Origin: Lamellibrachia columna
Taxonomy: Eukaryota > Annelida > Polychaeta > Sabellida > Siboglinidae
Direction of reading: 5' to 3'
Assembly (NCBI GenBank): GCA_963662155.1
Contig: OY759266.1
Coordinates: 281,001-345,000, forward strand
Length of the DNA: 64,000 nucleotides
The translations under genes and the position numbers were made by a program. This document shows positions 1 through 64,000 of this stretch, piece by piece. The stretch's first letter is position 1. The number at the start of each line of letters is the position of its first letter. The notes below the pieces were generated by a model, which saw nothing but the letters and a program-made list of their open reading frames with translations, did no database searches and had not been told where the DNA came from.

Positions 1-480
1 ATTCACTCCCCTAAAGGTAGGCTGTGGTCACATGTCATTGGAACACTAAGATTCACTCCCCTAAAGGTAGGCTGTGGTCACTTGTCAGTGGAACACTAAG
101 ATTCACACCCCTAAAGGTAGGCTGTGGTCACTTCTCAGTGGGATACTAAGATTCACACCCCTAAAGGTAGGCTGTGGTCACATGTCATTGGAACACTAAG
201 ATTCACTCCCCTAAAGGTAGGCTGTGGTCACTTGTCAGTGGAACACTAAGATTCACTCCCCTAAAGGTAGACTGTGTTCATGTGTCAGTTGGAACACTAA
301 GATTCACTCCCCTAAAGGTAGGCTGTGGTCATTTGTCAGTGGAACACTAAGATTTACTCCCCTAAAGGTAGGCTGTGGTCACTTGTCAGTGGAACACTAA
401 GATTCACTCCCCTAAAGGTAGGCTGTTGTCATGTGTCAGTGGAACACTAAGATTCACTCCCTTAAAGGTAGGCTATTGTT
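1..480. repeat. 50-bp minisatellite
   Basis: About nine and a half tandem copies of a 50-bp unit containing cccctaaaggtaggctg and ggaacactaag, drifting at the right end. It runs off the left edge of the window. No coding potential is seen. Confidence 0.95.
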
Positions 481-689
481 ACATTTTTCAAGTATTAAAT
501 AATAATATCATTATTTCACACTGACATTATTAATTGAAGGTTTTGTCATGTGATCTAGCTGGATGTTTGACGTTATGGCAGATATTTATGAAATGTCCTT
601 TTTATGGTAAAGTACATTTATTATCATTTTGCTTGATTCATTTTAGTTTTAACGATACTTGGCATTCTGCCAATATTTTGTCGACCAGT
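481..689. other. AT-rich stretch without a recognised gene
   Basis: Non-repetitive intronic-looking sequence between the 50-bp array and a LINE remnant. A short open frame here shows no recognisable protein features. Confidence 0.6.
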
Positions 690-775
690 GCATTGAGTCC
701 AATAAATATTCATCTACATGTAACCCACCTCTCTAAAATACTTGTCAATTTTGTTTTTAAATAGTCATGCTGATA
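690..775 (-). mobile_element. diverged LINE 3' end remnant
   Basis: The stretch with gtccaataaatattcatct and cttgtcaattttgtttttaa matches, with many changes, the 3' end of the CR1/jockey-group LINE seen at 13.9 kb and 63.2 kb. It is an old short fragment. Confidence 0.55.
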
Positions 776-827
776 GGTGGTTGGTGTTGCCTTTCAGGAG
801 ACAGTGATTGATTGGTTTGCCTTTCAG

Positions 828-918
828 GTGACATAGATGTTGATGCGCCATTCCTTGAAATCCGCATCTTCAATCCAGTTCATGACAAGGTTGCCGCTAC
901 AGGCCTCTTCACCCTCCG
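828..918 (+). CDS. internal exon of a host gene (exon A)
   Basis: This 91-nt open exon lies between a good 3' splice site (tttgcctttcag) and a good 5' splice site (CG|GTAGGT). It enters needing one upstream base and leaves with two bases of a codon, which fits the exon at 12813. The translation contains DAPFLEIRIFNPVHDK and ends FTLR, and reads like conserved globular protein. I do not recognise the family. A second copy of the acceptor motif lies 30 bp upstream; splicing there stays in phase but meets a TGA after three codons. Earlier exons lie outside the window. The splice donor at its end is the seed of the 22-bp minisatellite that follows. Confidence 0.8.
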
Positions 919-3680
919 GTAGGTGCATGTTCACCCTCCATCTGTTCACCCTCTGGTGAATGTCTGTTTACCTCTGGTAGATGTCTGTTTTCCCTCTGTT
1001 AGATGTCTATTGATACACTGCCAGTGTATGAACAGACATACTCTGGCAGATGTCTGTTCACCCTCTGGTAGATGTATGTTCACCCTGTTTGTTCACCCTC
1101 TGGTAGATGTCTATTCATCCTCTGGTAGATGTCTGTTCACCCTCTGGTAGGTGTCTGTTCACACTCTGGTAGATGTCTGTTCACACTCTGGGAGATGTCT
1201 GTTCACACTCTGGTTGATGTCTGTTCACACTCTAGTAGGTGTCTGTTCACCCTCTGGTAGATGTCTGTTCACACTCTGGTAGGTGTCTGTTCACCCTCTG
1301 GTTGATGTCTGTTCACACTCTGGTAGATGTCTGTTCACCCTCTGGTAGGTGTCTGTTCACACTCTGCTACGTGTCTGTTCACACTCTGGTAGTTGTCTGT
1401 TCACACTCTGGTAGATGTCTGTTCACACTCTGGTAGATGTCTGTTCACACTCTGGTAGATGTCTGTTCACACTCTGGTAGATGTCTGTTCACCCTCTGGT
1501 AGGTGTCTGTTCACACTCTGGTAGATGTCTGTTCACACTCTGGTAGATGTCTGTTCACACTCTGGTAGATGTCTGTTCACACTCTGGGAGATGTCTGTTC
1601 ACACTCTGGTTGATGTCTGTTCACACTCTGGTAGGTGTCTGTTCACCCTCTGGTTGATGTCTGTTCACACTCTGGTAGATGTCTGTTCACCCTCTGGTAG
1701 GTGTCTGTTCACACTCTGGTAGGTGTCTGTTCACACTCTGGTAGATGTCTGTTCACCCTCTGGTAGGTGTCTGTTCACACTCTGGTAGGTGTCTGTTCAC
1801 CCTCTGGTAGGTGTCTGTTCACCCTCTGGTAGGTGTCTGTTCACCCTCTGGTAGGTGTCTGTTCACCCTCTGGTAGGTGTCTGTTCACACTCTGGTAGAT
1901 GTCTGTTCACCCTCTGGTAGGTGTTTGTTCACCCTCTGGTAGATGTCTGTTCACCCTCTGGTAGATGTCTGTTCACCCTCTGGTAGGTGTCTGTTCACCC
2001 TCTGGTAGGTGTCTGTTCACCCTCTGGTTGATGTCTGTTCACACTCTGGTAGGTGTCTGTTCACACTCTGGTAGGTGTCTGTTCACACTCTGGTAGGTGT
2101 CTGTTCACCCTCTGGTAGATGTCTGTTCACACTCTGGTAGGTGTCTGTTCACCCTCTGGTTGATGTCTGTTCACACTCTGGTAGATGTCTGTTCACCCTC
2201 TGGTTGATGTCTGTTCACACTCTGGTAGATGTCTGTTCACCCTCTAGTTGGTGTCTGTACACCCTGTGGTAGGTGTCTGTTCACACTCTGGTAGATGTCT
2301 GTTCACCCTCTGGTAGATGTCTGTTCACCCTCTGGTTGATGTCTGTTCACACTCTGGTAGATGTCTGTTCACCCTCTGGTAGGTGTCTGTTCACACTCTG
2401 GTAGGTGTCTGTTCACCCTCTGGTAGGTGTCTGTTCACCCTCTGGTAGGTGTCTGTTCACCCTCTGGTAGGTGTCTGTTCACACTCTGGTAGATGTCTGT
2501 TCACCCTCTGGTAGGTGTTTGTTCACCCTCTGGTAGATGTCTGTTCACCATCTGGTAGATGTCTGTTCACCCTCTGGTAGGTGTATGTTCACACTCTGGT
2601 AGATGTCTGTTCACACTCTGGTAGGTGTCTGTTCACCCTCTGGTAGGTGTCTGTTCACCCTCTGGTAGGTGTCTGTTCACACTCTGGTAGGTGTCTGTTC
2701 ACACTCTGGGAGATGTTTGTTCACCCTCTGGTAGATGTCTGTTCACCCTCTGGTAGGTGTCTGTTCACACTCTGGGAGATGTCTGTTCACCCTCTGGTAG
2801 ATGTCTGTTCACCCTCTGGTAGATGTCTGTTCACCCTCTGGTAGATGTCTGTTCACCCTCTGGTACGTGTCTGTTCACCCTCTGGTTGATGTCTGTTCAC
2901 ACTCTGGTAGGTATCTGTTCACCCTCTGGTTGATGTCTGTTCACACTCTGGTAGATGTCTGTTCACCCTCTGGTAGATGTCTGTTCACACTCTGGTAGGT
3001 GTCTGTTCACCCTCTGGTTGATGTCTGTTCACACTCTGGTAGATGTCTGTTCACCCTCTGGTAGATGTCTGTTCACCCTCTGGTAGGTGTCTGTTCACCC
3101 TCTGGTTGATGTCTGTTCACACTCTGGTAGATGTCTGTTCACCCTCTGGTAGATGTCTGTTCACACTCTGGTAGGTGTCTGTTCACCCTCTGGTTGATGT
3201 CTGTTCACACTCTGGTAGATGTCTGTTCACCCTCTGGTAGATGTCTGTTCACACTCTGGTAGGTGTCTGTTCACCCTCTGGTTGATGTCTGTTCACACTC
3301 TGGTAGATGTCTGTTCACCCTCTGGTAGATGTCTGTTCACCCTCTGGTAGGTGTCTGTTCACTCTCTGGTTGATGTCTGTTCACACTCTGGTAGATGTCT
3401 GTTCACCCTCTGGTAGATGTCTGTTCACACTCTGGTAGATGTCTGTTCACCCTCTGGTAGATGTCTGTTCACCCTCTGGTAGATGTATGTTCACCCTCTA
3501 GTTGGTGTCTGTTCACCCTGTGGTAGGTGTCTGTTCACACTCTGGTAGATGTCTGTTCACCCTCTGGTTGATGTCTGTTCACACTCTGGTAGATGTCCGT
3601 TCACCCTCTGGTAGGTGTCTGTTCACACTCTGGTAGATGTCTGTTCACCCTCTGGTAGATGTCTGTTCACACTCTGATAG
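907..3680. repeat. 22-bp minisatellite built on a splice donor
   Basis: Well over a hundred tandem units of the form ttcaccctctggtaggtgtctg. The first unit overlaps the end of exon A (ttcaccctccg|gtaggtg), so the unit is a copy of the exon/intron junction and many units carry CTG|GTAGGT or CTG|GTAGAT. Variation is mostly a/c at one position, a/g in gtaga/gtagg and t in gttga. The array is split by a LINE at about 3681-7206 and resumes afterwards. The short open frames in it are by-products of the repeat. Confidence 0.95.
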
Positions 3681-6600
3681 GTGTATTATTCTGTTGTATG
3701 CAAGTATTACAGTACCTCTGGTACTACAATACCTCAGGGAGTTTGACGCCCCTGCATTGCAGAGTTGAAAATCACTGCCTTGTGATACAGGTTCTCGACA
3801 GAACCGAAGGCTAAGGGAGCAAACCCTAACAGAAAACCATGTCATTGTGGCAGCATCAAGGGTGGTTGATGAATGGAACTCCCAACATCTCCCGACCAGC
3901 CACTGCAGGGATAAATAGCTCGCGCCTGTCTTGACGTGTTCTTGCCGGTGTGAGACCTCTATTTGCTCCCCGAGAGAGTGCCGCTAGTAACTTGCAAAAG
4001 CCAGCAGCACTTCAACACTTTTTGCAAGCAGCTCTCATGAAATGCACAACCGCACGAATTACCATACCGGACCGGTCGTCGCCCGGGTTACCAAGGACCG
4101 CGCTGCTCGACCTCATCTTCCGTCGACAGTGAAAAATCAGCTAGGAAGAAGAGAACAACTATCAATCGCTCAATGGAACGTCAGGACTCTCCTCGACCGA
4201 GAAGTAGCCAACCGACCGGAAAGACGTACTGCACTAGTAGCAATGGAACTCGCCAAGTACAATATAGACATTGCCGCCCTGTGCGAAACAAGGTTCTCAG
4301 AGTCTGGTAGTCTTAATGACTTGGAATACTCTTTCTTCTGGAGTGGCAGACCCAAAGGAGAGAGAAGGGAGGCTGGAGTGGGCTTTGCTATAAAGAAGGA
4401 CATCGTGACAATGCTGACAGAAATGCCACGGCCAGTAAGTGACAGAATCATGATGATGAGACTACCTCTGAGCAAGGACAACTATGCTACAATTATCAGT
4501 GTTTACGCTCCAACAATGACAAACCCGGACGATAACAAGGAGGCTTTCTACAACCAGCTGTCAAGTACGCTCAGAGACATCCCTCGTACCGATAAGCTAC
4601 TGCTGATAGGAGACTTCAATGCAAGGATAGGAAGAGACAATGACAAATGGACCATGGTCATGGGCAAATATGGGATCGGGAAATGCAACTCCAATGGCGA
4701 GCTTCTACTGGCTTTGTGCTCTGAGTTCGAACTGATAGTGACGAACACCATGTTCAAGCAGAAGGATGAACGCAAGACCACCTGGATGCATCCTCGTTCC
4801 AGACACTGGCATATGATCGACTTCATCATCACGAGGTGTCGGGATAAGATGGACATCCACAGTACTCGAGCCATGCGTGGAGCTAACTGCTGGACCGATC
4901 ACCATATGCTGAGGTCAAAAGTGGCATTTAGAGTACGACAAAAGCACAACAGACAAGGGGTAAGAAAACCGACCAAGCTAAACACAGCAAAACTACGTAC
5001 CATCAGTCATAGGGAGAGCTTCGAGCAGGAGATGGACAGCGCTCTCGCCCAATGGGAGGAGAAGGAAAGCTCAACACCAGATGAGGAATGGGCAGCTCTG
5101 CAACAGGTAGTATACAACACAGCTAAAACATTTCTCGGCAAGCCAGACAGAAAACACCAGGACTGGTTCGACCCCAACGACCAGGAGCTACAAAATCTAA
5201 TAAGCAGAAGAGACCAATCCCACCAGAGAGTGTTGCAGACCAGGAGTACTAGATCCACCACTGCAGCGTACAAAGATGCCTGCAGACTGCTACAAAAACG
5301 CACCCGTGCCCTGAAGTCAGAATGGTGGGAAATGAAGGCAGAGGAGCTGCAGAGATCTGCAGACAGAAATGACATGAAGGGCTTCTACAATGGACTGAAG
5401 GAAGTGTGGGGACCCGCGAAAAAGGGACCTGTTCACCTGAAGTCAACAGATGGAATGGAGACCTTCTCTGACAGCAAGAGAGTTGTGGCAAGATGGAGTG
5501 AACACTTCCAAAAACTACTCAACGTCCCTGGCGACATAGAACATGAAGCTCTTGTCAACATCCAGCAGCGCATTACCAACACATGCCTTGATGAGATTCC
5601 AAACATGGATGAGATGGCTAGAGCAATCGCCGGCCTGAAAGATGGCAAAGCACCTGGGAGTGATGGAATTCCTGCTGAAGTATGGAAGCACGGAGGAGAC
5701 AATCTGTCCAACAGACTGCACCAATTAATCACCAAAGCCTGGGAAGAGGGTTCTGTACCACAAGCGTGGAAGGATGCCAGCATTGTAACCATCTACAAGA
5801 AAGGAGATCGAACAGACTGTGGGAACTACAGAGGAATCTCTCTTCTTTCCATAGCAGGCAAGATCTTCGCCAGGATCCTGCTCAACAGACTATCTATTCA
5901 CATAACACCAGAAGTAGTTCCGGAGACACAGTGTGGCTTCAGATCCAACCGGACCACAGCGGACATGATATTTTGTCTTCGACAACTACAAGAAAAGTGC
6001 ATTGAGCAGGACCGACCACTATATATAGTATTTGTCGACTTCACGAAGGCGTTTGATACAGTCGGAAGGACTGGGCTATGGCAGCTACTGAGGAAATATG
6101 GATGCCCAGAGAAATTCACAACCATGATCGAGGCTCTACATACGGGAATGATGGCGAATGTGAGTGTTGGAGGGGAAGTCTCGGAAACGTTCGGTGTTAC
6201 CAATGGTGTCAAGCAAGGCTGTGTACTGGCCCCCACGCTCTTCTCCATCTTCCTATCAGCAATGCTTGTCGAGGCTTTCCGAGGCATGGGAGATGGCGTC
6301 TATATACAGTCTAGACAGAGCGCTGACCTATTCAACATCGCACACTTCAGAGCGAAGACCAAGACTACCCAGATACTTGTGAGAGAGCTGCTATACGCAG
6401 ATGACAGTGCACTGGTCGCCCACTCCGCTGAAGAGATCCAGAGAATAGTGGATGCTTTCTCCGATGCATCAAAGAAGTTCGGCCTGAAGATTAACATCAA
6501 GAAGACGGAAGTGCTGTACCAACCCAACTCTACAAGAACCCGAGAGGAGGATATCATGGTTGATGGAAACAAACTGAACTCTGTTCCGGAATTCACCTAC

Positions 6601-7211
6601 CTCGGAAGCACTATATCAAGTGATGGACGCATTGATGCTGAAATACAGAGGAGGATGGCCAAGGCTAGCGCATCTTTCGGCCGATTACGCCAGAGACTCT
6701 GGAACAACCACCATGTGTCCACGCGGGTCAAAGGCAAGATCTACCGTGCAATTGTGCTATCCACCTTACTATACGGAGCCGAGGCCTGGACAGTGTACAG
6801 ACGACAGGTGAAAAAGCTGCATGCCTTCATGATGCGACATCTGCGTTCGATCATGAGGCTAACCTGGAAGGACAAAGTGACAAACAAGGAAATACTCGGT
6901 CGGATAGGGCTGCCCTCTATGGAAGATCTTCTGATCAAAAAGAATCTCCTGTGGACTGGACACCTCATGAGGATGTCATCAGACAGACTACCAAAGCAGA
7001 TCCTCTACTCTCAATTGTCTTCTGGTCACAGACAGAGAGGACGCCCTCGTCTCCGGTTCAAGGATACCATCAAGAGAAACCTCAAGCTGAGAGACATAAA
7101 GACCGACTCATGGACATCACTCTCACAGCAGAGAACTAAATGGAGTGCGGCGGTCAAGAAATGAAAGCAGTCTTTGTCGCATAGCGACTGACAGCATGAT
7201 GATGATGATGA
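3681..7211 (+). mobile_element. RTE-like non-LTR retrotransposon, apparently full length
   Basis: A roughly 3.5-kb insertion in the 22-bp array. The left side is a leader of about 360 bp containing ggataaatagctcgcgcc, then one long open frame, then a short (GAT)n tail typical of RTE-group 3' ends. The array sequence AGGTGT appears on both sides (ctgatAGGTGT and gatgAGGTGT) and may be the target-site duplication. Insertion into the array postdates at least part of its expansion. Confidence 0.85.
4042..7164 (+). CDS. LINE ORF2: endonuclease and reverse transcriptase
   Basis: Uninterrupted 1040-codon frame. The N-terminal third is an AP-type endonuclease (QWNVRTL near residue 45, GDFNARIG near 190, IDFIITR near 255, TDHHM near 290). 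The reverse transcriptase follows with KKGDRTDCGNYRGISLL near 590, the motif A aspartate in FVDFTKAFDTV near 664, GVKQGCVLAPTLFSIFLS near 715 and the catalytic YADD near 784. The C-terminus has the LLYGAEAW segment and a basic end usual in this group. Role: target-primed reverse transcription of the element RNA. No stop or frameshift is seen, so the copy is young or recently active. The start is the first ATG that keeps the whole endonuclease; a slightly later start is possible. Confidence 0.95.
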   Translation: MHNRTNYHTGPVVARVTKDRAARPHLPSTVKNQLGRREQLSIAQWNVRTLLDREVANRPERRTALVAMELAKYNIDIAALCETRFSESGSLNDLEYSFFWSGRPKGERREAGVGFAIKKDIVTMLTEMPRPVSDRIMMMRLPLSKDNYATIISVYAPTMTNPDDNKEAFYNQLSSTLRDIPRTDKLLLIGDFNARIGRDNDKWTMVMGKYGIGKCNSNGELLLALCSEFELIVTNTMFKQKDERKTTWMHPRSRHWHMIDFIITRCRDKMDIHSTRAMRGANCWTDHHMLRSKVAFRVRQKHNRQGVRKPTKLNTAKLRTISHRESFEQEMDSALAQWEEKESSTPDEEWAALQQVVYNTAKTFLGKPDRKHQDWFDPNDQELQNLISRRDQSHQRVLQTRSTRSTTAAYKDACRLLQKRTRALKSEWWEMKAEELQRSADRNDMKGFYNGLKEVWGPAKKGPVHLKSTDGMETFSDSKRVVARWSEHFQKLLNVPGDIEHEALVNIQQRITNTCLDEIPNMDEMARAIAGLKDGKAPGSDGIPAEVWKHGGDNLSNRLHQLITKAWEEGSVPQAWKDASIVTIYKKGDRTDCGNYRGISLLSIAGKIFARILLNRLSIHITPEVVPETQCGFRSNRTTADMIFCLRQLQEKCIEQDRPLYIVFVDFTKAFDTVGRTGLWQLLRKYGCPEKFTTMIEALHTGMMANVSVGGEVSETFGVTNGVKQGCVLAPTLFSIFLSAMLVEAFRGMGDGVYIQSRQSADLFNIAHFRAKTKTTQILVRELLYADDSALVAHSAEEIQRIVDAFSDASKKFGLKINIKKTEVLYQPNSTRTREEDIMVDGNKLNSVPEFTYLGSTISSDGRIDAEIQRRMAKASASFGRLRQRLWNNHHVSTRVKGKIYRAIVLSTLLYGAEAWTVYRRQVKKLHAFMMRHLRSIMRLTWKDKVTNKEILGRIGLPSMEDLLIKKNLLWTGHLMRMSSDRLPKQILYSQLSSGHRQRGRPRLRFKDTIKRNLKLRDIKTDSWTSLSQQRTKWSAAVKK

Positions 7212-7785
7212 GGTGTCTATTCACCCTCTGGTTGATGTATGTTCACACTCTGGTAGATGTCTGTTCACCCTCTGGTAGGTGTCTGTTCACACTCTGGTAG
7301 ATGTCTGTTCACCCTCTGGTAGGTGTCTGTTCACACTCTGGTAGATGTCTGTTCACCCTCTAGTTGGTGTCTGTTCACCCTGTGGAAGGTGTCTGTTCAC
7401 ACTCTGGTAGATGTCTGTTCACCCTCTGGTTGATGTCTGTTCACACTCTGGTAGATGTCTGTTCACCCTCTGGTAGATGTCTGTTCACCCTCTGGTAGGT
7501 GTCTGTTCACACTCTGGTAGATGTCTGTTCACCCTCTGGTTGATGTCTGTTCACCCTCTGGTAGATGTCTGTTCACCCTCTGGTAGGTGTCTGTTCACCC
7601 TCTGGTAGATGTCTGTTCACCCTCTGGTAGATGTCTGTTCACCCTCTGGTAGATGTCTGTTCACACTCTGGTAGGTGTCTGTTCACCCTCTGGTAGATGT
7701 CTGTTCACCCTCTGGTAGATGTCTGTTCACACTCTGGTAGGTGTCTGTTCACCCTCTGGTAGGTGTCTGTTCACCCTCTCGTGAG
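7207..7785. repeat. 22-bp minisatellite, right part
   Basis: Continuation of the splice-donor-derived 22-bp array after the LINE, about 26 units, ending where unique sequence with cgtgagtgtgatcttaag begins. Confidence 0.95.
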
Positions 7786-7955
7786 TGTGATCTTAAGACT
7801 AGGGTTACGTATAAGTGTGGAAGACATCTTGGAAGAGTAGTTGCTGTTGTGTGTACAGAAGGGGTGGTAGCTGAGGGGCATAGTAGCTCTGCAGTATACT
7901 GCCTGAATCGGGTGGCAGGGATTCCAGTCCACCTACTGCCGTTTAGAAGCTGTGT

Positions 7956-10900
7956 ATGCAGGTACTGGTGCCGTATAAGACCACACTGTCTAGGCAGGTA
8001 CTGGTGCCGTATAAGACCACACTGTCTAGGCAGGTACTGGTGCCATACAAGACCACACTGTTTAGGCAGATACTGGTGCCATATAAGACCACACTGTTTA
8101 GGCAGATACTGGTGCCATATAAGACCACACTGTCTAGGCAGATACTGGTGCCATATAAGACCACACTTTCTAGGCAGATACTGGTGCCATATAAGACTAC
8201 ACTGTCTAGGCAGATACTGGTGCCATATAAGACCACACTGTTTAGGCAGATACTGGTGCCATACAAGACCACACTGTCTAGGCAGATACTGGTGCCATAT
8301 AAGACCACACTGTCTAGGCAGGTACTGGTGCCGTGTAAGACCACCCTGTCTAGGCAGATACTGGTGCCATACAAGACCACACTGTCTAGGCAGATACTGG
8401 TGCCATATAAGACCAAACTGTCTAGGCAGATACTGGTGCCATATAAGACCACACTGTCTAGGCAGATACTGGTGCCATATAAGACCAAACTGTCTAGGCA
8501 GATACTTGTGCCATACAAGACCACACTGTCTAGGCAGATACTGGTGCCATATAAGACCAAACTGTCTAGGCAGATACTGGTGCCATACAAGACCACACTG
8601 TCTAGGCAGATACTGGTGCCATATAAGACCACACTGTCTAGGCAGATACTGGTGCCATATAAGACCACACTGTCTAGGCAGATACTGGTGCCATACAAGA
8701 CCACACTGTCTAGGCAGGTACTGGTGCCGTATAAGACCACACTGTCTAGGCAGATACTGGTGCCATACAAGACCACACTGTCTAGGCAGGTACTGGTGCC
8801 GTATAAGACCACACTGTCTAGGCAGATACTGGTGCCATACAAGACCACACTGTCTAGGCAGGTACTGGTGCCGTATAAGACCACACTGTCTAGGCAGATA
8901 CTGGTGCCATACAAGACCACACTGTCTAGGCAGGTACTGGTGCCATATAAGACCACACTGTCTAGGCAGGTACTGGTGCCGTATAAGACCACACTGTCTA
9001 GGCAGATACTGGTGCCATATAAGACCACACTGTCTAGGCAGATACTGGTGCCATATAAGACCACACTGTCTAGGCAGATACTGGTGCCATATAAGACCAA
9101 ACTGTCTAGGCAGATACTGGTGCCATACAAGACCACACTGTCTAGGCAGGTACTGGTGCCATATAAGACCACACTGTCTAGGCAGATACTGGTGCCATAC
9201 AAGACCACACTGTCTAGGCAGGTACTGGTGCCGTATAAGACCACACTGTCTAGGCAGATACTGGTGCCATACAAGACCACACTGTCTAGGCAGATACTGG
9301 TGCCATATAAGACCACACTGTCTAGGCAGATACTGGTGCCATACAAGACCACACTGTCTAGGCAGATACTGGTGCCATACAAGACCACACTGTCTAGGCA
9401 GGTACTGGTGCCATATAAGACCACACTGTCTAGGCAGATACTGGTGCCATATAAGACCACACTGTCTAGGCAGATACTGGTGCCATACAAGACCACACTG
9501 TCTAGGCAGATACTGGTGCCATACAAGACCACATTGTCTAGGCAGATACTGGTGCCATACAAGACCACACTGTCTAGGCAGATACTGGTGCCATACAAGA
9601 CCACACTGTCTAGGCAGATACTGGTGCCATACAAGACCACATTGTCTAGGCAGATACTGGTGCCATACAAGACCACACTGTCTAGGCAGATACTGGTGCC
9701 ATACAAGACCACACTGTCTAGGCAGATACTGGTGCCATACAAGACCACACTGTCTAGGCAGATACTGGTGCCATACAAGACCACATTGTCTAGGCAGATA
9801 CTGGTGCCATACAAGACCACACTGTCTAGGCAGATACTGGTGCCATATAAGACCACACTGTCTAGGCAGATACTGGTGCCATACAAGACCACACTGTCTA
9901 GGCAGATACTGGTGCCATACAAGACCACATTGTCTAGGCAGATACTGGTGCCATACAAGACCACACTGTCTAGGCAGATACTGGTGCCATACAAGACCAC
10001 ACTGTCTAGGCAGATACTGGTGCCATACAAGACCACACTGTCTAGACAGGTACTGGTGCCATACAAGACCACACTGTCTAGGCAGGTACTGGTGCCATAT
10101 AAGACCACACTGTCTAGGCAGATACTGGTGCCATATAAGACCACACTGTCTAGGCAGATACTGGTGCCATACAAGACCACACTGTCTAGGCAGATACTGG
10201 TGCCATATAAGACCACACTGTCTAGGCAGATACTGGTGCCATATAAGACCACACTGTCTAGGCAGATACTGGTGCCATACAAGACCACACTGTCTAGGCA
10301 GGTACTGGTGCCGTATAAGACCACACTGTCTAGGCAGATACTGGTGCCATATAAGACCACACTGTCTAGGCAGATACTGGTGCCATACAAGACCACACTG
10401 TCTAGGCAGGTACTGGTGCCGTATAAGACCACACTGTCTAGACAGGTACTGGTGCCATACAAGACCACACTGTCTAGGCAGATACTGGTGCCATACAAGA
10501 CCACACTGTCTAGGCAGGTACTGGTGCCGTATAAGACCACACTGTCTAGGCAGATACTGGTGCCATACAAGACCACACTGTCTAGGCAGATACTGGTGCC
10601 ATACAAGACCACATTGTCTAGGTAGATAATGGTGCCATACAAGACCACACTGTCTAGGCAGGTACTGGTGCCATATAAGACCACACTGTCTAGGCAGGTA
10701 CTGGTGCCGTATAAGACCACACTGTCTAGGCAGATACTGGTGCCATATAAGAACACACTGTCTAGGCAGGTACTGGTGCCATATAAGACCACACTGTCTA
10801 GGCAGATACTGGTGCCATACAAGACCACACTGTCTAGGCAGGTACTGGTGCCGTATAAGACCACACTGTCTAGGCAGGTACTGGTGCCATATAAGACCAC

Positions 10901-12440
10901 ACTGTCTAGGCAGGTACTGGTGCCGTATAAGACCACACTGTCTAGGCAGATACTGGTGCCATATAAGACCACACTGTCTAGGCAGATACTGGTGCCATAC
11001 AAGACCACACTGTCTAGGCAGGTACTGGTGCCATATAAGACCACACTGTCTAGGCAGGTACTGGTGCCGTATAAGACCACACTGTCTAGGCAGATACTGG
11101 TGCCATACAAGACCACACTGTCTAGGCAGGTACTGGTGCCGTATAAGACCACACTGTCTAGGCAGATACTGGTGCCATACAAGACCACACTGTCTAGGCA
11201 GATACTGGTGCCATATAAGACCACACTGTCTAGGCAGATACTGGTGCCATATAAGACCACACTGTCTAGGCAGATACTGGTGCCATACAAGACCACACTG
11301 TCTAGGCAGATACTGGTGCCATACAAGACCACACTGTCTAGGCAGATACTGGTGCCGTATAAGACTACACTGTCTAGGCAGGTACTGGTGCCATATAAGA
11401 CCACACTGTCTAGGCAGATACTGGTGCCGTATAAGACCACACTGTCTAGGCAGGTACTGGTGCCATACAAGACCACATTGTCTAGGCAGATACTGGTGCC
11501 ATATAAGACCACACTGTCTAGGCAGATACTGGTGCCATATAAGACCACACTGTCTAGGCAGATACTGGTGCCGTATAAGACCACACTGTCTAGGCAGATA
11601 CTGGTGCCGTATAAGACCACACTGTCTAGGCAGGTACTGGTGCCATATAAGACCACACTGTTTAGGCAGATACTGGTGCCATATAAGACCACACTGTCTA
11701 GGCAGATACTGGTGCCATATAAGACCACACTGTCTAGGCAGATACTGGTGCCGTATAAGACCACACTGTCTAGGCAGATACTGGTGCCATATAAGACCAC
11801 ACTGTCTAGGCAGATACTGGTGCCATATAAGACCACACTGTTTAGGCAGATACTGGTGCCATACAAGACCACACTGTCTAGGCAGATACTGGTGCCATAT
11901 AAGACCACACTGTCTAGGCAGATACTGGTGCCATATAAGACCACACTGTCTAGGCAGATACTGGTGCCATACAAGACCATACTGTCTAGGCAGGTACTGG
12001 TGCCGTATAAGACCACACTGTCTAGGCAGATACTGGTGCCATATAAGACCACACTGTCTAGGCAGATACTGGTGCCATACAAGACCACACTGTCTAGGCA
12101 GGTACTGGTGCCGTATAAGACCACACTGTCTAGGCAGGTACTGGTGCCATACAAGACCACACTGTCTAGGCAGATACTGGTGCCATACAAGACCACACTG
12201 TCTAGGCAGGTACTGGTGCCATATAAGACCACACTGTCTAGGCAGGTACTGGTGCCATATAAGACCACACTGTCTAGGCAGGTAGGTACTGGTGCCATAC
12301 AAGACCACACTGTCTAGGCAGGTACTGGTGCCATATAAGACCACACTGTCTAGGCAGATACTGGTGCCATATAAGACCACACTGTTTAGGCAGATACTGC
12401 TGCAATATTAGACCACACTTTCTAGGCAGGTACTGGTATA
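7956..12440. repeat. 36-bp minisatellite
   Basis: About 124 tandem units of ggcagatactggtgccatac followed by aagaccacactgtcta. Units differ mainly at three sites: a/g in caga/cagg, ca/ta/cg in the ccatac block, and c/t in the actgtct block. Because 36 is a multiple of three and the unit lacks stops in several frames, very long open frames exist on both strands; they are artefacts. Units with cagg carry CAG|GTACTG, a plausible splice donor. The array ends just upstream of exon B, with a SINE close to its right edge. Confidence 0.97.
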
Positions 12441-12745
12441 TGGAGCGCGATAGCATACCGGTTAGAAGGCCGGACTCTCAATCGAGAGAACCCGGTTTCA
12501 AATCCCACTGCGGTCGCTTCGAACCTTTGGCAAGTTTGATCACCCCACGTTGCCACAGTTCACTCAGCTGTATAAACGAGTACCTGGCAAAACAGTGAAC
12601 GAATAATCTTCGTGCAGTAATTGCAGCGTGGCTGAATGCTTCCCAGAGAAGTTGAAATGGCCAGGTCTGCCAGGGGTGACGTGTAAAGCGCTTTGAATAG
12701 TCCTAAGGACTAGATACCGCACTATTTAAGAACCTTTTACCTTTG
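12441..12745 (+). mobile_element. tRNA-derived SINE
   Basis: The head has tRNA-like promoter boxes: an A-box-like ataccggttagaagg and a B box ggtttcaaatcc about 35 bp later, in a Leu/Ser-like arrangement. A central segment (tgccacagttcactcagctg then acgagtacctggc) looks like the conserved central domain shared by several metazoan SINE superfamilies; I cannot name which. The 3' part has gtaaagcgctttgaatagtc. It sits inside the end of the 36-bp array, one degenerate unit of which resumes at about 12746-12790. Confidence 0.85.
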
Positions 12746-12812
12746 TATAAGATCACACTGTCTAATCAGGTACTGGTGCCGTATAAGACATTATTACTAT
12801 TGCTTTGTGCAG

Positions 12813-12935
12813 GAGTCGTCAAGTTTGGAGAAAGCCGTGGAAGAGAACTACAATTGGGGTTGTTGACCTGCAGAAGCTCGAGATACCCCTTCCCATCGCC
12901 CACCCCTCTGTTATCTCTGTGCTTATGTACAACAG
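12813..12935 (+). CDS. internal exon of the same host gene (exon B)
   Basis: This 123-nt open exon is bounded by ttgctttgtgcag and AACAG|GTCAGT. Its first base completes the codon left by exon A and it ends with two bases that the exon at 18958 completes, so all three exons form one frame. The translation includes WRKPWKRTTIGVVDL and PLPIAHPSVISVLMYNR, with the character of a conserved structural domain. I do not recognise the protein. The preceding intron (919-12812) is about 11.9 kb and nearly all repeat. Confidence 0.8.
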
Positions 12936-13084
12936 GTCAGTTCAAAGGTGACATGTGGTAAAACAATTTGCATGTTGAGTTTCTTCAAGGGGGTGTTTTC
13001 TATATATTTTAAGAAAAGTAGGACATTACTTTGGGCTACTTTACTAAATGGATGTTTTTGGGACACGTGGTATTTATCTTGTCA
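12936..13084. other. intron sequence before the 47-bp array
   Basis: Unique AT-rich intronic sequence after the exon B donor. Nothing else is recognised. Confidence 0.6.
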
Positions 13085-13857
13085 TCAATGTGTGCACGCA
13101 TGCCAGTCCCTGTATCACGTGTAACAGTTGAGGCAACAGTAAACGCATGCCAGTCCTTGTATCACGTGTAACAGTTGAGGCAACAGTAAACGCATGCCAG
13201 TCCCTGTATCACGTGTAACAGTTGAGGCAACAGTAAACGCATGCCAGTCCTTGTATCACGTGTAACAATTGAGGCAACAGTAAACGCATGCCAGTCCCTG
13301 TATCACGTGTAACAGTTGAGGCAACAGTAAACGCATGCCAGTCCTTGTATCACGTGTAACAATTGAGGCAACAGTAAATGCATGCCAGTCCCTGTATCAC
13401 GTGTAACAGTTGAGGCAACAGTAAACGCATGCCAGTCCTTGTATCACGTGTAACAGTTGAGGCAACAGTAAACGCATGCCAGTCCCTGTATCACGTGTAA
13501 CAGTTGAGGCAACAGTAAACGCATGCCAGTCCTTGTATAACGTGTAACAGTTGAGGCAACAGTAAACGCATGCCAGTCCCTGTATCACGTGTAACAGTTG
13601 AGGTAACAGTAAACGCATGCCAGTCCTTGTATCACGTGTAACAGTTGAGGCAACAGTAAACGCATGCCAGTCCCTGTATCACATGTAACAGTTGAGGCAA
13701 CAGTAAACGCATGCCAGTCCCTATATCACGTGTAACAGTTGAGGCAACAGTAAACGTATGCCAATCCCTGTATCACGTGTAACAGTTGAGGCAACAGTAA
13801 ACGCATGCCAGTCCCTGTATCACGTGTAACAGTTGAGGCAACAGTAAACGTATGCTA
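13085..13857. repeat. 47-bp minisatellite, left part
   Basis: About 16 units of catgccagtccctgtatcac, gtgtaacagttgaggcaaca and gtaaacg. Interrupted by a LINE on the - strand, after which the array continues. Confidence 0.96.
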
Positions 13858-13962
13858 GTTTAACAAGATTTCGATTTAACAAGATTTGCCATCCAAGCCA
13901 AAGGCCCAGATGTTAAGTGGACAAGAAATCCATTGGCTTATCGAGAGTCCAACAATGTTCAT

Positions 13963-14316
13963 CTACTTATAACCCGCCCTCCTGAGATATGTGTCAACCT
14001 TGTTTTTAAACATATTCACTCTGCTAGCAGTTACACAATCTGTAGACAATTTGTTCCATTCATTTATTGTCCTCTGTGAGAACGAGTGCTTCCTGATGTC
14101 CAATCTACATTGATCTTTTACTAATTTTACCTCATGTCCTCTAGTTCTGCTATCCTTCTTGAGTGAGAAAAACATATTTCTATCAATATTTTCATACCCA
14201 TTCAATATCTTAAAAACTTCAATCTGATCTCCTCTTAACCTCCTTGTCTCTAGAGTTGTTAAACCACATTCTTTCAGGCGTTCTTCATAACTAAGGTTTC
14301 TCAGTTCTGGAATCAT
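13963..14316 (-). pseudogene. C-terminal part of the same LINE ORF2, frame-shifted
   Basis: 117 codons beginning MIPELRNLSYEERLKECGL and containing TLETRRLRGDQIEVFKILNG, the conserved C-terminal region of this LINE family. It follows the reverse transcriptase but is separated from it by a frameshift near 14320-14400. It ends at the element's own stop codon. Confidence 0.85.
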
Positions 14317-14351
14317 TTTAGTTGCTCTCCTTTGTATGCGTTCAAGCGTAT

Positions 14352-16577
14352 CTATATCCTTCTTACGATATGGTCTCCATGCTTGTAGCCTTGTATACAG
14401 TATTCTAAATGAGGTCTAACTATTGCTTTATAAAGAGGTATAAATAACTTTTTTCCCTTGTATGTTATGTTTCTTCTAATCAATCCAAGAATTTTATTTC
14501 CCTTTGAAGCTGCAATACCACACTGCTCTGAAACTTTCATATCAGCGCTTATTGTAACTCCTAAGTCCTTTTCTTTTACAGTAGTACCCAGAACAGTATC
14601 TCCCATTTTATAGTTTACATTCAAGTTCCCATGTCCTGTATGTAGGCATTTACATTTCCCAAAATTGAACAACTTCTGCCATTTCTCAGACCATTTCACT
14701 AATCTGTCTAGATCGTTTTGTAAATGTTGTTTATCACCATCAGTATTAACCTTTCTAAACAGTTTTGTATCATCCGCAAATTTCAGTACGTTACTTGTTA
14801 TACTGTCGTCCAAGTCATTGATATAAATTAAGAATAATATAGGTCCTAATACTGATCCTTGAGGTACCCCACTCAAAAACGATTTCCAATTTGAAACTTC
14901 TCCATCTACTACAACTCGTTGTCTTCTGTCAGTCAGCCATTGTTCTATCCAGTCAGTTATGCTATCCCCGATACCATGGGCTTTTAATTTAAGTAGTAAT
15001 CTTTGATGTGGCACTTTGTCAAAAGCTTTCTGAAAATCTAAGTAGATAATATCTACTGGCAATCCCACGTCTATCCACTTCGTGATTTCTTCCAAAAAAC
15101 ATAACATATTTGTTAAGCATGACCTCGCTTTAAGGAATCCATGTTGAGATGAATTTAATAATTTATGCTTAACGAGGAAGTCCACCATATGGTCTTTAAT
15201 TAACCTTTCTAATAATTTACAAATCACTGACGTTAAACTCACTGGTCTGTAATTCTCTGACTTATTTCTCGAACCCTTTTTAAATAATGGTATGGTGTTT
15301 GCTTCTTTCCATTCAAACGGAACAACTTCCTCTTTTAATGACAAGTTGAATACTCTTGCAAGTGGTATACTGATTTGTTCTACTGTTTCCATTAGTAATT
15401 TTGGAGGAATCCCATCCACTCCCGGTGATTTGTTATCCTTCATTGCCTTTATTTTCTTAGCTACCAATTCTGGAGTTACAACTAACGGACCTAAATAGTC
15501 AGATTTAGCCCCCAGAAATTTAGCATCAGCAACTGGTAATGAACTAATATCTTCTTTGGTAAACACTGAACTGAAGTAACAATTTAGGTCTTCTGCCATT
15601 AAAAACCCCTGTGATATTATATTTCCAGCACTGTCTTCTAGAGGTCCAACCTTGTCTTGTACGTTTTGTTTACTCCTGACATATGCATAAAAACTCTTGC
15701 TGTCATTTTTTATGTTACATGCTAGTTTTTGCTCATAGCTTCTTTTAGATTGTCTGATTTCAGTTGTAGCTGCATTAAGTGCCTCTTTGTAATTTGCATA
15801 GTCTTCTTCGTTTCTGGTACGCCTATAAACCCTCCACATAGTTTGTTTTAGCATTATTTTTCTAATATCCTCTTTTGACAAGTGTTTCTTTCTACACCGT
15901 TTTCCTTGTTTTTGGAAGGGAACAAATTTATCGATGATACTCTCAATTTCATATTTTAGAATATTCCAACATTCAATTGCGGTCTTATTCATCAGCATGT
16001 TATTCCAATCTAGCTTTGCTAAGTATTTTCTCATATCTTTGTGGAAGTTTCTCTTGTACGTTTTCTTATTTTTACTTTCTGATTTTACATTGATGTCAAA
16101 ATGTATTTGATTATGGTCACTATTACCCAATGGTTCAAATATTTTTACATTGTCCACTAATTCTTTTTGTGATGACAAAACTATATCTAATACATTTTCT
16201 CCCCTGGTTGGTTCTAGTACGTGCTGAGTAAGAAAGCTATCCTGGATTAAAAATAGAAATTGTTGGTCCTCAATCCCTGTGCTCTCTAGAGAATTCCATT
16301 GTATGTGTCCATGGTTAAAATCTCCCATTATGATACATTCCCCTTTACTAACTTCCTTTATAGCGTTTTTTATTTTTGTGTTGTCCTCTTCGTTTATGTT
16401 TGGACTTTGGTAAACTAATCCAATAGTTAATTTTGAATTTCCTGAAACAATTTTGCACCAAACAGCTTCATCGCAATCTGCTTCCCTTTCTAGTTTTATT
16501 TCATAAGCTTGAATAGATTCTTTAACATATAAAATAACTCCCCCGCCCCTTCTTCCTATTCGATCTTTCCTAAACAT
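14352..16577 (-). CDS. LINE ORF2, endonuclease and reverse transcriptase, 5'-truncated
   Basis: An open frame of 741 codons. It starts inside the endonuclease (GRRGGGVILYVK, then IIMGDFNHGHIQW and GNSDHNQIHFD), so the first catalytic segment is missing. The reverse transcriptase shows RPVSLTSVICKLLERL, motif A IYLDFQKAFDKVPH, SGVPQGSVLGPILFLIYIND and the catalytic FADDTKLF. It ends after RPHLEYCIQ with a frame change; the remaining C-terminus is in another frame at 13963-14316. Role: reverse transcription of the element RNA; this copy cannot work because of the truncation and frameshift. Confidence 0.92.
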   Translation of the reverse strand: MFRKDRIGRRGGGVILYVKESIQAYEIKLEREADCDEAVWCKIVSGNSKLTIGLVYQSPNINEEDNTKIKNAIKEVSKGECIIMGDFNHGHIQWNSLESTGIEDQQFLFLIQDSFLTQHVLEPTRGENVLDIVLSSQKELVDNVKIFEPLGNSDHNQIHFDINVKSESKNKKTYKRNFHKDMRKYLAKLDWNNMLMNKTAIECWNILKYEIESIIDKFVPFQKQGKRCRKKHLSKEDIRKIMLKQTMWRVYRRTRNEEDYANYKEALNAATTEIRQSKRSYEQKLACNIKNDSKSFYAYVRSKQNVQDKVGPLEDSAGNIISQGFLMAEDLNCYFSSVFTKEDISSLPVADAKFLGAKSDYLGPLVVTPELVAKKIKAMKDNKSPGVDGIPPKLLMETVEQISIPLARVFNLSLKEEVVPFEWKEANTIPLFKKGSRNKSENYRPVSLTSVICKLLERLIKDHMVDFLVKHKLLNSSQHGFLKARSCLTNMLCFLEEITKWIDVGLPVDIIYLDFQKAFDKVPHQRLLLKLKAHGIGDSITDWIEQWLTDRRQRVVVDGEVSNWKSFLSGVPQGSVLGPILFLIYINDLDDSITSNVLKFADDTKLFRKVNTDGDKQHLQNDLDRLVKWSEKWQKLFNFGKCKCLHTGHGNLNVNYKMGDTVLGTTVKEKDLGVTISADMKVSEQCGIAASKGNKILGLIRRNITYKGKKLFIPLYKAIVRPHLEYCIQGYKHGDHIVRRI

Positions 16578-16640
16578 TACATATCCTGTCAGTCCTAATT
16601 CAGCATCTGTTATATCTATGTTGGCCCATGATTCAGTTAT

Positions 16641-18800
16641 ACCATGCGTTTACTGTTCCTGTATCATGTGTAACAGTTGAGGCAACAGTAAACGCATGCC
16701 AGTCCTTGTATCATGTGTAACAGTTGAGGCAACAGTAAACGCATGCCAGTCCTTGTATCATGTGTAACAGTTGAGGCAACAGTAAACGCATGCCAGTTCT
16801 TGTATCCCGTGTAACAGTTGAGGCAACAGTAAACGCATGCCAGTCCTTGTATCACGTGTAACAGTTGAGGCAACAGTAAACGCATGCCAGTCCCTGTATC
16901 ACGTGTAACAGTTGAGGCAACAGTAAATGCATGCCAGTCCCTGTATCACGTGTAACAGTTGAGGCAACAGTAAACGCATGCCAGTCCCTGTATCACGTGT
17001 AACAGTTGAGGCAACAGTAAATGCATGCCAGTCCCTGTATCACGTGTAACAGTTGAGGCAACAGTAAACGCATGCCAGTCCCTGTATCACGTGTAACAGT
17101 TGAGGCAACAGTAAACGCATGCCAGTCCCTGTATCATGTGTAACAGTTGAGGCAACAGTAAACGCATGCCAGTCCCTGTATCACATGTAACAGTTGAGGC
17201 AACAGTAAACGCATGCCAGTCCCTGTATCACGTGTAACAGTTGAGGCAACAGTAAACGCATGCCAGTCCCTGTATCACGTGTAACAGTTGAGGCAACAGT
17301 AAACGCATGCCAGTCCCTGTATCAAGTGTAACAGTTGAGGCAACAGTAAACGCATGCCAGTCCCTGTATCACGTGTAACAGTTGAGGCAACAGTAAACGC
17401 ATGCCAGTCCCTGTATCACGTGTAACAGTTGAGGCAACAGTAAACGCATGCCAGTCCCTGTATCACGTGTAACAGTTGAGGCAACAGTAAACGCATGCCA
17501 GTCCCTGTATCACGTGTAACAGTTGAGGCAACAGTAAACGCATGCCAGTCCCTGTATCACGTGTAACAGTTGAGGCAACAGTAAACGCATGCAAGTCCCT
17601 GTATCACGTGTAACAGTTGAGGCAACAGTAAACGCATGCCAGTCTCTGTATCATGTGTAACAGTTGATGCAACAGTAAACGCATGCCAGTCCCTGTATCA
17701 TGTGTAACAGTTGAGGCAACAGTAAACGCATGCCAGTCCCTGTATCATGTGTAACAGTTGAGGCAACAATAAATGCATGCCAGTCCCTGTATCATGTGTA
17801 ACAGTTGAGGCAACAGTAAACGCATGCCAGTCCCTGTATCATGTGTAACAGTTGAGGCAACAGTAAACGCATGCCAGTCCCTGTATCGTGTAACAGTTGA
17901 GGCAACAGTAAACGCATGCCAGTCCCTGTATCACGTGTAACAGTTGAGGCAACAGTAAACGCATGCCAGTCCCTGTATCACGTGTAACAGTTGAGGCAAC
18001 AGTAAACGCATGCCAGTCCCTGTATCACATGTAACAGTTGAGGCAACAGTAAACGCATGCCAGTCCCTGTATCACGTGTAACAGTTGAGGCAACAGTAAA
18101 CGCATGCCAGTCCCTGTATCACATGTAACAGTTGAGGCAACAGTAAACGCATGCCAGTCCCTGTATCACGTGTAACAGTTGAGGCAACAGTAAACGCATG
18201 CCAGTCCCTGTATCATGTGTAACAGTTGATGCAACAGTAAACGCATGCCAGTCCCTGTATCATGTGTAACAATTGAGGCAACAGTAAACGCATGCCAGTC
18301 CCTGTATCATGTGTAACAGTTGAGGCAACAGTAAACGCATGCCAGTCCCTGTATCATGTGTAACAGTTGAGGCAACAGTAAACGCATGCCAGTCCCTGTA
18401 TCATGTGTAACAGTTGAGGCAACAGTAAACGCATGCCAGTCCCTGTATCATGTGTAACAGTTGTGGCAACAGTAAACGCATGCCAGTCCTTGTATCACGT
18501 GTAACAGTTGAGGCAACAATAAACGCATGCCAGTCCCTGTATCATGTGTAACAGTTGAGGCAACAGTAAACGCATGCCAGTCCCTGTATCATGTGTAACA
18601 GTTGAGGCAACAGTAAACGCATGCCAGTCCCTGTATCATGTGTAACAGTTGAGGCAACAATAATCGCATGCCAGTCCCTGTATCATGTGTAACAGTTGAG
18701 GCAACAGTAAACGCATGCCAATCCCTGTATCATGTGTAACAGTTGAGGCAACAGTAAACTCAAGTCAGTCCTTGTATCACGTGTAGCAGTTGAGGCAATG
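16641..18800. repeat. 47-bp minisatellite, right part
   Basis: About 45 further units of the 47-bp repeat, with cacgtg/catgtg variation and decay in the last two units. It ends roughly 160 bp before the acceptor of exon C. Confidence 0.96.
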
Positions 18801-18957
18801 GTAAACTCAACAGTAGACCATGTATCACGTGTAGCAGTTAAGATAACAATGTTGGAGAGTCCCATGTCCATTCTGTTAAGAGATATATCTGTGTAAAACA
18901 GTGACATAGTACCAGTGACATTGTCCACTCAATGTCCTTGGTGTGCGTGTGTCACAG

Positions 18958-19330
18958 AGAGAATGACCAGGAACCGATAGACCTGGATGACGTCACCTGT
19001 CAGCGCATCCTGCAGGCGTCCGAGCTGCTGTCCTACACAGAGACTCCGGGCATTGACACTGACACCAATGGTGACCTGAGCACACCTGACCACCTGTCCA
19101 GCTCAGAGGCAGAGGTAATTCTGTCAAACTTGGCCGAGCCAGAGGCAGCTGCCTTCTCAGAAGATGATATGTGCGTGTCATCTCCTGTGGAGGAGATGCA
19201 AAACGATGAGTGTTACGTGGGTAGCGATATCAGGCGAGCAAGTATCCATGACAACACAAGAGGGTTGAGAGTTGTCTACCATGAAACGGAGGCGGACACA
19301 TCATGTGTTCTTGAAATGGCTGATGTTTGA
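18958..19330 (+). CDS. terminal coding exon of the host gene (exon C)
   Basis: The acceptor gtgtgtcacag is followed by a frame that continues exon B in phase and ends at TGA (19328-19330). About 124 codons. It starts ENDQEPIDLDDVTCQRIL and becomes acidic and Ser/Thr-rich (SSSEAEVILSNLAEPE, SPVEEMQNDE), so it looks like a mostly disordered C-terminal tail. I do not recognise the protein. The in-frame ATG at 18932 is upstream of the acceptor and probably irrelevant. Confidence 0.82.
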
Positions 19331-20160
19331 ATTGTCAAGAATGTGATTGACACTTGGCATTCTCAGCTGTTGAGGGGCCATCTCAGTAGTTGTCGGACTG
19401 TTTCAGTAATTGAGGGGCCATCTCAGCCATTGAGGGGCCATCTCAGCCATTGAAAGGTCGGGTCAGCCAATGACGGGTCGTCTCAGCATTTGTGGCAGAA
19501 ACAAATCTGTACTGGGCATGTTGCAGGTGACCTATTTTCTGGGTTGTGATTCTGGGTGAATCAAAGGTTTGGCCCTAACCCTACCCAAAGATTTAGATAT
19601 ATGACTCACAAGTAGGCTAGGATTCAGATGAACATGGCTGTGTATTGATGTGGGTGATCAGCAAGACATCAAAAGTGTTAATCACACAGACATTATGTGT
19701 AGGATTATCTTATACATAGAGTGCAGCACCAGTTGATGACTTTATATGTTGGAAAGTGATTTATTATTGAGATGTGTAGCATTGGTTTAGTGACTTATGT
19801 TGTTGCACGAAGTGTGTGTCTATTGTTATTGGCCTTCACATTAACGGAATGTGTCCGTACGTGGCACAAAGCATAGAATTACGCAGTTCACTGGAAAATA
19901 ACTTAGTCATCATCTGTAGTCAGTAACATGACTAAGTCATAATTTGTAGTCAGTAACATAACTAAGTCTGCATATGTAGTCAGTATCATGACTAATTCAT
20001 CATTGTAGTCAGTAACATGGCTAAATCATCATCTATAGTCAGTAACGTGACTAAGATGATGCTATTTCTGACTGGTACTTTATGAGCTGACACAATGTGA
20101 CTGACCTTGTGCTGCATCTGATGAGTCACCGCCTGATCCTTGAGAAGATGGTGTATCTAC
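19331..20160 (+). other. probable 3' UTR with short decayed repeats
   Basis: No gene. Holds several decayed copies of ttgaggggccatctcag (19365-19490) and of an approximately 30-bp unit with catgactaagtcatcatctg (19900-20050). Confidence 0.5.
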
Positions 20161-20164
20161 ATGT

Positions 20165-20565
20165 AGACAGTGTCTTTGTCACTACAGCGTGCCTATGTAC
20201 CCATAGACATTGTCACTGTCACTACAGTGTGTCTGTGTGCATGTAGACAGTGTCACTGTCACTACAGTGTGTCTGTGTGCCTGTAGACAGTGTCACTGTC
20301 ACTACAGCGTGTCTATGTACCTGTAGACAGTGTCACTCACTACAGCATGTTTATGTACCTGTAGACAGTTTCACTGTCACTGTCACTACAGCGTGTCTAT
20401 GTGCCTGTAGACAGTGTCACTCACTACAGCATATCTATGTGCCTGTAGACAGTGTCACTCATTACAGCGTGTCTGTGTGCCTGTAGACAGTGTCACTGTC
20501 ACTATAGCATGTCTGAGTGCCTGTAGACAGTGTCACTGTCACTAAAACGTGTCTTTGTACTCCTG
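20165..20565. repeat. about 40-bp minisatellite
   Basis: Roughly ten units containing tgtagacagtgtcactgtca and ctacagcgtgtctgtgtgcc, with small length differences. Possibly within the 3' UTR of the host gene. Confidence 0.9.
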
Positions 20566-20756
20566 CTAGTTGACTGTATAGTTCTGCGTACACATGTCAT
20601 TGTAGTCTAATTGACATAAACCAGATGTAGTTATAGTCTAGTTGGCTGTCTGGACCTAATTGCTATATCAGAGTTAGATCTTCCTGGGCTGACCTCAGTC
20701 TTTATTTTAACCAAAGAGTCAATAGATGTGCAGCTGTAACATAAAACGTAAAATCA

Positions 20757-20762
20757 AATAAA
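20757..20762 (+). terminator. candidate polyadenylation signal of the host gene
   Basis: AATAAA in an A-rich context about 1.4 kb downstream of the exon C stop; the first clear signal on the + strand. Confidence 0.4.
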
Positions 20763-21104
20763 GCATAAAATTAAATGTCTGCTGCAAGTTGTTGTCTCTG
20801 CAAAGCAGTAAATATATTTATTCTACTTTCAGTCGGATATTGAGTTGAGCTTCAAAGGCTAGCTGTTTGTGTACAGGTAACTATATTATTACACTTTATT
20901 TGTTGCTAATTGCAAGCTATTCTTGTTCTTGTGTATTCAGTGTTGCAGATGCACGTGTTTCAATACTAACTGTTGCAGACCCAGTCAGTTCCATTCTAGA
21001 AACTGCAATGTCATAATTTTGCACAAATATTGTTGGAATTTTTCCAAATTGGAATTGGTATATTTGTGTTGAAGCATCAGTAGAGGGTGTCTCTAGGGCC
21101 AAAT

Positions 21105-21345
21105 GGAAATCTTTTGTATTTGGGGCTTCTTGAACTCACTATGGCCAGATATACCTTTTTGTATTTGGGGCTTCTTGGACTCACTATGGCCAGATATACC
21201 TTTTTGTATTTGGGGCTTCTTGGACAAACTATGGTCAGATATACCTTTTTGTATTTGGGGCTTCTTGGACAAACTATGGTCAGATATACCTTTTTGTATT
21301 TGGGGCTTCTTGGACATACTAGGGCCAACTATACCTTGTGTATTT
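21105..21345. repeat. 45-bp minisatellite
   Basis: Five units with tttttgtatttggggcttct and tggacaaactatggtcagat. Open frames across it on both strands are repeat artefacts. Confidence 0.93.
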
Positions 21346-21679
21346 GGTTCTTCTTGGAAGTGCACTTTTAACAGTTTTGTGACCCTACAAGGTTGCTGTT
21401 ATACAATTATGTTTAGATAAGTAGGGGCTACATGTCGTTGTTGGAAGCAATACACAAGGCTTTTGTTAAGATCAGGTCTGCCTTTGGAAAGTATTGTTGA
21501 GCTGTTGTTTGGTTTGCCATAATCTGGAAGTGAGTTAGACTTGCTGCTGTTTGGCTGGATATAAAAACTCTCCTAACTGGACTTGCCAGGGTAAAACTCA
21601 ACACTTCTGATCACCTGTGGCTGGATTGTCCTGTAAAGGTGGCTATTACACAGATGGTAGTCTGTTTGTGGTGTCAACT

Positions 21680-21815
21680 AATTGGTAAGGTGATGGTGAT
21701 TGGTAATGTGGTGGTGGTTTTTAAGGCAGTGATTGATAAGGTGGTGGTGGTGATTGGTAAGGTGGTGGTGATTGGTAAGGTGGTGGTGGTGATTGGTAAG
21801 GTGAAGGTGGTTTGA
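21680..21815. repeat. GGT-rich short repeat
   Basis: Irregular tandem copies of ggtggtggtgattggtaa. Confidence 0.85.
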
Positions 21816-22050
21816 CATATTAGTTTGTGTGGTGATTGACACGAGTTGGCGTGGGGTAAGGTGATGACAGTTGGACAAATGGCGCTGTTTGGCCACAGGT
21901 GTTGACAAGTGCACAGTGTCTTCTGTGTGTGGTAGTCGCTAAACACTTTCGTATGCTTAGTGATTTTCAATTTCTTATCGCTGTCTTGCAGTGGAAAAGA
22001 AAAGACGTAAAATGTCTCATGGAAAATGAAATCTGTTATAAACATTGTTG

Positions 22051-22052
<2 letters not shown>

Positions 22053-22115
<63 letters not shown>

Positions 22116-22116
22116 T
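22053..22116. repeat. (TA)n microsatellite
   Basis: About 30 TA dinucleotides with one CA interruption. The flanks to 22600 hold nothing I recognise. Confidence 0.95.
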
Positions 22117-22609
22117 ATGTTCTCATGTGCAATAATGTTGTGCTTTTGGTATATAAAATGATTTAATGTAAGAACACTTCATATTCTTTGAGGAGGGAAG
22201 CAGTGCAATTGCTTACAACTTGTAAAACAGTTTGTTAAATAATAACAGCAAAGATATAGGACACCTTATAGAAAGCTGTCCTCTTTAAGAAGTACTGTGA
22301 CAGCTTTCGGTTATTTCTTGTCTTGCTTTGCGAGTAGTACTGGGAATGTGACCAAAATGTATGACAACAACAAATTATTTATCCCTCTTTTTATACAACA
22401 TATTCATTAAATTAAGAAAGATTGTTTTAATTTTAAGAAAGACTTGAATATACATTGTTGTATTGCTTCTGGATGTCATGCTTAAATGGCAGTTGCAAAC
22501 TTTTTTATGTGCACCACCAGAGTCATGACGTTGTGTCCACCGTTAATAAGGTTGTTAACAGAGAGAGGGTAATATTGACACTGACAGGACCGTTGACATT
22601 ACATATCAG

Positions 22610-23110
22610 AACACTGCCTTACTCTCACAGCACCAAGTCATGGCAGACACTGGTGTCCCCTCGCTTGCTCTCGCAGCACCAAGTCATGGCACACACCGGT
22701 GTCCCCTCGCTTGCTCTCACAGCACCAAGTCATGGCACACACAGGTGTCCCCTCGCTTGCTCTCACAGCACCAAGTCATGGCACACACAGGTGTCCCCTC
22801 GCTTGCTCTCACAGCACGAAGTCATGGCACACACAGGTGTCCCCTCACTTGCTCTCACAGCACCAAGTCATGGCACACACAGGTGTCCCCTCACTTGCTC
22901 TCACTGCACCAAGTCATGGCACACACGGGTGTCCCCTCGCTTGCTCTCACAGCACCAAGTCATGGCACACACAGGTGTCCCCTCGTTTGCTCTCACAGCA
23001 CCAAGTCATGGCACACACAGGTGTCCCCTCGCTTGCTCTCACAGCACCAAGTCATGGCACACACAGGTGTCCCCTCGCTTGCTCTCACAGCACCAAGTCA
23101 TGGCATATAC
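22610..23110. repeat. 46-bp minisatellite
   Basis: About eleven units of ctctcacagcaccaagtcat, ggcacacacaggtgtcccct and cgcttg. Open in all three + frames because 46 is not a multiple of three. Each unit contains an acceptor-like ctctcacag and a donor-like cacag|gtgt. Confidence 0.95.
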
Positions 23111-23524
23111 TTATGCAGGCTCAGAATGGTCACTTTTAAGAAAAAATACTAGGCAAGTTATAGCAAGTACTTTCACAAGAAATGTTTGTCTGTTAAGTTA
23201 AGTCTGTAAGTTAATCACATATATTTACCATAAATTTTCTTCCAGAACTGGATCATCATATATGAGTATAAATATAGTTACAGCAATGGACAGAAAGAAT
23301 ACTGGTGGCTGAAATCATGCGAATGGGGTGTCTTCAGACAAATAGGGTGTGTTCACGCAAATGGGGTGTCTTCAGGCAAATATTGTGTGCTCCCACAAAT
23401 GGGGTGTCTTCAGGAAATCTTGCCTAGAAACTGTTACTTGGTCTAAGACAATAATGTGTGCCTCTCTGCAAAGTTTGGATGTCGCTGAAATCACGAGGTT
23501 GTAATTCTCAACGAACTTTCTGAG

Positions 23525-25466
23525 AAAACAACTATGAACTGGTCAATGTATACATTCCCACACAACTATGAACTGATTGGTGTATACAATCCCACACAAC
23601 TATGAACTGGTTAGTGTATACAATCCCACACAACTATGAACTGGTTGGCGTATACAATCCCACACAACTATGAACTGATTGGTGTATACAATCCCACACA
23701 ACTATGAACTGGTTGGTGTATACAATCCCACACAACTATGAACTGGTTGGCGTATACAATCCCACACAACTGTGAACTGGTTGGCGTATACAATCCCACA
23801 CAACTGTGAACTGATTGGTGTATACAATCCCACACAACTGTGAACTGGTTGGTGTATACAATCCCACACAACTATGAACTGGTTGGTGTATACAATCCCA
23901 CACAACTATGAACTGGTTGGTGTATACAATCCCACACAACTATGAACTGGTTGGTGTATACAATCCCACACAACTGTGAACTGATTGGTGTATACAATCC
24001 CACACAACTGTGAACTGATTGGTGTATACAATCCCACACAACTATGAACTGGTTGGTGTATACAATCCCACACAACTATGAACTGGTTGGTGTATACAAT
24101 CCCACACAACTGTGAACTGATTGGTGTATACAATCCCACACAACTGTGAACTGATTGGTGTATACAATCCCACACAACTGTGAACTGATTGGTGTATACA
24201 ATCCCACACAACTATGAACTGGTTGGTGTATACAATCCCACACAACTATGAACTGATTGGTGTATACAATCCCACACAACTATGAACTGGTTGGCATATA
24301 CAATCCCACACAACTGTGAACTGGTTGGTGTATACAATCCCACACAACTATGAACTGGTTGGTGTATACAATCCCACACAACTGTGAACTGATTGGTGTA
24401 TACAATCCCACACAACTATGAACTGGTTGGTGTATACAATCCCACACAACTATGAACTGATTGGTGTATACAATCCCACACAACTATGAACTGGTTGGCA
24501 TATACAATCCCACACAACTGTGAACTGATTGGTGTATACAATCCCACACAACTATGAACTGGTTGGTGTATACAATCCCACACAACTATGAACTGATTGG
24601 TGTATACAATCCCACACAACTATGAACTGGTTGGCGTATACAATCCCACACAACTGTGAACTGATTGGTGTATACAATCCCACACAACTATGAACTGGTT
24701 GGCGTATACAGTCCCACACAACTATGAACTGGTTGGTGTATACAATCCCACACAACTATGAACTGGTTGGTGTATACAATCCCACACAACTGTGAACTGA
24801 TTGGTGTATACAATCCCACACAACTATGAACTGGTTGGTGTATACAATCCCACACAACTATGAACTGGTTGGTGTATACAATCCCACACAACTGTGAACT
24901 GATTGGTGTATACAATCCCACACAACTATGAACTGATTGGTGTATACAATCCCACACAACTATGAACTGATTGGTGTATACAATCCCACACAACTATGAA
25001 CTGGTTGGTGTATACAATCCCACACAACTGTGAACTGGTTGGTGTATACAATCCCACACAACTATGAACTGATTGGTGTATACAATCCCACACAACTATG
25101 AACTGGTTGGTGTATACAATCCCACACAACTATGAACTGGTTGGTGTATACAATCCCACACAACTGTGAACTGGTTGGCGTATACAATCCCACACAACTG
25201 TGAACTGATTGGCGTATACAATCCCACACAACTATGAACTGGTTGGTGTATACAATCCCACACAACTGTGAACTGGTTGGCGTATACAATCCCACACAAC
25301 TGTGAACTGGTTGGCGTATACAATCCCACACAACTGTGAACTGGTTGGCGTATACAATCCCACACAACTGTGAACTGGTTGGTGTATACAATCCCACACA
25401 ACTGTGAACTGGTTGGTGTATACAATCCCACACAACTGTGAACTGGTTGGTGTATACAATCCCACA
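23525..25466. repeat. 34-bp minisatellite
   Basis: About 57 units of cacacaactatgaactggtt and ggtgtatacaatcc, with a/g (ctatg/ctgtg), a/g (gattgg/ggttgg) and t/c (ggtgta/ggcgta) variants. Higher-order order of the variants is visible. Not coding. Confidence 0.97.
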
Positions 25467-26219
25467 TGTAGCATTTCATTTGCAGAATTTGTTAGTGTGA
25501 ATCCACTCTTTGTTGTTATATGTATTCGTTCACATTGCACTGCATTTACTAAGAACAATAGCATTGTTGGCCATTGTTATGTGCTGTTTGAGACTGAAAC
25601 CAAGGACCAGTTGAATTATCTGTTTACCTTATCAGTATTTCTCATAACTATACAATTACATCTCTTTCCCGTCTGGTCCCTGAAACTCAAGCCAGTCACT
25701 GGTTTCTCTATATTCCCTTTCAGAGGTAGCAGCCTGCAAGACTGACATGCAATGGACACCAAGAAACTGCTGCATGTTAACACTAGCAACTATTCTGTGT
25801 GAAATGGTGGAAATATAACTGTGTATAAATCATTGCTGTGTCTGAGTATATTGTTTAAACTATTGCTGTGTCTCAGTATATGGTTTAAACTATTGATGAG
25901 TTTGAGTATTGGTTTAAACCATTACTGTGTCTGAGTATAATTGGTTTAAACTATTGCCTCGAGTACAGGACTTGTGTATATGGCTTAAGCTATTGCTTGG
26001 GCAGGTTGTTAGCAATAGAGGAAACTTACAGACAATAATATATGTTTAGTATTAAATTGTGTGTTCTCTCTTTCACTTATCATTATACTAATTTTTATTT
26101 TCTTGACATATGGATTATATTTTTGTTTTAGCCAAGAACTATTAATAAACATGTGTTCATGATTTGTCTTGGCTGTATTGCAGACTATTAATGTTTATGG
26201 TTTAGCTTTGTAAATGTGT
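25467..26219. other. AT-rich stretch without a recognised gene
   Basis: Includes four loose copies of tattgctgtgtctgagtata at 25830-25950. No convincing exon. Confidence 0.6.
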
Positions 26220-27095
26220 TAGCCATTTGTAGTTCAGCTGAAGACGTCCTGTTGGTGACAGTGACATTTGTAGTTCAGCTGAAGACATCCTGTCCTGTTG
26301 GTGACAGTGACATTTGTAGTTCAGCTGAAGACATCCTGTCCTGTTGGTGACAGTGACATTTGTAGTTCAGCTGAAGACATCCTGTCCTGTTGGTGACAGT
26401 GACGTTTGTAGTTCAGCTGAAGACATCCTGTCCTGTTGGTGACAGTGAGATTTGTAGTTCAGCTGAAGACATCCTGTCCTGTTGGTGACAGTGACGTTTG
26501 TAGTTCAGCTGAAGACATCCTGTCCTGTTGGTGACAGTGACGTTTGTAATTCAGCTGAAGACATCCTGTCCTGTTGGTGACGGTGACGTTTGTAGTTCAG
26601 CTGAAGACATCCTGTCCTGTTGGTGACAGTGACATTTGTAATTCAGCTGAAGACATCTTGTCCTGTTGGTGACAGTGACGTTTGTAATTCAGCTGAAGAC
26701 ATCCTGTCCTGTTGGTGACAGTGACGTTTGTAGTTCAGCTGAAGACATCCTGTCCTGTTGGTGACAGTGACATTTGTAATTCAGCTGAAGACATCCTGTC
26801 CTGTTGGTGACAGTGACGTTTGTAGTTCAGCTGAAGACATCCTGTCCTGTTGGTGACAGTGACATTTGTAATTCAGCTGAAGACATCCTGTCCTGTTGGT
26901 GACAGTGACATTTGTAATTCAGCTGAAGACATCCTGTCCTGTTGGTGACAGTGACGTTTGTAATTCAGCTGAAGACATCCTGTCCTGTTGGTGACAGTGA
27001 CGTTTGTAGTTCAGCTGAAGACATCCTGTCCTGTTGGTGACAGTGACATTTGTAATTCAGCTGAAGACATCCTGTCCTGTTGGTGACAGTGATGT
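26220..27095. repeat. 46-bp minisatellite
   Basis: About 19 units of catttgtagttcagctgaag, acatcctgtcctgttggtga and cagtga; the first unit is shorter. A second, unrelated 46-bp family in the window. Confidence 0.96.
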
Positions 27096-27744
27096 GTGCC
27101 TTTTTCTTTATTCCAATGCATTAGATACTGTAGTTGAAATGTGAGAATTCCCATTCAAAATCATGTCATGAAAATGTGTGCTGTGGCACTGCTCAATTCG
27201 CATCAATAAGGACAATTAAATGTACATTTTCTTAAATCTATGCTATGTCACTGGCAAGGAATTTGCAGTACTGCATTATGGGTAGCTTGATGTTCATAGC
27301 AGACACGTGGCGCATGTGTCATAATATTGATTTCTGTGGAAGTAGCAACGTATTGGTCAGACATGTCCACTCATTTAGTATTTATACTAACATGAATATT
27401 TTGGTACATTGGTTCATATGCAATGTCATTTTATATTGTGCAAAGAAGTGTTCCTGTTTGCACAATGTGGTCTGAGACTCTCTGTTGCATTTATTCACTC
27501 GCAGGCCAAAGCTTTCATAACACTCTGTGTGAAATGTCTGTTTACAAACTACTGTGTGTATTTATTGCCACTGATTGCATGTTTATTAAATATATATGTT
27601 TACTCAAGTAGTGTTGTTACATGAGAAATTGTAAAATGGCTTATGAAACAATGCCTTTCATACGTAATAACATACAAGTGTAATAATTTTAATATATGAT
27701 GCTATAAATGTGAATTGCTAATCAAACAGTGTCCTCAATACACT
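27096..27744. other. AT-rich stretch without a recognised gene
   Basis: Several short frames, none with protein-like features. Confidence 0.6.
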
Positions 27745-27932
27745 TCCATAATATCTTGCTTCTCCATTTATCAACAACCAAACATAATATCTTGCTTCTC
27801 CATTTATCAACAACCAAACATAATATCTTGCTTCTCCATTTATCAACAACCAAACATAATATCTTGCTTCTCCATTTATCAACAACCAAACATAATATCT
27901 TGCTTCTCCATTTATCAACAACCAAACATAAT
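27745..27932. repeat. 36-bp minisatellite
   Basis: Five near-identical units of ataatatcttgcttctccat and ttatcaacaaccaaac. Confidence 0.95.
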
Positions 27933-28790
27933 AGTTTTAGGTTTTGTCTGACAAACAAAAGCAACAACTCAATAAAATAGGTAATTCTGCCTATGGTCAT
28001 ATTAAGGTAGTATAAAATAGTATAGTTTGTTGTTATATGACACAATAATTGCTACATTTCGTGGTGTGAAACTGCTAATCATTTTATTTTAATAATTCAT
28101 ACTTTCAAATAATTACCATACAGTGCCTTAAAGATGCCTATTATTTGAACCACAAGTTTAAGGTAGCTGGGGTGGCTATTCTATGCTTGCTTTGAATTGA
28201 GTAGTTTCAGTAAAACGTTTTTATAAACTAACCATTTATTCACAAATTGTCATTGAAAATTAAATACTAAATAATACTCCAGATTAGTAAAACTTTGTTT
28301 TTCATTTATTTGGTGATGTTTCATGATTTTTAAAACATTTTAGTAAATATGAAAAAATTCCCACAAAATGCCATCTTGTGTAATTTTGAGAAACCCCCAA
28401 ACAAATAAACGACATACATATAAGTATGACAGTGTTATTGAAGATCACACGAGCTATTTTGGTTAACAGTGGCTATAGGACCAGGAAGATTTTAGCAGAA
28501 TTTTTAATGATAGCGAACTGTTACACAAACACATTGAGACAACCCCTCTACCATTCGTTACCGAACCCTGTGTGATTTTGTTCACGGACACATTCATTTC
28601 ATATACCGCATTTCATCGTGATAAGTGTTGTAGTCGTTATAAAACATTGAATTAGATAACATTTCCTGGTTGTTAATGATAACAGAAATGTTAATAGATA
28701 TGCGCATCATGCTTGAAATGTGACGGTTTAGTTTTTTTACGTATTGTTGACAAAACATTTCTAATATTTATATGTCCCCTTAATTTTGCC
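27933..28790. other. AT-rich stretch without a recognised gene
   Basis: No exon, repeat array or mobile element recognised. Confidence 0.6.
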
Positions 28791-28950
28791 ACCACAAATT
28801 CCCTTGGACCTGCACGTGTAACGTGTCGTCAATCAAAATCCAGAGGAGGTTGGCAGGTTCCGCGCATGTGCGAAAATTGAGTCATATTAGTGATTGCCGA
28901 AGTTGCGAGCCAGTCTGTTTACAGCGTTCAACGGCGAAGGTAGAGCTTCG
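28791..28950 (+). promoter_or_regulatory. possible CpG-type promoter and non-coding first exon
   Basis: A local CpG- and GC-richer patch in AT-rich surroundings. It contains ccgcgcatgtgcgaa, one base off an NRF-1 palindrome, and is followed by a donor-like gcgaag|gtagag at about 28935-28945. No coding frame. It might start a + strand transcript, but no linked exon is seen. Confidence 0.3.
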
Positions 28951-29426
28951 ACAGCATCCACATTCCATTAACTTAAACTAATCACTTGTCTCAGATGGTA
29001 ACATCATTCATGTGTTATAATATTAAAACATTTAACTCTTTGCTTTTGTCAATTTATAAAAATTCAATTAACGTGCATTTCACTTCTTGAAAACAGCCCC
29101 CCCCCCAGGCCAGTGACAGTGTTGTGCCTTGTGGCAGTATCAGCACCTTTTTTTTCAAAATGTTCATTACAGAGAAAGTATCTGCATTGCACAGTGAAAC
29201 CAGATAATAGTTATGTACTATCCATTGCAGTACACTCAAAAATAATTACAAACAATTTGGTACTGCTATGTAAACAAATGTAAACAAATGAATAATAAAA
29301 TTGTAATATTTTTTTACAAATGTTGGATTCTACTCACTGCCTCATTAGTGCAGTCCAGTATAAATATCGAGTCCATTATTGTGCTGCATAAATTGGGCAA
29401 AGATGAACACTCAGTCTCGGTATTAC

Positions 29427-30220
29427 CAGGCATGTGGTAATAGTAATATGTAATAGGTAATAAAGTTTTTTCTGTAATAGTAATATATTTTTTCAAAAGT
29501 AATAGTAATAGATCCTAAAGTAATAGATAATAGTCTATTACTTTTCTATTACATCTTCTGCTGCAAACTTACAAAATATCAGTTTTGTTTGCATGTTATT
29601 CCAACTGCTAGTAATTGTAAACAATGTATAGACAATGGCTGAGCCGTTATTCAAACAACATGAAAAGACCAGTAGGCTGATCATTTGATGCATTCAGAAA
29701 TACCTGCTCAATGAAACAATGCAGGAGTAGCAAGCCAATTACTAATTTTTGAGATGCCCGATTTGGGTAGCTATGGCTTCACACATTCCTAGCACACACA
29801 AAGGGCATGGTTTCAGATATGTACAGGCAGGCAACAAATGTTATCTTAGAGCAGGAGCTGCAACCTGTATTGAATTCAAAGTAAGAATTAATTTGAGCCG
29901 AATTTCTGAGTTCTTTTTTCAAATTGCCAATTGCCACATGGTAACATTGCCACACAGATTTGGACAAATGTTCTCACCTCAGATCTTCAAATGGTGTACA
30001 AATGTATGTTTAGCTAGTAATAAAAAAACTGAGTTCATAGGCAATTCTGGGGTTCACAGACCCATCAAAATGTTTTTTAGTTGATATTCAGCAATAGTAA
30101 TAATGACCCAGTAATAGTAATATATATCCTGGTAATAGTAATAGATTATAATTAATGTAATAGTAATAGAAAGAGTAAGAAGTAATAGTAATAGATTGTC
30201 TGTAATAGAACCCATGCCTG
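29427..30220. mobile_element. hAT-type MITE, 794 bp
   Basis: Ends are CAGGCATGTGG on the left and, reverse-complemented, CAGGCATGGGT on the right. Flanks are ggtattac and agtattac, an 8-bp duplication with one mismatch. The subterminal 100 bp on each side are packed with taatagtaat repeats. No transposase; the 111-codon frame inside has no recognisable domain. 8-bp duplications and CAGG-type ends are typical of hAT elements. Confidence 0.75.
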
Positions 30221-30228
30221 AGTATTAC

Positions 30229-31010
30229 CATTAGACGTTTTGGTCCATCATTAATTGATTACTTGACCCAATACTCAGCAGTGCTTCATTAATTCAAAAC
30301 TGCTTTCAGTTGTTTGTGGTTCCATAAATCCATGTGATGAACTTTCTATGATTCTTGAGGTCCATGATGATGCAAGTGTTTTCACCATATCTTTGAGACA
30401 GCCTGGAAACAACCATGATGGTTAGAAGAATTTTAACAACTTCGTGCCCAAGTGGATGATAGCAACAATTGTATTTATCATAACATTTTTAATATGTTTA
30501 AATGGATTGTTCAGTTATGGCTACAAACAAAAGAAGAAACTGAGACATCAGTACTTGTACTTCTTGTTCTTACTAACATTACATCTTGTAAGTTCAAATT
30601 TGTAATGTTTAAATATTCAAGTATTATATTGATGTCAATATTGAAGTGTAAATATATTATTCTAAGGGCCAGAACATCACTTAGTAGTGTCATGAGGTTA
30701 GCCTGTGACTTGACTCAAATGATTATCTTATTTCAATGTGGAATTGATAATTATAATTGGAATTTTTGAGGTGGAATTGGAATTGATATGTTGTAATTGG
30801 TGTGTAATTAGAAATGTTGGGCTGGTAATGTAATTGACCGGTACTCTGATAACAAGTTATTTGAATTGATGCAAACCATCATAAGCAATGATGTGTCTGA
30901 ATTGATGAATCAACTAAATTAGCATTATATACATGACATGATAAAACATTGAACTTCTGGGATAAGCTTAGTTACTCATGTTTGTATTCTTTTCAACTTG
31001 TCAATGTTCA
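30229..31010. other. AT-rich stretch without a recognised gene
   Basis: Nothing recognised apart from a gaattgg-rich patch at 30740-30830. Confidence 0.55.
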
Positions 31011-31250
31011 TATTAAAATTATGATCCCTATGCTTGTGTGCTATCTATAATATAATTATGATCCCTATGCTTGTGTGCTATCTATAATATAATTATGATC
31101 CCTATGCTTGTGTGCTATCTATATTATAATTATGATCCCTATGCTTGTGTGCTATCTATAATATAATTATGATCCCAATGCTTGTGTGCTATCTATATTA
31201 TAATTATGATCCCTATGCTTGTGTGCTATCTGTAATATAATTATGATCCG
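31011..31250. repeat. 37-bp minisatellite
   Basis: Six units of tataattatgatccctatgc and ttgtgtgctatctataa. Confidence 0.94.
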
Positions 31251-31345
31251 CCTTCCTGAGATATGTGCCAACCTTGTCTTTAAACATAATATTCAAGCTG
31301 CTAGCAGTTACACAATATGTAGATAATTTGTTCCATTCATTGATT
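31251..31345 (-). mobile_element. LINE 3' end remnant
   Basis: Matches the 3' region of the LINE at 13.86-16.64 kb (cctgagatatgtgccaacct, then tgctagcagttacacaat). It abuts the 37-bp array. Confidence 0.7.
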
Positions 31346-31728
31346 GGTTTAAAATTATGGTATCATAAAAATTCTACAGGCCACTCACTATACATGCCAA
31401 GGATCCGTCACTGCAGGCCGCTAACGTTTTAACGTAAATGTGAATATCTTTGTCCAGACTCAACCAATTTTCAGTATTGAGGTATCATTGGTTTCTTATT
31501 ATAATTTCCTCTGTCAGAATATGTACAATTATTGTAAAATAATAAATATGAAATATCACACAAACTCAAATTTTCTAACTTTTGTGCTTGTTCTGCTGTC
31601 ATGAAGATGCATGTTTATCTTTCAAAAAGAAAATTGCAACTGTTCATTCGCCTATGACTAGTGTATTGCAACACAGGTGCATTCATCAGAGCAGATTATA
31701 ACCCAAGTCATCAAGCTTGGACCCACTC
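31346..31728. other. stretch without a recognised gene
   Basis: Nothing recognised up to the hAT target duplication. Confidence 0.55.
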
Positions 31729-32429
31729 CTACCTACCAGGCATGGGTTAATTTCAATTGTTAATTTGTTAATTCAATTAACTCAATTAATTTAATTTAAT
31801 TAATTAACTTTCTAGAAAATCACAAATTAATTTAATTTAATCAATTAACTTTACTGAAAGAGGTTAATTTAATTTAGTTAAAAAAATCACAATTAACTTT
31901 CAATTAACTTATTATTGGGTATATTATTTTATGCAATCCGGTGGTGACTGCTTTGATGATCATAGTGCCCATTAGACAACCACTCAGCCAGTGACCCAAG
32001 TTCATCCAACCTGTGTCAAAGAAAGCTTCTAGTCAGGTCTAGGCAGTTGTTTGAACAGTGTCAAGGGTCAATTAGCGAATAAGCTGAACTCTGAGTGTGC
32101 CTGGCCAGGTGCTACAGCTGTATTATGTAAGAGTATCGACTCCTCTTTCTTTTGTGGCTTTCAGCACCCATCCAGGGGGATGCAATACAAAGTGTATCTG
32201 GAGTCTGGAGTTTTTCTAGACATAATCCAACAGGACAAATGTGAAAAGTGAATGAACACTAATGAACCAATACTAGGTACAGTACATTACTTATGATACT
32301 ATCAAATTTGTATTATTACTAATAATAGATAATACTACTATTGTTAGAGTGGCTGAATTATATTTTCTTGGAATAAATTTGAATTTGTTCTAAATAGACT
32401 AAAACAGTTGTTACCTCTGAATATAAAGA

Positions 32430-32570
32430 TCGGGACATTTAGCCAACAGACATTTAGCCAACATACACTTAGCCAATGGACATTTCACCAATGGACACTT
32501 AGCCAACGGCCATTTAGCCATCATTTGCAGGGGGGACATTTCGCCAACATTCAAAAAATTATATTATGTT
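32430..32570. repeat. gacatttagccaa repeat cluster, left copy
   Basis: Tandem copies of an approximately 13-15-bp unit (gacatttagccaacagaca, gacacttagccaacggc), ending in catttgcagggggg then acatttcgccaacatt. A direct, very similar copy lies at 32812-32935. Confidence 0.8.
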
Positions 32571-32811
32571 TCTGTGTGCTTTCACCATAAATATAGTTGT
32601 TTCAATAAATGCAATACAAGTGTAAGTAATTGTATTTTATTTTATTCATTGTACGAATGTAACGATCACAAAGTAATGTCTCATAGTCTAAAACTTGTAA
32701 ACACGAACATTGCATATATTGAGTCCACAGCTGTTTATAATCAATCTTCATTCTCACGGTTGACAGGCTTCCAGCGTATGTTATGACCCACTCCACGTAG
32801 TAGTTCAGGGT

Positions 32812-32935
32812 ATCCGAACATTTAGCCAATGGACATTTAGCCAACAGACACTTAGCCAATGGACACTTAGCCAACGGCCATTTAGCCATCATTTGCAGGG
32901 GGGGACATTTCGCCAACATTAAAAAAATTATATCT
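32812..32935. repeat. gacatttagccaa repeat cluster, right copy
   Basis: Same order of short units and the same poly-G and acatttcgcc ending as the left copy; about 240 bp of unique sequence separates them. Could be terminal repeats of a small element. Confidence 0.75.
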
Positions 32936-33081
32936 TACATTTTGGATATCTTTCTTGTTTTTGATAATGTCCATGATAAGCAAATCTTGATGAATGAGCG
33001 CAGCCGCAGTCCTGGGTACCACAGGGAGATAGTCCGTTTTATTGTCATTCATGCACAGGCAGTTTGATGTCATCCACTGTT

Positions 33082-34830
33082 TCACAACATCCAACAGTCT
33101 TCCATACGTCGCAGCGTAATAGCCAAAGCTGTCGCGGTTAGGTCAAAGTGGCAGTACAATTGCAGATCATCCGCGTAGTGATGAAATGAAAGTCCATGTG
33201 CTCTTATTATATCGCCGATGGGTTGGACGTACAGCGAGAATAGCAATGGTCCACGCACCGAACCCTGCGGGACACCCGATGTCAAACATGTTGTGTTCGA
33301 TGACGCGTCACGAATGACTACTCGCTGAGTCCGATTCTGCAGATAAGATTGCAACCAGCCAAACGCCTTGCCCACAATGCCATAACGCAAGCGTAGCCGC
33401 TGAATCAATATCTTGTGGTTGATTGTATCAAAGGCGGCACTAAAGTCGATGAGCACAAGTGCTGTATCTTGTCTGTTATCCATCGCGACTTTCATGGCAT
33501 TTGTAACACATAACAATGCGGTTTCAGTTGAATGATTTTTCCGGTAAGCTGATTGGAAACAATCCTGCATTCGCTGATCGGAAATATGACAGATGATCCT
33601 TCGGGCAATAACTTTCTCGATGACTTTGGATAGATGCCTTAGATTGCTAACTGGACGATAGTTTTTCAGTGTGTCCTTATCGAGTGATGGTTTCTTTAGC
33701 AATGGCCGAACAATTGCCTGCTTAAGCAGCGCAGTCATAACTGCATTCACTAGAGAGGCGTTTGTAATGCATGTGACGATAGGCACAATAGAGTCTATAT
33801 GTTATCTTTCAGTTGTTTAGTGGGAAGGGGATCAAGCGTGCACGTCTTATCTGTGTTGGCGAGAATAGACGCTATCTCGGCTGTATTAGTAGGCTCGAAC
33901 ACTTCGAGAGAGTCACTAAAACAAGGTGTCTCGTCGACTGAATGATCTACGGCAGTGTGGCAATGCAAGCTATTAAAACGTGTTTCAAAATACGATTGCT
34001 TTCCTATACGAAAGCTCCTTTTCAATATAACATTGTATGTTTTTAGATTAATCAGTAACATTTCATGTTCTCGAGAATCAGGATTTGTTAATTTTATTTT
34101 TTTGTAAAGTTTATCTCTGTGTCGTATTGGGGCAAGCAAACCTTGAGTTATCCATGTAGACTTTTTATGTTTATATTTATTAAATTTCACTAATTTACTC
34201 ATTATATATTTATTTTTGGCTTGATTGATTTCATCTAGGATAATGTTATAGTTACGGTTTGTGTCAGCCATTGGACTTATGTCTAGTTTCTCATATATTT
34301 TAGAAGAGATTAAATCCTCTTTGACTTTTAACATTGCCTTTTTGTTTTGAATATTAATTTCTATGAATTTTATAGGATGTTGTTTTTTCAGAGTAGTATC
34401 CATAATTATGAAATACGGTTGATGATCAGATAATTTTTTTTATTAATATTCATGCTGTATTCTCTAATATATATTTTGTTAAATTACAAAAGAAATTATC
34501 AGTTAGTGTGCCATTACAGGTTGTTAACCTGGTAAGAAGAGTGATTTGGGGGAAGAGACTAAATGAAGTTAACATGTCAAAGAACTTACTACAATTTTCT
34601 TGCTCATTTATATTTAGTATATTTATATTATAGTCCCCTGCTAGAATAAGATTATTTTTTTGCATAGATGATATGACTGTTGTAAATTCATTTAGAAATT
34701 CATTATACTTTTCATTTAATGGCCTTGGAGGTCGGTATATATTTCCTATTGTGATCGTCTGTGGTAAGCCTCCTCCATTTACTTGTATTATTTGCCCCTC
34801 CCAATGTTTATCCATGTTTAATTTCATGTT
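33082..34830 (-). pseudogene. decayed LINE with endonuclease and reverse transcriptase
   Basis: On the - strand: an endonuclease fragment at 34827-34450 (IGNIYRPPRPLNEKY, NNLILAGDYNINILN), then a linker frame at 34403-33795 ending CTLDPLPTKQLKDN, then reverse transcriptase at 33786-33082 (LKNYRPVSNLRHLSKVIEKV, VLIDFSAAFDTINHKIL, SGVPQGSVRGPLLFSLYV and the catalytic YADDLQLY). The frames are separated by stops or shifts. The 5' part (34830 to about 33965) is strongly AT-rich, the 3' part clearly GC-richer, and the linker is unusually short. It looks like an L2/CR1-type element that is dead and possibly chimeric. Confidence 0.85.
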
Positions 34831-35644
34831 TAATTCATACTTAAATTGTGGATCTATATATGTTGTTAATCCACCTTTATTGCTGCAGCTTTTTTGCAGC
34901 TTTTTCCTTGGGATATATAGTCATATCCACTTAATTGTATTAATGAAAAGTCATCCATATCAGATAACCAGCTCTCTATTTGCATTTTTTATTTGGTTAA
35001 CAATATATCTTATTGTGCAATAATGTTTTAATAAAATCGCACATAAAATTAAGGCAACCAAACCACTATGCACATATGAGGCGTTTTGGATATGAGTGTG
35101 TCTGTGCGTGTATATATCCTGTGCTACAGCTGTCTAAGCAAGTGCAATAGATCTGATAGAATACATTGAAAAATAAGTAAAAAAAAAGATAAAAATAAGA
35201 ACAAATTAACAAAGCAATACGCTCTTGCATAAGCGTTAACTGTACACCTAAGAAGATAAGAGGTGAATTAATTATTATCACAAATGTGGTAATTCGCCTT
35301 ATTGAAAACAATCATGACACATATTATGCCAATTATCGCTCTTTCAACAATCAATACCATGTAGCCAGCATGGCAAATGTGTTAGCCACCCAGTCAGGCG
35401 CAGCAGTTTTTGCTGCAAAACTGCTGTAAAATAATGTATTAGCAGCACAACACTGCAGTTTTGCAGTAAAATGAATAATGTATTACAAATAATGTATTAG
35501 CAACACAGTAAAAAAAATTACATAAAAAACAAATTAATAAATACACTGTGCAGTTTTGCAGTGAAAGACATAATGTTGACACAGTCAAGCACACTGCAGT
35601 TTTGCAATTAATCGTATAATATATTATAAATAATGTGTTAGCAA

Positions 35645-35650
35645 CACAGT

Positions 35651-35733
<83 letters not shown>

Positions 35734-35755
35734 CCTATATATATATATATATATT
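35645..35755. repeat. (TA)n microsatellite
   Basis: TA dinucleotides with a few interruptions, between AT-rich blocks carrying repeated actgcagttttgcag segments (35400-35890). Confidence 0.95.
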
Positions 35756-35959
35756 TACAAATAATGTATTAGCAACACACACAAAAAAACATTATAATAA
35801 ATAAAGAAATAAATACACTGCGGTTTTGCAGTAAAACGAATAATATAAAATTATAAGCAGCTCAGTCAACTATACTGCAGTTTTGTAATGAAACAAATAA
35901 AGTGTTAGTAACAAAGTCAAATACATGCATGTGTGTTCATGTGAATGCCATTTACGAAT

Positions 35960-36375
35960 AGTCACCAACCAGCTCCTGCGTTGCGCAATACCATTACCAA
36001 CATTGCTAGTCCGAGGCTACAAAGCCACCCGGCGGGCTCAGTTAGAGCAGGCCGTCTTGTATGTGGGGACGCTTGACCGAGTAATTGCCTAGTATGAATA
36101 ACCATTCAATCTGTAATCATGTATAATGTCATGTTGTAAGCCTTGCCAGTCTGTTTACCAATTTATGCTACTATTACACACCAGGATTTGTCTTTAATTA
36201 TACTTGGGTGGTTCCTATGAGAGTGGCTTTTTAGCCTTAGTGGGAGTCTCCCAGACCCTAATTTGATAATTGTATACTATATGTAATTATTGTATGTATG
36301 TACATATTCACTTGTTGTGTGATATGTGTATGGGTCAAAATAAAGTACATCTGTCTGTCTGTCTGTCTGTCATCT
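35960..36375 (+). mobile_element. SINE or LINE 3' end with (CTGT)n tail
   Basis: Moderately GC-rich segment ending in gtcaaaataaagtacatctg followed by (TCTG)n, the layout of a retroposon tail. A weak A-box-like ggctcagttagagcagg lies near 36040, but no good B box, so SINE status is uncertain. Confidence 0.45.
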
Positions 36376-37069
36376 GTATACTTATGTTTTATGCTTTTAG
36401 AAAACATTAGTAAATATGTTAATAATGCCAATTAATTGGTAATTTAATTGAAGTTAATTGAAATTAATTGTTAATTGAATTAACTTTAATTGTTAATTTA
36501 ATTTAATTGAACAATTTGGAAGGTTAATTTAATTTATTTTAATTAACCTGATAAATGTGTGAGGTTAATTAAATTGAATTGGGAAATTTCTGAGTTAATT
36601 GTAATTTAATTAATTAACTTTCCAAGTTAATTGCCCAATGCCTGCTACCTACATCGCTGCTACAGAGCACTCTTCCTGCACATACAACACTGACTCATCT
36701 GATCAACGTTTGTTTTGGTTATTCAAATGCAAACTAGGCTCACCTCTTCCAGTGTGCATATGGCAATGTGTGAAAAAATACAGTTTTTATGGACTATAAC
36801 GATTGTCGTGGAGAACTTCATATGCTTTTCTGTGATGACATTTTAATTAATTAATTTAGTAATATTTTTATGGACTATAATGATTGTTTTAATTTATTTA
36901 TTTATTGTTTTAATTTATTTATTTATTAAAATTTTATTATGGACTCTCCACCCTCTTTGGTCTGCTTCTCTGTGTGTACCAACAAGATCCGAGTCTTGTA
37001 TGACACACATTTCCTTCATTGCTTTTGTGATGGCTGCTCGTTCGTGATATGTCAGGAACGGAACCATCG

Positions 37070-37372
37070 CTCCAGAGCTCCTGATCTCTGACTGATGCCT
37101 ATGATGCCACCGCTTGTCTTACTGTCAAGGTTGGTGGACTGCTCTAGGGTCATGTCAGTCCACACTTGAACGAACGAAGTGAGAGTGCATGTAATGCAGG
37201 TTTCTTTGCTTGTCCATATTTCGTAGCATTTTGAGTGCCATTAAACATCAGCACATGACACGGTGTTCAGATCTGATTTCAAACGCTCACATACTTCATC
37301 TCGTCGGAGTTTCAGTGCTGCAACAAGTGTTTTATGGAGGTATCTCTGGCTTTTTTCAGAGTCCCGTTTAAG
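37070..37372 (-). pseudogene. remnant of a transposon-associated protein
   Basis: The - strand reads with one stop through LHKTLVAALKLRRDEVCERL and WHSKCYEIWTSK, a pattern (helix, then W-H-x2-C-Y-x2-T-S-K) I associate with repetitive, probably transposon-borne proteins in marine invertebrates. No complete frame. Function unknown. Confidence 0.35.
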
Positions 37373-37470
37373 TCCATCTGACAAATTATGCACTTGTGAA
37401 AGTGTGAATGGATGAATGAATCAAAGTTTATTCAACAAAAACAACAACATAATACAGGTGCATAGTATGG

Positions 37471-38095
<625 letters not shown>

Positions 38096-38671
38096 TGGCG
38101 ACATTACCGACCAACTCCATGGGCAGGTTGATGGTACGGAGTTGTCGTGCAAATGGCTGCCATCCTGTTGGATCGGTCTTTCTCTTACGCAACAGATCAT
38201 TCACGAGATCCACCACGTTACTTCCGGCAACCGGCACACCCTCGTGTATCAGTTCGCCACGAGCATCTCTTTTGAGATGCTCCATCAAACGTCTGGCTTT
38301 GGCCTGCATGGTCTTGGGAACGGTGTCCACAACGTCGGTCTCTATTCCGCTACTAAGTGCTCCTACTGCTCCCTCCGGCACCACCGCTACCCCTACCACC
38401 GCCCCCGGTCCCGACGCTGCTGATTACATCGACTCGTTCACCGAGACCATGCGTACCGGTTCCTTTACATGTTTGTCGGACAAGACGTTGTACCGCTGCA
38501 ACACCTGATTATACAGTGTTACTTTGGTCCTGTCGTCGAGGTCCTTTCTATCGAGAATGGTCATCATCTCGTCATCGAGGGCTTGCACCTTCTTACCTAG
38601 GGTATCCGTCGGAGGTGGGGTGGTGGTGGTGAGCGAAGTGTGTCCAACAGTCGCGGGTCTAGCAAGGCCAT
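38096..38671 (-). pseudogene. copy B: conserved element protein of the MALLDPRLL...LVNDLLR type
   Basis: Last gene of copy B. It opens with MALLDPRLLDTLRS 23 nt after the stop of the preceding gene. Downstream are VTLYNQVLQRYN and, in another frame, ARGELIHEGVPVAGSNVVDL with LVNDLLRKRKTDPTGW and INLPMELVGNV. I recognise this N- and C-terminal signature from polymerase-B-bearing virus-like elements of many invertebrates, where it follows the short basic protein; its function is unknown to me. At least one frameshift and a stop (near 38600 and 38430) break it, and the (CCG)n(CTG)n repeat has replaced the 3' end. Confidence 0.7.
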
Positions 38672-38693
38672 CTTGCGTGCGTGTTCCACTTCT

Positions 38694-39062
38694 CTACCTC
38701 TTCAGCAGCACCTCTCGGAGCAAGGGTAGAAAGACCGAACTTGCCAACTGTGCTAGGAAGTCCGATAGGAAGCCTCCGCTCTGACCCTCACCGACCTGCT
38801 GTTGTAGTAAGATGCATCTCCTCCTGCCGGCTGATGTTCGTCTCTGAGACAACTCGCGTAATTTCGTTCTGTATTTACTCAAACGTCGCCTCTGTAAATC
38901 GGTCAATGGAATGTTCTTTTTTAATATGTTGTAGGCACACTCGGCCAGTGCACACAGCAGATCGGCGTCGGCGTTAGCGATGATGACTCTTCTCAGTTTG
39001 GTGCTCTTGTATCTGTTCAGAGCCTGTATGCACAAAATGTGTCTCTTCACCAGGTCAGACAT
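38694..39062 (-). CDS. copy B: short basic protein with glycine/hydrophobic tail
   Basis: About 122 codons from MSDLVKRHILCIQALNRY to a Leu-rich end. Order: a helix-forming start, the conserved block ANADADLLCALAECAYNILK, a basic stretch with RRRLSKYRTKLREL, then QQQVGEGQSGGFL and a hydrophobic tail. This layout (LVKRH start, LxxALAECAxNxL, Lys/Arg block, GGFL, hydrophobic end) is common in Polinton- and adintovirus-like elements, where it has been compared with small adenovirus core-type proteins; I treat that as unproven. Start chosen because a TATA box lies 34 bp upstream and homology begins there. The frame is intact although its neighbours are broken. Confidence 0.75.
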   Translation of the reverse strand: MSDLVKRHILCIQALNRYKSTKLRRVIIANADADLLCALAECAYNILKKNIPLTDLQRRRLSKYRTKLRELSQRRTSAGRRRCILLQQQVGEGQSGGFLSDFLAQLASSVFLPLLREVLLKR

Positions 39063-39095
39063 GGTGCGAATGAAGAGACGATCCACGCACTCGGT

Positions 39096-39104
39096 CTTTT
39101 TATA
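39096..39104 (-). promoter_or_regulatory. TATA box of the short basic protein gene
   Basis: TATAAAAAG on the - strand, 34 bp before the ATG at 39062, implying a very short leader. Confidence 0.55.
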
Positions 39105-39123
39105 CCTTCGGTAAGTACACGTA

Positions 39124-39683
39124 CTAAACACCGTCGTCTGGATAGATGTTCGTACATAGATAACCGTACGGTACCGACGTGGCGTCTTTAAAAGCCTCTT
39201 GTACGAACTTCGCGCATCCCGGATACATCTGACGAGCCAAGTGCAACATCTGCGATGCGTCACGGGGATTCTTGAACACCACCATGTACTGAGAGTTCAG
39301 ACTGACGGTACGACTCTCCTTGTTTTTAGGGAACAGGTTCTGTACGAGATTCAGTACGGACGTTTTCCTGTGATGACTTTTTTAGTGAACAAGGTCGTGA
39401 CCCGTTCGTCCGTTTCCGCCATGAGATCTTCTATGACGATGAGGTTCCTCGTTGCCGAATCGAACATGCTTGCGTTCGGCAACCCTTCCTCGAACCGCAC
39501 GTCGACTAAGTCCATCGTTGCGTAAGCCTCTTGTCATTCTCCATAACACCACGTGATCCTTTCGGGGGGTGGATCGATCATCGCAGCAGCGTGACGTAGC
39601 ATACGCGTCACGAAAGTGCTTTTGCCGCATCCCGTCGGTCCGGCGACGATGCACATGAAGGGATGTTTCCACCGTGCATCCAT
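39124..39683 (-). pseudogene. copy B: packaging-type P-loop ATPase, broken
   Basis: It begins MDARWKHPFMCIVAGPTG with the Walker A motif GPTGCGKST near residue 16; a Walker B-like NLIVIEDLM lies near residue 76. Later segments QYMVVFKNPRD and LARQMYPGCAKF fit the ATPase that follows the polymerase in Polinton/adintovirus-like elements (A32/FtsK-related DNA packaging motor). Two breaks: an in-frame TGA at 39534-39536 and a one-base shift in an A run at 39378-39383. The gene starts 38 nt after the polymerase stop. Expected role: powering DNA entry into capsids. Confidence 0.8.
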
Positions 39684-39721
39684 GATCGCTTATGACAGAC
39701 GACCAGAGTGCATCGCCTTAT

Positions 39722-42700
39722 CTACTCGTCCACCGGACTCGTGGTCACCCAGTCCTCGTGCACCACGCGTTTGGCGTAGAAGTAGTTGAGGGCCGCCCGT
39801 TCCTGTACGTACATCAACACCGTCGAGTGACGCACCCGGAACCCACGGTTCGTTCCACTTCCGCTCCGACGGTTGGTGAGCACCTCCACGAACGCGTCCT
39901 TGTCGATGGTGTTGTGACGTTTGCTCAATCCTTTGGTTCTGGACTTGTCGGTAGCTGCGAAGCAACAGTACGTCTTGCTGCACAACCCCACGAACTCGTC
40001 ACCGGACCACTCGACCTTGAACAGACCCGGTGTCCTCTTGTCGAACGCTCTGCGCGCCTTACAGCACGCCTCGTCACCGGTCCACAGGCGATCGGCGAGT
40101 CAACAGCGCACGTACTCGTTTCGATGTTCGTCACAACATTTGGTCGGGAGCCATTCGGAACAATGTTGGAAATAATGTTCTCATATTTCCGGGGTCACGA
40201 GGTCATCGACGGACTCACCAGCCAAGGCCAAATAGGCACTATCTGTATCCATCTCGCAGTACTGGAACAGAGGGCGATCCAGCTATCTGTTGACAAAGTC
40301 GTAATAGAACTGTAACATGCGAATCTTGGTATACTGCAGAACGAAGAATCCCACGTGTACGGGCAGGGCGTACGTGACTGTTTTCATCTTTATCTCGTAC
40401 GCATCGTCGACGACGATGTCGAGTTGCCGGAACCGTCTATCGTTGACCATGAGCGATGCCGCCTTCTCCGTGCAGTAGTTGACGTCACCATGTCAGTCCA
40501 CGTTGGTGATGGTCTTTCCGTAGCCCGAGTTCCCCAGCAACTTCATGGTGTCCGCGATGATGGTCTTGTGTCGGTGGACGTCTCCCTCGCGACGGGCCGT
40601 GGACACTGCATCGCCGAACCGCTGGAAACACGGAATCGGATCGTACTCGATGACCTGGTAGACGTGCGTCACCTCGAGTCCGTGGTCCAGATACCATCGC
40701 AACAGGGGCGTTGCGAGCAATATCTTATCACCTCGATAACTGCCCACGAGCATGCGCCTCGGAGTCGTCATGATGCTGTGCTCTTCGGCGTATCGGCGCA
40801 TGAACGATCCGAGATCGTCGCGCGTCATACTGATGTTCTTGAACACGGGCTGCATCTCGGCAAAGTGCTCACGCAATTGATCAAATGTCACACTCGATCA
40901 TACCGAACACGGTTCCGGCACGCACGGCGCTCAGGATCTGTTGCGACGTCATCATCCACCGCGCGTGTCGGCGTCGGGGAAATGCAGCATCCAGACACTT
41001 TTTACGGCCGGATCTCTTCTCATCTCCTTCCACTCGCATTCCCACAGCTCGACGACCTTGACAAAGTGAAGTAGGTAGGCGGTGTTCTTTCGGGTCTCGG
41101 CGAGCAGTTGGGTCATGGGTTTCCTGTTGACGGTGTTCACCTCTTGTCGGGTGCACGGGTGACCACGGAAAAAACATCCATGGAACTGATACGCTGTGTT
41201 CGTCTTACTGCACCACCCGTCTACCAGAAGTTTGCCTATTCTCTTCTCTCGCCCGTTTATCTGTTGTCGTTTGGGACGTGCTTTCGGATTCCCAAGTCAA
41301 CCATTCCACAGCCATCTGTCCTTACAGCTGCGCCGATTCGGGGCGGAAGTAGTTATCTTCCCGTCGTCGCGTGTACCATCCCATAGGCATGTCTTGCATG
41401 AGCGACCATAGGTACAGCGCGTTCGCATCGTATCCGACGATCGACCGACACGGACGAGCAGCCTCTCCGTACTCGTTCTGACGTAGCGTGGTGACCCCTT
41501 TCTCGTGATAGCGGTGAAAACTGAGCGAAGGACCACCAACCACGTTATCTTTGACGAGGTTATGAAGATCTTTATTCTTCTCGGTGAAAATGGTAAAGTA
41601 GTTCTTCTCTGGAAGATCGTTGAACAGGTACAGCAAGGTCAGACCAGGTACGCTGATGCCTTGCTTGAACATGTCTATGCCACGTTGCTAGTATAATGCA
41701 AACTGTCTGTCGACGGCCTGCAGAAAGGGAACCACGTCCCTATTGTTGTACCAGACGAGAAAGTCTCCTTCGTTCTTCAGTCTACTGAAAAAGGCCTCTT
41801 TCGGTGGAAGTGCGGTGTCGTCGAGCCTTTCCAGACAGTCCATGTACTCGTACGGGAAATGACCTTTCGTCACCTCGCATCCGTACGCTTTCAGATACTT
41901 GTCGTAGCTGAACCCAGGGGCTATGTAGTTGGTCATGTCTAGGAATTTCAGCTGATCCGTCGACAGACATATGAAAGTGTTGTTGCGTCTGATGACGAAA
42001 AATGACCCAATACCATCGTTATCTTCTTCTTTCTCTTTGTCCTCTTGCTCCTTCTTCTTCTTCTTGTTCATCTTCTTGTTCCGCTGTCTTTGACGTGGAC
42101 AGGAAGTAGGGTATGAGGAACTGTTTGATCGCATTCAGATCATACTTACCCGAATTGAACCCAATGACGGGTAATTGATGCATCCATCCATAAAGTTGTC
42201 CCACTCATCGCTGGCAAGATATTCATCATGGTGCTTACCAACTTGTTGCTGCCTCCATCCGTGGCGAGACATTTCACTTGCTCGTGCCCGGGTACGTTGG
42301 ATGCCACGCTGACGCTCACCGGGACGTGACGTGCAACCCAATGAACCTTGCCACTGTCCGACGGAAGTTGTTCGGTGTCGAACCAACACTCAAAGTCAAA
42401 GGTGACCCAGTAGGGTTAGTACCGCAATGCCTCAGCGACTCGAATATTCTCGTCGTCCAGCCGTTCGAACACCGACGGGGTCGAATGGTACACGCCACCA
42501 GGATACACTCGACGCACACACACACACACCCGTACACGTACGCTCGTGTCTACGCAACTGCCATGCGCTCTTCCATAAGGAGGCACCGCACTTTCGACAT
42601 TGATATGAGTGGCTGTACATGCGTACATCTTGGATGTAGGAAAAGTGCGTCTCGTACAGATTGAGGTGTAGTGTGTTAGGGTAATAACAACGATCTACGG

Positions 42701-43956
42701 ACGAGTTCGGCAGTCGTCTTTCCATTCTCTGCATTCAGCTCGACGAGTCTGTATACGCACACGTTCGTCTCAAACGTGGTCTCTATACAATATAGGTCAT
42801 CCATGGTGACCCCGGCAAATTCTTCCATGGGTACATCGTCTTGGTCGTATGCCTCGTACATAGTCTTCACCGCTGGTTCCAACCGATATAGATCGCATCC
42901 ACGATGCAGGGCCAGACACCGGAAGAGACACAGATTGTCGGTGTACCTCGTCCCACGTTTGCGGTCGTATTCCAGACCGACGACGGTTTTGTTTTTCTTG
43001 ATGTAGACTGGAAGAGGGGTCGCATGTACACATCCTATGGGATGATCGATGGTGCGGTTGACGAAGAAGGTGACATTGGTCACGAGTTGGCACACCCACG
43101 CAGAATCCGGTCTTTGATCGATGGCCCACTGCAAGACGTCGGTTTCTCGGATGCGTTCGAGAAAGTCATCAAAGTCCTTGCTGTTGGTGATGAGACTGGG
43201 CTCGTCCAGGTAGCGTCCACAGCAATTGCACGAGGAATGATAGTACTTGTATCAACCCGTGTTCTTGTTTCTCAGAACGAACCCGTAACTGAGGTTAATC
43301 TTGAACGCGTTGGTCTGTTCCTGGAACATGATCTTCAAAGGAGCCTCTAGAGCAGTCGTGTCTAGCGTAGTTAATCTGTAATCGTACCTGCACTGGAGGG
43401 GTCCTCTCGACACACGTGTCCTTATGGTCGACCAGTGCGCTCGAACGATATCTAGCAGTTCCGTCGACAGAGTGTTGGCGAAGGGGAGTCGAGCGGGTGG
43501 ATTGATGGGATCTTCTTCGGTAACGGGTAGGTGGTGGGGTGTGGTTTATTCCCTTTTTGATCTCTTCGGTGATGGTGGCTCGTTGACGTCGGTACACGAG
43601 GTTCATGCATGTCTGGTCAGGTTCTCACGTCTATCGAACTTCCGTCCGCATTTCGTAGACGTGAAGACGGTGGTGTTTTTTCTACGACTACAACTACTAC
43701 TACGACGACGACGACGACTCAGACGACATACCGACCTTACGTGATGCTGTAGATCGTCCCATCTCCCGAACGTTGCATCACATTTACGCAGGTATTTCGT
43801 TCTCTTTACCTGGTCACTAGGTGGCACCACTGCTGGTGGTGCGACGGAATACGAGTGTATGTCCCAAGATGGTGTCGAGTGACACTCCACGTGTCGTCGT
43901 AGCTCTGCATACGTGTCGAGTGCAAGTCCACAGTGACGACATAGATGACGTTTCAT
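39722..43956 (-). pseudogene. copy B: zinc-finger DNA polymerase B (protein-primed type), broken
   Basis: Starts MKRHLCRHCGLALDTYAEL, a C2H2 finger, with two degenerate fingers after it. It shares with copy A the NLCLFRCLALHRGCD block and the exonuclease and palm region. Unlike copy A it keeps the 3' half: GYDANALYLWSLM (palm motif A), LLGNSGYGKT near 40500 (motif B), MDTDSAYLALAG near 40230 (the catalytic DTD of motif C), and a C-terminus with GTNRGFRV and YFYAKRVVHED. This fits DNA_pol_B_2-type polymerases of Polintons and adintoviruses, which replicate linear DNA from a protein primer. It is broken by many frameshifts, a TAG near 41690 and a 22-codon in-frame deletion near 41766. Confidence 0.88.
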
Positions 43957-43977
43957 TGTGTAGGCGTCGGCGTCTAC

Positions 43978-44014
43978 AACTGACAGACAACGACCTCTCA
44001 CTACATTTATATAG
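43978..44014 (-). promoter_or_regulatory. copy B: TATA and initiator of the polymerase gene
   Basis: CTATATAAA (44014-44006) and TCAGTTGTAGACG (from 43983) are 31 bp apart, a canonical TATA/initiator pair. A CAC-rich stretch lies just upstream (44018-44040). Copy A has the same arrangement. Confidence 0.7.
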
Positions 44015-44191
44015 TGCGTGATGGGGTGGTGGTGGTGGATGTTTTTATCTAGGTGTATTGTCAGACGATGACGGGTGTGTGGGTTTGTGTATACGGTGTG
44101 TCACTCGGAGGGTACTGGGACTCGACTAGTCACTCTACGGAGCGTGTCTATAGGTAGCGGGAACACAACACGTGTCATTCGTTTCGATTAT

Positions 44192-44197
44192 TTTATT
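44192..44197 (-). terminator. copy B: polyadenylation signal
   Basis: AATAAA on the - strand, followed by a GT-rich acacgtgttgtg, between the acidic gene and the polymerase promoter. Matches the copy A signal at 57213. Confidence 0.6.
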
Positions 44198-44572
44198 ACA
44201 TATAGTAATTACATCGGTGGTAAAATAAAGATATGTCGTATATGTAGACTTCTGCAGAGTTATGTAAGGAACGACGTATGTATACGATGGTGAGGTTTTT
44301 GGACATTGACCTCGGGATGATGGTGTGGTTATGGATGGTAGTGAGGTTTGTGAACTGTTACATCACGACAGTGACCTCAGGCTTACGAACGGGTACCGTT
44401 GCGCCACAGGCGTGTACGTGTATGTTGATGTACTTTACGTCTCTCTAGAAGGAACGTGATATGCTGATGATGTGGTATTGTTTATACGTCGTTCCTTTCG
44501 TACCATTGCTACGTCTACAGATAAAATACTACTACGATAGGTCTACCAATATATAATACTAATGCTATTACC

Positions 44573-44635
<63 letters not shown>

Positions 44636-44690
44636 CTACAGATAAACATAATACTACTACTGCGATCAAGTGTGTGTGTGTGTGTTTTTT
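44198..44690. other. copy B: spacer where copy A has terminal exons
   Basis: The tandem terminal exons of copy A are not recognisable here. It includes a (TA)n block at 44576-44632 and a short (TG)n. Confidence 0.45.
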
Positions 44691-45333
44691 TTTATCACGT
44701 TTGAACATGTTTGTTTGGTATTTTATGTGGCCCTGCCATCTCTGAATCGATATGACATGTGTTATGGTTCTACAGACGCCTGTCATCACTTCGTCGACAC
44801 TGAATCCAGTACGATAACATGCCGTTATTATGATGTTCGTTATACCCTCCTCGATCATAACGATACAGGTTCAATATAGGGTGCTGGGAGTGGTGAGTCC
44901 TCTGACGACGACGCCGACGATGATGGGGTTGTCTCGACGATGATGCGGTCGTCCTCTTCATCATCTCACTCCTGTGTTAGAGGGATGACTGGAGGTGATG
45001 CTGGGCTAAACCTGTGGGGAGGAGGTGATGCCGGACTGTCGTATGTAGAGTCCTCTGACGATGATGGAGTTGTCGGTGTTGTCTCGATGACCATGCCGTC
45101 GTCCTCTTCGTCATCTCCCTCCTGTGTTAGAGGGATGGCTGGAGGTGATGCTGGACTAAACCAGTTGGGAGGAGGTGATTTCGGACTGTCGTATGTACTT
45201 TCTACTTTCGGTGCGCAGTTTTTTGTCCAGTACTAGCCTCAGATCGTTCTCAGCTGGACGCTTGCCCGATGCTGTCGTCATCCGCACCGGCGCGGTACTG
45301 TAGGCCTCCTGTAGTTGATGTAGACCCGTTCAT
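44690..45333 (-). pseudogene. copy B: second acidic protein gene, broken
   Basis: The start (ATG at 45333, then a frame with LHQLQEAY) aligns with LEQLQNAY of the intact copy A protein at 55305. A Pro/Ser-rich acidic region with FSPASPP follows; this block of about 130 bp is duplicated in tandem (44920-45050 and 45051-45180). The end, FSVDEVMTGVCR, matches TVEEVTVDVCR of copy A. Several stops and shifts separate the pieces. Function unknown; see the copy A gene. Confidence 0.65.
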
Positions 45334-45401
45334 CTCTATAGACATGAAAAGACAACGACATGTTCAATAACATTACCAGGGACACCGTCCACGCTCTTCT
45401 C

Positions 45402-45439
45402 CTGCCCATAGAGTTGGTCGGTAACGTCGTGAGGAGAGA
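45402..45439 (+). pseudogene. + strand scrap of the element's last gene
   Basis: CTGCCCATAGAGTTGGTCGG and the following bases match, with about six changes in 38 nt, the - strand end of the conserved protein at 38096-38140 (LPMELVGNV; here LPIELVGNV). It is in the opposite orientation to the rest of copy B and ends just before a (TA)n block. Confidence 0.5.
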
Positions 45440-45483
45440 CTACTATATCACTCTCACTAGATATGACGATAGCAGTGTCATGC

Positions 45484-45484
<1 letters not shown>

Positions 45485-45556
<72 letters not shown>
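45485..45556. repeat. (TA)n microsatellite in copy B
   Basis: About 35 TA units, inserted in or next to the first acidic gene of copy B. Confidence 0.95.
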
Positions 45557-45558
<2 letters not shown>

Positions 45559-45741
45559 TGACGCGGGACTACTAAGACTAGGTGCTGCGGATGGAAATAT
45601 TACCTCTATATCGTATTCGTAATTATCCAACCACTCCTTTACCTTATGAACGACCGTCTCGTCGCCCTCTCCTTCCTCCACCTCCACTGTCGATGCGCAC
45701 GCTGTTGCTACACGTCGTAGTTCCTCCCTGACGTCCTCGTC
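45557..45741 (-). pseudogene. copy B: first acidic protein, second exon, broken
   Basis: The acceptor tgtgtttag precedes a phase-0 frame running from 45741 through EVEEGEGDETVVHKVKEWL to a serine/proline-rich stretch, then (TA)n. KVKEWL plus the following acidic/Ser-rich region parallels KVMQWL in copy A (54794). The frame fits direct splicing from the 21-codon first exon at 46230-46168. Confidence 0.65.
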
Positions 45742-45752
45742 CTAAACACATA

Positions 45753-46230
45753 TTACGCCCCTGCTACTTCTAGTACTGATACGGTATAATTAACATACTT
45801 ATTCGTCACACGTTTTTAATGGTCGCCATGACACTGCTCTCTCGTAGTGGTGCGAGTGCCGCATACCGCTTTGCCTCTGACGACAGAGCCATGTACTGGT
45901 TGGCAGTGAAACCTAAATACTTTGTCGCCAATTCGACGAACACGGTTACCCAACATTCACCCCCTTCCCAATCCGACAGTAACAGTCGCATGGCGAACCT
46001 GTACACGACCCCCAGTTGCCATAGATGAACCAGACAACGAAATCCTTTTCTCTCCGGGTGAACACCTTTCTGACGCTGTTGACAGGACGGATAGACGATG
46101 TAACGGTCCTGGACAGCACCGGTGATGATTTTTAACGGAGTTTAAAGACATGGGTACCGTTACTCACTTCTGACTGCAGTCGTGACAGAGTCATCTCGGG
46201 CGTCATGTTGACATATCGCTGTGCGGCCAT
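45753..46230 (-). pseudogene. copy B: RPA-C-like OB-fold protein, broken
   Basis: Starts with ATGGCCGC like copy A. The first 21 codons end at a strong splice donor (GAA|GTGAGT, 46167). Reading on, the zinc-ribbon region has CQQR where copy A has CQQC, so one zinc ligand is lost. VVYRFAMRLLLSDWEG and YLGFTANQYMALSSEAKRYA match the copy A protein. Frameshifts lie after the first exon and near 45806. The stop is 11 nt before the acceptor at 45741, as in copy A (16 nt). Confidence 0.8.
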
Positions 46231-46313
46231 TTTCCTTGATCGTTCGGTGTAGAGAAGCGAGACGTCGAGAGGCGAGTTCGGAGCGTGTATGAGCCAGTGG
46301 TCTGGCAGCACAG

Positions 46314-46324
46314 TTTATATATAG
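46314..46324 (-). promoter_or_regulatory. copy B: TATA box of the RPA-like gene
   Basis: CTATATATAAA on the - strand, about 85 bp upstream of the ATG at 46230, in the same relative place as the copy A TATA box. Confidence 0.6.
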
Positions 46325-46351
46325 ACCTGCTGCTACTGCTAGCGCGTTTTC

Positions 46352-46917
46352 TTATCGCGACCGTTGAACGGCTGATGTAGCGTGTGATGTCTGGTCGTTA
46401 TCTCCATTGCACTTCGCTCGATCATAAGACCGACTGGTAGTGCGTTCGCGACAGTTACGCGGGGGGTTCTGTCGAATAAATTCACGCACCTCCATGAGTA
46501 TGTGTCCGAGCATGTTCTGACCAGTCTGACCACTGTAGCTCAGTGCAGTCCAATACAATTCCCCGCTCTTTACCCATTCCTTCAATTCAGGTTGCTGCGT
46601 GTCTAACAGCCACTTATGTAGTGTTGCATCGCGAAATTTAACGGCGACTAACGCATACATTACAGAATATCTCTGTTTGTTCCATTCTGCGGGTAACTAT
46701 ACATTCTCACGAATGCTCTTGCTGAGGTATTTCGCTTGTAGTCCAGTCCGTGTGGCTATCATTTTTTCTGCTGTCTTCACATCTCCATAGTGCATGCATT
46801 TTTCCACATGTACGCCGCTTCGAGTGTGTTAAAGACATGATTCCACACCTGTATCCTGCAGACATAGAAATTGGACAAATAACTATTTCCTCCTCTGAAA
46901 TATATAGAACGATCCAT
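46352..46917 (-). pseudogene. copy B: NADAR-domain protein, broken
   Basis: The N-terminal part from MDRSIYFRGGN includes YLSNFYVC, then NTLEAAYMWKN, and stops near 46795. The rest, in another frame, has FRDATLHKWLLDTQQPEL and SGQTGQNMLGHILMEVREFI. These are the NADAR family blocks and align with the intact copy A protein. At least one frameshift and a stop break the gene near 46790. The start lies 299 bp from the divergent two-exon gene, versus 287 bp in copy A. Confidence 0.82.
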
Positions 46918-47146
46918 ACTGACGTTATGATTTTAAAATGTACATGCACTTTATATTAAATACACGGCGTTATGTAACGTTGTCTGAGTACTCATACCCC
47001 CGTTTTTCTACGTGATCGATGTGATACATGGCATTCCTGACAGCTCTCTGACACGTTTATCGCATTTCGTTTAGTTATGACAAATGTGTTATTGTTCTCT
47101 GTGCCTTCACGTGGCTTACATCAGCTGTCTGCATTGTTTCTACACT

Positions 47147-47155
47147 GCTATATAA
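47147..47155 (+). promoter_or_regulatory. copy B: TATA box of the divergent two-exon gene
   Basis: CTATATAAG, 61 bp upstream of the ATG at 47216. Confidence 0.6.
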
Positions 47156-47215
47156 GGGAGTGCTAACTCGTCTTTCTGTACACCTACCGCGCTATTACAC
47201 CGACCAGTCATCACA

Positions 47216-47304
47216 ATGCCTGTGTCTAGCGTCGGGCTGTTTTCCGATTTGTTGGTGGTCTACCACCTCATGGGAACGGCGTTGTTCGTCGTGTTGGATC
47301 AATT
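47216..47304 (+). CDS. copy B: divergent small gene, exon 1
   Basis: ATG followed by 29 codons and two bases, then a perfect donor GTGAGTATTT. The encoded start (MPVSSVGLFSDLLVV) is hydrophobic and may be a signal or anchor segment. The phase fits the exon at 47533. Copy A has a gene in the same position and orientation relative to NADAR, with the same exon-1 size class (86 versus 89 nt), the same phase and the same GTGAGTATTT donor. I do not recognise the protein. Confidence 0.6.
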
Positions 47305-47532
47305 GTGAGTATTTATCATACATATTCATGTAGCGCTTGTCGTTGTTTGGACGAATATTTAAATGCATAACGCTCCGCGCGCGCACTGACTAGGCGCTGC
47401 TAGAGACCTAGCGATTAAAAAACCATGCGACCGTCTTCACTACTAGTCTGGGTTCGAATTCCGTCTCTCGTTGCTTGGTAACACCTGCTCTCACGTTTCA
47501 TACCAACTGATGTGTCTCATTCCCGTTTTCAG

Positions 47533-47688
47533 TTATCATCGTGCTAGATGGACAGCGGTAATGACCGAACTCATCACAACAATACCTCCGTATGACAACT
47601 ACGACCACACGGATGATGACGATGACGACGGTTATTGCTACTGCCGCTCCTGCTGCTTCAGCGATGAATCACCTGGGGAAGATTGGAC

Positions 47689-47754
<66 letters not shown>

Positions 47755-47857
47755 TGCCTACACTGCCGTAGTGTTGTATAACTACCCCACTTGTAACATT
47801 GTGACTGATTACGTCCTCATTTGCAACATTTCACTGATAACGACGGCGTCGTTGTAA
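47533..47857 (+). CDS. copy B: divergent small gene, exon 2
   Basis: The acceptor cccgttttcag is followed by a frame that continues exon 1: an RWTAVMTELITTIPP region, an acidic run (TDDDDDD), a Cys-rich YCYCRSCC segment, then a (TA)n block at 47692-47752 read as Tyr/Ile. The stop at 47857 lies beyond the microsatellite, so the original end is unknown. The intron (47305-47532) contains ggttcgaattcc, a tRNA B-box-like match. Confidence 0.5.
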
Positions 47858-47929
47858 CATTGTTACTGATAAGCATTATTTGGTCTTACAGTACGGCTTA
47901 CAGCTGTATAGACGGTTACACAGTCGTCA

Positions 47930-48115
47930 AGGGGTTGGGGTTAGCGTTAGCACCAGTCGTTAGGGAGGTGGGTTAGGGGTCACTGCGTCAGGGTCCGGGT
48001 CAGGGTTCTCTGCAGACGACAGAAGGTTAGGGTTACACAGCCGGCAACAGGTTGGGTTAGAGTTAGGATTCGTTCCAGTCGCCAGGGGTTAGGGTTAGGG
48101 TTCGCTCCAGTAGCT
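47930..48115. repeat. degenerate TTAGGG-rich segment
   Basis: Interspersed ggttaggg/gggttag motifs, including ggggttagggttagggttcg near 48090, in GC-rich sequence. Decayed telomere-like or satellite-derived. Confidence 0.6.
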
Positions 48116-48204
48116 AGGGGCGCTCTGCTCCGCTCAACCGGAAGTGTTCTGGACACATGGCCTCCGGATTGTGGGGTGCCAGTACCTGTCATATACTACT
48201 CGCA

Positions 48205-48320
48205 CCCTTATTTCCTCTATACACACCTCGATAGGCGCGACAGCCGCAGCGATGTCCACCTGGAGGGGCTTCATTTGGATGTATATTTGGGTATCATCTG
48301 TGTAGAAGTGGGACATCTAG
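48205..48320 (-). pseudogene. reverse transcriptase scrap
   Basis: The - strand reads SHFYTDDTQIYIQMKP, the catalytic-motif region of an L2/CR1-type reverse transcriptase (YADDTQLY in relatives; here YTDD). The surrounding 48.3-48.9 kb has no clear domain. Confidence 0.5.
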
Positions 48321-48385
48321 CTGCCCCATATGCAAGAGGACGAGCAGTTGATGTAGCTCCCTGAATATGGCCGGGTTGAACTTTG

Positions 48386-49526
48386 TCACTCAGGTATGAC
48401 AAAGTATTTCATTGCATGTTGGACCACACCTGCATCCTGTGAGAGGCTCTGCAACATCACTTTGTGGTTGGTTACTGCCATACCAAAGCGGTGGGGGTGT
48501 GCCACCAGAGCCCATGGAGCACATGGAGAGAGAGAAATCAAGAAATTTAGGGTCACCAAGAGATAATTATTGAAAAATTTTTCTAATAAAGTGCAAGGTA
48601 AGCCCCGGCGGAACGTTTTTATTGGGAAATTTTCTCCTTGATGAAAGAGAGAATTATCAGGTTTAATTGAGGCACAAAGAGAGAAAACAAATTTTTTTCT
48701 ACGGACAGAGAGAGAAAAATGGCCAAAAACAGGGGCATTTGCGCGGCACATACATGTGTACCTCAGTATAGGGAGTACCCCCCCCGGGGCGTCTACCAAC
48801 ACGATGTAAGAAATGCTCAGTCAAACAGGGGCACGCTTCAATGCATTTGTAAAAGTCACTGGATTGCGTAGCCACCGACACGGAAGTTCACTGGGGTCTT
48901 AAACACGCACGAATCAGCAGCAAAATCTGAGACCTAGGACCAGTACACAGCGTGCCGTGGTTTATTATGATAGTCTTGGCGCTTTTTGTCCTCATTCATC
49001 TTCCTGTCAGTTAAAGTACCAGAACGAGTTTCTTCTTACTGGCATACAATAAAATATCCCACAACCACGGGTCCCGATGAGACGAGGCACCTGCAGCCAT
49101 TAGACCCTATACATGTTTTCACTTGTAGTCGACAAAGCGTCAGCCGATTACAATCTTGTCAGTCAGTGAACCATTTTCCACGCTGACTCGCCGTTGTAAT
49201 CAAGCGTTACGCATGACCTATGAATATGCCGATTGTATCTGCATTTCTTCTAACCATACACTGTACACTGATACGGGCAGTTATGCTGTTTCTAGGTGAA
49301 ACGAACTTCCTCTTACACGTTTACACAAAGGAACACTGAGCGCGTGTTTGCCTGGGAGCTCACTGCGTACTGTAATGGTAATGTACAGTAGACGTTTCCA
49401 CTGTGACCACAGCATATTTTTCTATTTCCAAAGAAGTGATTATTTCTAGCTGAACAGGTTGGTGGACTAAGTGTCGTCTTGTTGCCAACGCGTGTCGCCG
49501 CGTCAGAGGCCAGCGCGAGGAGGAAC
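48386..49526. other. stretch without a recognised gene
   Basis: Unique sequence with no convincing exon. The last 200 bp upstream of 49527 are somewhat CpG-richer and could hold the promoter of the signal-peptide exon. Confidence 0.45.
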
Positions 49527-49599
49527 ATGGAAGAAACCTTTCAATGGACAACCTTTTTGATTGTCGTCTTGCTTGTCGGCGGAGCCACAGTGAAGGTAG
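49527..49599 (+). CDS. first coding exon with signal peptide, host gene
   Basis: ATG then MEETFQWTTFLIVVLLVGG, a short polar start and a strong hydrophobic core, ending ATVK: a good secretory signal. Two overlapping donors are possible: AAG|GTAGGT after 49595 (phase 0) or TAG|GTGACG after 49599 (phase 1). The second is phase-compatible with the CUB exon at 63055 and would place a Gly before its first Cys. The exon lies between the two virus-like copies. Confidence 0.55.
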
Positions 49600-49803
49600 G
49601 TGACGTATACGATTGTGTACAATATACCACGCCAGGTGGACAGCCTCTTTAGTAAGCTTTGTAGATATAACATAATTAACCAGTATAATTTTGCAAAGGT
49701 AAAGGTAGTAAGAAGAGAACATTGTAAATAACATTAACCTAACATAATCTAAAAAATTTGTATTCTACAATGTCAATGGCGCCAGGTAAAGGCTACCAGA
49801 CAC

Positions 49804-49970
49804 TTATTATGCGACAGCTGTGACAACTGGGTGGACTTTATCAAGTCCGGTTGTAAGATTGAGATTCAGGCGCATAGTTTAAGTTTTGAGTGTAGGGTTG
49901 TGAGACGATGAAGGGGTTAGAGGTGGAGATGGATCGGCTGAGGCAGCTAGTTTCAGGGCTTCACGCTTGA
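49804..49970 (+). pseudogene. zinc-ribbon/PHD-like fragment of a mobile element protein
   Basis: LLCDSCDNWVDFIKSGC, then after stops MDRLRQLVSGL. The C-x2-C...W-V-x-F...S-G-C pattern recalls a PHD-like domain in the first protein of some retroelements. Too short to assign. Confidence 0.35.
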
Positions 49971-50882
49971 AAGCGATAAATCGCTCGCCTAAATATGCCA
50001 AATTAATTTAGGCCAGCGATTTGTTAGTTTTTTACCGTGTGGTGGCGCCACTATTTCCCATTCGGATTCTGTCGTTGTCGCCATGAAATTTTAATTGGTG
50101 CTTGTTGGCACTTACTTTTGTACAAAGAAATAAATGTTTACTTTAGTAAACCCCATACATTGCAATTGGTGAAACGGTTTTGAATTGCAACATGTCATCG
50201 ATCGAATACATCGATCATCGGTACTCCCATTTGGGTAGATGTGTTGGTTGAGTTGTTATGAAATTTTTTGCAATGCCTACGAAAATTATACAAATAAAGC
50301 ATTTACCTGACTTACGCTACACTGTGGCTCAACTTACCCCACATCACATGTTAGTTGAGCCAGCTTACCATCCCTACTTGAATCAGCTGCATATAATTAT
50401 CTACGCATACTAGATATATTATCTTAGTCTAAGATAATCTATAAATAATCATTGTTTATTTAAGTAAAAACAATTTTGACTTATGAATATGATTGTACCC
50501 TACATATCAAAAAGAAAGAAAAATGGTTAAACTAAAACTGCCTTCCCCTAAGCAGTTCGGAAACACCCAGAATGTATTTCTTTGTATGTATTCGACGCAG
50601 TCACCGCTAATACTCACTGCCTACCAGGGCAGGCGAACAAGACAATTGCACTAATGTTGTCCGGTTCCATTGCGAAGACATGAAATATTGGCAAAAACAA
50701 TTAGCCACAACATCACAAATGATAAACATAATTTTTCCAAAGAAAATGTTCGCTCATTCAAGAGAAGTGTACTTTTGGGGTCATTTTTTGTGTGACACGA
50801 CGGTATCCATTAAAAGCTTATGATCTACTGAACAAAGCTGGCTATAAATTACCCAGTATTTTTGACACGATGGTATCCATGG

Positions 50883-51391
50883 CAGGCATTGGAAAGAACC
50901 CAAACCAACTCGTACAAGGACTATGTTGATAAATGCAACAAAGCAGGCTCGGTCATCTTACCACCTCGAGTAGCACGTAAAGTTGTAATTAGTGCATAAC
51001 CTGAGACAGTATCCACAGCGCAAACTACACTGCGCAACACGTATGACGAAACGCAGGAGAAGCGTTATCATGACATTCTCGGAGCATTTGACAGTTGCGA
51101 TTCGACTAATGCTCTCCATAATGCTTGGCAGTTAGTAAAAACAACTTTCGGGAAAGTAATCATAAACATCATCGACTTCAAAAAAGCCTTTGACTCTGTA
51201 GTTAGAAACAAACTGTTAAGGATTCTCCATGCATATGGCATCCCACAGAAGATCGTCAAAGCCATACAGATAATGTATGTAAATACCTCTGCAGTTGTAC
51301 GACTCCCGAATTTCAAGATTAACACAGGAGTTCACCAAGGAGACCCTCTTGCCCCATACCTGTTTTTCATAGTCTTGGACTACGAACTGTG
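50883..51391 (+). pseudogene. internally deleted LINE remnant
   Basis: A linker region (TNSYKDYVDKCNKAG, then LRNTYDETQEKRYHD) is followed almost directly by reverse transcriptase motif A, NIIDFKKAFDSV, and then GVHQGDPLAPYLFFIVL. The part of the domain before motif A is missing and the catalytic YADD segment is absent. Frame stops near 51000 and 51391. Confidence 0.7.
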
Positions 51392-51525
51392 ATTGATGAC
51401 AGAGATTGACCAACTCTAACGAGACGCCGAAAGTAGTTAGCAGAGGTTTTTGGGACCTCTTATCAAGAGCATCAAAAGATCAAAGGAAAACCACCCTAAT
51501 ATCGCCCACCGCTAATGAGTGCGCG
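51392..51525. other. stretch without a recognised gene
   Basis: Short sequence between the LINE remnant and a CpG-rich patch. Confidence 0.5.
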
Positions 51526-51625
51526 CAGCCAATCAGAAAGCAGCACTAGACCTTGGAGCGCCCCCTGGCGGCGGCGGCGGCGGCGCAGCGTCGCGCGCAT
51601 GCGCGTGCCGCGCCCCTAGCGACCG
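51526..51625. promoter_or_regulatory. CpG-rich patch with CCAAT and NRF-1-like motifs
   Basis: CCAATCAG at 51529-51536, a (GGC)n run, and the palindrome GCGCATGCGC at 51595-51604, all in strongly CpG-rich sequence. This is the make-up of a TATA-less housekeeping-type promoter; no exon can be linked to it. Confidence 0.45.
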
Positions 51626-52251
51626 GAGGAGGAACGAACAGTGACCGGTGGTCATCTATGATGGACATAGGAACAAAGAAAATACACGTAATATCACCCA
51701 CCCACCACCACCCACCCACCCACCCACGACAACACGTGACCGTGACCTCGACGGAGTGACCAGTCCGAGTGGTTAGCTAATGACAACTGGACGTCCGAAC
51801 GACTGGAGTTAACTGTAAGCCGAAGCGTTTATCCAGCTGTGAGCCATAGCGCGAGATCAAAGGACGCTAATCTGTACAATGTAGCAAGTTAGCTGAGCTA
51901 ATAAGTGATAAACAGCAACTAAGTTGCAGTGACGACATTGATGTGGGACCGCGGCATGTTATAGCCTGTTATATGTAGTGGACATAATACGTGATAAAAT
52001 TAAAACCGATAAAGATAAGACGAATGTGTAAAAGTGAATAATTAGTCGACATGCATGGCTACAATATAACCGCTGGACGAGGGAAATCGGACCGTTCGTT
52101 AAATAAAATGTAGCAGGACGAAAATGGACATAATATATAATATAATATAATGTGCCAACACGCAGTTGGAGCAAGAACGCAATACAAGACGGGAATATAA
52201 GGTGATGCAAATTTAATAAAACGAAAAAAGAACAAGTACAAATATAAAAGC

Positions 52252-52320
<69 letters not shown>
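52252..52320. repeat. (AGT)n microsatellite
   Basis: About 23 perfect AGT units. Confidence 0.96.
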
Positions 52321-52321
<1 letters not shown>

Positions 52322-52428
52322 TATAATAAAGTCAAGTTCATGTTGGAACGGTGTTTAATACCGCCAACAACGGTAGTTATAATAAAGTCAAGTGCATGTT
52401 GGAACGGTGTTGAATGCCGTCAGCAACG
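52321..52428. repeat. 54-bp tandem duplication
   Basis: Two copies of tataataaagtcaagttcat followed by gttggaacggtgtttaatac, with small differences. The right copy overlaps the 3' end of the - strand frame at 52388. Confidence 0.85.
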
Positions 52429-52988
52429 ACCGCCGGATGGCGCGAGTGGTCAACTTGCGCGCCAACGCAATGCGTAACGATACAGATCGACGACGTCGGA
52501 AGAGTGATGGGAGATGGACGGGACCGAGGTGAATGTGACGGAAAACGGTTGCGGGCGATGGGGCGTGGATGAGGACCAACTCATGCATCACCCGCTCCCA
52601 TTTGGACATATGGGCCCGGAAGGCCATCACCTCGACCTCGTGGGCGTCGGTGGCGGTGTCTATGGCGGCTATGTCGTCGTCCCACTCTCCGGCGTCGTCG
52701 AAGTCCTCGTCGGCGGCGTGAGCGTCGGTGACGGCGGCGTCGATGGCGGCCAAGTCGTCATCCCACGACTCTGTGGAGGCGGTCGAGGTATTGCGAAATC
52801 CATCGCCGTAATGAAACTCAATGGCAGTCATGACGTGGCGCCAACGGCTGGCATGTACACCGAAGGCCGACAGGAGACCGGCGTCTTAGAGCGCCTCCCG
52901 AAACAGGACGGTCGCCTGGCAGCTCCGGCGTAGGGGGGCGTCCTCCATCAACTCTATGAGCACGCACGCCCAGTTGAAACATGGAATG
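52388..52988 (-). CDS. copy A: divergent small gene, exon 2 with an in-frame stop
   Basis: The acceptor tacttattacag (exon from 52988) continues exon 1 in phase and reads 34 codons (NWACVLIELMEDAP) to a TAA at 52886-52888. The same frame stays open after that stop for another 166 codons to 52388. That part is acidic, with an internal repeat (ESWDDDLAAIDAAVTDAH and EWDDDIAAIDTATDAHEVE), and ends basic (SLFRRRR). In copy B the corresponding exon is also acidic after a W-x-A-V-x-x-E-L segment and has no stop there. Either the TAA is a recent nonsense mutation or the short product is real. Unrecognised protein. Confidence 0.55.
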
Positions 52989-53119
52989 CTGTAATAAGTA
53001 AAGGACACAATCAGAGTCACAATATGCAAAGGCATAAGTTAAAACAGGTATGAGCTATGGAGAGCTATGAAAGTAACAAAATAGAAATAAATAAATAAAT
53101 AAATAAAAGAAATACTCAC

Positions 53120-53205
53120 ACAATACCCTGCAATAGAGGTATCGACTGCAGGAGTTCCGCGACGACGACGAACTCCATGCAATCGTGCAAGGCGAATACA
53201 GACAT
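53120..53205 (-). CDS. copy A: divergent small gene, exon 1
   Basis: ATG and 28 codons (MSVFALHDCMEFVVVAEL) plus two bases, then the donor GTGAGTATTT. Exon size, phase, donor sequence and position relative to NADAR match copy B (47216-47304), although the residues are diverged. Unrecognised; the hydrophobic centre is too short to call a membrane segment firmly. Confidence 0.6.
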
Positions 53206-53288
53206 TGTGCGTGTGTGTGGAATCGAAGAACTACTAACGGTGTCGACGGCAATGGCGGTTGTTATGACGACACGACGAACCCAGACGT

Positions 53289-53297
53289 CTTATATAG
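53289..53297 (-). promoter_or_regulatory. copy A: TATA box of the divergent gene
   Basis: CTATATAAG on the - strand, 84 bp before the ATG at 53205. A CRE-like ttacgtcag is nearby (53310-53318) in the shared 287-bp divergent region. Confidence 0.6.
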
Positions 53298-53491
53298 AGC
53301 ATGCTAGAACTTACGTCAGCCTCGGAACAATACCACACTAATCAGAAAACAGATAAGCGGCCGGCAACTGTCAGCTTACCGACACCGGGCATCCATCACG
53401 CAAGGAAAAAAGCGGGGGTTACGTACTCTACAGTGCTAGAACGACGCGTAGTTAAGACAGTAACTGTACATGTTAACGTCATAAAGTCACC

Positions 53492-54103
53492 ATGAACCAA
53501 CCTATACGGTTTAAAGGTGGTAAACAGTTCCTGTCCAATTTCTACGCCTGCAGGATACACGCCTGTAATAGAGAATTCACCAGTGTCGAAAGCGCGTATC
53601 AATGGCAGAAGTGCATGCATCATGACGACATGCAGACGGCGCAAAGGATGCTGGCCACGCGCACGGGTCTACAGGCGAAACAGCTCAGCAAGTGCATACG
53701 AGAAAAGGAAATGTTACGCGCAGAATGGATGAGACAACGATATGCAATAATGTATGGGTTAGTGACCGTTAAATATCGCGATCCAACCCTACGTAAACGA
53801 CTGTTGGACACTGGGCATTCCCAGTTGCAGGAATGGGTCAAGAGTCGGGAAGGATACTGGGGTGCACTGACATACAGTGGTCAAGCCGGTCAGAACATGC
53901 TAGGTCATATAACCATGCTAGTACGCGAGGCCATACGATTACATCAGAGTACAGCCAGATTGCAGACATCCAGCGGCCGCATCACGCGATCGACCAAGGG
54001 TCGGACGCAGATACCAGACATGCAGCATCAGCATCGGCGTCACGCGCTCGACCAAGGGGCGACGATAAGAAAGCGCGCCACAGTCGGGGAGAGGGCTATA
54101 TAA
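53492..54103 (+). CDS. copy A: NADAR-domain protein
   Basis: Intact 203-codon frame. Residues 5-150 form a full NADAR (YbiA/DUF1768) domain: IRFKGGKQFLSNFYAC at 5-20, the SVESAYQWQK block at 31-40 with its conserved acidic residue (E33), and GQNMLGHITMLVREAI at 133-148. Characterised NADAR proteins remove ADP-ribose from guanine in DNA or from related N-glycosides and can reverse DarT-type DNA ADP-ribosylation. Here it could protect element DNA or act in NAD/ADP-ribose metabolism; that is inference. Residues 152-203 are basic, His/Arg-rich and low-complexity. The ATG follows aagtcacc, a fair Kozak context. A TAACGTCA motif just upstream of the start also occurs before the copy B gene. The stop codon lies within the TATA box of the next gene. 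Confidence 0.85.
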   Translation: MNQPIRFKGGKQFLSNFYACRIHACNREFTSVESAYQWQKCMHHDDMQTAQRMLATRTGLQAKQLSKCIREKEMLRAEWMRQRYAIMYGLVTVKYRDPTLRKRLLDTGHSQLQEWVKSREGYWGALTYSGQAGQNMLGHITMLVREAIRLHQSTARLQTSSGRITRSTKGRTQIPDMQHQHRRHALDQGATIRKRATVGERAI

Positions 54104-54104
54104 G
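54096..54104 (+). promoter_or_regulatory. copy A: TATA box of the RPA-like/acidic unit
   Basis: CTATATAAG, exactly 100 bp before the ATG at 54196. It contains the TAA stop of the NADAR gene. Copy B keeps a TATA box at the equivalent place. Confidence 0.65.
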
Positions 54105-54195
54105 CCCGACTCGGAGTGATCGAGGCATACAACCGCTCTCCGCTTCACAGACGACTTCGAAACCCTTCACGAACAGCACCAGCAGAGACGTAGAA

Positions 54196-54693
54196 ATGGC
54201 CGCCACCACCGTCACCAAGACAACCAGCGACCAGGACGCCGAGATGATGACCACTCTGAGCCAACTCGAGAAGCAGGTAGGTAACGGTACCTATATAATA
54301 AGACGACCGTTAACCATAGTACAAATCGCCGTTCAAGAGAAATATATCGTTTATCCATCATGTCAGCAGTGCAACAAACGGGTCATTCCCGAAAACAATG
54401 GCTATGTGTGTCCCATTCATCGATGGCAGCGGGGTGTAGTGTATCGGTTCGCCATGCGTGTCCTCCTACAAGACGCCATCGGCAGCGAAGTGTGGGGAAC
54501 CATATTTAATGACAAGGCTGTCCAGTTGCTAGGATACACGGGGAACGATTACATAAACATGACGTCAGATGCCGAGCGGTATGCAGCACTGGACATGCTG
54601 CGGGGGGCCCGAGTCATGGTGACCATTCGTAAACGTATGGCAGGACCGTACGTAAATTACACGGTGGCCAACATGGAAGTAGTCACAGTGTGA
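54196..54693 (+). CDS. copy A: RPA-C-like zinc-ribbon OB-fold protein
   Basis: 165 codons. After a polar 27-residue start, residues 28-165 resemble the C-terminal DNA-binding domain of RPA70/replication factor A: a zinc ribbon with C56, C59, C72 and H75 (C-x2-C-x12-C-x2-H), then GVVYRFAMRVLLQDAIGSE and NDKAVQLLGYTGNDYINM, which fit the OB-fold strands and the LLG segment. Likely role: binding single-stranded DNA during element replication. The start is supported by the TATA box at 54096 and by copy B beginning with the same ATGGCCGC. In-frame extension upstream (to 53833) runs through the NADAR gene and is a shadow. The first 27 codons end at a splice donor (54277) used for an alternative product. 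Confidence 0.78.
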   Translation: MAATTVTKTTSDQDAEMMTTLSQLEKQVGNGTYIIRRPLTIVQIAVQEKYIVYPSCQQCNKRVIPENNGYVCPIHRWQRGVVYRFAMRVLLQDAIGSEVWGTIFNDKAVQLLGYTGNDYINMTSDAERYAALDMLRGARVMVTIRKRMAGPYVNYTVANMEVVTV

Positions 54694-54709
54694 ACCATTC
54701 CGTTGACAG

Positions 54710-55264
54710 GCTGGCTCGATCGTCGCTGCGGCAGCCACGGCAGTGGCAACCGGAAGCGGCGATGACATCATCGACGGCGATGGACGCGCTAAGGTAATGC
54801 AATGGTTACAGGCTAACAGCGCGGAAATACTGTTCTCCTCCTCGGTGGACAGCGGTTCGCCGCCACCAATGATTGTAATATCAGATGACGACCAGGGGGA
54901 GAACAGTGCGTCGTCACATTATAGCATTAGCAGTAGCGATGATATGGAGGCTACTGTTAGCGGTCTAGATAGGTTACGTGATAGATCCGAAGCCATGACC
55001 AATGAAAACATATTCTATAAGGCGCTAGAGGCCGCCAGTGTGCGATATGCCAGTGACGAGGTTGAACGCATAATGAATCTAAACGATGATAAGGATCGTT
55101 ACGTGCCATCGACCAGCATGGTCATGCACGTCTTGCGGTGGCTATCTATAGATGTCATCGCAACGTGCGGGACCATGAAATGGCGTAACCGAGTGACCGA
55201 ATTGGTTAGAAAGAGTATGTACGAAACATACGACAATAACGATATGCAGGGCGACGCGGAATAA
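54710..55264 (+). CDS. copy A: first acidic protein, exon 2 of an alternative transcript
   Basis: There is no in-frame ATG near the beginning of this frame; it opens after an acceptor (ccgttgacag) 16 nt past the RPA-like stop. The donor AGCAG|GTAGGT at 54277 and this acceptor are both phase 0, so splicing out 433 bp joins the 27-codon RPA-like start to 184 codons here. Copy B has the same architecture with a 426-bp intron. The product has KVMQWLQANSAEILF, an acidic/serine region (SDDDQGENSASSHYS) and a helical C-terminal half with MHVLRWLSIDVIATC. Unrecognised; might be a regulatory or DNA-mimic-like protein, but that is a guess. Translation from the internal ATG at 54797 is an alternative. 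Confidence 0.65.
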   Translation, partial: AGSIVAAAATAVATGSGDDIIDGDGRAKVMQWLQANSAEILFSSSVDSGSPPPMIVISDDDQGENSASSHYSISSSDDMEATVSGLDRLRDRSEAMTNENIFYKALEAASVRYASDEVERIMNLNDDKDRYVPSTSMVMHVLRWLSIDVIATCGTMKWRNRVTELVRKSMYETYDNNDMQGDAE

Positions 55265-55304
55265 TATAACCCACGTAATGTAACCGATGCGTTCTGTTCA
55301 ATAG

Positions 55305-55667
55305 ATGGGACTGGAGCAACTCCAGAACGCGTATAAACGCGACCTGGCGGCGCTGTACCACGACACCGAGGATAAGGTGACACAAGCGGCGAAGAGACTG
55401 AAGACATCCTCGATGACAACCTCGTTCTACCCACCACCACCCCTGACCAATGCCGACTCGCCACCGGCAAACCAAGAGGAGTTGCTACCACCGTGGACCA
55501 TCGAATCGGAGTCTGAGTCCGTGGAAGACGCGTTCATTATAAACACCCCTCCCCATTACTACAGTGAGGATGAGGATGCGATTGCCTCATCCCCCGAGCC
55601 CGCGAAAGCCGACGATGCGGACTTCGAATTTAGTCCCGCGTCGCCACCACTCGTCCAGCGCAAGCAG

Positions 55668-55699
<32 letters not shown>

Positions 55700-56117
55700 A
55701 TCCCTGACGACCCTCTATGTATTCCCTGATAAAACCGTCGTATTGACCCGCGACGGCGAACAGGTGGACCTCCCCGATCAACGTACGATCACACACGCAA
55801 AGCCGGAGCCGGAGCCGCAGCCGTCGACGTCGACGGCGCATGCCCACGAAGAGGACGACGACGACGCCGACGACGAAGAAGAAGAAGACGCGGACAAGAC
55901 GGGCAAGGTGTGTTTCCACAAAATGCAACTGCACCTCGCACGTATGATTACTAAACTGTGGCGGACAACCGCCCCTGCCACGGTGGAAGAGGTGACGGTC
56001 GACGTGTGTCGGGCACTGGCCGGCACGGTACTCTCCGCCGAGTATCAAGAACACATAATGCGATACGTGCGATGTGCCATCCGTCAACCGCGGGCAATAA
56101 CGCGACCGCTTAGGTAG
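55305..56117 (+). CDS. copy A: second acidic protein
   Basis: 270 codons. Order: a helical N-terminus (LEQLQNAYKRDLAALYHD), a Pro/Glu-rich middle, FSPASPP, an Asp run near residues 123-132, a second acidic run near 184-196, and a helical C-terminus containing TVEEVTVDVCRALAG. The ATG directly follows ttctgttcaatag, which is itself acceptor-like and phase 0, so this could also be an internal exon of the unit starting at 54196. A donor-like AAG|GTGTGT at 55908, phase 0, could join the acidic part to the terminal exons at 56220-56823, replacing the C-terminus. Copy B has a broken homologue. Function unknown. Confidence 0.65.
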
Positions 56118-56219
56118 TATGCATAGTAGTAGATGTTGTTGTTGGTGTTTAAATAGGTGGTAATTAGTAGTAAACGTAATAATTGTATTATTAGTAATAT
56201 TAACATTGGTGTTATGTAG

Positions 56220-56327
56220 AGTGAAGAGTATGACGACGAGGCACCCGTCCTCCCAGCCAGCATTCGGGAGCTATCTGGAGTATTGTTCTCCGCGTATATG
56301 ACGTCGTCAACAAAGTATTATTATTAG
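56220..56327 (+). CDS. copy A: candidate alternative terminal exon 1
   Basis: Follows the acceptor ggtgttatgtag. Phase-0 frame of 35 codons to TAG: acidic start SEEYDDEAPVLP, then IRELSGVL. First of four similar units. Confidence 0.5.
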   Translation, partial: SEEYDDEAPVLPASIRELSGVLFSAYMTSSTKYYY

Positions 56328-56419
56328 TAGTAGCAGTAGTAAACATAACCTAGTTAGAAGTAGTTGGTGTATGACGTAATATGGAGTGATATATTGGTAT
56401 CCTTTAATTTGTTCTGTAG

Positions 56420-56521
56420 GATGACGTACCTGTGTCACCGATTGAACTGCGTAGACGTGCATGCCGACAATTAGTGGTGATGATACTTGAATACATGATA
56501 TCAACAAACGATGAACAGTAG
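56420..56521 (+). CDS. copy A: candidate alternative terminal exon 2
   Basis: Follows the acceptor ttgttctgtag. Phase-0 frame of 33 codons to TAG: DDVPVSPIELRRRACRQL then ILEYMIST. Same layout as its neighbours, acidic-P-V then a basic amphipathic helix, but most diverged. Confidence 0.5.
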   Translation, partial: DDVPVSPIELRRRACRQLVVMILEYMISTNDEQ

Positions 56522-56539
56522 ATCTATTGTGTTATGTAG

Positions 56540-56680
56540 GAGCAGGAGAGGGAGGACGAGGTGCCAGCAAGGGACGAGATGAGACGTCCATTACATGATT
56601 TAATGAACGACATTGCTGACCACATTATTGAAATTAGTAAAGATAATAGAAAACATTATATCAGTATACGAATACAGTAG
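56540..56680 (+). CDS. copy A: candidate alternative terminal exon 3
   Basis: Follows the acceptor tgtgttatgtag. Phase-0 frame of 46 codons to TAG: EQEREDEVPARDEMRRPLHD then LMNDIADHIIEI. Clearly homologous to exon 4 (ARDE, LHDLM/IHDLI). Confidence 0.55.
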   Translation, partial: EQEREDEVPARDEMRRPLHDLMNDIADHIIEISKDNRKHYISIRIQ

Positions 56681-56700
56681 ACGCATTTCTTGTTATGTAG

Positions 56701-56823
56701 GAGGAGAGGGAGGAAGAGGTGGAGGAAGCACCCGTGCTAGCAAGGGACGAGAGAAGACGCACAATACATGATTTAATACAGATAATTGTTGATTTCATGA
56801 TTGAAACCCCCGCATTTCAATAA
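56701..56823 (+). CDS. copy A: candidate alternative terminal exon 4
   Basis: Follows the acceptor ttgttatgtag. Phase-0 frame of 40 codons to TAA: EEREEEVEEAPVLARDERRR then TIHDLIQIIVDFMIE. Its APVL matches exon 1 and ARDE/HDL match exon 3, showing that the series arose by tandem duplication. Confidence 0.55.
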   Translation, partial: EEREEEVEEAPVLARDERRRTIHDLIQIIVDFMIETPAFQ

Positions 56824-57212
56824 GCACCGTTTGCAACGGAATAATAGTAGGTAGTGTCTCTCTCTCTCTCGCTCTCTCTCTCTCTCGCCTGTATTGTATG
56901 TATGTATTCGCGCACATATTGTATTTGCAAGACATATAGTAATACATATATATATATATAAATATACATACCAACCTATATATTACATCATTGTACGGAA
57001 CCTCTGTCGCGGTGTAAAAACCCACAAGTTAATAATCATTGTACTAGCCACTGGCGTGTCGATAACCGACCGTAAGCTAGGGGTCACTGGCGAGGATGTA
57101 ACATTCCCACAAACCCACAAGTAATCAACATCATCATCATAGTAATTATATAGGTCTAACCGTGTATATGTATATGTATATATTATGTATATCGCTATGT
57201 CTTTATATACGC
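56824..57212 (+). other. copy A: 3' untranslated spacer
   Basis: Contains a (CT)n run at 56859-56886, a short (TA)n at 56948-56960, and two copies of aacccacaagt (57017 and 57111). No gene recognised. Confidence 0.5.
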
Positions 57213-57218
57213 AATAAA
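57213..57218 (+). terminator. copy A: polyadenylation signal
   Basis: AATAAA followed by GT-rich acgtgttgtgagtggtgttg. I see no other AATAAA between 54196 and here, so it may serve all transcripts of the alternatively spliced block. Copy B keeps the same signal and downstream gtgttgtg. Confidence 0.65.
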
Positions 57219-57337
57219 ACGTCTTACAATGAACGAAACGTGTTGTGAGTGGTGTTGTCATGAGTTGAAATATAACCCGTAGCCATGGATAGCGGGACAC
57301 ACAGTTGCCAATACCACCATAGGTGATACACCCTTCA

Positions 57338-57443
57338 CCAATAACCTCCACCATCACCACCACCACCACCACCACCACCATCACCACCACCACCACCACC
57401 ACACGTACTATATAGCTGTACTAAGAACCGCACTCTCTCAGTT
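57338..57443 (+). promoter_or_regulatory. copy A: polymerase promoter with CAC repeat, TATA and initiator
   Basis: A CACCAC-rich run (57340-57402), the TATA box CTATATAG (57408-57415) and the initiator TCAGTTGTAGACAC (from 57438), exactly 30 bp apart. Copy B keeps all three parts in the same order. Confidence 0.7.
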
Positions 57444-57471
57444 GTAGACACGTAGAGCAGAGCAGAGCAGC

Positions 57472-60400
57472 ATGAAAAGACACCAATGTCGTCACTGCGG
57501 ACAGGTGCTCGACACCTATGCAGCGCTCAAACGCCACCTAGCGAGTCATGCGACACCGGCAGTGATCGAACATACGTATTCGGTAGCGCCACCACTAGAT
57601 GTGCCACGAGAGGTGCCACGGGAGGTGCCACCTAGCGAACAGGCAAAGCGAACGAAGTATTCCTGTAAATGTGATGCAACGTTCGACATATGGGACGATC
57701 TGCAACACCATGTGAGGTCCGTATGTCGTCTTAGCAGTAGCCGTAGCCGTAGCAGTAGCAGTAGCAGTAATAGAAAACAGACCACAGTGTACACATGTGC
57801 GAAATGTGGAATGATGTTCAATAAACGCCTTAACCTGACCAGACACGTACGAAATGCGTGTACCGCCGACGACGACGACACGACGCCACCATCGCCTAAG
57901 ATATCAATCAGGGAAGACACCACACCCAACCATCCACTCGTTACCGATGCCGACCCTATAGACCCACCTGCCCGACTCCCCTTCGCCGACAACCTGTCGC
58001 CGGAACTGTTAGATGTCGTACGAGCGCACTGGTCGACCATACGGACACGTGTAACGAGAGGTCCTCTTCAGTGCAGGTACGATTACAGAGTAACGACGCT
58101 GGACACGACCGTTCTAGAGCCGTCGTTGAGGAACGTGTTCCAGGAACAGACCAACGCGTTCAAGATTAACCTCAGTTACGGGTTCGTTCTGAGGAACAAG
58201 AACACGGGTCAATACAAGTACTACCATCCCTCGTGCAACTGCTGTGGACGCTACCTGGACGAGCCCAGTCTCATCACCAACAGCAAGGACTTTGATAAGT
58301 TCCTCGAACGCATCCGCGAAACCGACGTCTTGCAATGGGCCATCAATCAAAGACCGGATTCGGCGTGGGTGTGCGAACTCGTGACCAATGTCACATTTTT
58401 CGTCAATCGCATCATCGATCACCCGATAGGATGTGTAGGAATGACCGACCTTCCCATGTACATCAAGAGGAACAAAGCCGTCATCGCATTGGAAAAGGAG
58501 CCCGTCCATGCCAAGAGGTACAATGACAACCTGTGTCTCTTTCGATGTCTGGCCCTGCATCGCGGATGTGAACGGCGTCGATTGGAACCGGCTGTGGAGA
58601 CGCTGTACGCGACGTACGCCCAAGACGGCGTACCCATGGCAGCATTTGCCGGGGTCACGATGGACGACCTCTATCGTGTCGAGACCACGTTCGAAACGAA
58701 CGTGTGCGTGTACCGTCTCGTAAAACCGGATGGAGATGAGGCGGAGGAGGAGGATGGTGGAAAGTCGACCGCAGAACTCGTTCGTCGCTCGGTATGTAAG
58801 TACCCGGACACACTCTACCTCAATCTGCACGGGACGCATTATTCCTACATCCAGGATAGACGCAAGTACTGTCACTCGTACAGATGTCGGAAGTGCGGTG
58901 ACTCGTTGTGGAAAGACGCATGGCATCTACGCAACCACGAGAGCACGTGTACGGGGGGTGTGCGCCGAGTCTATCCTGGTGGCGTGTACCATTCGACTCC
59001 ATCGGTGTTCGAACGTCTGGCAGACGAGAACATCCGAGTGGCCGAAGCGTTGCAGTACTATCCGTACCGAGCCACCTTCGACTTCGAGTGTTGGTTCGAC
59101 ACCGAACACCTTCCGGCGGACAGTGCCCAGGTTCACTGGGTTGCGTGTCACGTCCCGTTGAGCGTCAGCGTGGCATCCAACGTACCCGGACACGAACAGG
59201 TGACATGCATCGTCACGGACGGAGACGTCAACAAGTTGGTGAGCACCATGATGACTGTCCTACAAGCGATGAGTGAGGCCGCGTACGACAAGATCAAAGA
59301 CTCGTACGATCATGTGCTGGAACAACTCGCAGAAGAGGTGACGAAATGGGACGCACGGGAGGAGGCTGCACGGGACGCAGCTGCACGGGAGGCCGGCGAG
59401 AAGAAAGGGCGAGCGGCAACCAATCCGTACAAAACGCTGATGGGACAAATGTATGGATGGATGCGTCAGTTACCCGTCATCGGGTTCAATTCGGGGAAGT
59501 ATGATCTCAATGCCATCAAACAGTTCCTCATACCGTACTTCCTGACGACTTCAAAGACCGACGTGGAACAGGACGAGGCCGCGGACGAGAGGGAGCAGGA
59601 GGGCAACAGGAAAGTCGAGACCGACGGCATCGGGTCAATGTTCGTAATCAAACGCAACAACACTTTCATGTGTCTTTCGACGGATCAGCTGAAATTCGTA
59701 GACATGATCAACTACATAGCCCCCGGGTTCAGCTACGACAAGTATCTGAAAGCGTACGGATGCGAGGTGACGAAAGGTCATTTCCCGTACGAGTACATGG
59801 ACAGGCTGGAGAGACTCGACGACACCGCACTTCCACCGAAAGAGGCCTTCTTCAGTCGACTGAAGAACGAAGGGATTTCAGACGAGGATTACGCCAGTTG
59901 TCAGGAGGCCTGGCGCGTCAATGGCATGACGACGTTGCGCGACTTTCTCGTCTGGTACAACAACAGGGACGTGGTTCCCTTTCTACAGGCCATCGACAGA
60001 CAGTTCGCGTTCTATCGACAACGGGGAATAGACATGTTCAAGCAAGGTATCAGCGTACCCGGTCTGACCCTGCTGTACCTGTTCAACGACCTGCCAGAGA
60101 AGACCTACTTTACCATCTTCAACGAGAAGAACAAAGACCTGAACGACCTCGTCAAAGCGAACATTGTAGGCGGGCCTTCGATCATCTTTCATCGCTATCA
60201 CGAGAAAGGGGTCACCACGCTACGTCGGAACGAGTACGGAGAGGCGGCTCGTCCCTGTCGAGCGATCGTCGGATACGATGCGAACGCACTGTACCTGTGG
60301 TCGCTCATGCAGGACATGCCTATGGGATGGTACACGCGACGACGAGCGGAGAAGGACTTCCGCCCCGAATCGGCGCAGCTGTACGGACAGATGGCCGGAG

Positions 60401-60757
60401 AATGGTTGACGTGGGAATCCGAACGCACGGGACGGTCCATACGGCATCAGATCAACGGACGAGAGAAGCGCATAGGCAAACATCGGGTGGACGGATGGTG
60501 CAGCGAGACGAAGACGGCTTATCAGTTCCAAGGTTGCTTTTTTCACGGTTGCTCGTGCAACCGAGAGGAGGTGAACGCCGTCAACGGGAAACCCATGGCG
60601 CAACTGCTCGCCGAGACCCGAAAGACCACCGCCTACCTACGACACTTTGTCACGGTCGTCGAGTTGTGGGAATGCGAGTGGAAGGAGATGAGACGAACAC
60701 CGGCCGTACGCAAGTGTGTGGATGCAGCATTTCCCCGACGTCGACACGTGCAATGGA
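57472..60757 (+). CDS. copy A: zinc-finger DNA polymerase B, 3' end lost
   Basis: About 1095 codons without a break, from MKRHQCRHCGQVLDTYAAL. Residues 5-26 are a C2H2 finger; two more finger-like segments follow (a degenerate CKC...H...C and CAKCGMMF...H...C near 105-128). Next comes a block typical of this family with NLCLFRCLALHRGCE near 350, a Cys-rich patch (CRKCGDSLWKDAWHLRNHE) near 465, and the 3'-5' exonuclease: Exo I FDFECWFD near 537, Exo II IGFNSGKYDLN near 670, Exo III YNNRDVVPF near 829. Palm motif A GYDANALYLWSLM is near 934, then DGWCSETKTAYQFQGCFFHG near 1005. The DTD-containing catalytic motif C, present in copy B, is missing: coding sequence stops at a junction with a LINE at about 60757 and reads ten foreign codons to a stop. 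Of the DNA_pol_B_2 (protein-primed) type; this copy could not polymerise. Confidence 0.92.
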
Positions 60758-61757
60758 CTATTGCTTTATAAAGAGGTATAATTAACTTTTTTCCCTTGTA
60801 TGTTATGTTTCTTCTAATCAATCCAAGAATTTGATTACCCTTTGAAGCTGCAATACCACACTGCTCTGAAACTTTCATATCAGCGCTTATTGTAACTCCT
60901 AAGTCCTTTTCTTTTACAGTAGTACCCATAGTATCTCCCATTTTATAGTTTACATTCAAGTTCCTATGTCCTGTATGTAGGCATTTACATTTCCCAAAAT
61001 TGAACAACATCTGCCATTTCTCAGACCATTTCACTAATCTGTCTAGATCGTTTTGTAAATGTTGTTTATCACCATCAGTATTAACCTTTCTAAACAGTTT
61101 TGTGTCATCCGCAAATTTCAGTACGTTACTTGTTATACTGTCGTCCAAGTCATTGATATAAATTAAGAATAATATAGGTCCTAATACTGATCCTTGAGGT
61201 ACCCCACTCAAAACCGATTTCCAATTTGAAACTTCTCCATCTACTACAACTCGTTGTCTTCTGTCAGTCAGCCATTGTTCTATCCAGTCAGTTATGCTAT
61301 CCCCGATACCATGGGCTTTTAATTTAAGTAGTAATCTTTGATGTGGCACTTTGTCAAAAGCTTTCTGAAAATCTAAGTAGATACTATCTACTGGCGATCC
61401 CACGTCTATCCACTTAGTGATTTCTTCCAAAAAACATAACATATTTGTTAAGCATGACCTCGCTTTAAGGAATCCATGTTGAGATGAATTTAATAATTTA
61501 TGCTTAACGAGGAATTCCACCATATGGTCTTTAATTAACCTTTCTAATATTTTACAAATCACTGACGTTAAACTCACTGGTCTGTAATTATCTGACTTAT
61601 TTCTCGAACCCTTTTTAAATAATGGTTTGATGTTTGCTTCTTTCCATTCAAACGGAACAACTCCCTCTTTTAATGACAAGTTGAATACTCTTGCAAGTGG
61701 TATACTGATTTGTTCTACTGTTTCCATTAGTAATTTTGGAGGAATCCCATCCACCAT
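60758..61757 (-). mobile_element. LINE fragment truncated at both ends
   Basis: Same CR1/jockey-group family as 13.86-16.64 kb. The - strand carries 370 codons of reverse transcriptase (RPVSLTSVICKILERLI, IYLDFQKAFDKVPH, SGVPQGSVLGPILFLIYIND, FADDTKLF), nearly identical to the other copy. Its 5' end is cut at the VDGIPPKLL segment, and its 3' end is also missing: the sequence stops inside the gene, where it is fused to the polymerase. The missing 3' end makes simple insertion unlikely. Confidence 0.9.
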
Positions 61758-62360
61758 AAATGATGTTGCTTTCTAGAGTTGGGGGGAGAGGTGATATTCA
61801 ATCCAAGTTGCAATAGAAAAATAATGATTCTTTATATTTTGACTTGTATCTCCACAGTCTGCACTGATACTGTTTATTTTGGGCCACTGCCAACATGCCA
61901 TTTTATGTGCAACATCGCCTTGTTTTCATGTGGCAATCAGAATGTCAACAACAGTCAGAGGCGAATTTGCAAGTTTCAGTTTCAACCTATCTGCCTGTGC
62001 CAGGCTATGCCAGAGAACATGTGTTCGAGAAATAGCTTGTATTTAGGAGTTTTTGTTTAAGTCTAGTTTGGATATTATTCACTAACCATGAAAGCGTAAA
62101 CATCTCTGTTCAAAGTGAATAGAGCATATCTTCTGTGTAGCCGGATTGAAGCTGGTGTTAGCACGACTCACACAGATTATCAGCTGCCTCCTCCACTCAT
62201 CTTGCTCAAAAGTGACCCTTTTCTTTGGAAATGCTAAGTGTCGTCAAACAAGCATCTTCTCTCATCCGGTGAGGGCTCTGCTAAAACCATAGGACTACTA
62301 GACTGAAAGGGGGAGTCGGCCTTCCCCCTCTTGCAGTTCTACGGTATTACAAAATACACC
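61758..62360. other. stretch without a recognised gene
   Basis: Unique sequence between the LINE fragment and the (TA)n block; no exon or element recognised. Confidence 0.5.
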
Positions 62361-62363
62361 ATC

Positions 62364-62367
<4 letters not shown>

Positions 62368-62436
<69 letters not shown>

Positions 62437-62524
62437 ACACGACATATATGTATATAATGTACTATTATATATATATATAATATAATATAATAAAATATGA
62501 TATATACATAATATAATATAATAT

Positions 62525-62607
<83 letters not shown>

Positions 62608-62629
62608 GTCATATGTACATATCATATAT

Positions 62630-62672
<43 letters not shown>

Positions 62673-62676
62673 CATA

Positions 62677-62714
<38 letters not shown>

Positions 62715-62903
62715 ATATATGATATGTACATATGACATGTATATATATATGTCATATTATGTTATATACATTATATACATCTATATATAATATGTGACAG
62801 ACATAATTATATATATAATATAATATGACATATATATGACAGATTTATATATATATATATATATATATATGACATAGATATATATAATATGACATATGTA
62901 CTA

Positions 62904-62962
<59 letters not shown>

Positions 62963-62964
62963 TA

Positions 62965-63014
<50 letters not shown>

Positions 63015-63028
63015 TATATATATATATA
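62368..63028. repeat. (TA)n block
   Basis: About 660 bp of TA dinucleotides broken by short motifs such as gacatat and tacatgtcatatg; parts are palindromic. It ends about 25 bp before the CUB exon acceptor. Confidence 0.95.
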
Positions 63029-63054
63029 TTATGACATATTTGTATTTGATGTAG

Positions 63055-63170
63055 GTTGTGGTGGCGAACTGGCCATTCTGAAAGGATCAAGAGGAACCTT
63101 TGGCATCAGTGAAATCCCATACAAATATAATATGACATGCCGTTGGAAGATCCAGGTTGCACCATTGAAG
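63055..63170 (+). CDS. CUB-domain exon of a host gene
   Basis: The acceptor tgtatttgatgtag precedes 116 open nucleotides, followed by the donor TTGAAG|GTGAGA. The frame reads CGGELAILKGSRGTFGIS and then PYKYNMTCRWKIQ: the first cysteine, the C-G-G-x-L start, P-Y-x-Y, and the second cysteine in C-x-W-x-I match the N-terminal half of a CUB domain. N-M-T is a potential glycosylation site. It enters needing one upstream base (phase 1), as usual for CUB exons, and matches the alternative donor of the signal-peptide exon at 49527. Expected product: a secreted or membrane extracellular protein; the rest is outside the window. Confidence 0.75.
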
Positions 63171-63194
63171 GTGAGATTAGCATAGACTATTGTA

Positions 63195-64000
63195 TACCTT
63201 TAACAAGATTTCCCATCCAAGACAGAGGCACAGATGGCAAGTGGACAATGAAGCCATTGGCTTATCCATAGTCCAACAATGTTCATCTATGTGTAACCCG
63301 CCCTCCTGATATATGTGTGAACCTTGTTTTTAAACATATTCACGTTGCTAGCTGTTACACAATCCATAGACAATTTGTTCCATTAATTTATTGTCCTCTG
63401 TGAGAAAGAGTACTTCCTGATATACAGTCTACACTGATCCTTTACTAATTTTACCTCATGTCCTCTAGTTCTGCTATATTTCTTGAGTGAGAAAAACATA
63501 TTTCTATCAATATTTTCATACCCATTCAATATTTTTAAAACTTCAATCTGATCTCCTCTTAACCTACCGGTCTCTAGAGTTGTTGAACCACATTGTTTCA
63601 GGCGTTCTTCATAACTAAGGTCTCTCAGTTCTGGAATAATTTTAGTTGCTCTCCTCTGTATGCGTTCAAGAATATCTATATCCTTCTTACGATATGGTTT
63701 CCACGCTTGTATACAGTATTCTAAATGAGGTCTAACTATTGATTTATTCAGAGGTATAATTAGCTTTTTTCCTCGTATTTTATGTTTCTCCTAATCAAAC
63801 CAAGAATGTGATTAGTCCTTTTCTTTTACCTGTATTTTATAATTTACATCCAGATTCCATTTCCCCAAACTGAACAACATAGGCCATTTATCAGACCATT
63901 TCACTAATCTGTCTAGATCGTTTTGTAAATGTTAATCTTTCTTGTGTCATCCGCAAATTTCAATACGGTACTTGTTATATTATCGTAAATTGATTTATAT
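63195..64000 (-). mobile_element. LINE 3' end, decayed
   Basis: Diverged copy of the family at 13.86 kb: the same ttaacaagattt end and the C-terminal region (cttcaatctgatctcctctt), with deletions in the reverse transcriptase part near 63770-63940. It runs off the right edge. Confidence 0.85.

What the first reader, a model, noticed from the sequence alone, without database searches (positions are those of the whole stretch)
38096..60757. Two virus-like elements in back-to-back orientation with the same unusual gene set
Seen: copies A (+) and B (-) share the order divergent two-exon gene, NADAR, RPA-C-like protein, two acidic proteins, zinc-finger polymerase B; B continues with a packaging-type ATPase and two small conserved proteins. 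Known: the polymerase/ATPase/small-protein trio is typical of Polinton and adintovirus-like elements. Inferred: this is a lineage with a distinct early-type module (NADAR plus RPA-like SSB plus spliced acidic proteins) that I have not seen described. A is about 8.4 kb, B about 9.8 kb, and they flank a host first exon.
Basis: partly seen in the sequence, partly recalled or inferred. Interest (0 to 1): 0.88.

Follow-up and report, generated by a model that had tools for sequence, protein, structure and literature searches.

The report
Maverick virus elements with NADAR-RPA module
The two stretches are broken copies of an abundant virus-like mobile element (Polinton/Maverick type) in what looks like an animal genome; it carries an unusual gene block with a possible DNA-adduct-removing domain beside, and in many copies fused to, a single-stranded-DNA-binding domain, next to a set of short, apparently interchangeable exons.

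Summary
Copies A (+, 51432-60757) and B (-, about 47730-38091) share a divergent two-exon gene, NADAR, RPA70-C-like protein, acidic exons and zinc-finger PolB. Both are truncated copies of a high-copy Polinton/Maverick element in this 880-Mb genome. Three other copies measured span 17.7-17.95 kb, with AGTAGT...ACTACT ends, TIRs and 6-bp target duplications. Pieces of other copies add packaging ATPase, rve-chromodomain integrase, a probable C5-type protease and, by position only, capsid genes. The early block is linked: present in 17 of 17 fetched loci, and 85 of 96 hexon-like copies have NADAR upstream on the same strand (random mean 0.17). Two corrections: in the main subfamily NADAR and RPA-C form one 402-codon frame (10 of 10 pieces; split in A); and the acidic region looks like a cassette of phase-0 exons, with three donors conserved in 18 of 18 copies and three or four short alternative last exons. 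Splicing is predicted only. That the NADAR-SSB protein cleans ADP-ribose off replicating viral DNA is inferred, untested. One search found no held paper with both 'NADAR' and 'Polinton'. New variant of a known kind; occurrence in other species could not be tested.

The parts
51432..51646 (+). Copy A: left terminal inverted repeat (AGTAGTTAGC...), preceded by 6 bp that may be half of a target duplication
   Evidence: inverted match to the right end of another copy, L026 7898-7684, 99.1% over 215 bp; termini
52388..52988 (-). Copy A: exon 2 of the divergent gene (frame interrupted in A; 196-197 codons open in 9 of the 11 subfamily-1 copies looked at, A counted)
53120..53205 (-). Copy A: exon 1 of the divergent gene, followed by GTGAGT donor; TATA box at about 53296
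   Evidence: donor present in 11 of 11 subfamily-1 copies, A counted; TATA
53492..54103 (+). Copy A: NADAR frame (in the main subfamily continuous with RPA-C as one 402-codon ORF; split in A)
   Evidence: PF08719 9.4e-18; fusion
54196..54693 (+). Copy A: RPA70-C-like protein; its first 27 codons are also the proposed shared leader exon (phase-0 donor at 54277)
   Evidence: PF08646 2e-12; PDB RPA70 hits; donor in 18 of 18 copies
54710..55264 (+). Copy A: acidic exon 2 after an AG acceptor, with optional phase-0 donor at 54794
   Evidence: acceptor and donor in 18 of 18 copies
55305..56117 (+). Copy A: acidic exon 3 with optional phase-0 donor at 55908
   Evidence: acceptor in 17, donor in 18 of 18 copies
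56220..56327 (+). Copy A: candidate alternative last exon u1
   Evidence: phase 0 after TTATGTAG
56420..56521 (+). Copy A: candidate alternative last exon u2
   Evidence: phase 0 after TTCTGTAG
56540..56680 (+). Copy A: candidate alternative last exon u3 (resembles u4; listed in 9 of 11 subfamily-1 copies)
   Evidence: u3-u4 alignment z 12.3
56701..56823 (+). Copy A: candidate alternative last exon u4; AATAAA downstream at 57213
57472..60757 (+). Copy A: PolB ORF (C2H2 fingers, OTU-like motif, palm motif A by eye), cut at 60757 by a junction with a reverse-transcriptase fragment
   Evidence: TATA at 57409
47216..47304 (+). Copy B: exon 1 of the divergent gene, GTGAGT donor
   Evidence: read from sequence
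47533..47730 (+). Copy B: proposed exon 2 of the divergent gene
   Evidence: read from sequence; inference
46352..46917 (-). Copy B: NADAR, broken
   Evidence: PF08719 1.5e-5 on the C-terminal piece, below cut-off
45753..46230 (-). Copy B: RPA-C-like, broken; phase-0 donor after 63 nt at 46167; TATA at 46321
44690..45741 (-). Copy B: acidic exons (first acceptor before 45741), decayed
   Evidence: read from sequence
39722..43956 (-). Copy B: PolB with palm motifs, broken
39124..39683 (-). Copy B: packaging ATPase, broken
   Evidence: N-terminal piece PF02456 28.3 bits, cut-off 21
38694..39062 (-). Copy B: 122-aa small protein, open
   Evidence: 75-77% identical to the gene at the same place in L026-L028
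38091..38693 (-). Copy B: third small protein, broken, runs into the (GCC)n/(GCA)n array
   Evidence: pieces 73-84% identical to L026-L028

Best explanation
A and B are truncated copies of two related subfamilies of an integrating, capsid-type Polinton/Maverick (adintovirus-like) element that amplified recently in this genome. Shown by sequence: 17.7-17.95 kb between termini with TIRs and 6-bp target duplications in three copies; a B-type polymerase with N-terminal zinc fingers; ATPase; chromodomain integrase; core genes downstream of the early block on one strand in the three copies read there. Inferred: an early block acts first. A divergent regulator and a TATA-driven early transcript face away from each other; the early transcript uses one leader exon (the RPA-C start), three phase-0 donors and five or six phase-0 acceptors, so that exons can be combined freely into RPA-C or into several acidic proteins with different short C-termini. 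The NADAR-RPA product coats single-stranded viral DNA exposed during replication, and its NADAR domain removes ADP-ribose from bases of that DNA, protecting it from a host ADP-ribosylation response. The acidic proteins probably regulate transcription or the cell state, as the adenovirus early region does. Rough odds by step: Polinton/Maverick element 0.95; phase-0 exon cassette 0.75; NADAR-RPA acting on viral nucleic acid 0.5, by removing ADP-ribose from DNA 0.3.
For: Linkage: NADAR, RPA-C, acidic exons and u1, u2, u4 in order in 17 of 17 loci, PolB start in 16; NADAR-hexon spacing in 85 of 96 copies, 81 at 13-15 kb, random mean 0.17. Fusion: one 402-codon frame in 10 of 10 subfamily-1 pieces; NADAR 3.5e-17 and Rep_fac-A_C 9.3e-12 on one ORF. 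Exon cassette: three donors pass the filter in at least 15 of 18 copies, all three are in 18 of 18 and phase 0; units keep acceptor and frame; B keeps the leader donor in phase and an acceptor after the RPA stop. Core genes: rve 1.4e-13, Chromo 2.3e-7, Adeno_IVa2 21.2 bits. Ends. Recent activity: TIRs 99.5, 100 and 93.2% identical; 95 of 96 scored hexon-like places without a stop. Constraint.
Against: No RNA data; splicing is predicted. The acceptor filter is weak: 16 AG sites passed it, most of them inside coding sequence, and u2 and u4 acceptors did not pass; their support is the pattern seen. Unit dN/dS is only weakly below 1 (0.47-0.51, bootstrap upper bounds 0.97-1.09 in five comparisons; the L019 and L020 rows mixed up units and are not counted). 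Acidic exon 3 is poorly conserved between subfamilies (34-35% of sites differ, over 330 gap columns). Fusion is not universal: stops lie between NADAR and RPA-C in 7 of 7 subfamily-2/3 pieces and in A, and in L008 the frame ends early inside RPA-C. PolB model poor (pLDDT 42) and OTU matches not significant, best E 0.24. RPA model poor. Hexon-, penton- and 133-aa proteins have no Pfam match and the hexon-like one no meaningful PDB match. NADAR activity and substrate are untested; the ADP-ribose link rests on recall.
Confidence: 0.45

Rival explanations
1. A plain Polinton/Maverick whose accessory region happens to hold captured genes (NADAR and RPA-C) with independent, dispensable roles; the fusion in one subfamily is a frame accident, with RPA-C made from its own internal promoter.
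For: Fusion absent in the 7 subfamily-2/3 pieces and in A; TATA and ATG just upstream of RPA-C inside the fused frame in A, TATA kept in B; variable accessory regions are normal in vertebrate Mavericks (PMC8097293, passages).
Against: The linker stays open in 10 of 10 subfamily-1 pieces and the block is missing from none of the 17 loci fetched, which were chosen by their NADAR.
Confidence: 0.3
2. NADAR acts on RNA or on nucleotide metabolism (removing ADP-ribose from RNA, or cleaving NAD-derived or riboflavin-type intermediates) rather than on viral DNA.
For: Best curated NCBIfam model is the riboflavin-intermediate N-glycosidase TIGR02464 (70.5 bits, just under its cut-off 73.7); a NADAR anti-phage family also matches weakly, 47.7 bits against a cut-off of 240.
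Against: Fusion to, and conserved neighbourhood with, an ssDNA-binding-type domain.
Confidence: 0.25
3. The u1-u4 units are not exons but decaying tandem repeats.
For: Tandem similarity; no transcript; the dN/dS interval reaches 1 in four of five comparisons; the u1-u2 spacer has about as few substitutions as the units in three of four subfamily-2/3 copies, though with 18-27 gap columns.
Against: Acceptor and frame kept across 18 copies of three subfamilies with few lapses in the scan: u1 not listed in L020, u2 not in L014, u4 not in L016 whose piece ends near it. Against four subfamily-2/3 copies the units differ at 8-26% of sites with 0-6 gap columns, the spacer upstream of u1 at 43-51% with over 100 gap columns.
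Confidence: 0.1
4. A or B is an assembly chimera.
For: Sharp junction of A with a retroelement at 60757.
Against: A's NADAR frame has an identical second copy elsewhere, and the two loci are 99.5% alike over 3.6 kb; A's left terminus and flank are clean. The 60757 junction itself was not tested.
Confidence: 0.05

Closest known systems
Polintons/Mavericks of vertebrates (PMC8097293, passages seen)
   Same: 6-bp TSD, TIRs, (AGT)2//(ACT)2 ends, size range, and a gene set with PolB, ATPase, integrase and, probably, protease and capsid genes
   Different: Core genes here on one strand in the three copies read (PolB, ATPase, two small genes, integrase, capsid-type genes, protease); early block with NADAR, RPA-C and predicted introns (intact vertebrate ones: eight, or seven, conserved intronless ORFs); 'NADAR' occurs 0 times in that paper's main text
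Adintoviruses (definition in PMC11071296, section 16 read)
   Same: Chromodomain rve integrase, adenovirus-type ATPase, probable C5-type protease, OTU-like PolB motif
   Different: Hexon kinship could not be tested; 'NADAR' and 'RPA' occur 0 times in that paper's main text
Adenovirus early region (recalled)
   Same: Works alike in design: alternatively spliced small acidic early proteins beside divergent promoters (here predicted)
   Different: No sequence kinship of the early proteins shown; array of phase-0 alternative last exons
Phage NADAR proteins (PHROG 1017)
   Same: Similarity over residues 3-155, 6.2e-33; 30-35% identity in the 15 phage records listed of 418
   Different: Here in an integrated eukaryotic element and, in one subfamily, fused to an RPA70-C domain

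Membership tests
Polinton/Maverick | Terminal inverted repeats | tested here: met
   206-221 bp, 93.2-100% identical, in 3 of 3 copies
Polinton/Maverick | 6-bp target site duplication | tested here: met
   3 of 3 copies, read by eye from the printed flanks
Polinton/Maverick | (AGT)2//(ACT)2 end motif | tested here: met
   3 of 3 copies, plus A's left end; motif from PMC8097293
Polinton/Maverick | Protein-primed PolB with TP and vOTU domains | tested here: inconclusive
   DNA_pol_B_2 above cut-off in 3 of 5 relatives, none in the window's truncated ORF; Cys355 invariant and His456 in at least 90% of 40 sequences; model too poor to test folds
Polinton/Maverick | Retroviral-type integrase | tested here: met
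   rve 1.4e-13 in L026; the frame is broken in L028; absent from A and B, which are truncated
Polinton/Maverick | Packaging ATPase | tested here: met
   Adeno_IVa2 28.3 bits in the B piece and 21.2 in L026, cut-off 21
Polinton/Maverick | Double jelly-roll MCP and minor capsid protein | tested here: inconclusive
   438- and 273-278-aa ORFs at the expected place; no Pfam match; only a chance-level PDB match, E 1.1, for the 438-aa protein; folds not run
Polinton/Maverick | Cysteine protease | tested here: inconclusive
   Peptidase_C5 E 0.08, below cut-off; ASFV S273R E 0.053
Adintovirus | rve integrase with C-terminal chromodomain | tested here: met
   Chromo 2.3e-7 at residues 313-353 of 355
Adintovirus | PolB with N-terminal OTU-like domain | tested here: inconclusive
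   motif conserved; Foldseek OTU matches not significant, best E 0.24
Adintovirus | Hexon reciprocally recognisable by BLASTp | not testable with these tools
   no reference hexon at hand; viral-contig scan with the hexon-like protein confirmed none
NADAR | Domain profile | tested here: met
   65.4 bits, cut-off 35.1; PDB 8bau E 1.9e-5
NADAR | Hydrolase activity on ADP-ribosylated guanine (recalled) | not testable with these tools
   none
RPA70 C-terminal DNA-binding domain | Domain profile and zinc-ribbon ligands | tested here: met
   47.6 bits, cut-off 28.5; C-x2-C...C-x2-H read in A, second Cys replaced in decayed B

The most novel reading that the evidence does not exclude
The element carries a dedicated DNA-repair-like counter-defence: a NADAR-SSB fusion that strips guanine ADP-ribosylation from viral DNA during replication, together with a combinatorial phase-0 exon system that makes a family of early regulators. 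This would imply DNA ADP-ribosylation as an antiviral mechanism in animals.
Probability: 0.3. Interest if true: 0.82.

Novelty: new variant of a known kind. Interest (0 to 1): 0.62.

Why it matters
It shows a Polinton/Maverick lineage at high copy with many open frames in one genome, carrying an early module (NADAR-RPA, modular phase-0 exons) that the papers I could search do not describe for this group. The module makes a concrete question testable: do animals mark invading DNA with ADP-ribose, and do integrating viruses remove the mark? The high-copy, low-divergence set is also a good natural data set for dating amplification.

Tried and rejected
Rejected: chance similarity of A and B. Judged unlikely: assembly artefact (identical NADAR in a sister copy; the 60757 junction was not tested). 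Led nowhere: viral-contig scans with the PolB alignment, third small protein, RPA-C, 122-aa protein, hexon-like protein and ATPase (no relative confirmed in any of the 6 scans); PolB relative P0017 in the phage collection, no match; Foldseek on the poor PolB model; PHROGs and NCBIfam for PolB; Rfam and tRNA on the window (none); RPA fold. A regex test of the divergent gene found nothing in subfamilies 2/3 (0 of 7), which may mean only that the pattern was too strict. B's left terminus was not found: only a weak match of about 60 bp, score 40 against a shuffled maximum of 29 in 100. No polymerase phylogeny was made. The host species was not identified; 'animal' is inferred from the retrotransposons, repeats and intron signals.

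Full report
What is there. The window lies in an 880-Mb genome of 30 contigs, in repeat-rich, probably animal DNA with reverse-transcriptase ORFs and many minisatellites. Copy A reads on the + strand and copy B on the - strand. Both carry, in order, a divergent two-exon gene, NADAR, an RPA70-C-like protein, acidic exons and a zinc-finger PolB. B goes on to an ATPase and two small proteins. A begins at 51432 with a terminal inverted repeat and is cut at 60757 by a reverse-transcriptase fragment 98% identical to another in the window. B is decayed and ends in a trinucleotide array at 37472-38084.

More than chance. Piecewise A-B comparison gives dN/dS of 0.24 for PolB (811 codons; bootstrap 0.20-0.31), 0.19 for RPA (108 codons; 66 of 300 resamples lost to saturation) and 0.17 for NADAR (147 codons; 13 of 300 lost).

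The element in the rest of the genome. NADAR of A gave 150 scored places out of 1185 first-look candidates. I fetched 17 loci of 5.8 kb chosen from that list, of three subfamilies. All 17 show NADAR, RPA-C (partial match in L024 and L025), acidic 1, acidic 2 and units u1, u2, u4 in order; the start of PolB is seen in 16, and in L016 a tandem duplication pushes it out of the piece. Downstream pieces of three further copies show the PolB end, a 218-aa ATPase (Adeno_IVa2 21.2 bits, cut-off 21), a 122-123-aa protein, a 258-262-aa protein, a 355-357-aa integrase with rve core (1.4e-13) and C-terminal chromodomain (2.3e-7), a 273-278-aa, a 133-134-aa and a 438-aa protein, and a 159-aa protein with weak C5-protease likeness (E 0.08; ASFV S273R 0.053). 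The Pfam values are for L026; in L028 the integrase frame is broken. The 438-aa, hexon-like protein gave 96 scored places of 2199 candidates, 95 of them without a stop. Of these 96, 85 have a NADAR's list upstream on the same strand within 20 kb, 81 of them at 13-15 kb; random placement gives a mean of 0.17 (maximum 2 in 200 trials). Copy number is unknown; both searches give lower bounds.

Ends and age. In three copies the TIRs match over 206-221 bp at 99.5, 100 and 93.2%; the ends read AGTAGT...ACTACT, with 6-bp duplications outside them (AACGTT, ATGGTG, GTCGAT, read by eye from the printed flanks); the aligned length is 17,690-17,950 bp, in part including duplication bases. Intact vertebrate Mavericks have 6-bp duplications, this end motif most commonly, TIRs of 46-1447 bp and lengths of 12.7-24.6 kb (PMC8097293, passages). 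A's 5.8-kb piece is 94.1-98.7% identical, in the longest aligned stretch, to ten subfamily-1 copies, and 99.5% to its sister L002 over 3.6 kb.

The NADAR-RPA fusion. In 10 of 10 subfamily-1 pieces (L009-L018) NADAR and RPA-C lie in one frame of 402 codons; one ORF matches both Pfam domains. Of the shorter loci, L003-L007 have it too (three of these are copies already counted), L008 ends early inside RPA-C, and A and L002 are split. In 7 of 7 subfamily-2/3 pieces there are stops between the two. RPA-C matches solved RPA70 C-terminal domains (best E 6.7e-5, entry 4gnx). NADAR matches a phage family at 6.2e-33 and the solved NADAR 8bau at 1.9e-5.

The exon cassette. The RPA-C start holds a donor after 27 codons. 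In an alignment of 18 copies (17 loci and A), three GT sites pass as donors in at least 15 copies, and all three are kept in 18 of 18: 54277, 54794 and 55908 (window A numbering), all phase 0 (phases from the coordinates). Acceptors at 54710 (18 of 18) and 55305 (17 of 18) lead into open acidic frames; but that filter let 16 AG sites through, so it is weak evidence by itself. After 55908 come short units, each right behind TTATGTAG or TTCTGTAG, phase 0, each ending in its own stop, 33-46 codons long in A. Units resemble each other (u3-u4 z 12.3, u2-u4 8.9, u1-u2 4.0, u1-u4 3.2). Subfamilies 2/3 have three units; the fourth (u3) is listed in 9 of 11 subfamily-1 copies. Against four subfamily-2/3 copies the units differ at 8-26% of sites with 0-6 gap columns, the spacer upstream of u1 at 43-51% with over 100 gap columns; the u1-u2 spacer differs at 11-31% with 18-27 gap columns, and acidic exon 3 at 34-35% with over 330 gap columns. 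dN/dS of units is 0.47-0.51 with upper bounds of 0.97-1.09 (L019 and L020 rows dropped because the script mixed up units). B keeps the leader donor in phase, and an acceptor just after the RPA stop. TATA boxes precede the divergent gene, RPA-C and PolB in both copies (B's divergent one read), and an AATAAA follows the units in A. This is what the sequence shows; that it is spliced is inference.

Mechanism. Inferred: the integrase inserts the element; PolB replicates it by protein priming with strand displacement; RPA-C coats single strands; NADAR, tethered in the main subfamily, removes ADP-ribose from bases. That NADAR enzymes reverse guanine ADP-ribosylation, and that some shellfish make guanine-specific DNA ADP-ribosyltransferases, is recalled and comes from no call; the searches meant to check it failed.

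Known or not. Two papers on this virus group contain no 'NADAR' (PMC11071296 and PMC11071308, counts and passages; one section of the first read), nor does the vertebrate Maverick paper. In one search, the 20 papers listed of 158 all show zero occurrences of 'NADAR'. In one search, three of the 20 papers listed of 29 hold 'NADAR'; by their titles they are about phages; no held paper has both 'NADAR' and 'Polinton'. Subscription papers and most preprints were not searched, and the adintovirus founding paper is not held. PolB relatives are many: 991 proteins at E up to 1e-3, 12 of the 120 listed at 96-99% identity; whether those in other species carry the block is unknown.

Verdict. Membership in Polintons/Mavericks is well supported; adintovirus membership is likely, but one defining feature (hexon kinship) could not be tested and one (OTU fold) stayed inconclusive. 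The early module makes it a new variant of a known kind.

Noticed in passing
window 37472-38084: A 154-bp perfect (CTG)n and a 461-bp perfect (GCC)n array sit where copy B's third small gene breaks off; the gene's frame runs on as poly-alanine.
   Followed up: partly
G000, subfamily-2 pieces L020-L023 and L025: A TGA at the same codon (162) just after the NADAR domain in 5 of the 7 subfamily-2/3 pieces, and a single TGA in many subfamily-2 rows; probably inherited from a common source, so that NADAR ends there and RPA-C is separate.
   Followed up: partly
L016 4244-5533: Tandem duplication of the u1-u2 segment within one copy, a possible source of the repeated last exons.
   Followed up: no
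window 47920-48110: Clustered GGGTTAG-type telomere-like repeats near copy B's upstream end.
   Followed up: no
window 51120-51431: Copy A's left flank reads as reverse-transcriptase coding sequence, so A seems to be inserted in a retroelement fragment.
   Followed up: no
window 941-3684 and 7214-7779: Two arrays of the same 22-bp minisatellite separated by a retrotransposon ORF (4042-7164).
   Followed up: no
window 49527-49600: Possible host first exon with a signal-peptide-like start and a GT donor, between A and B.
   Followed up: no
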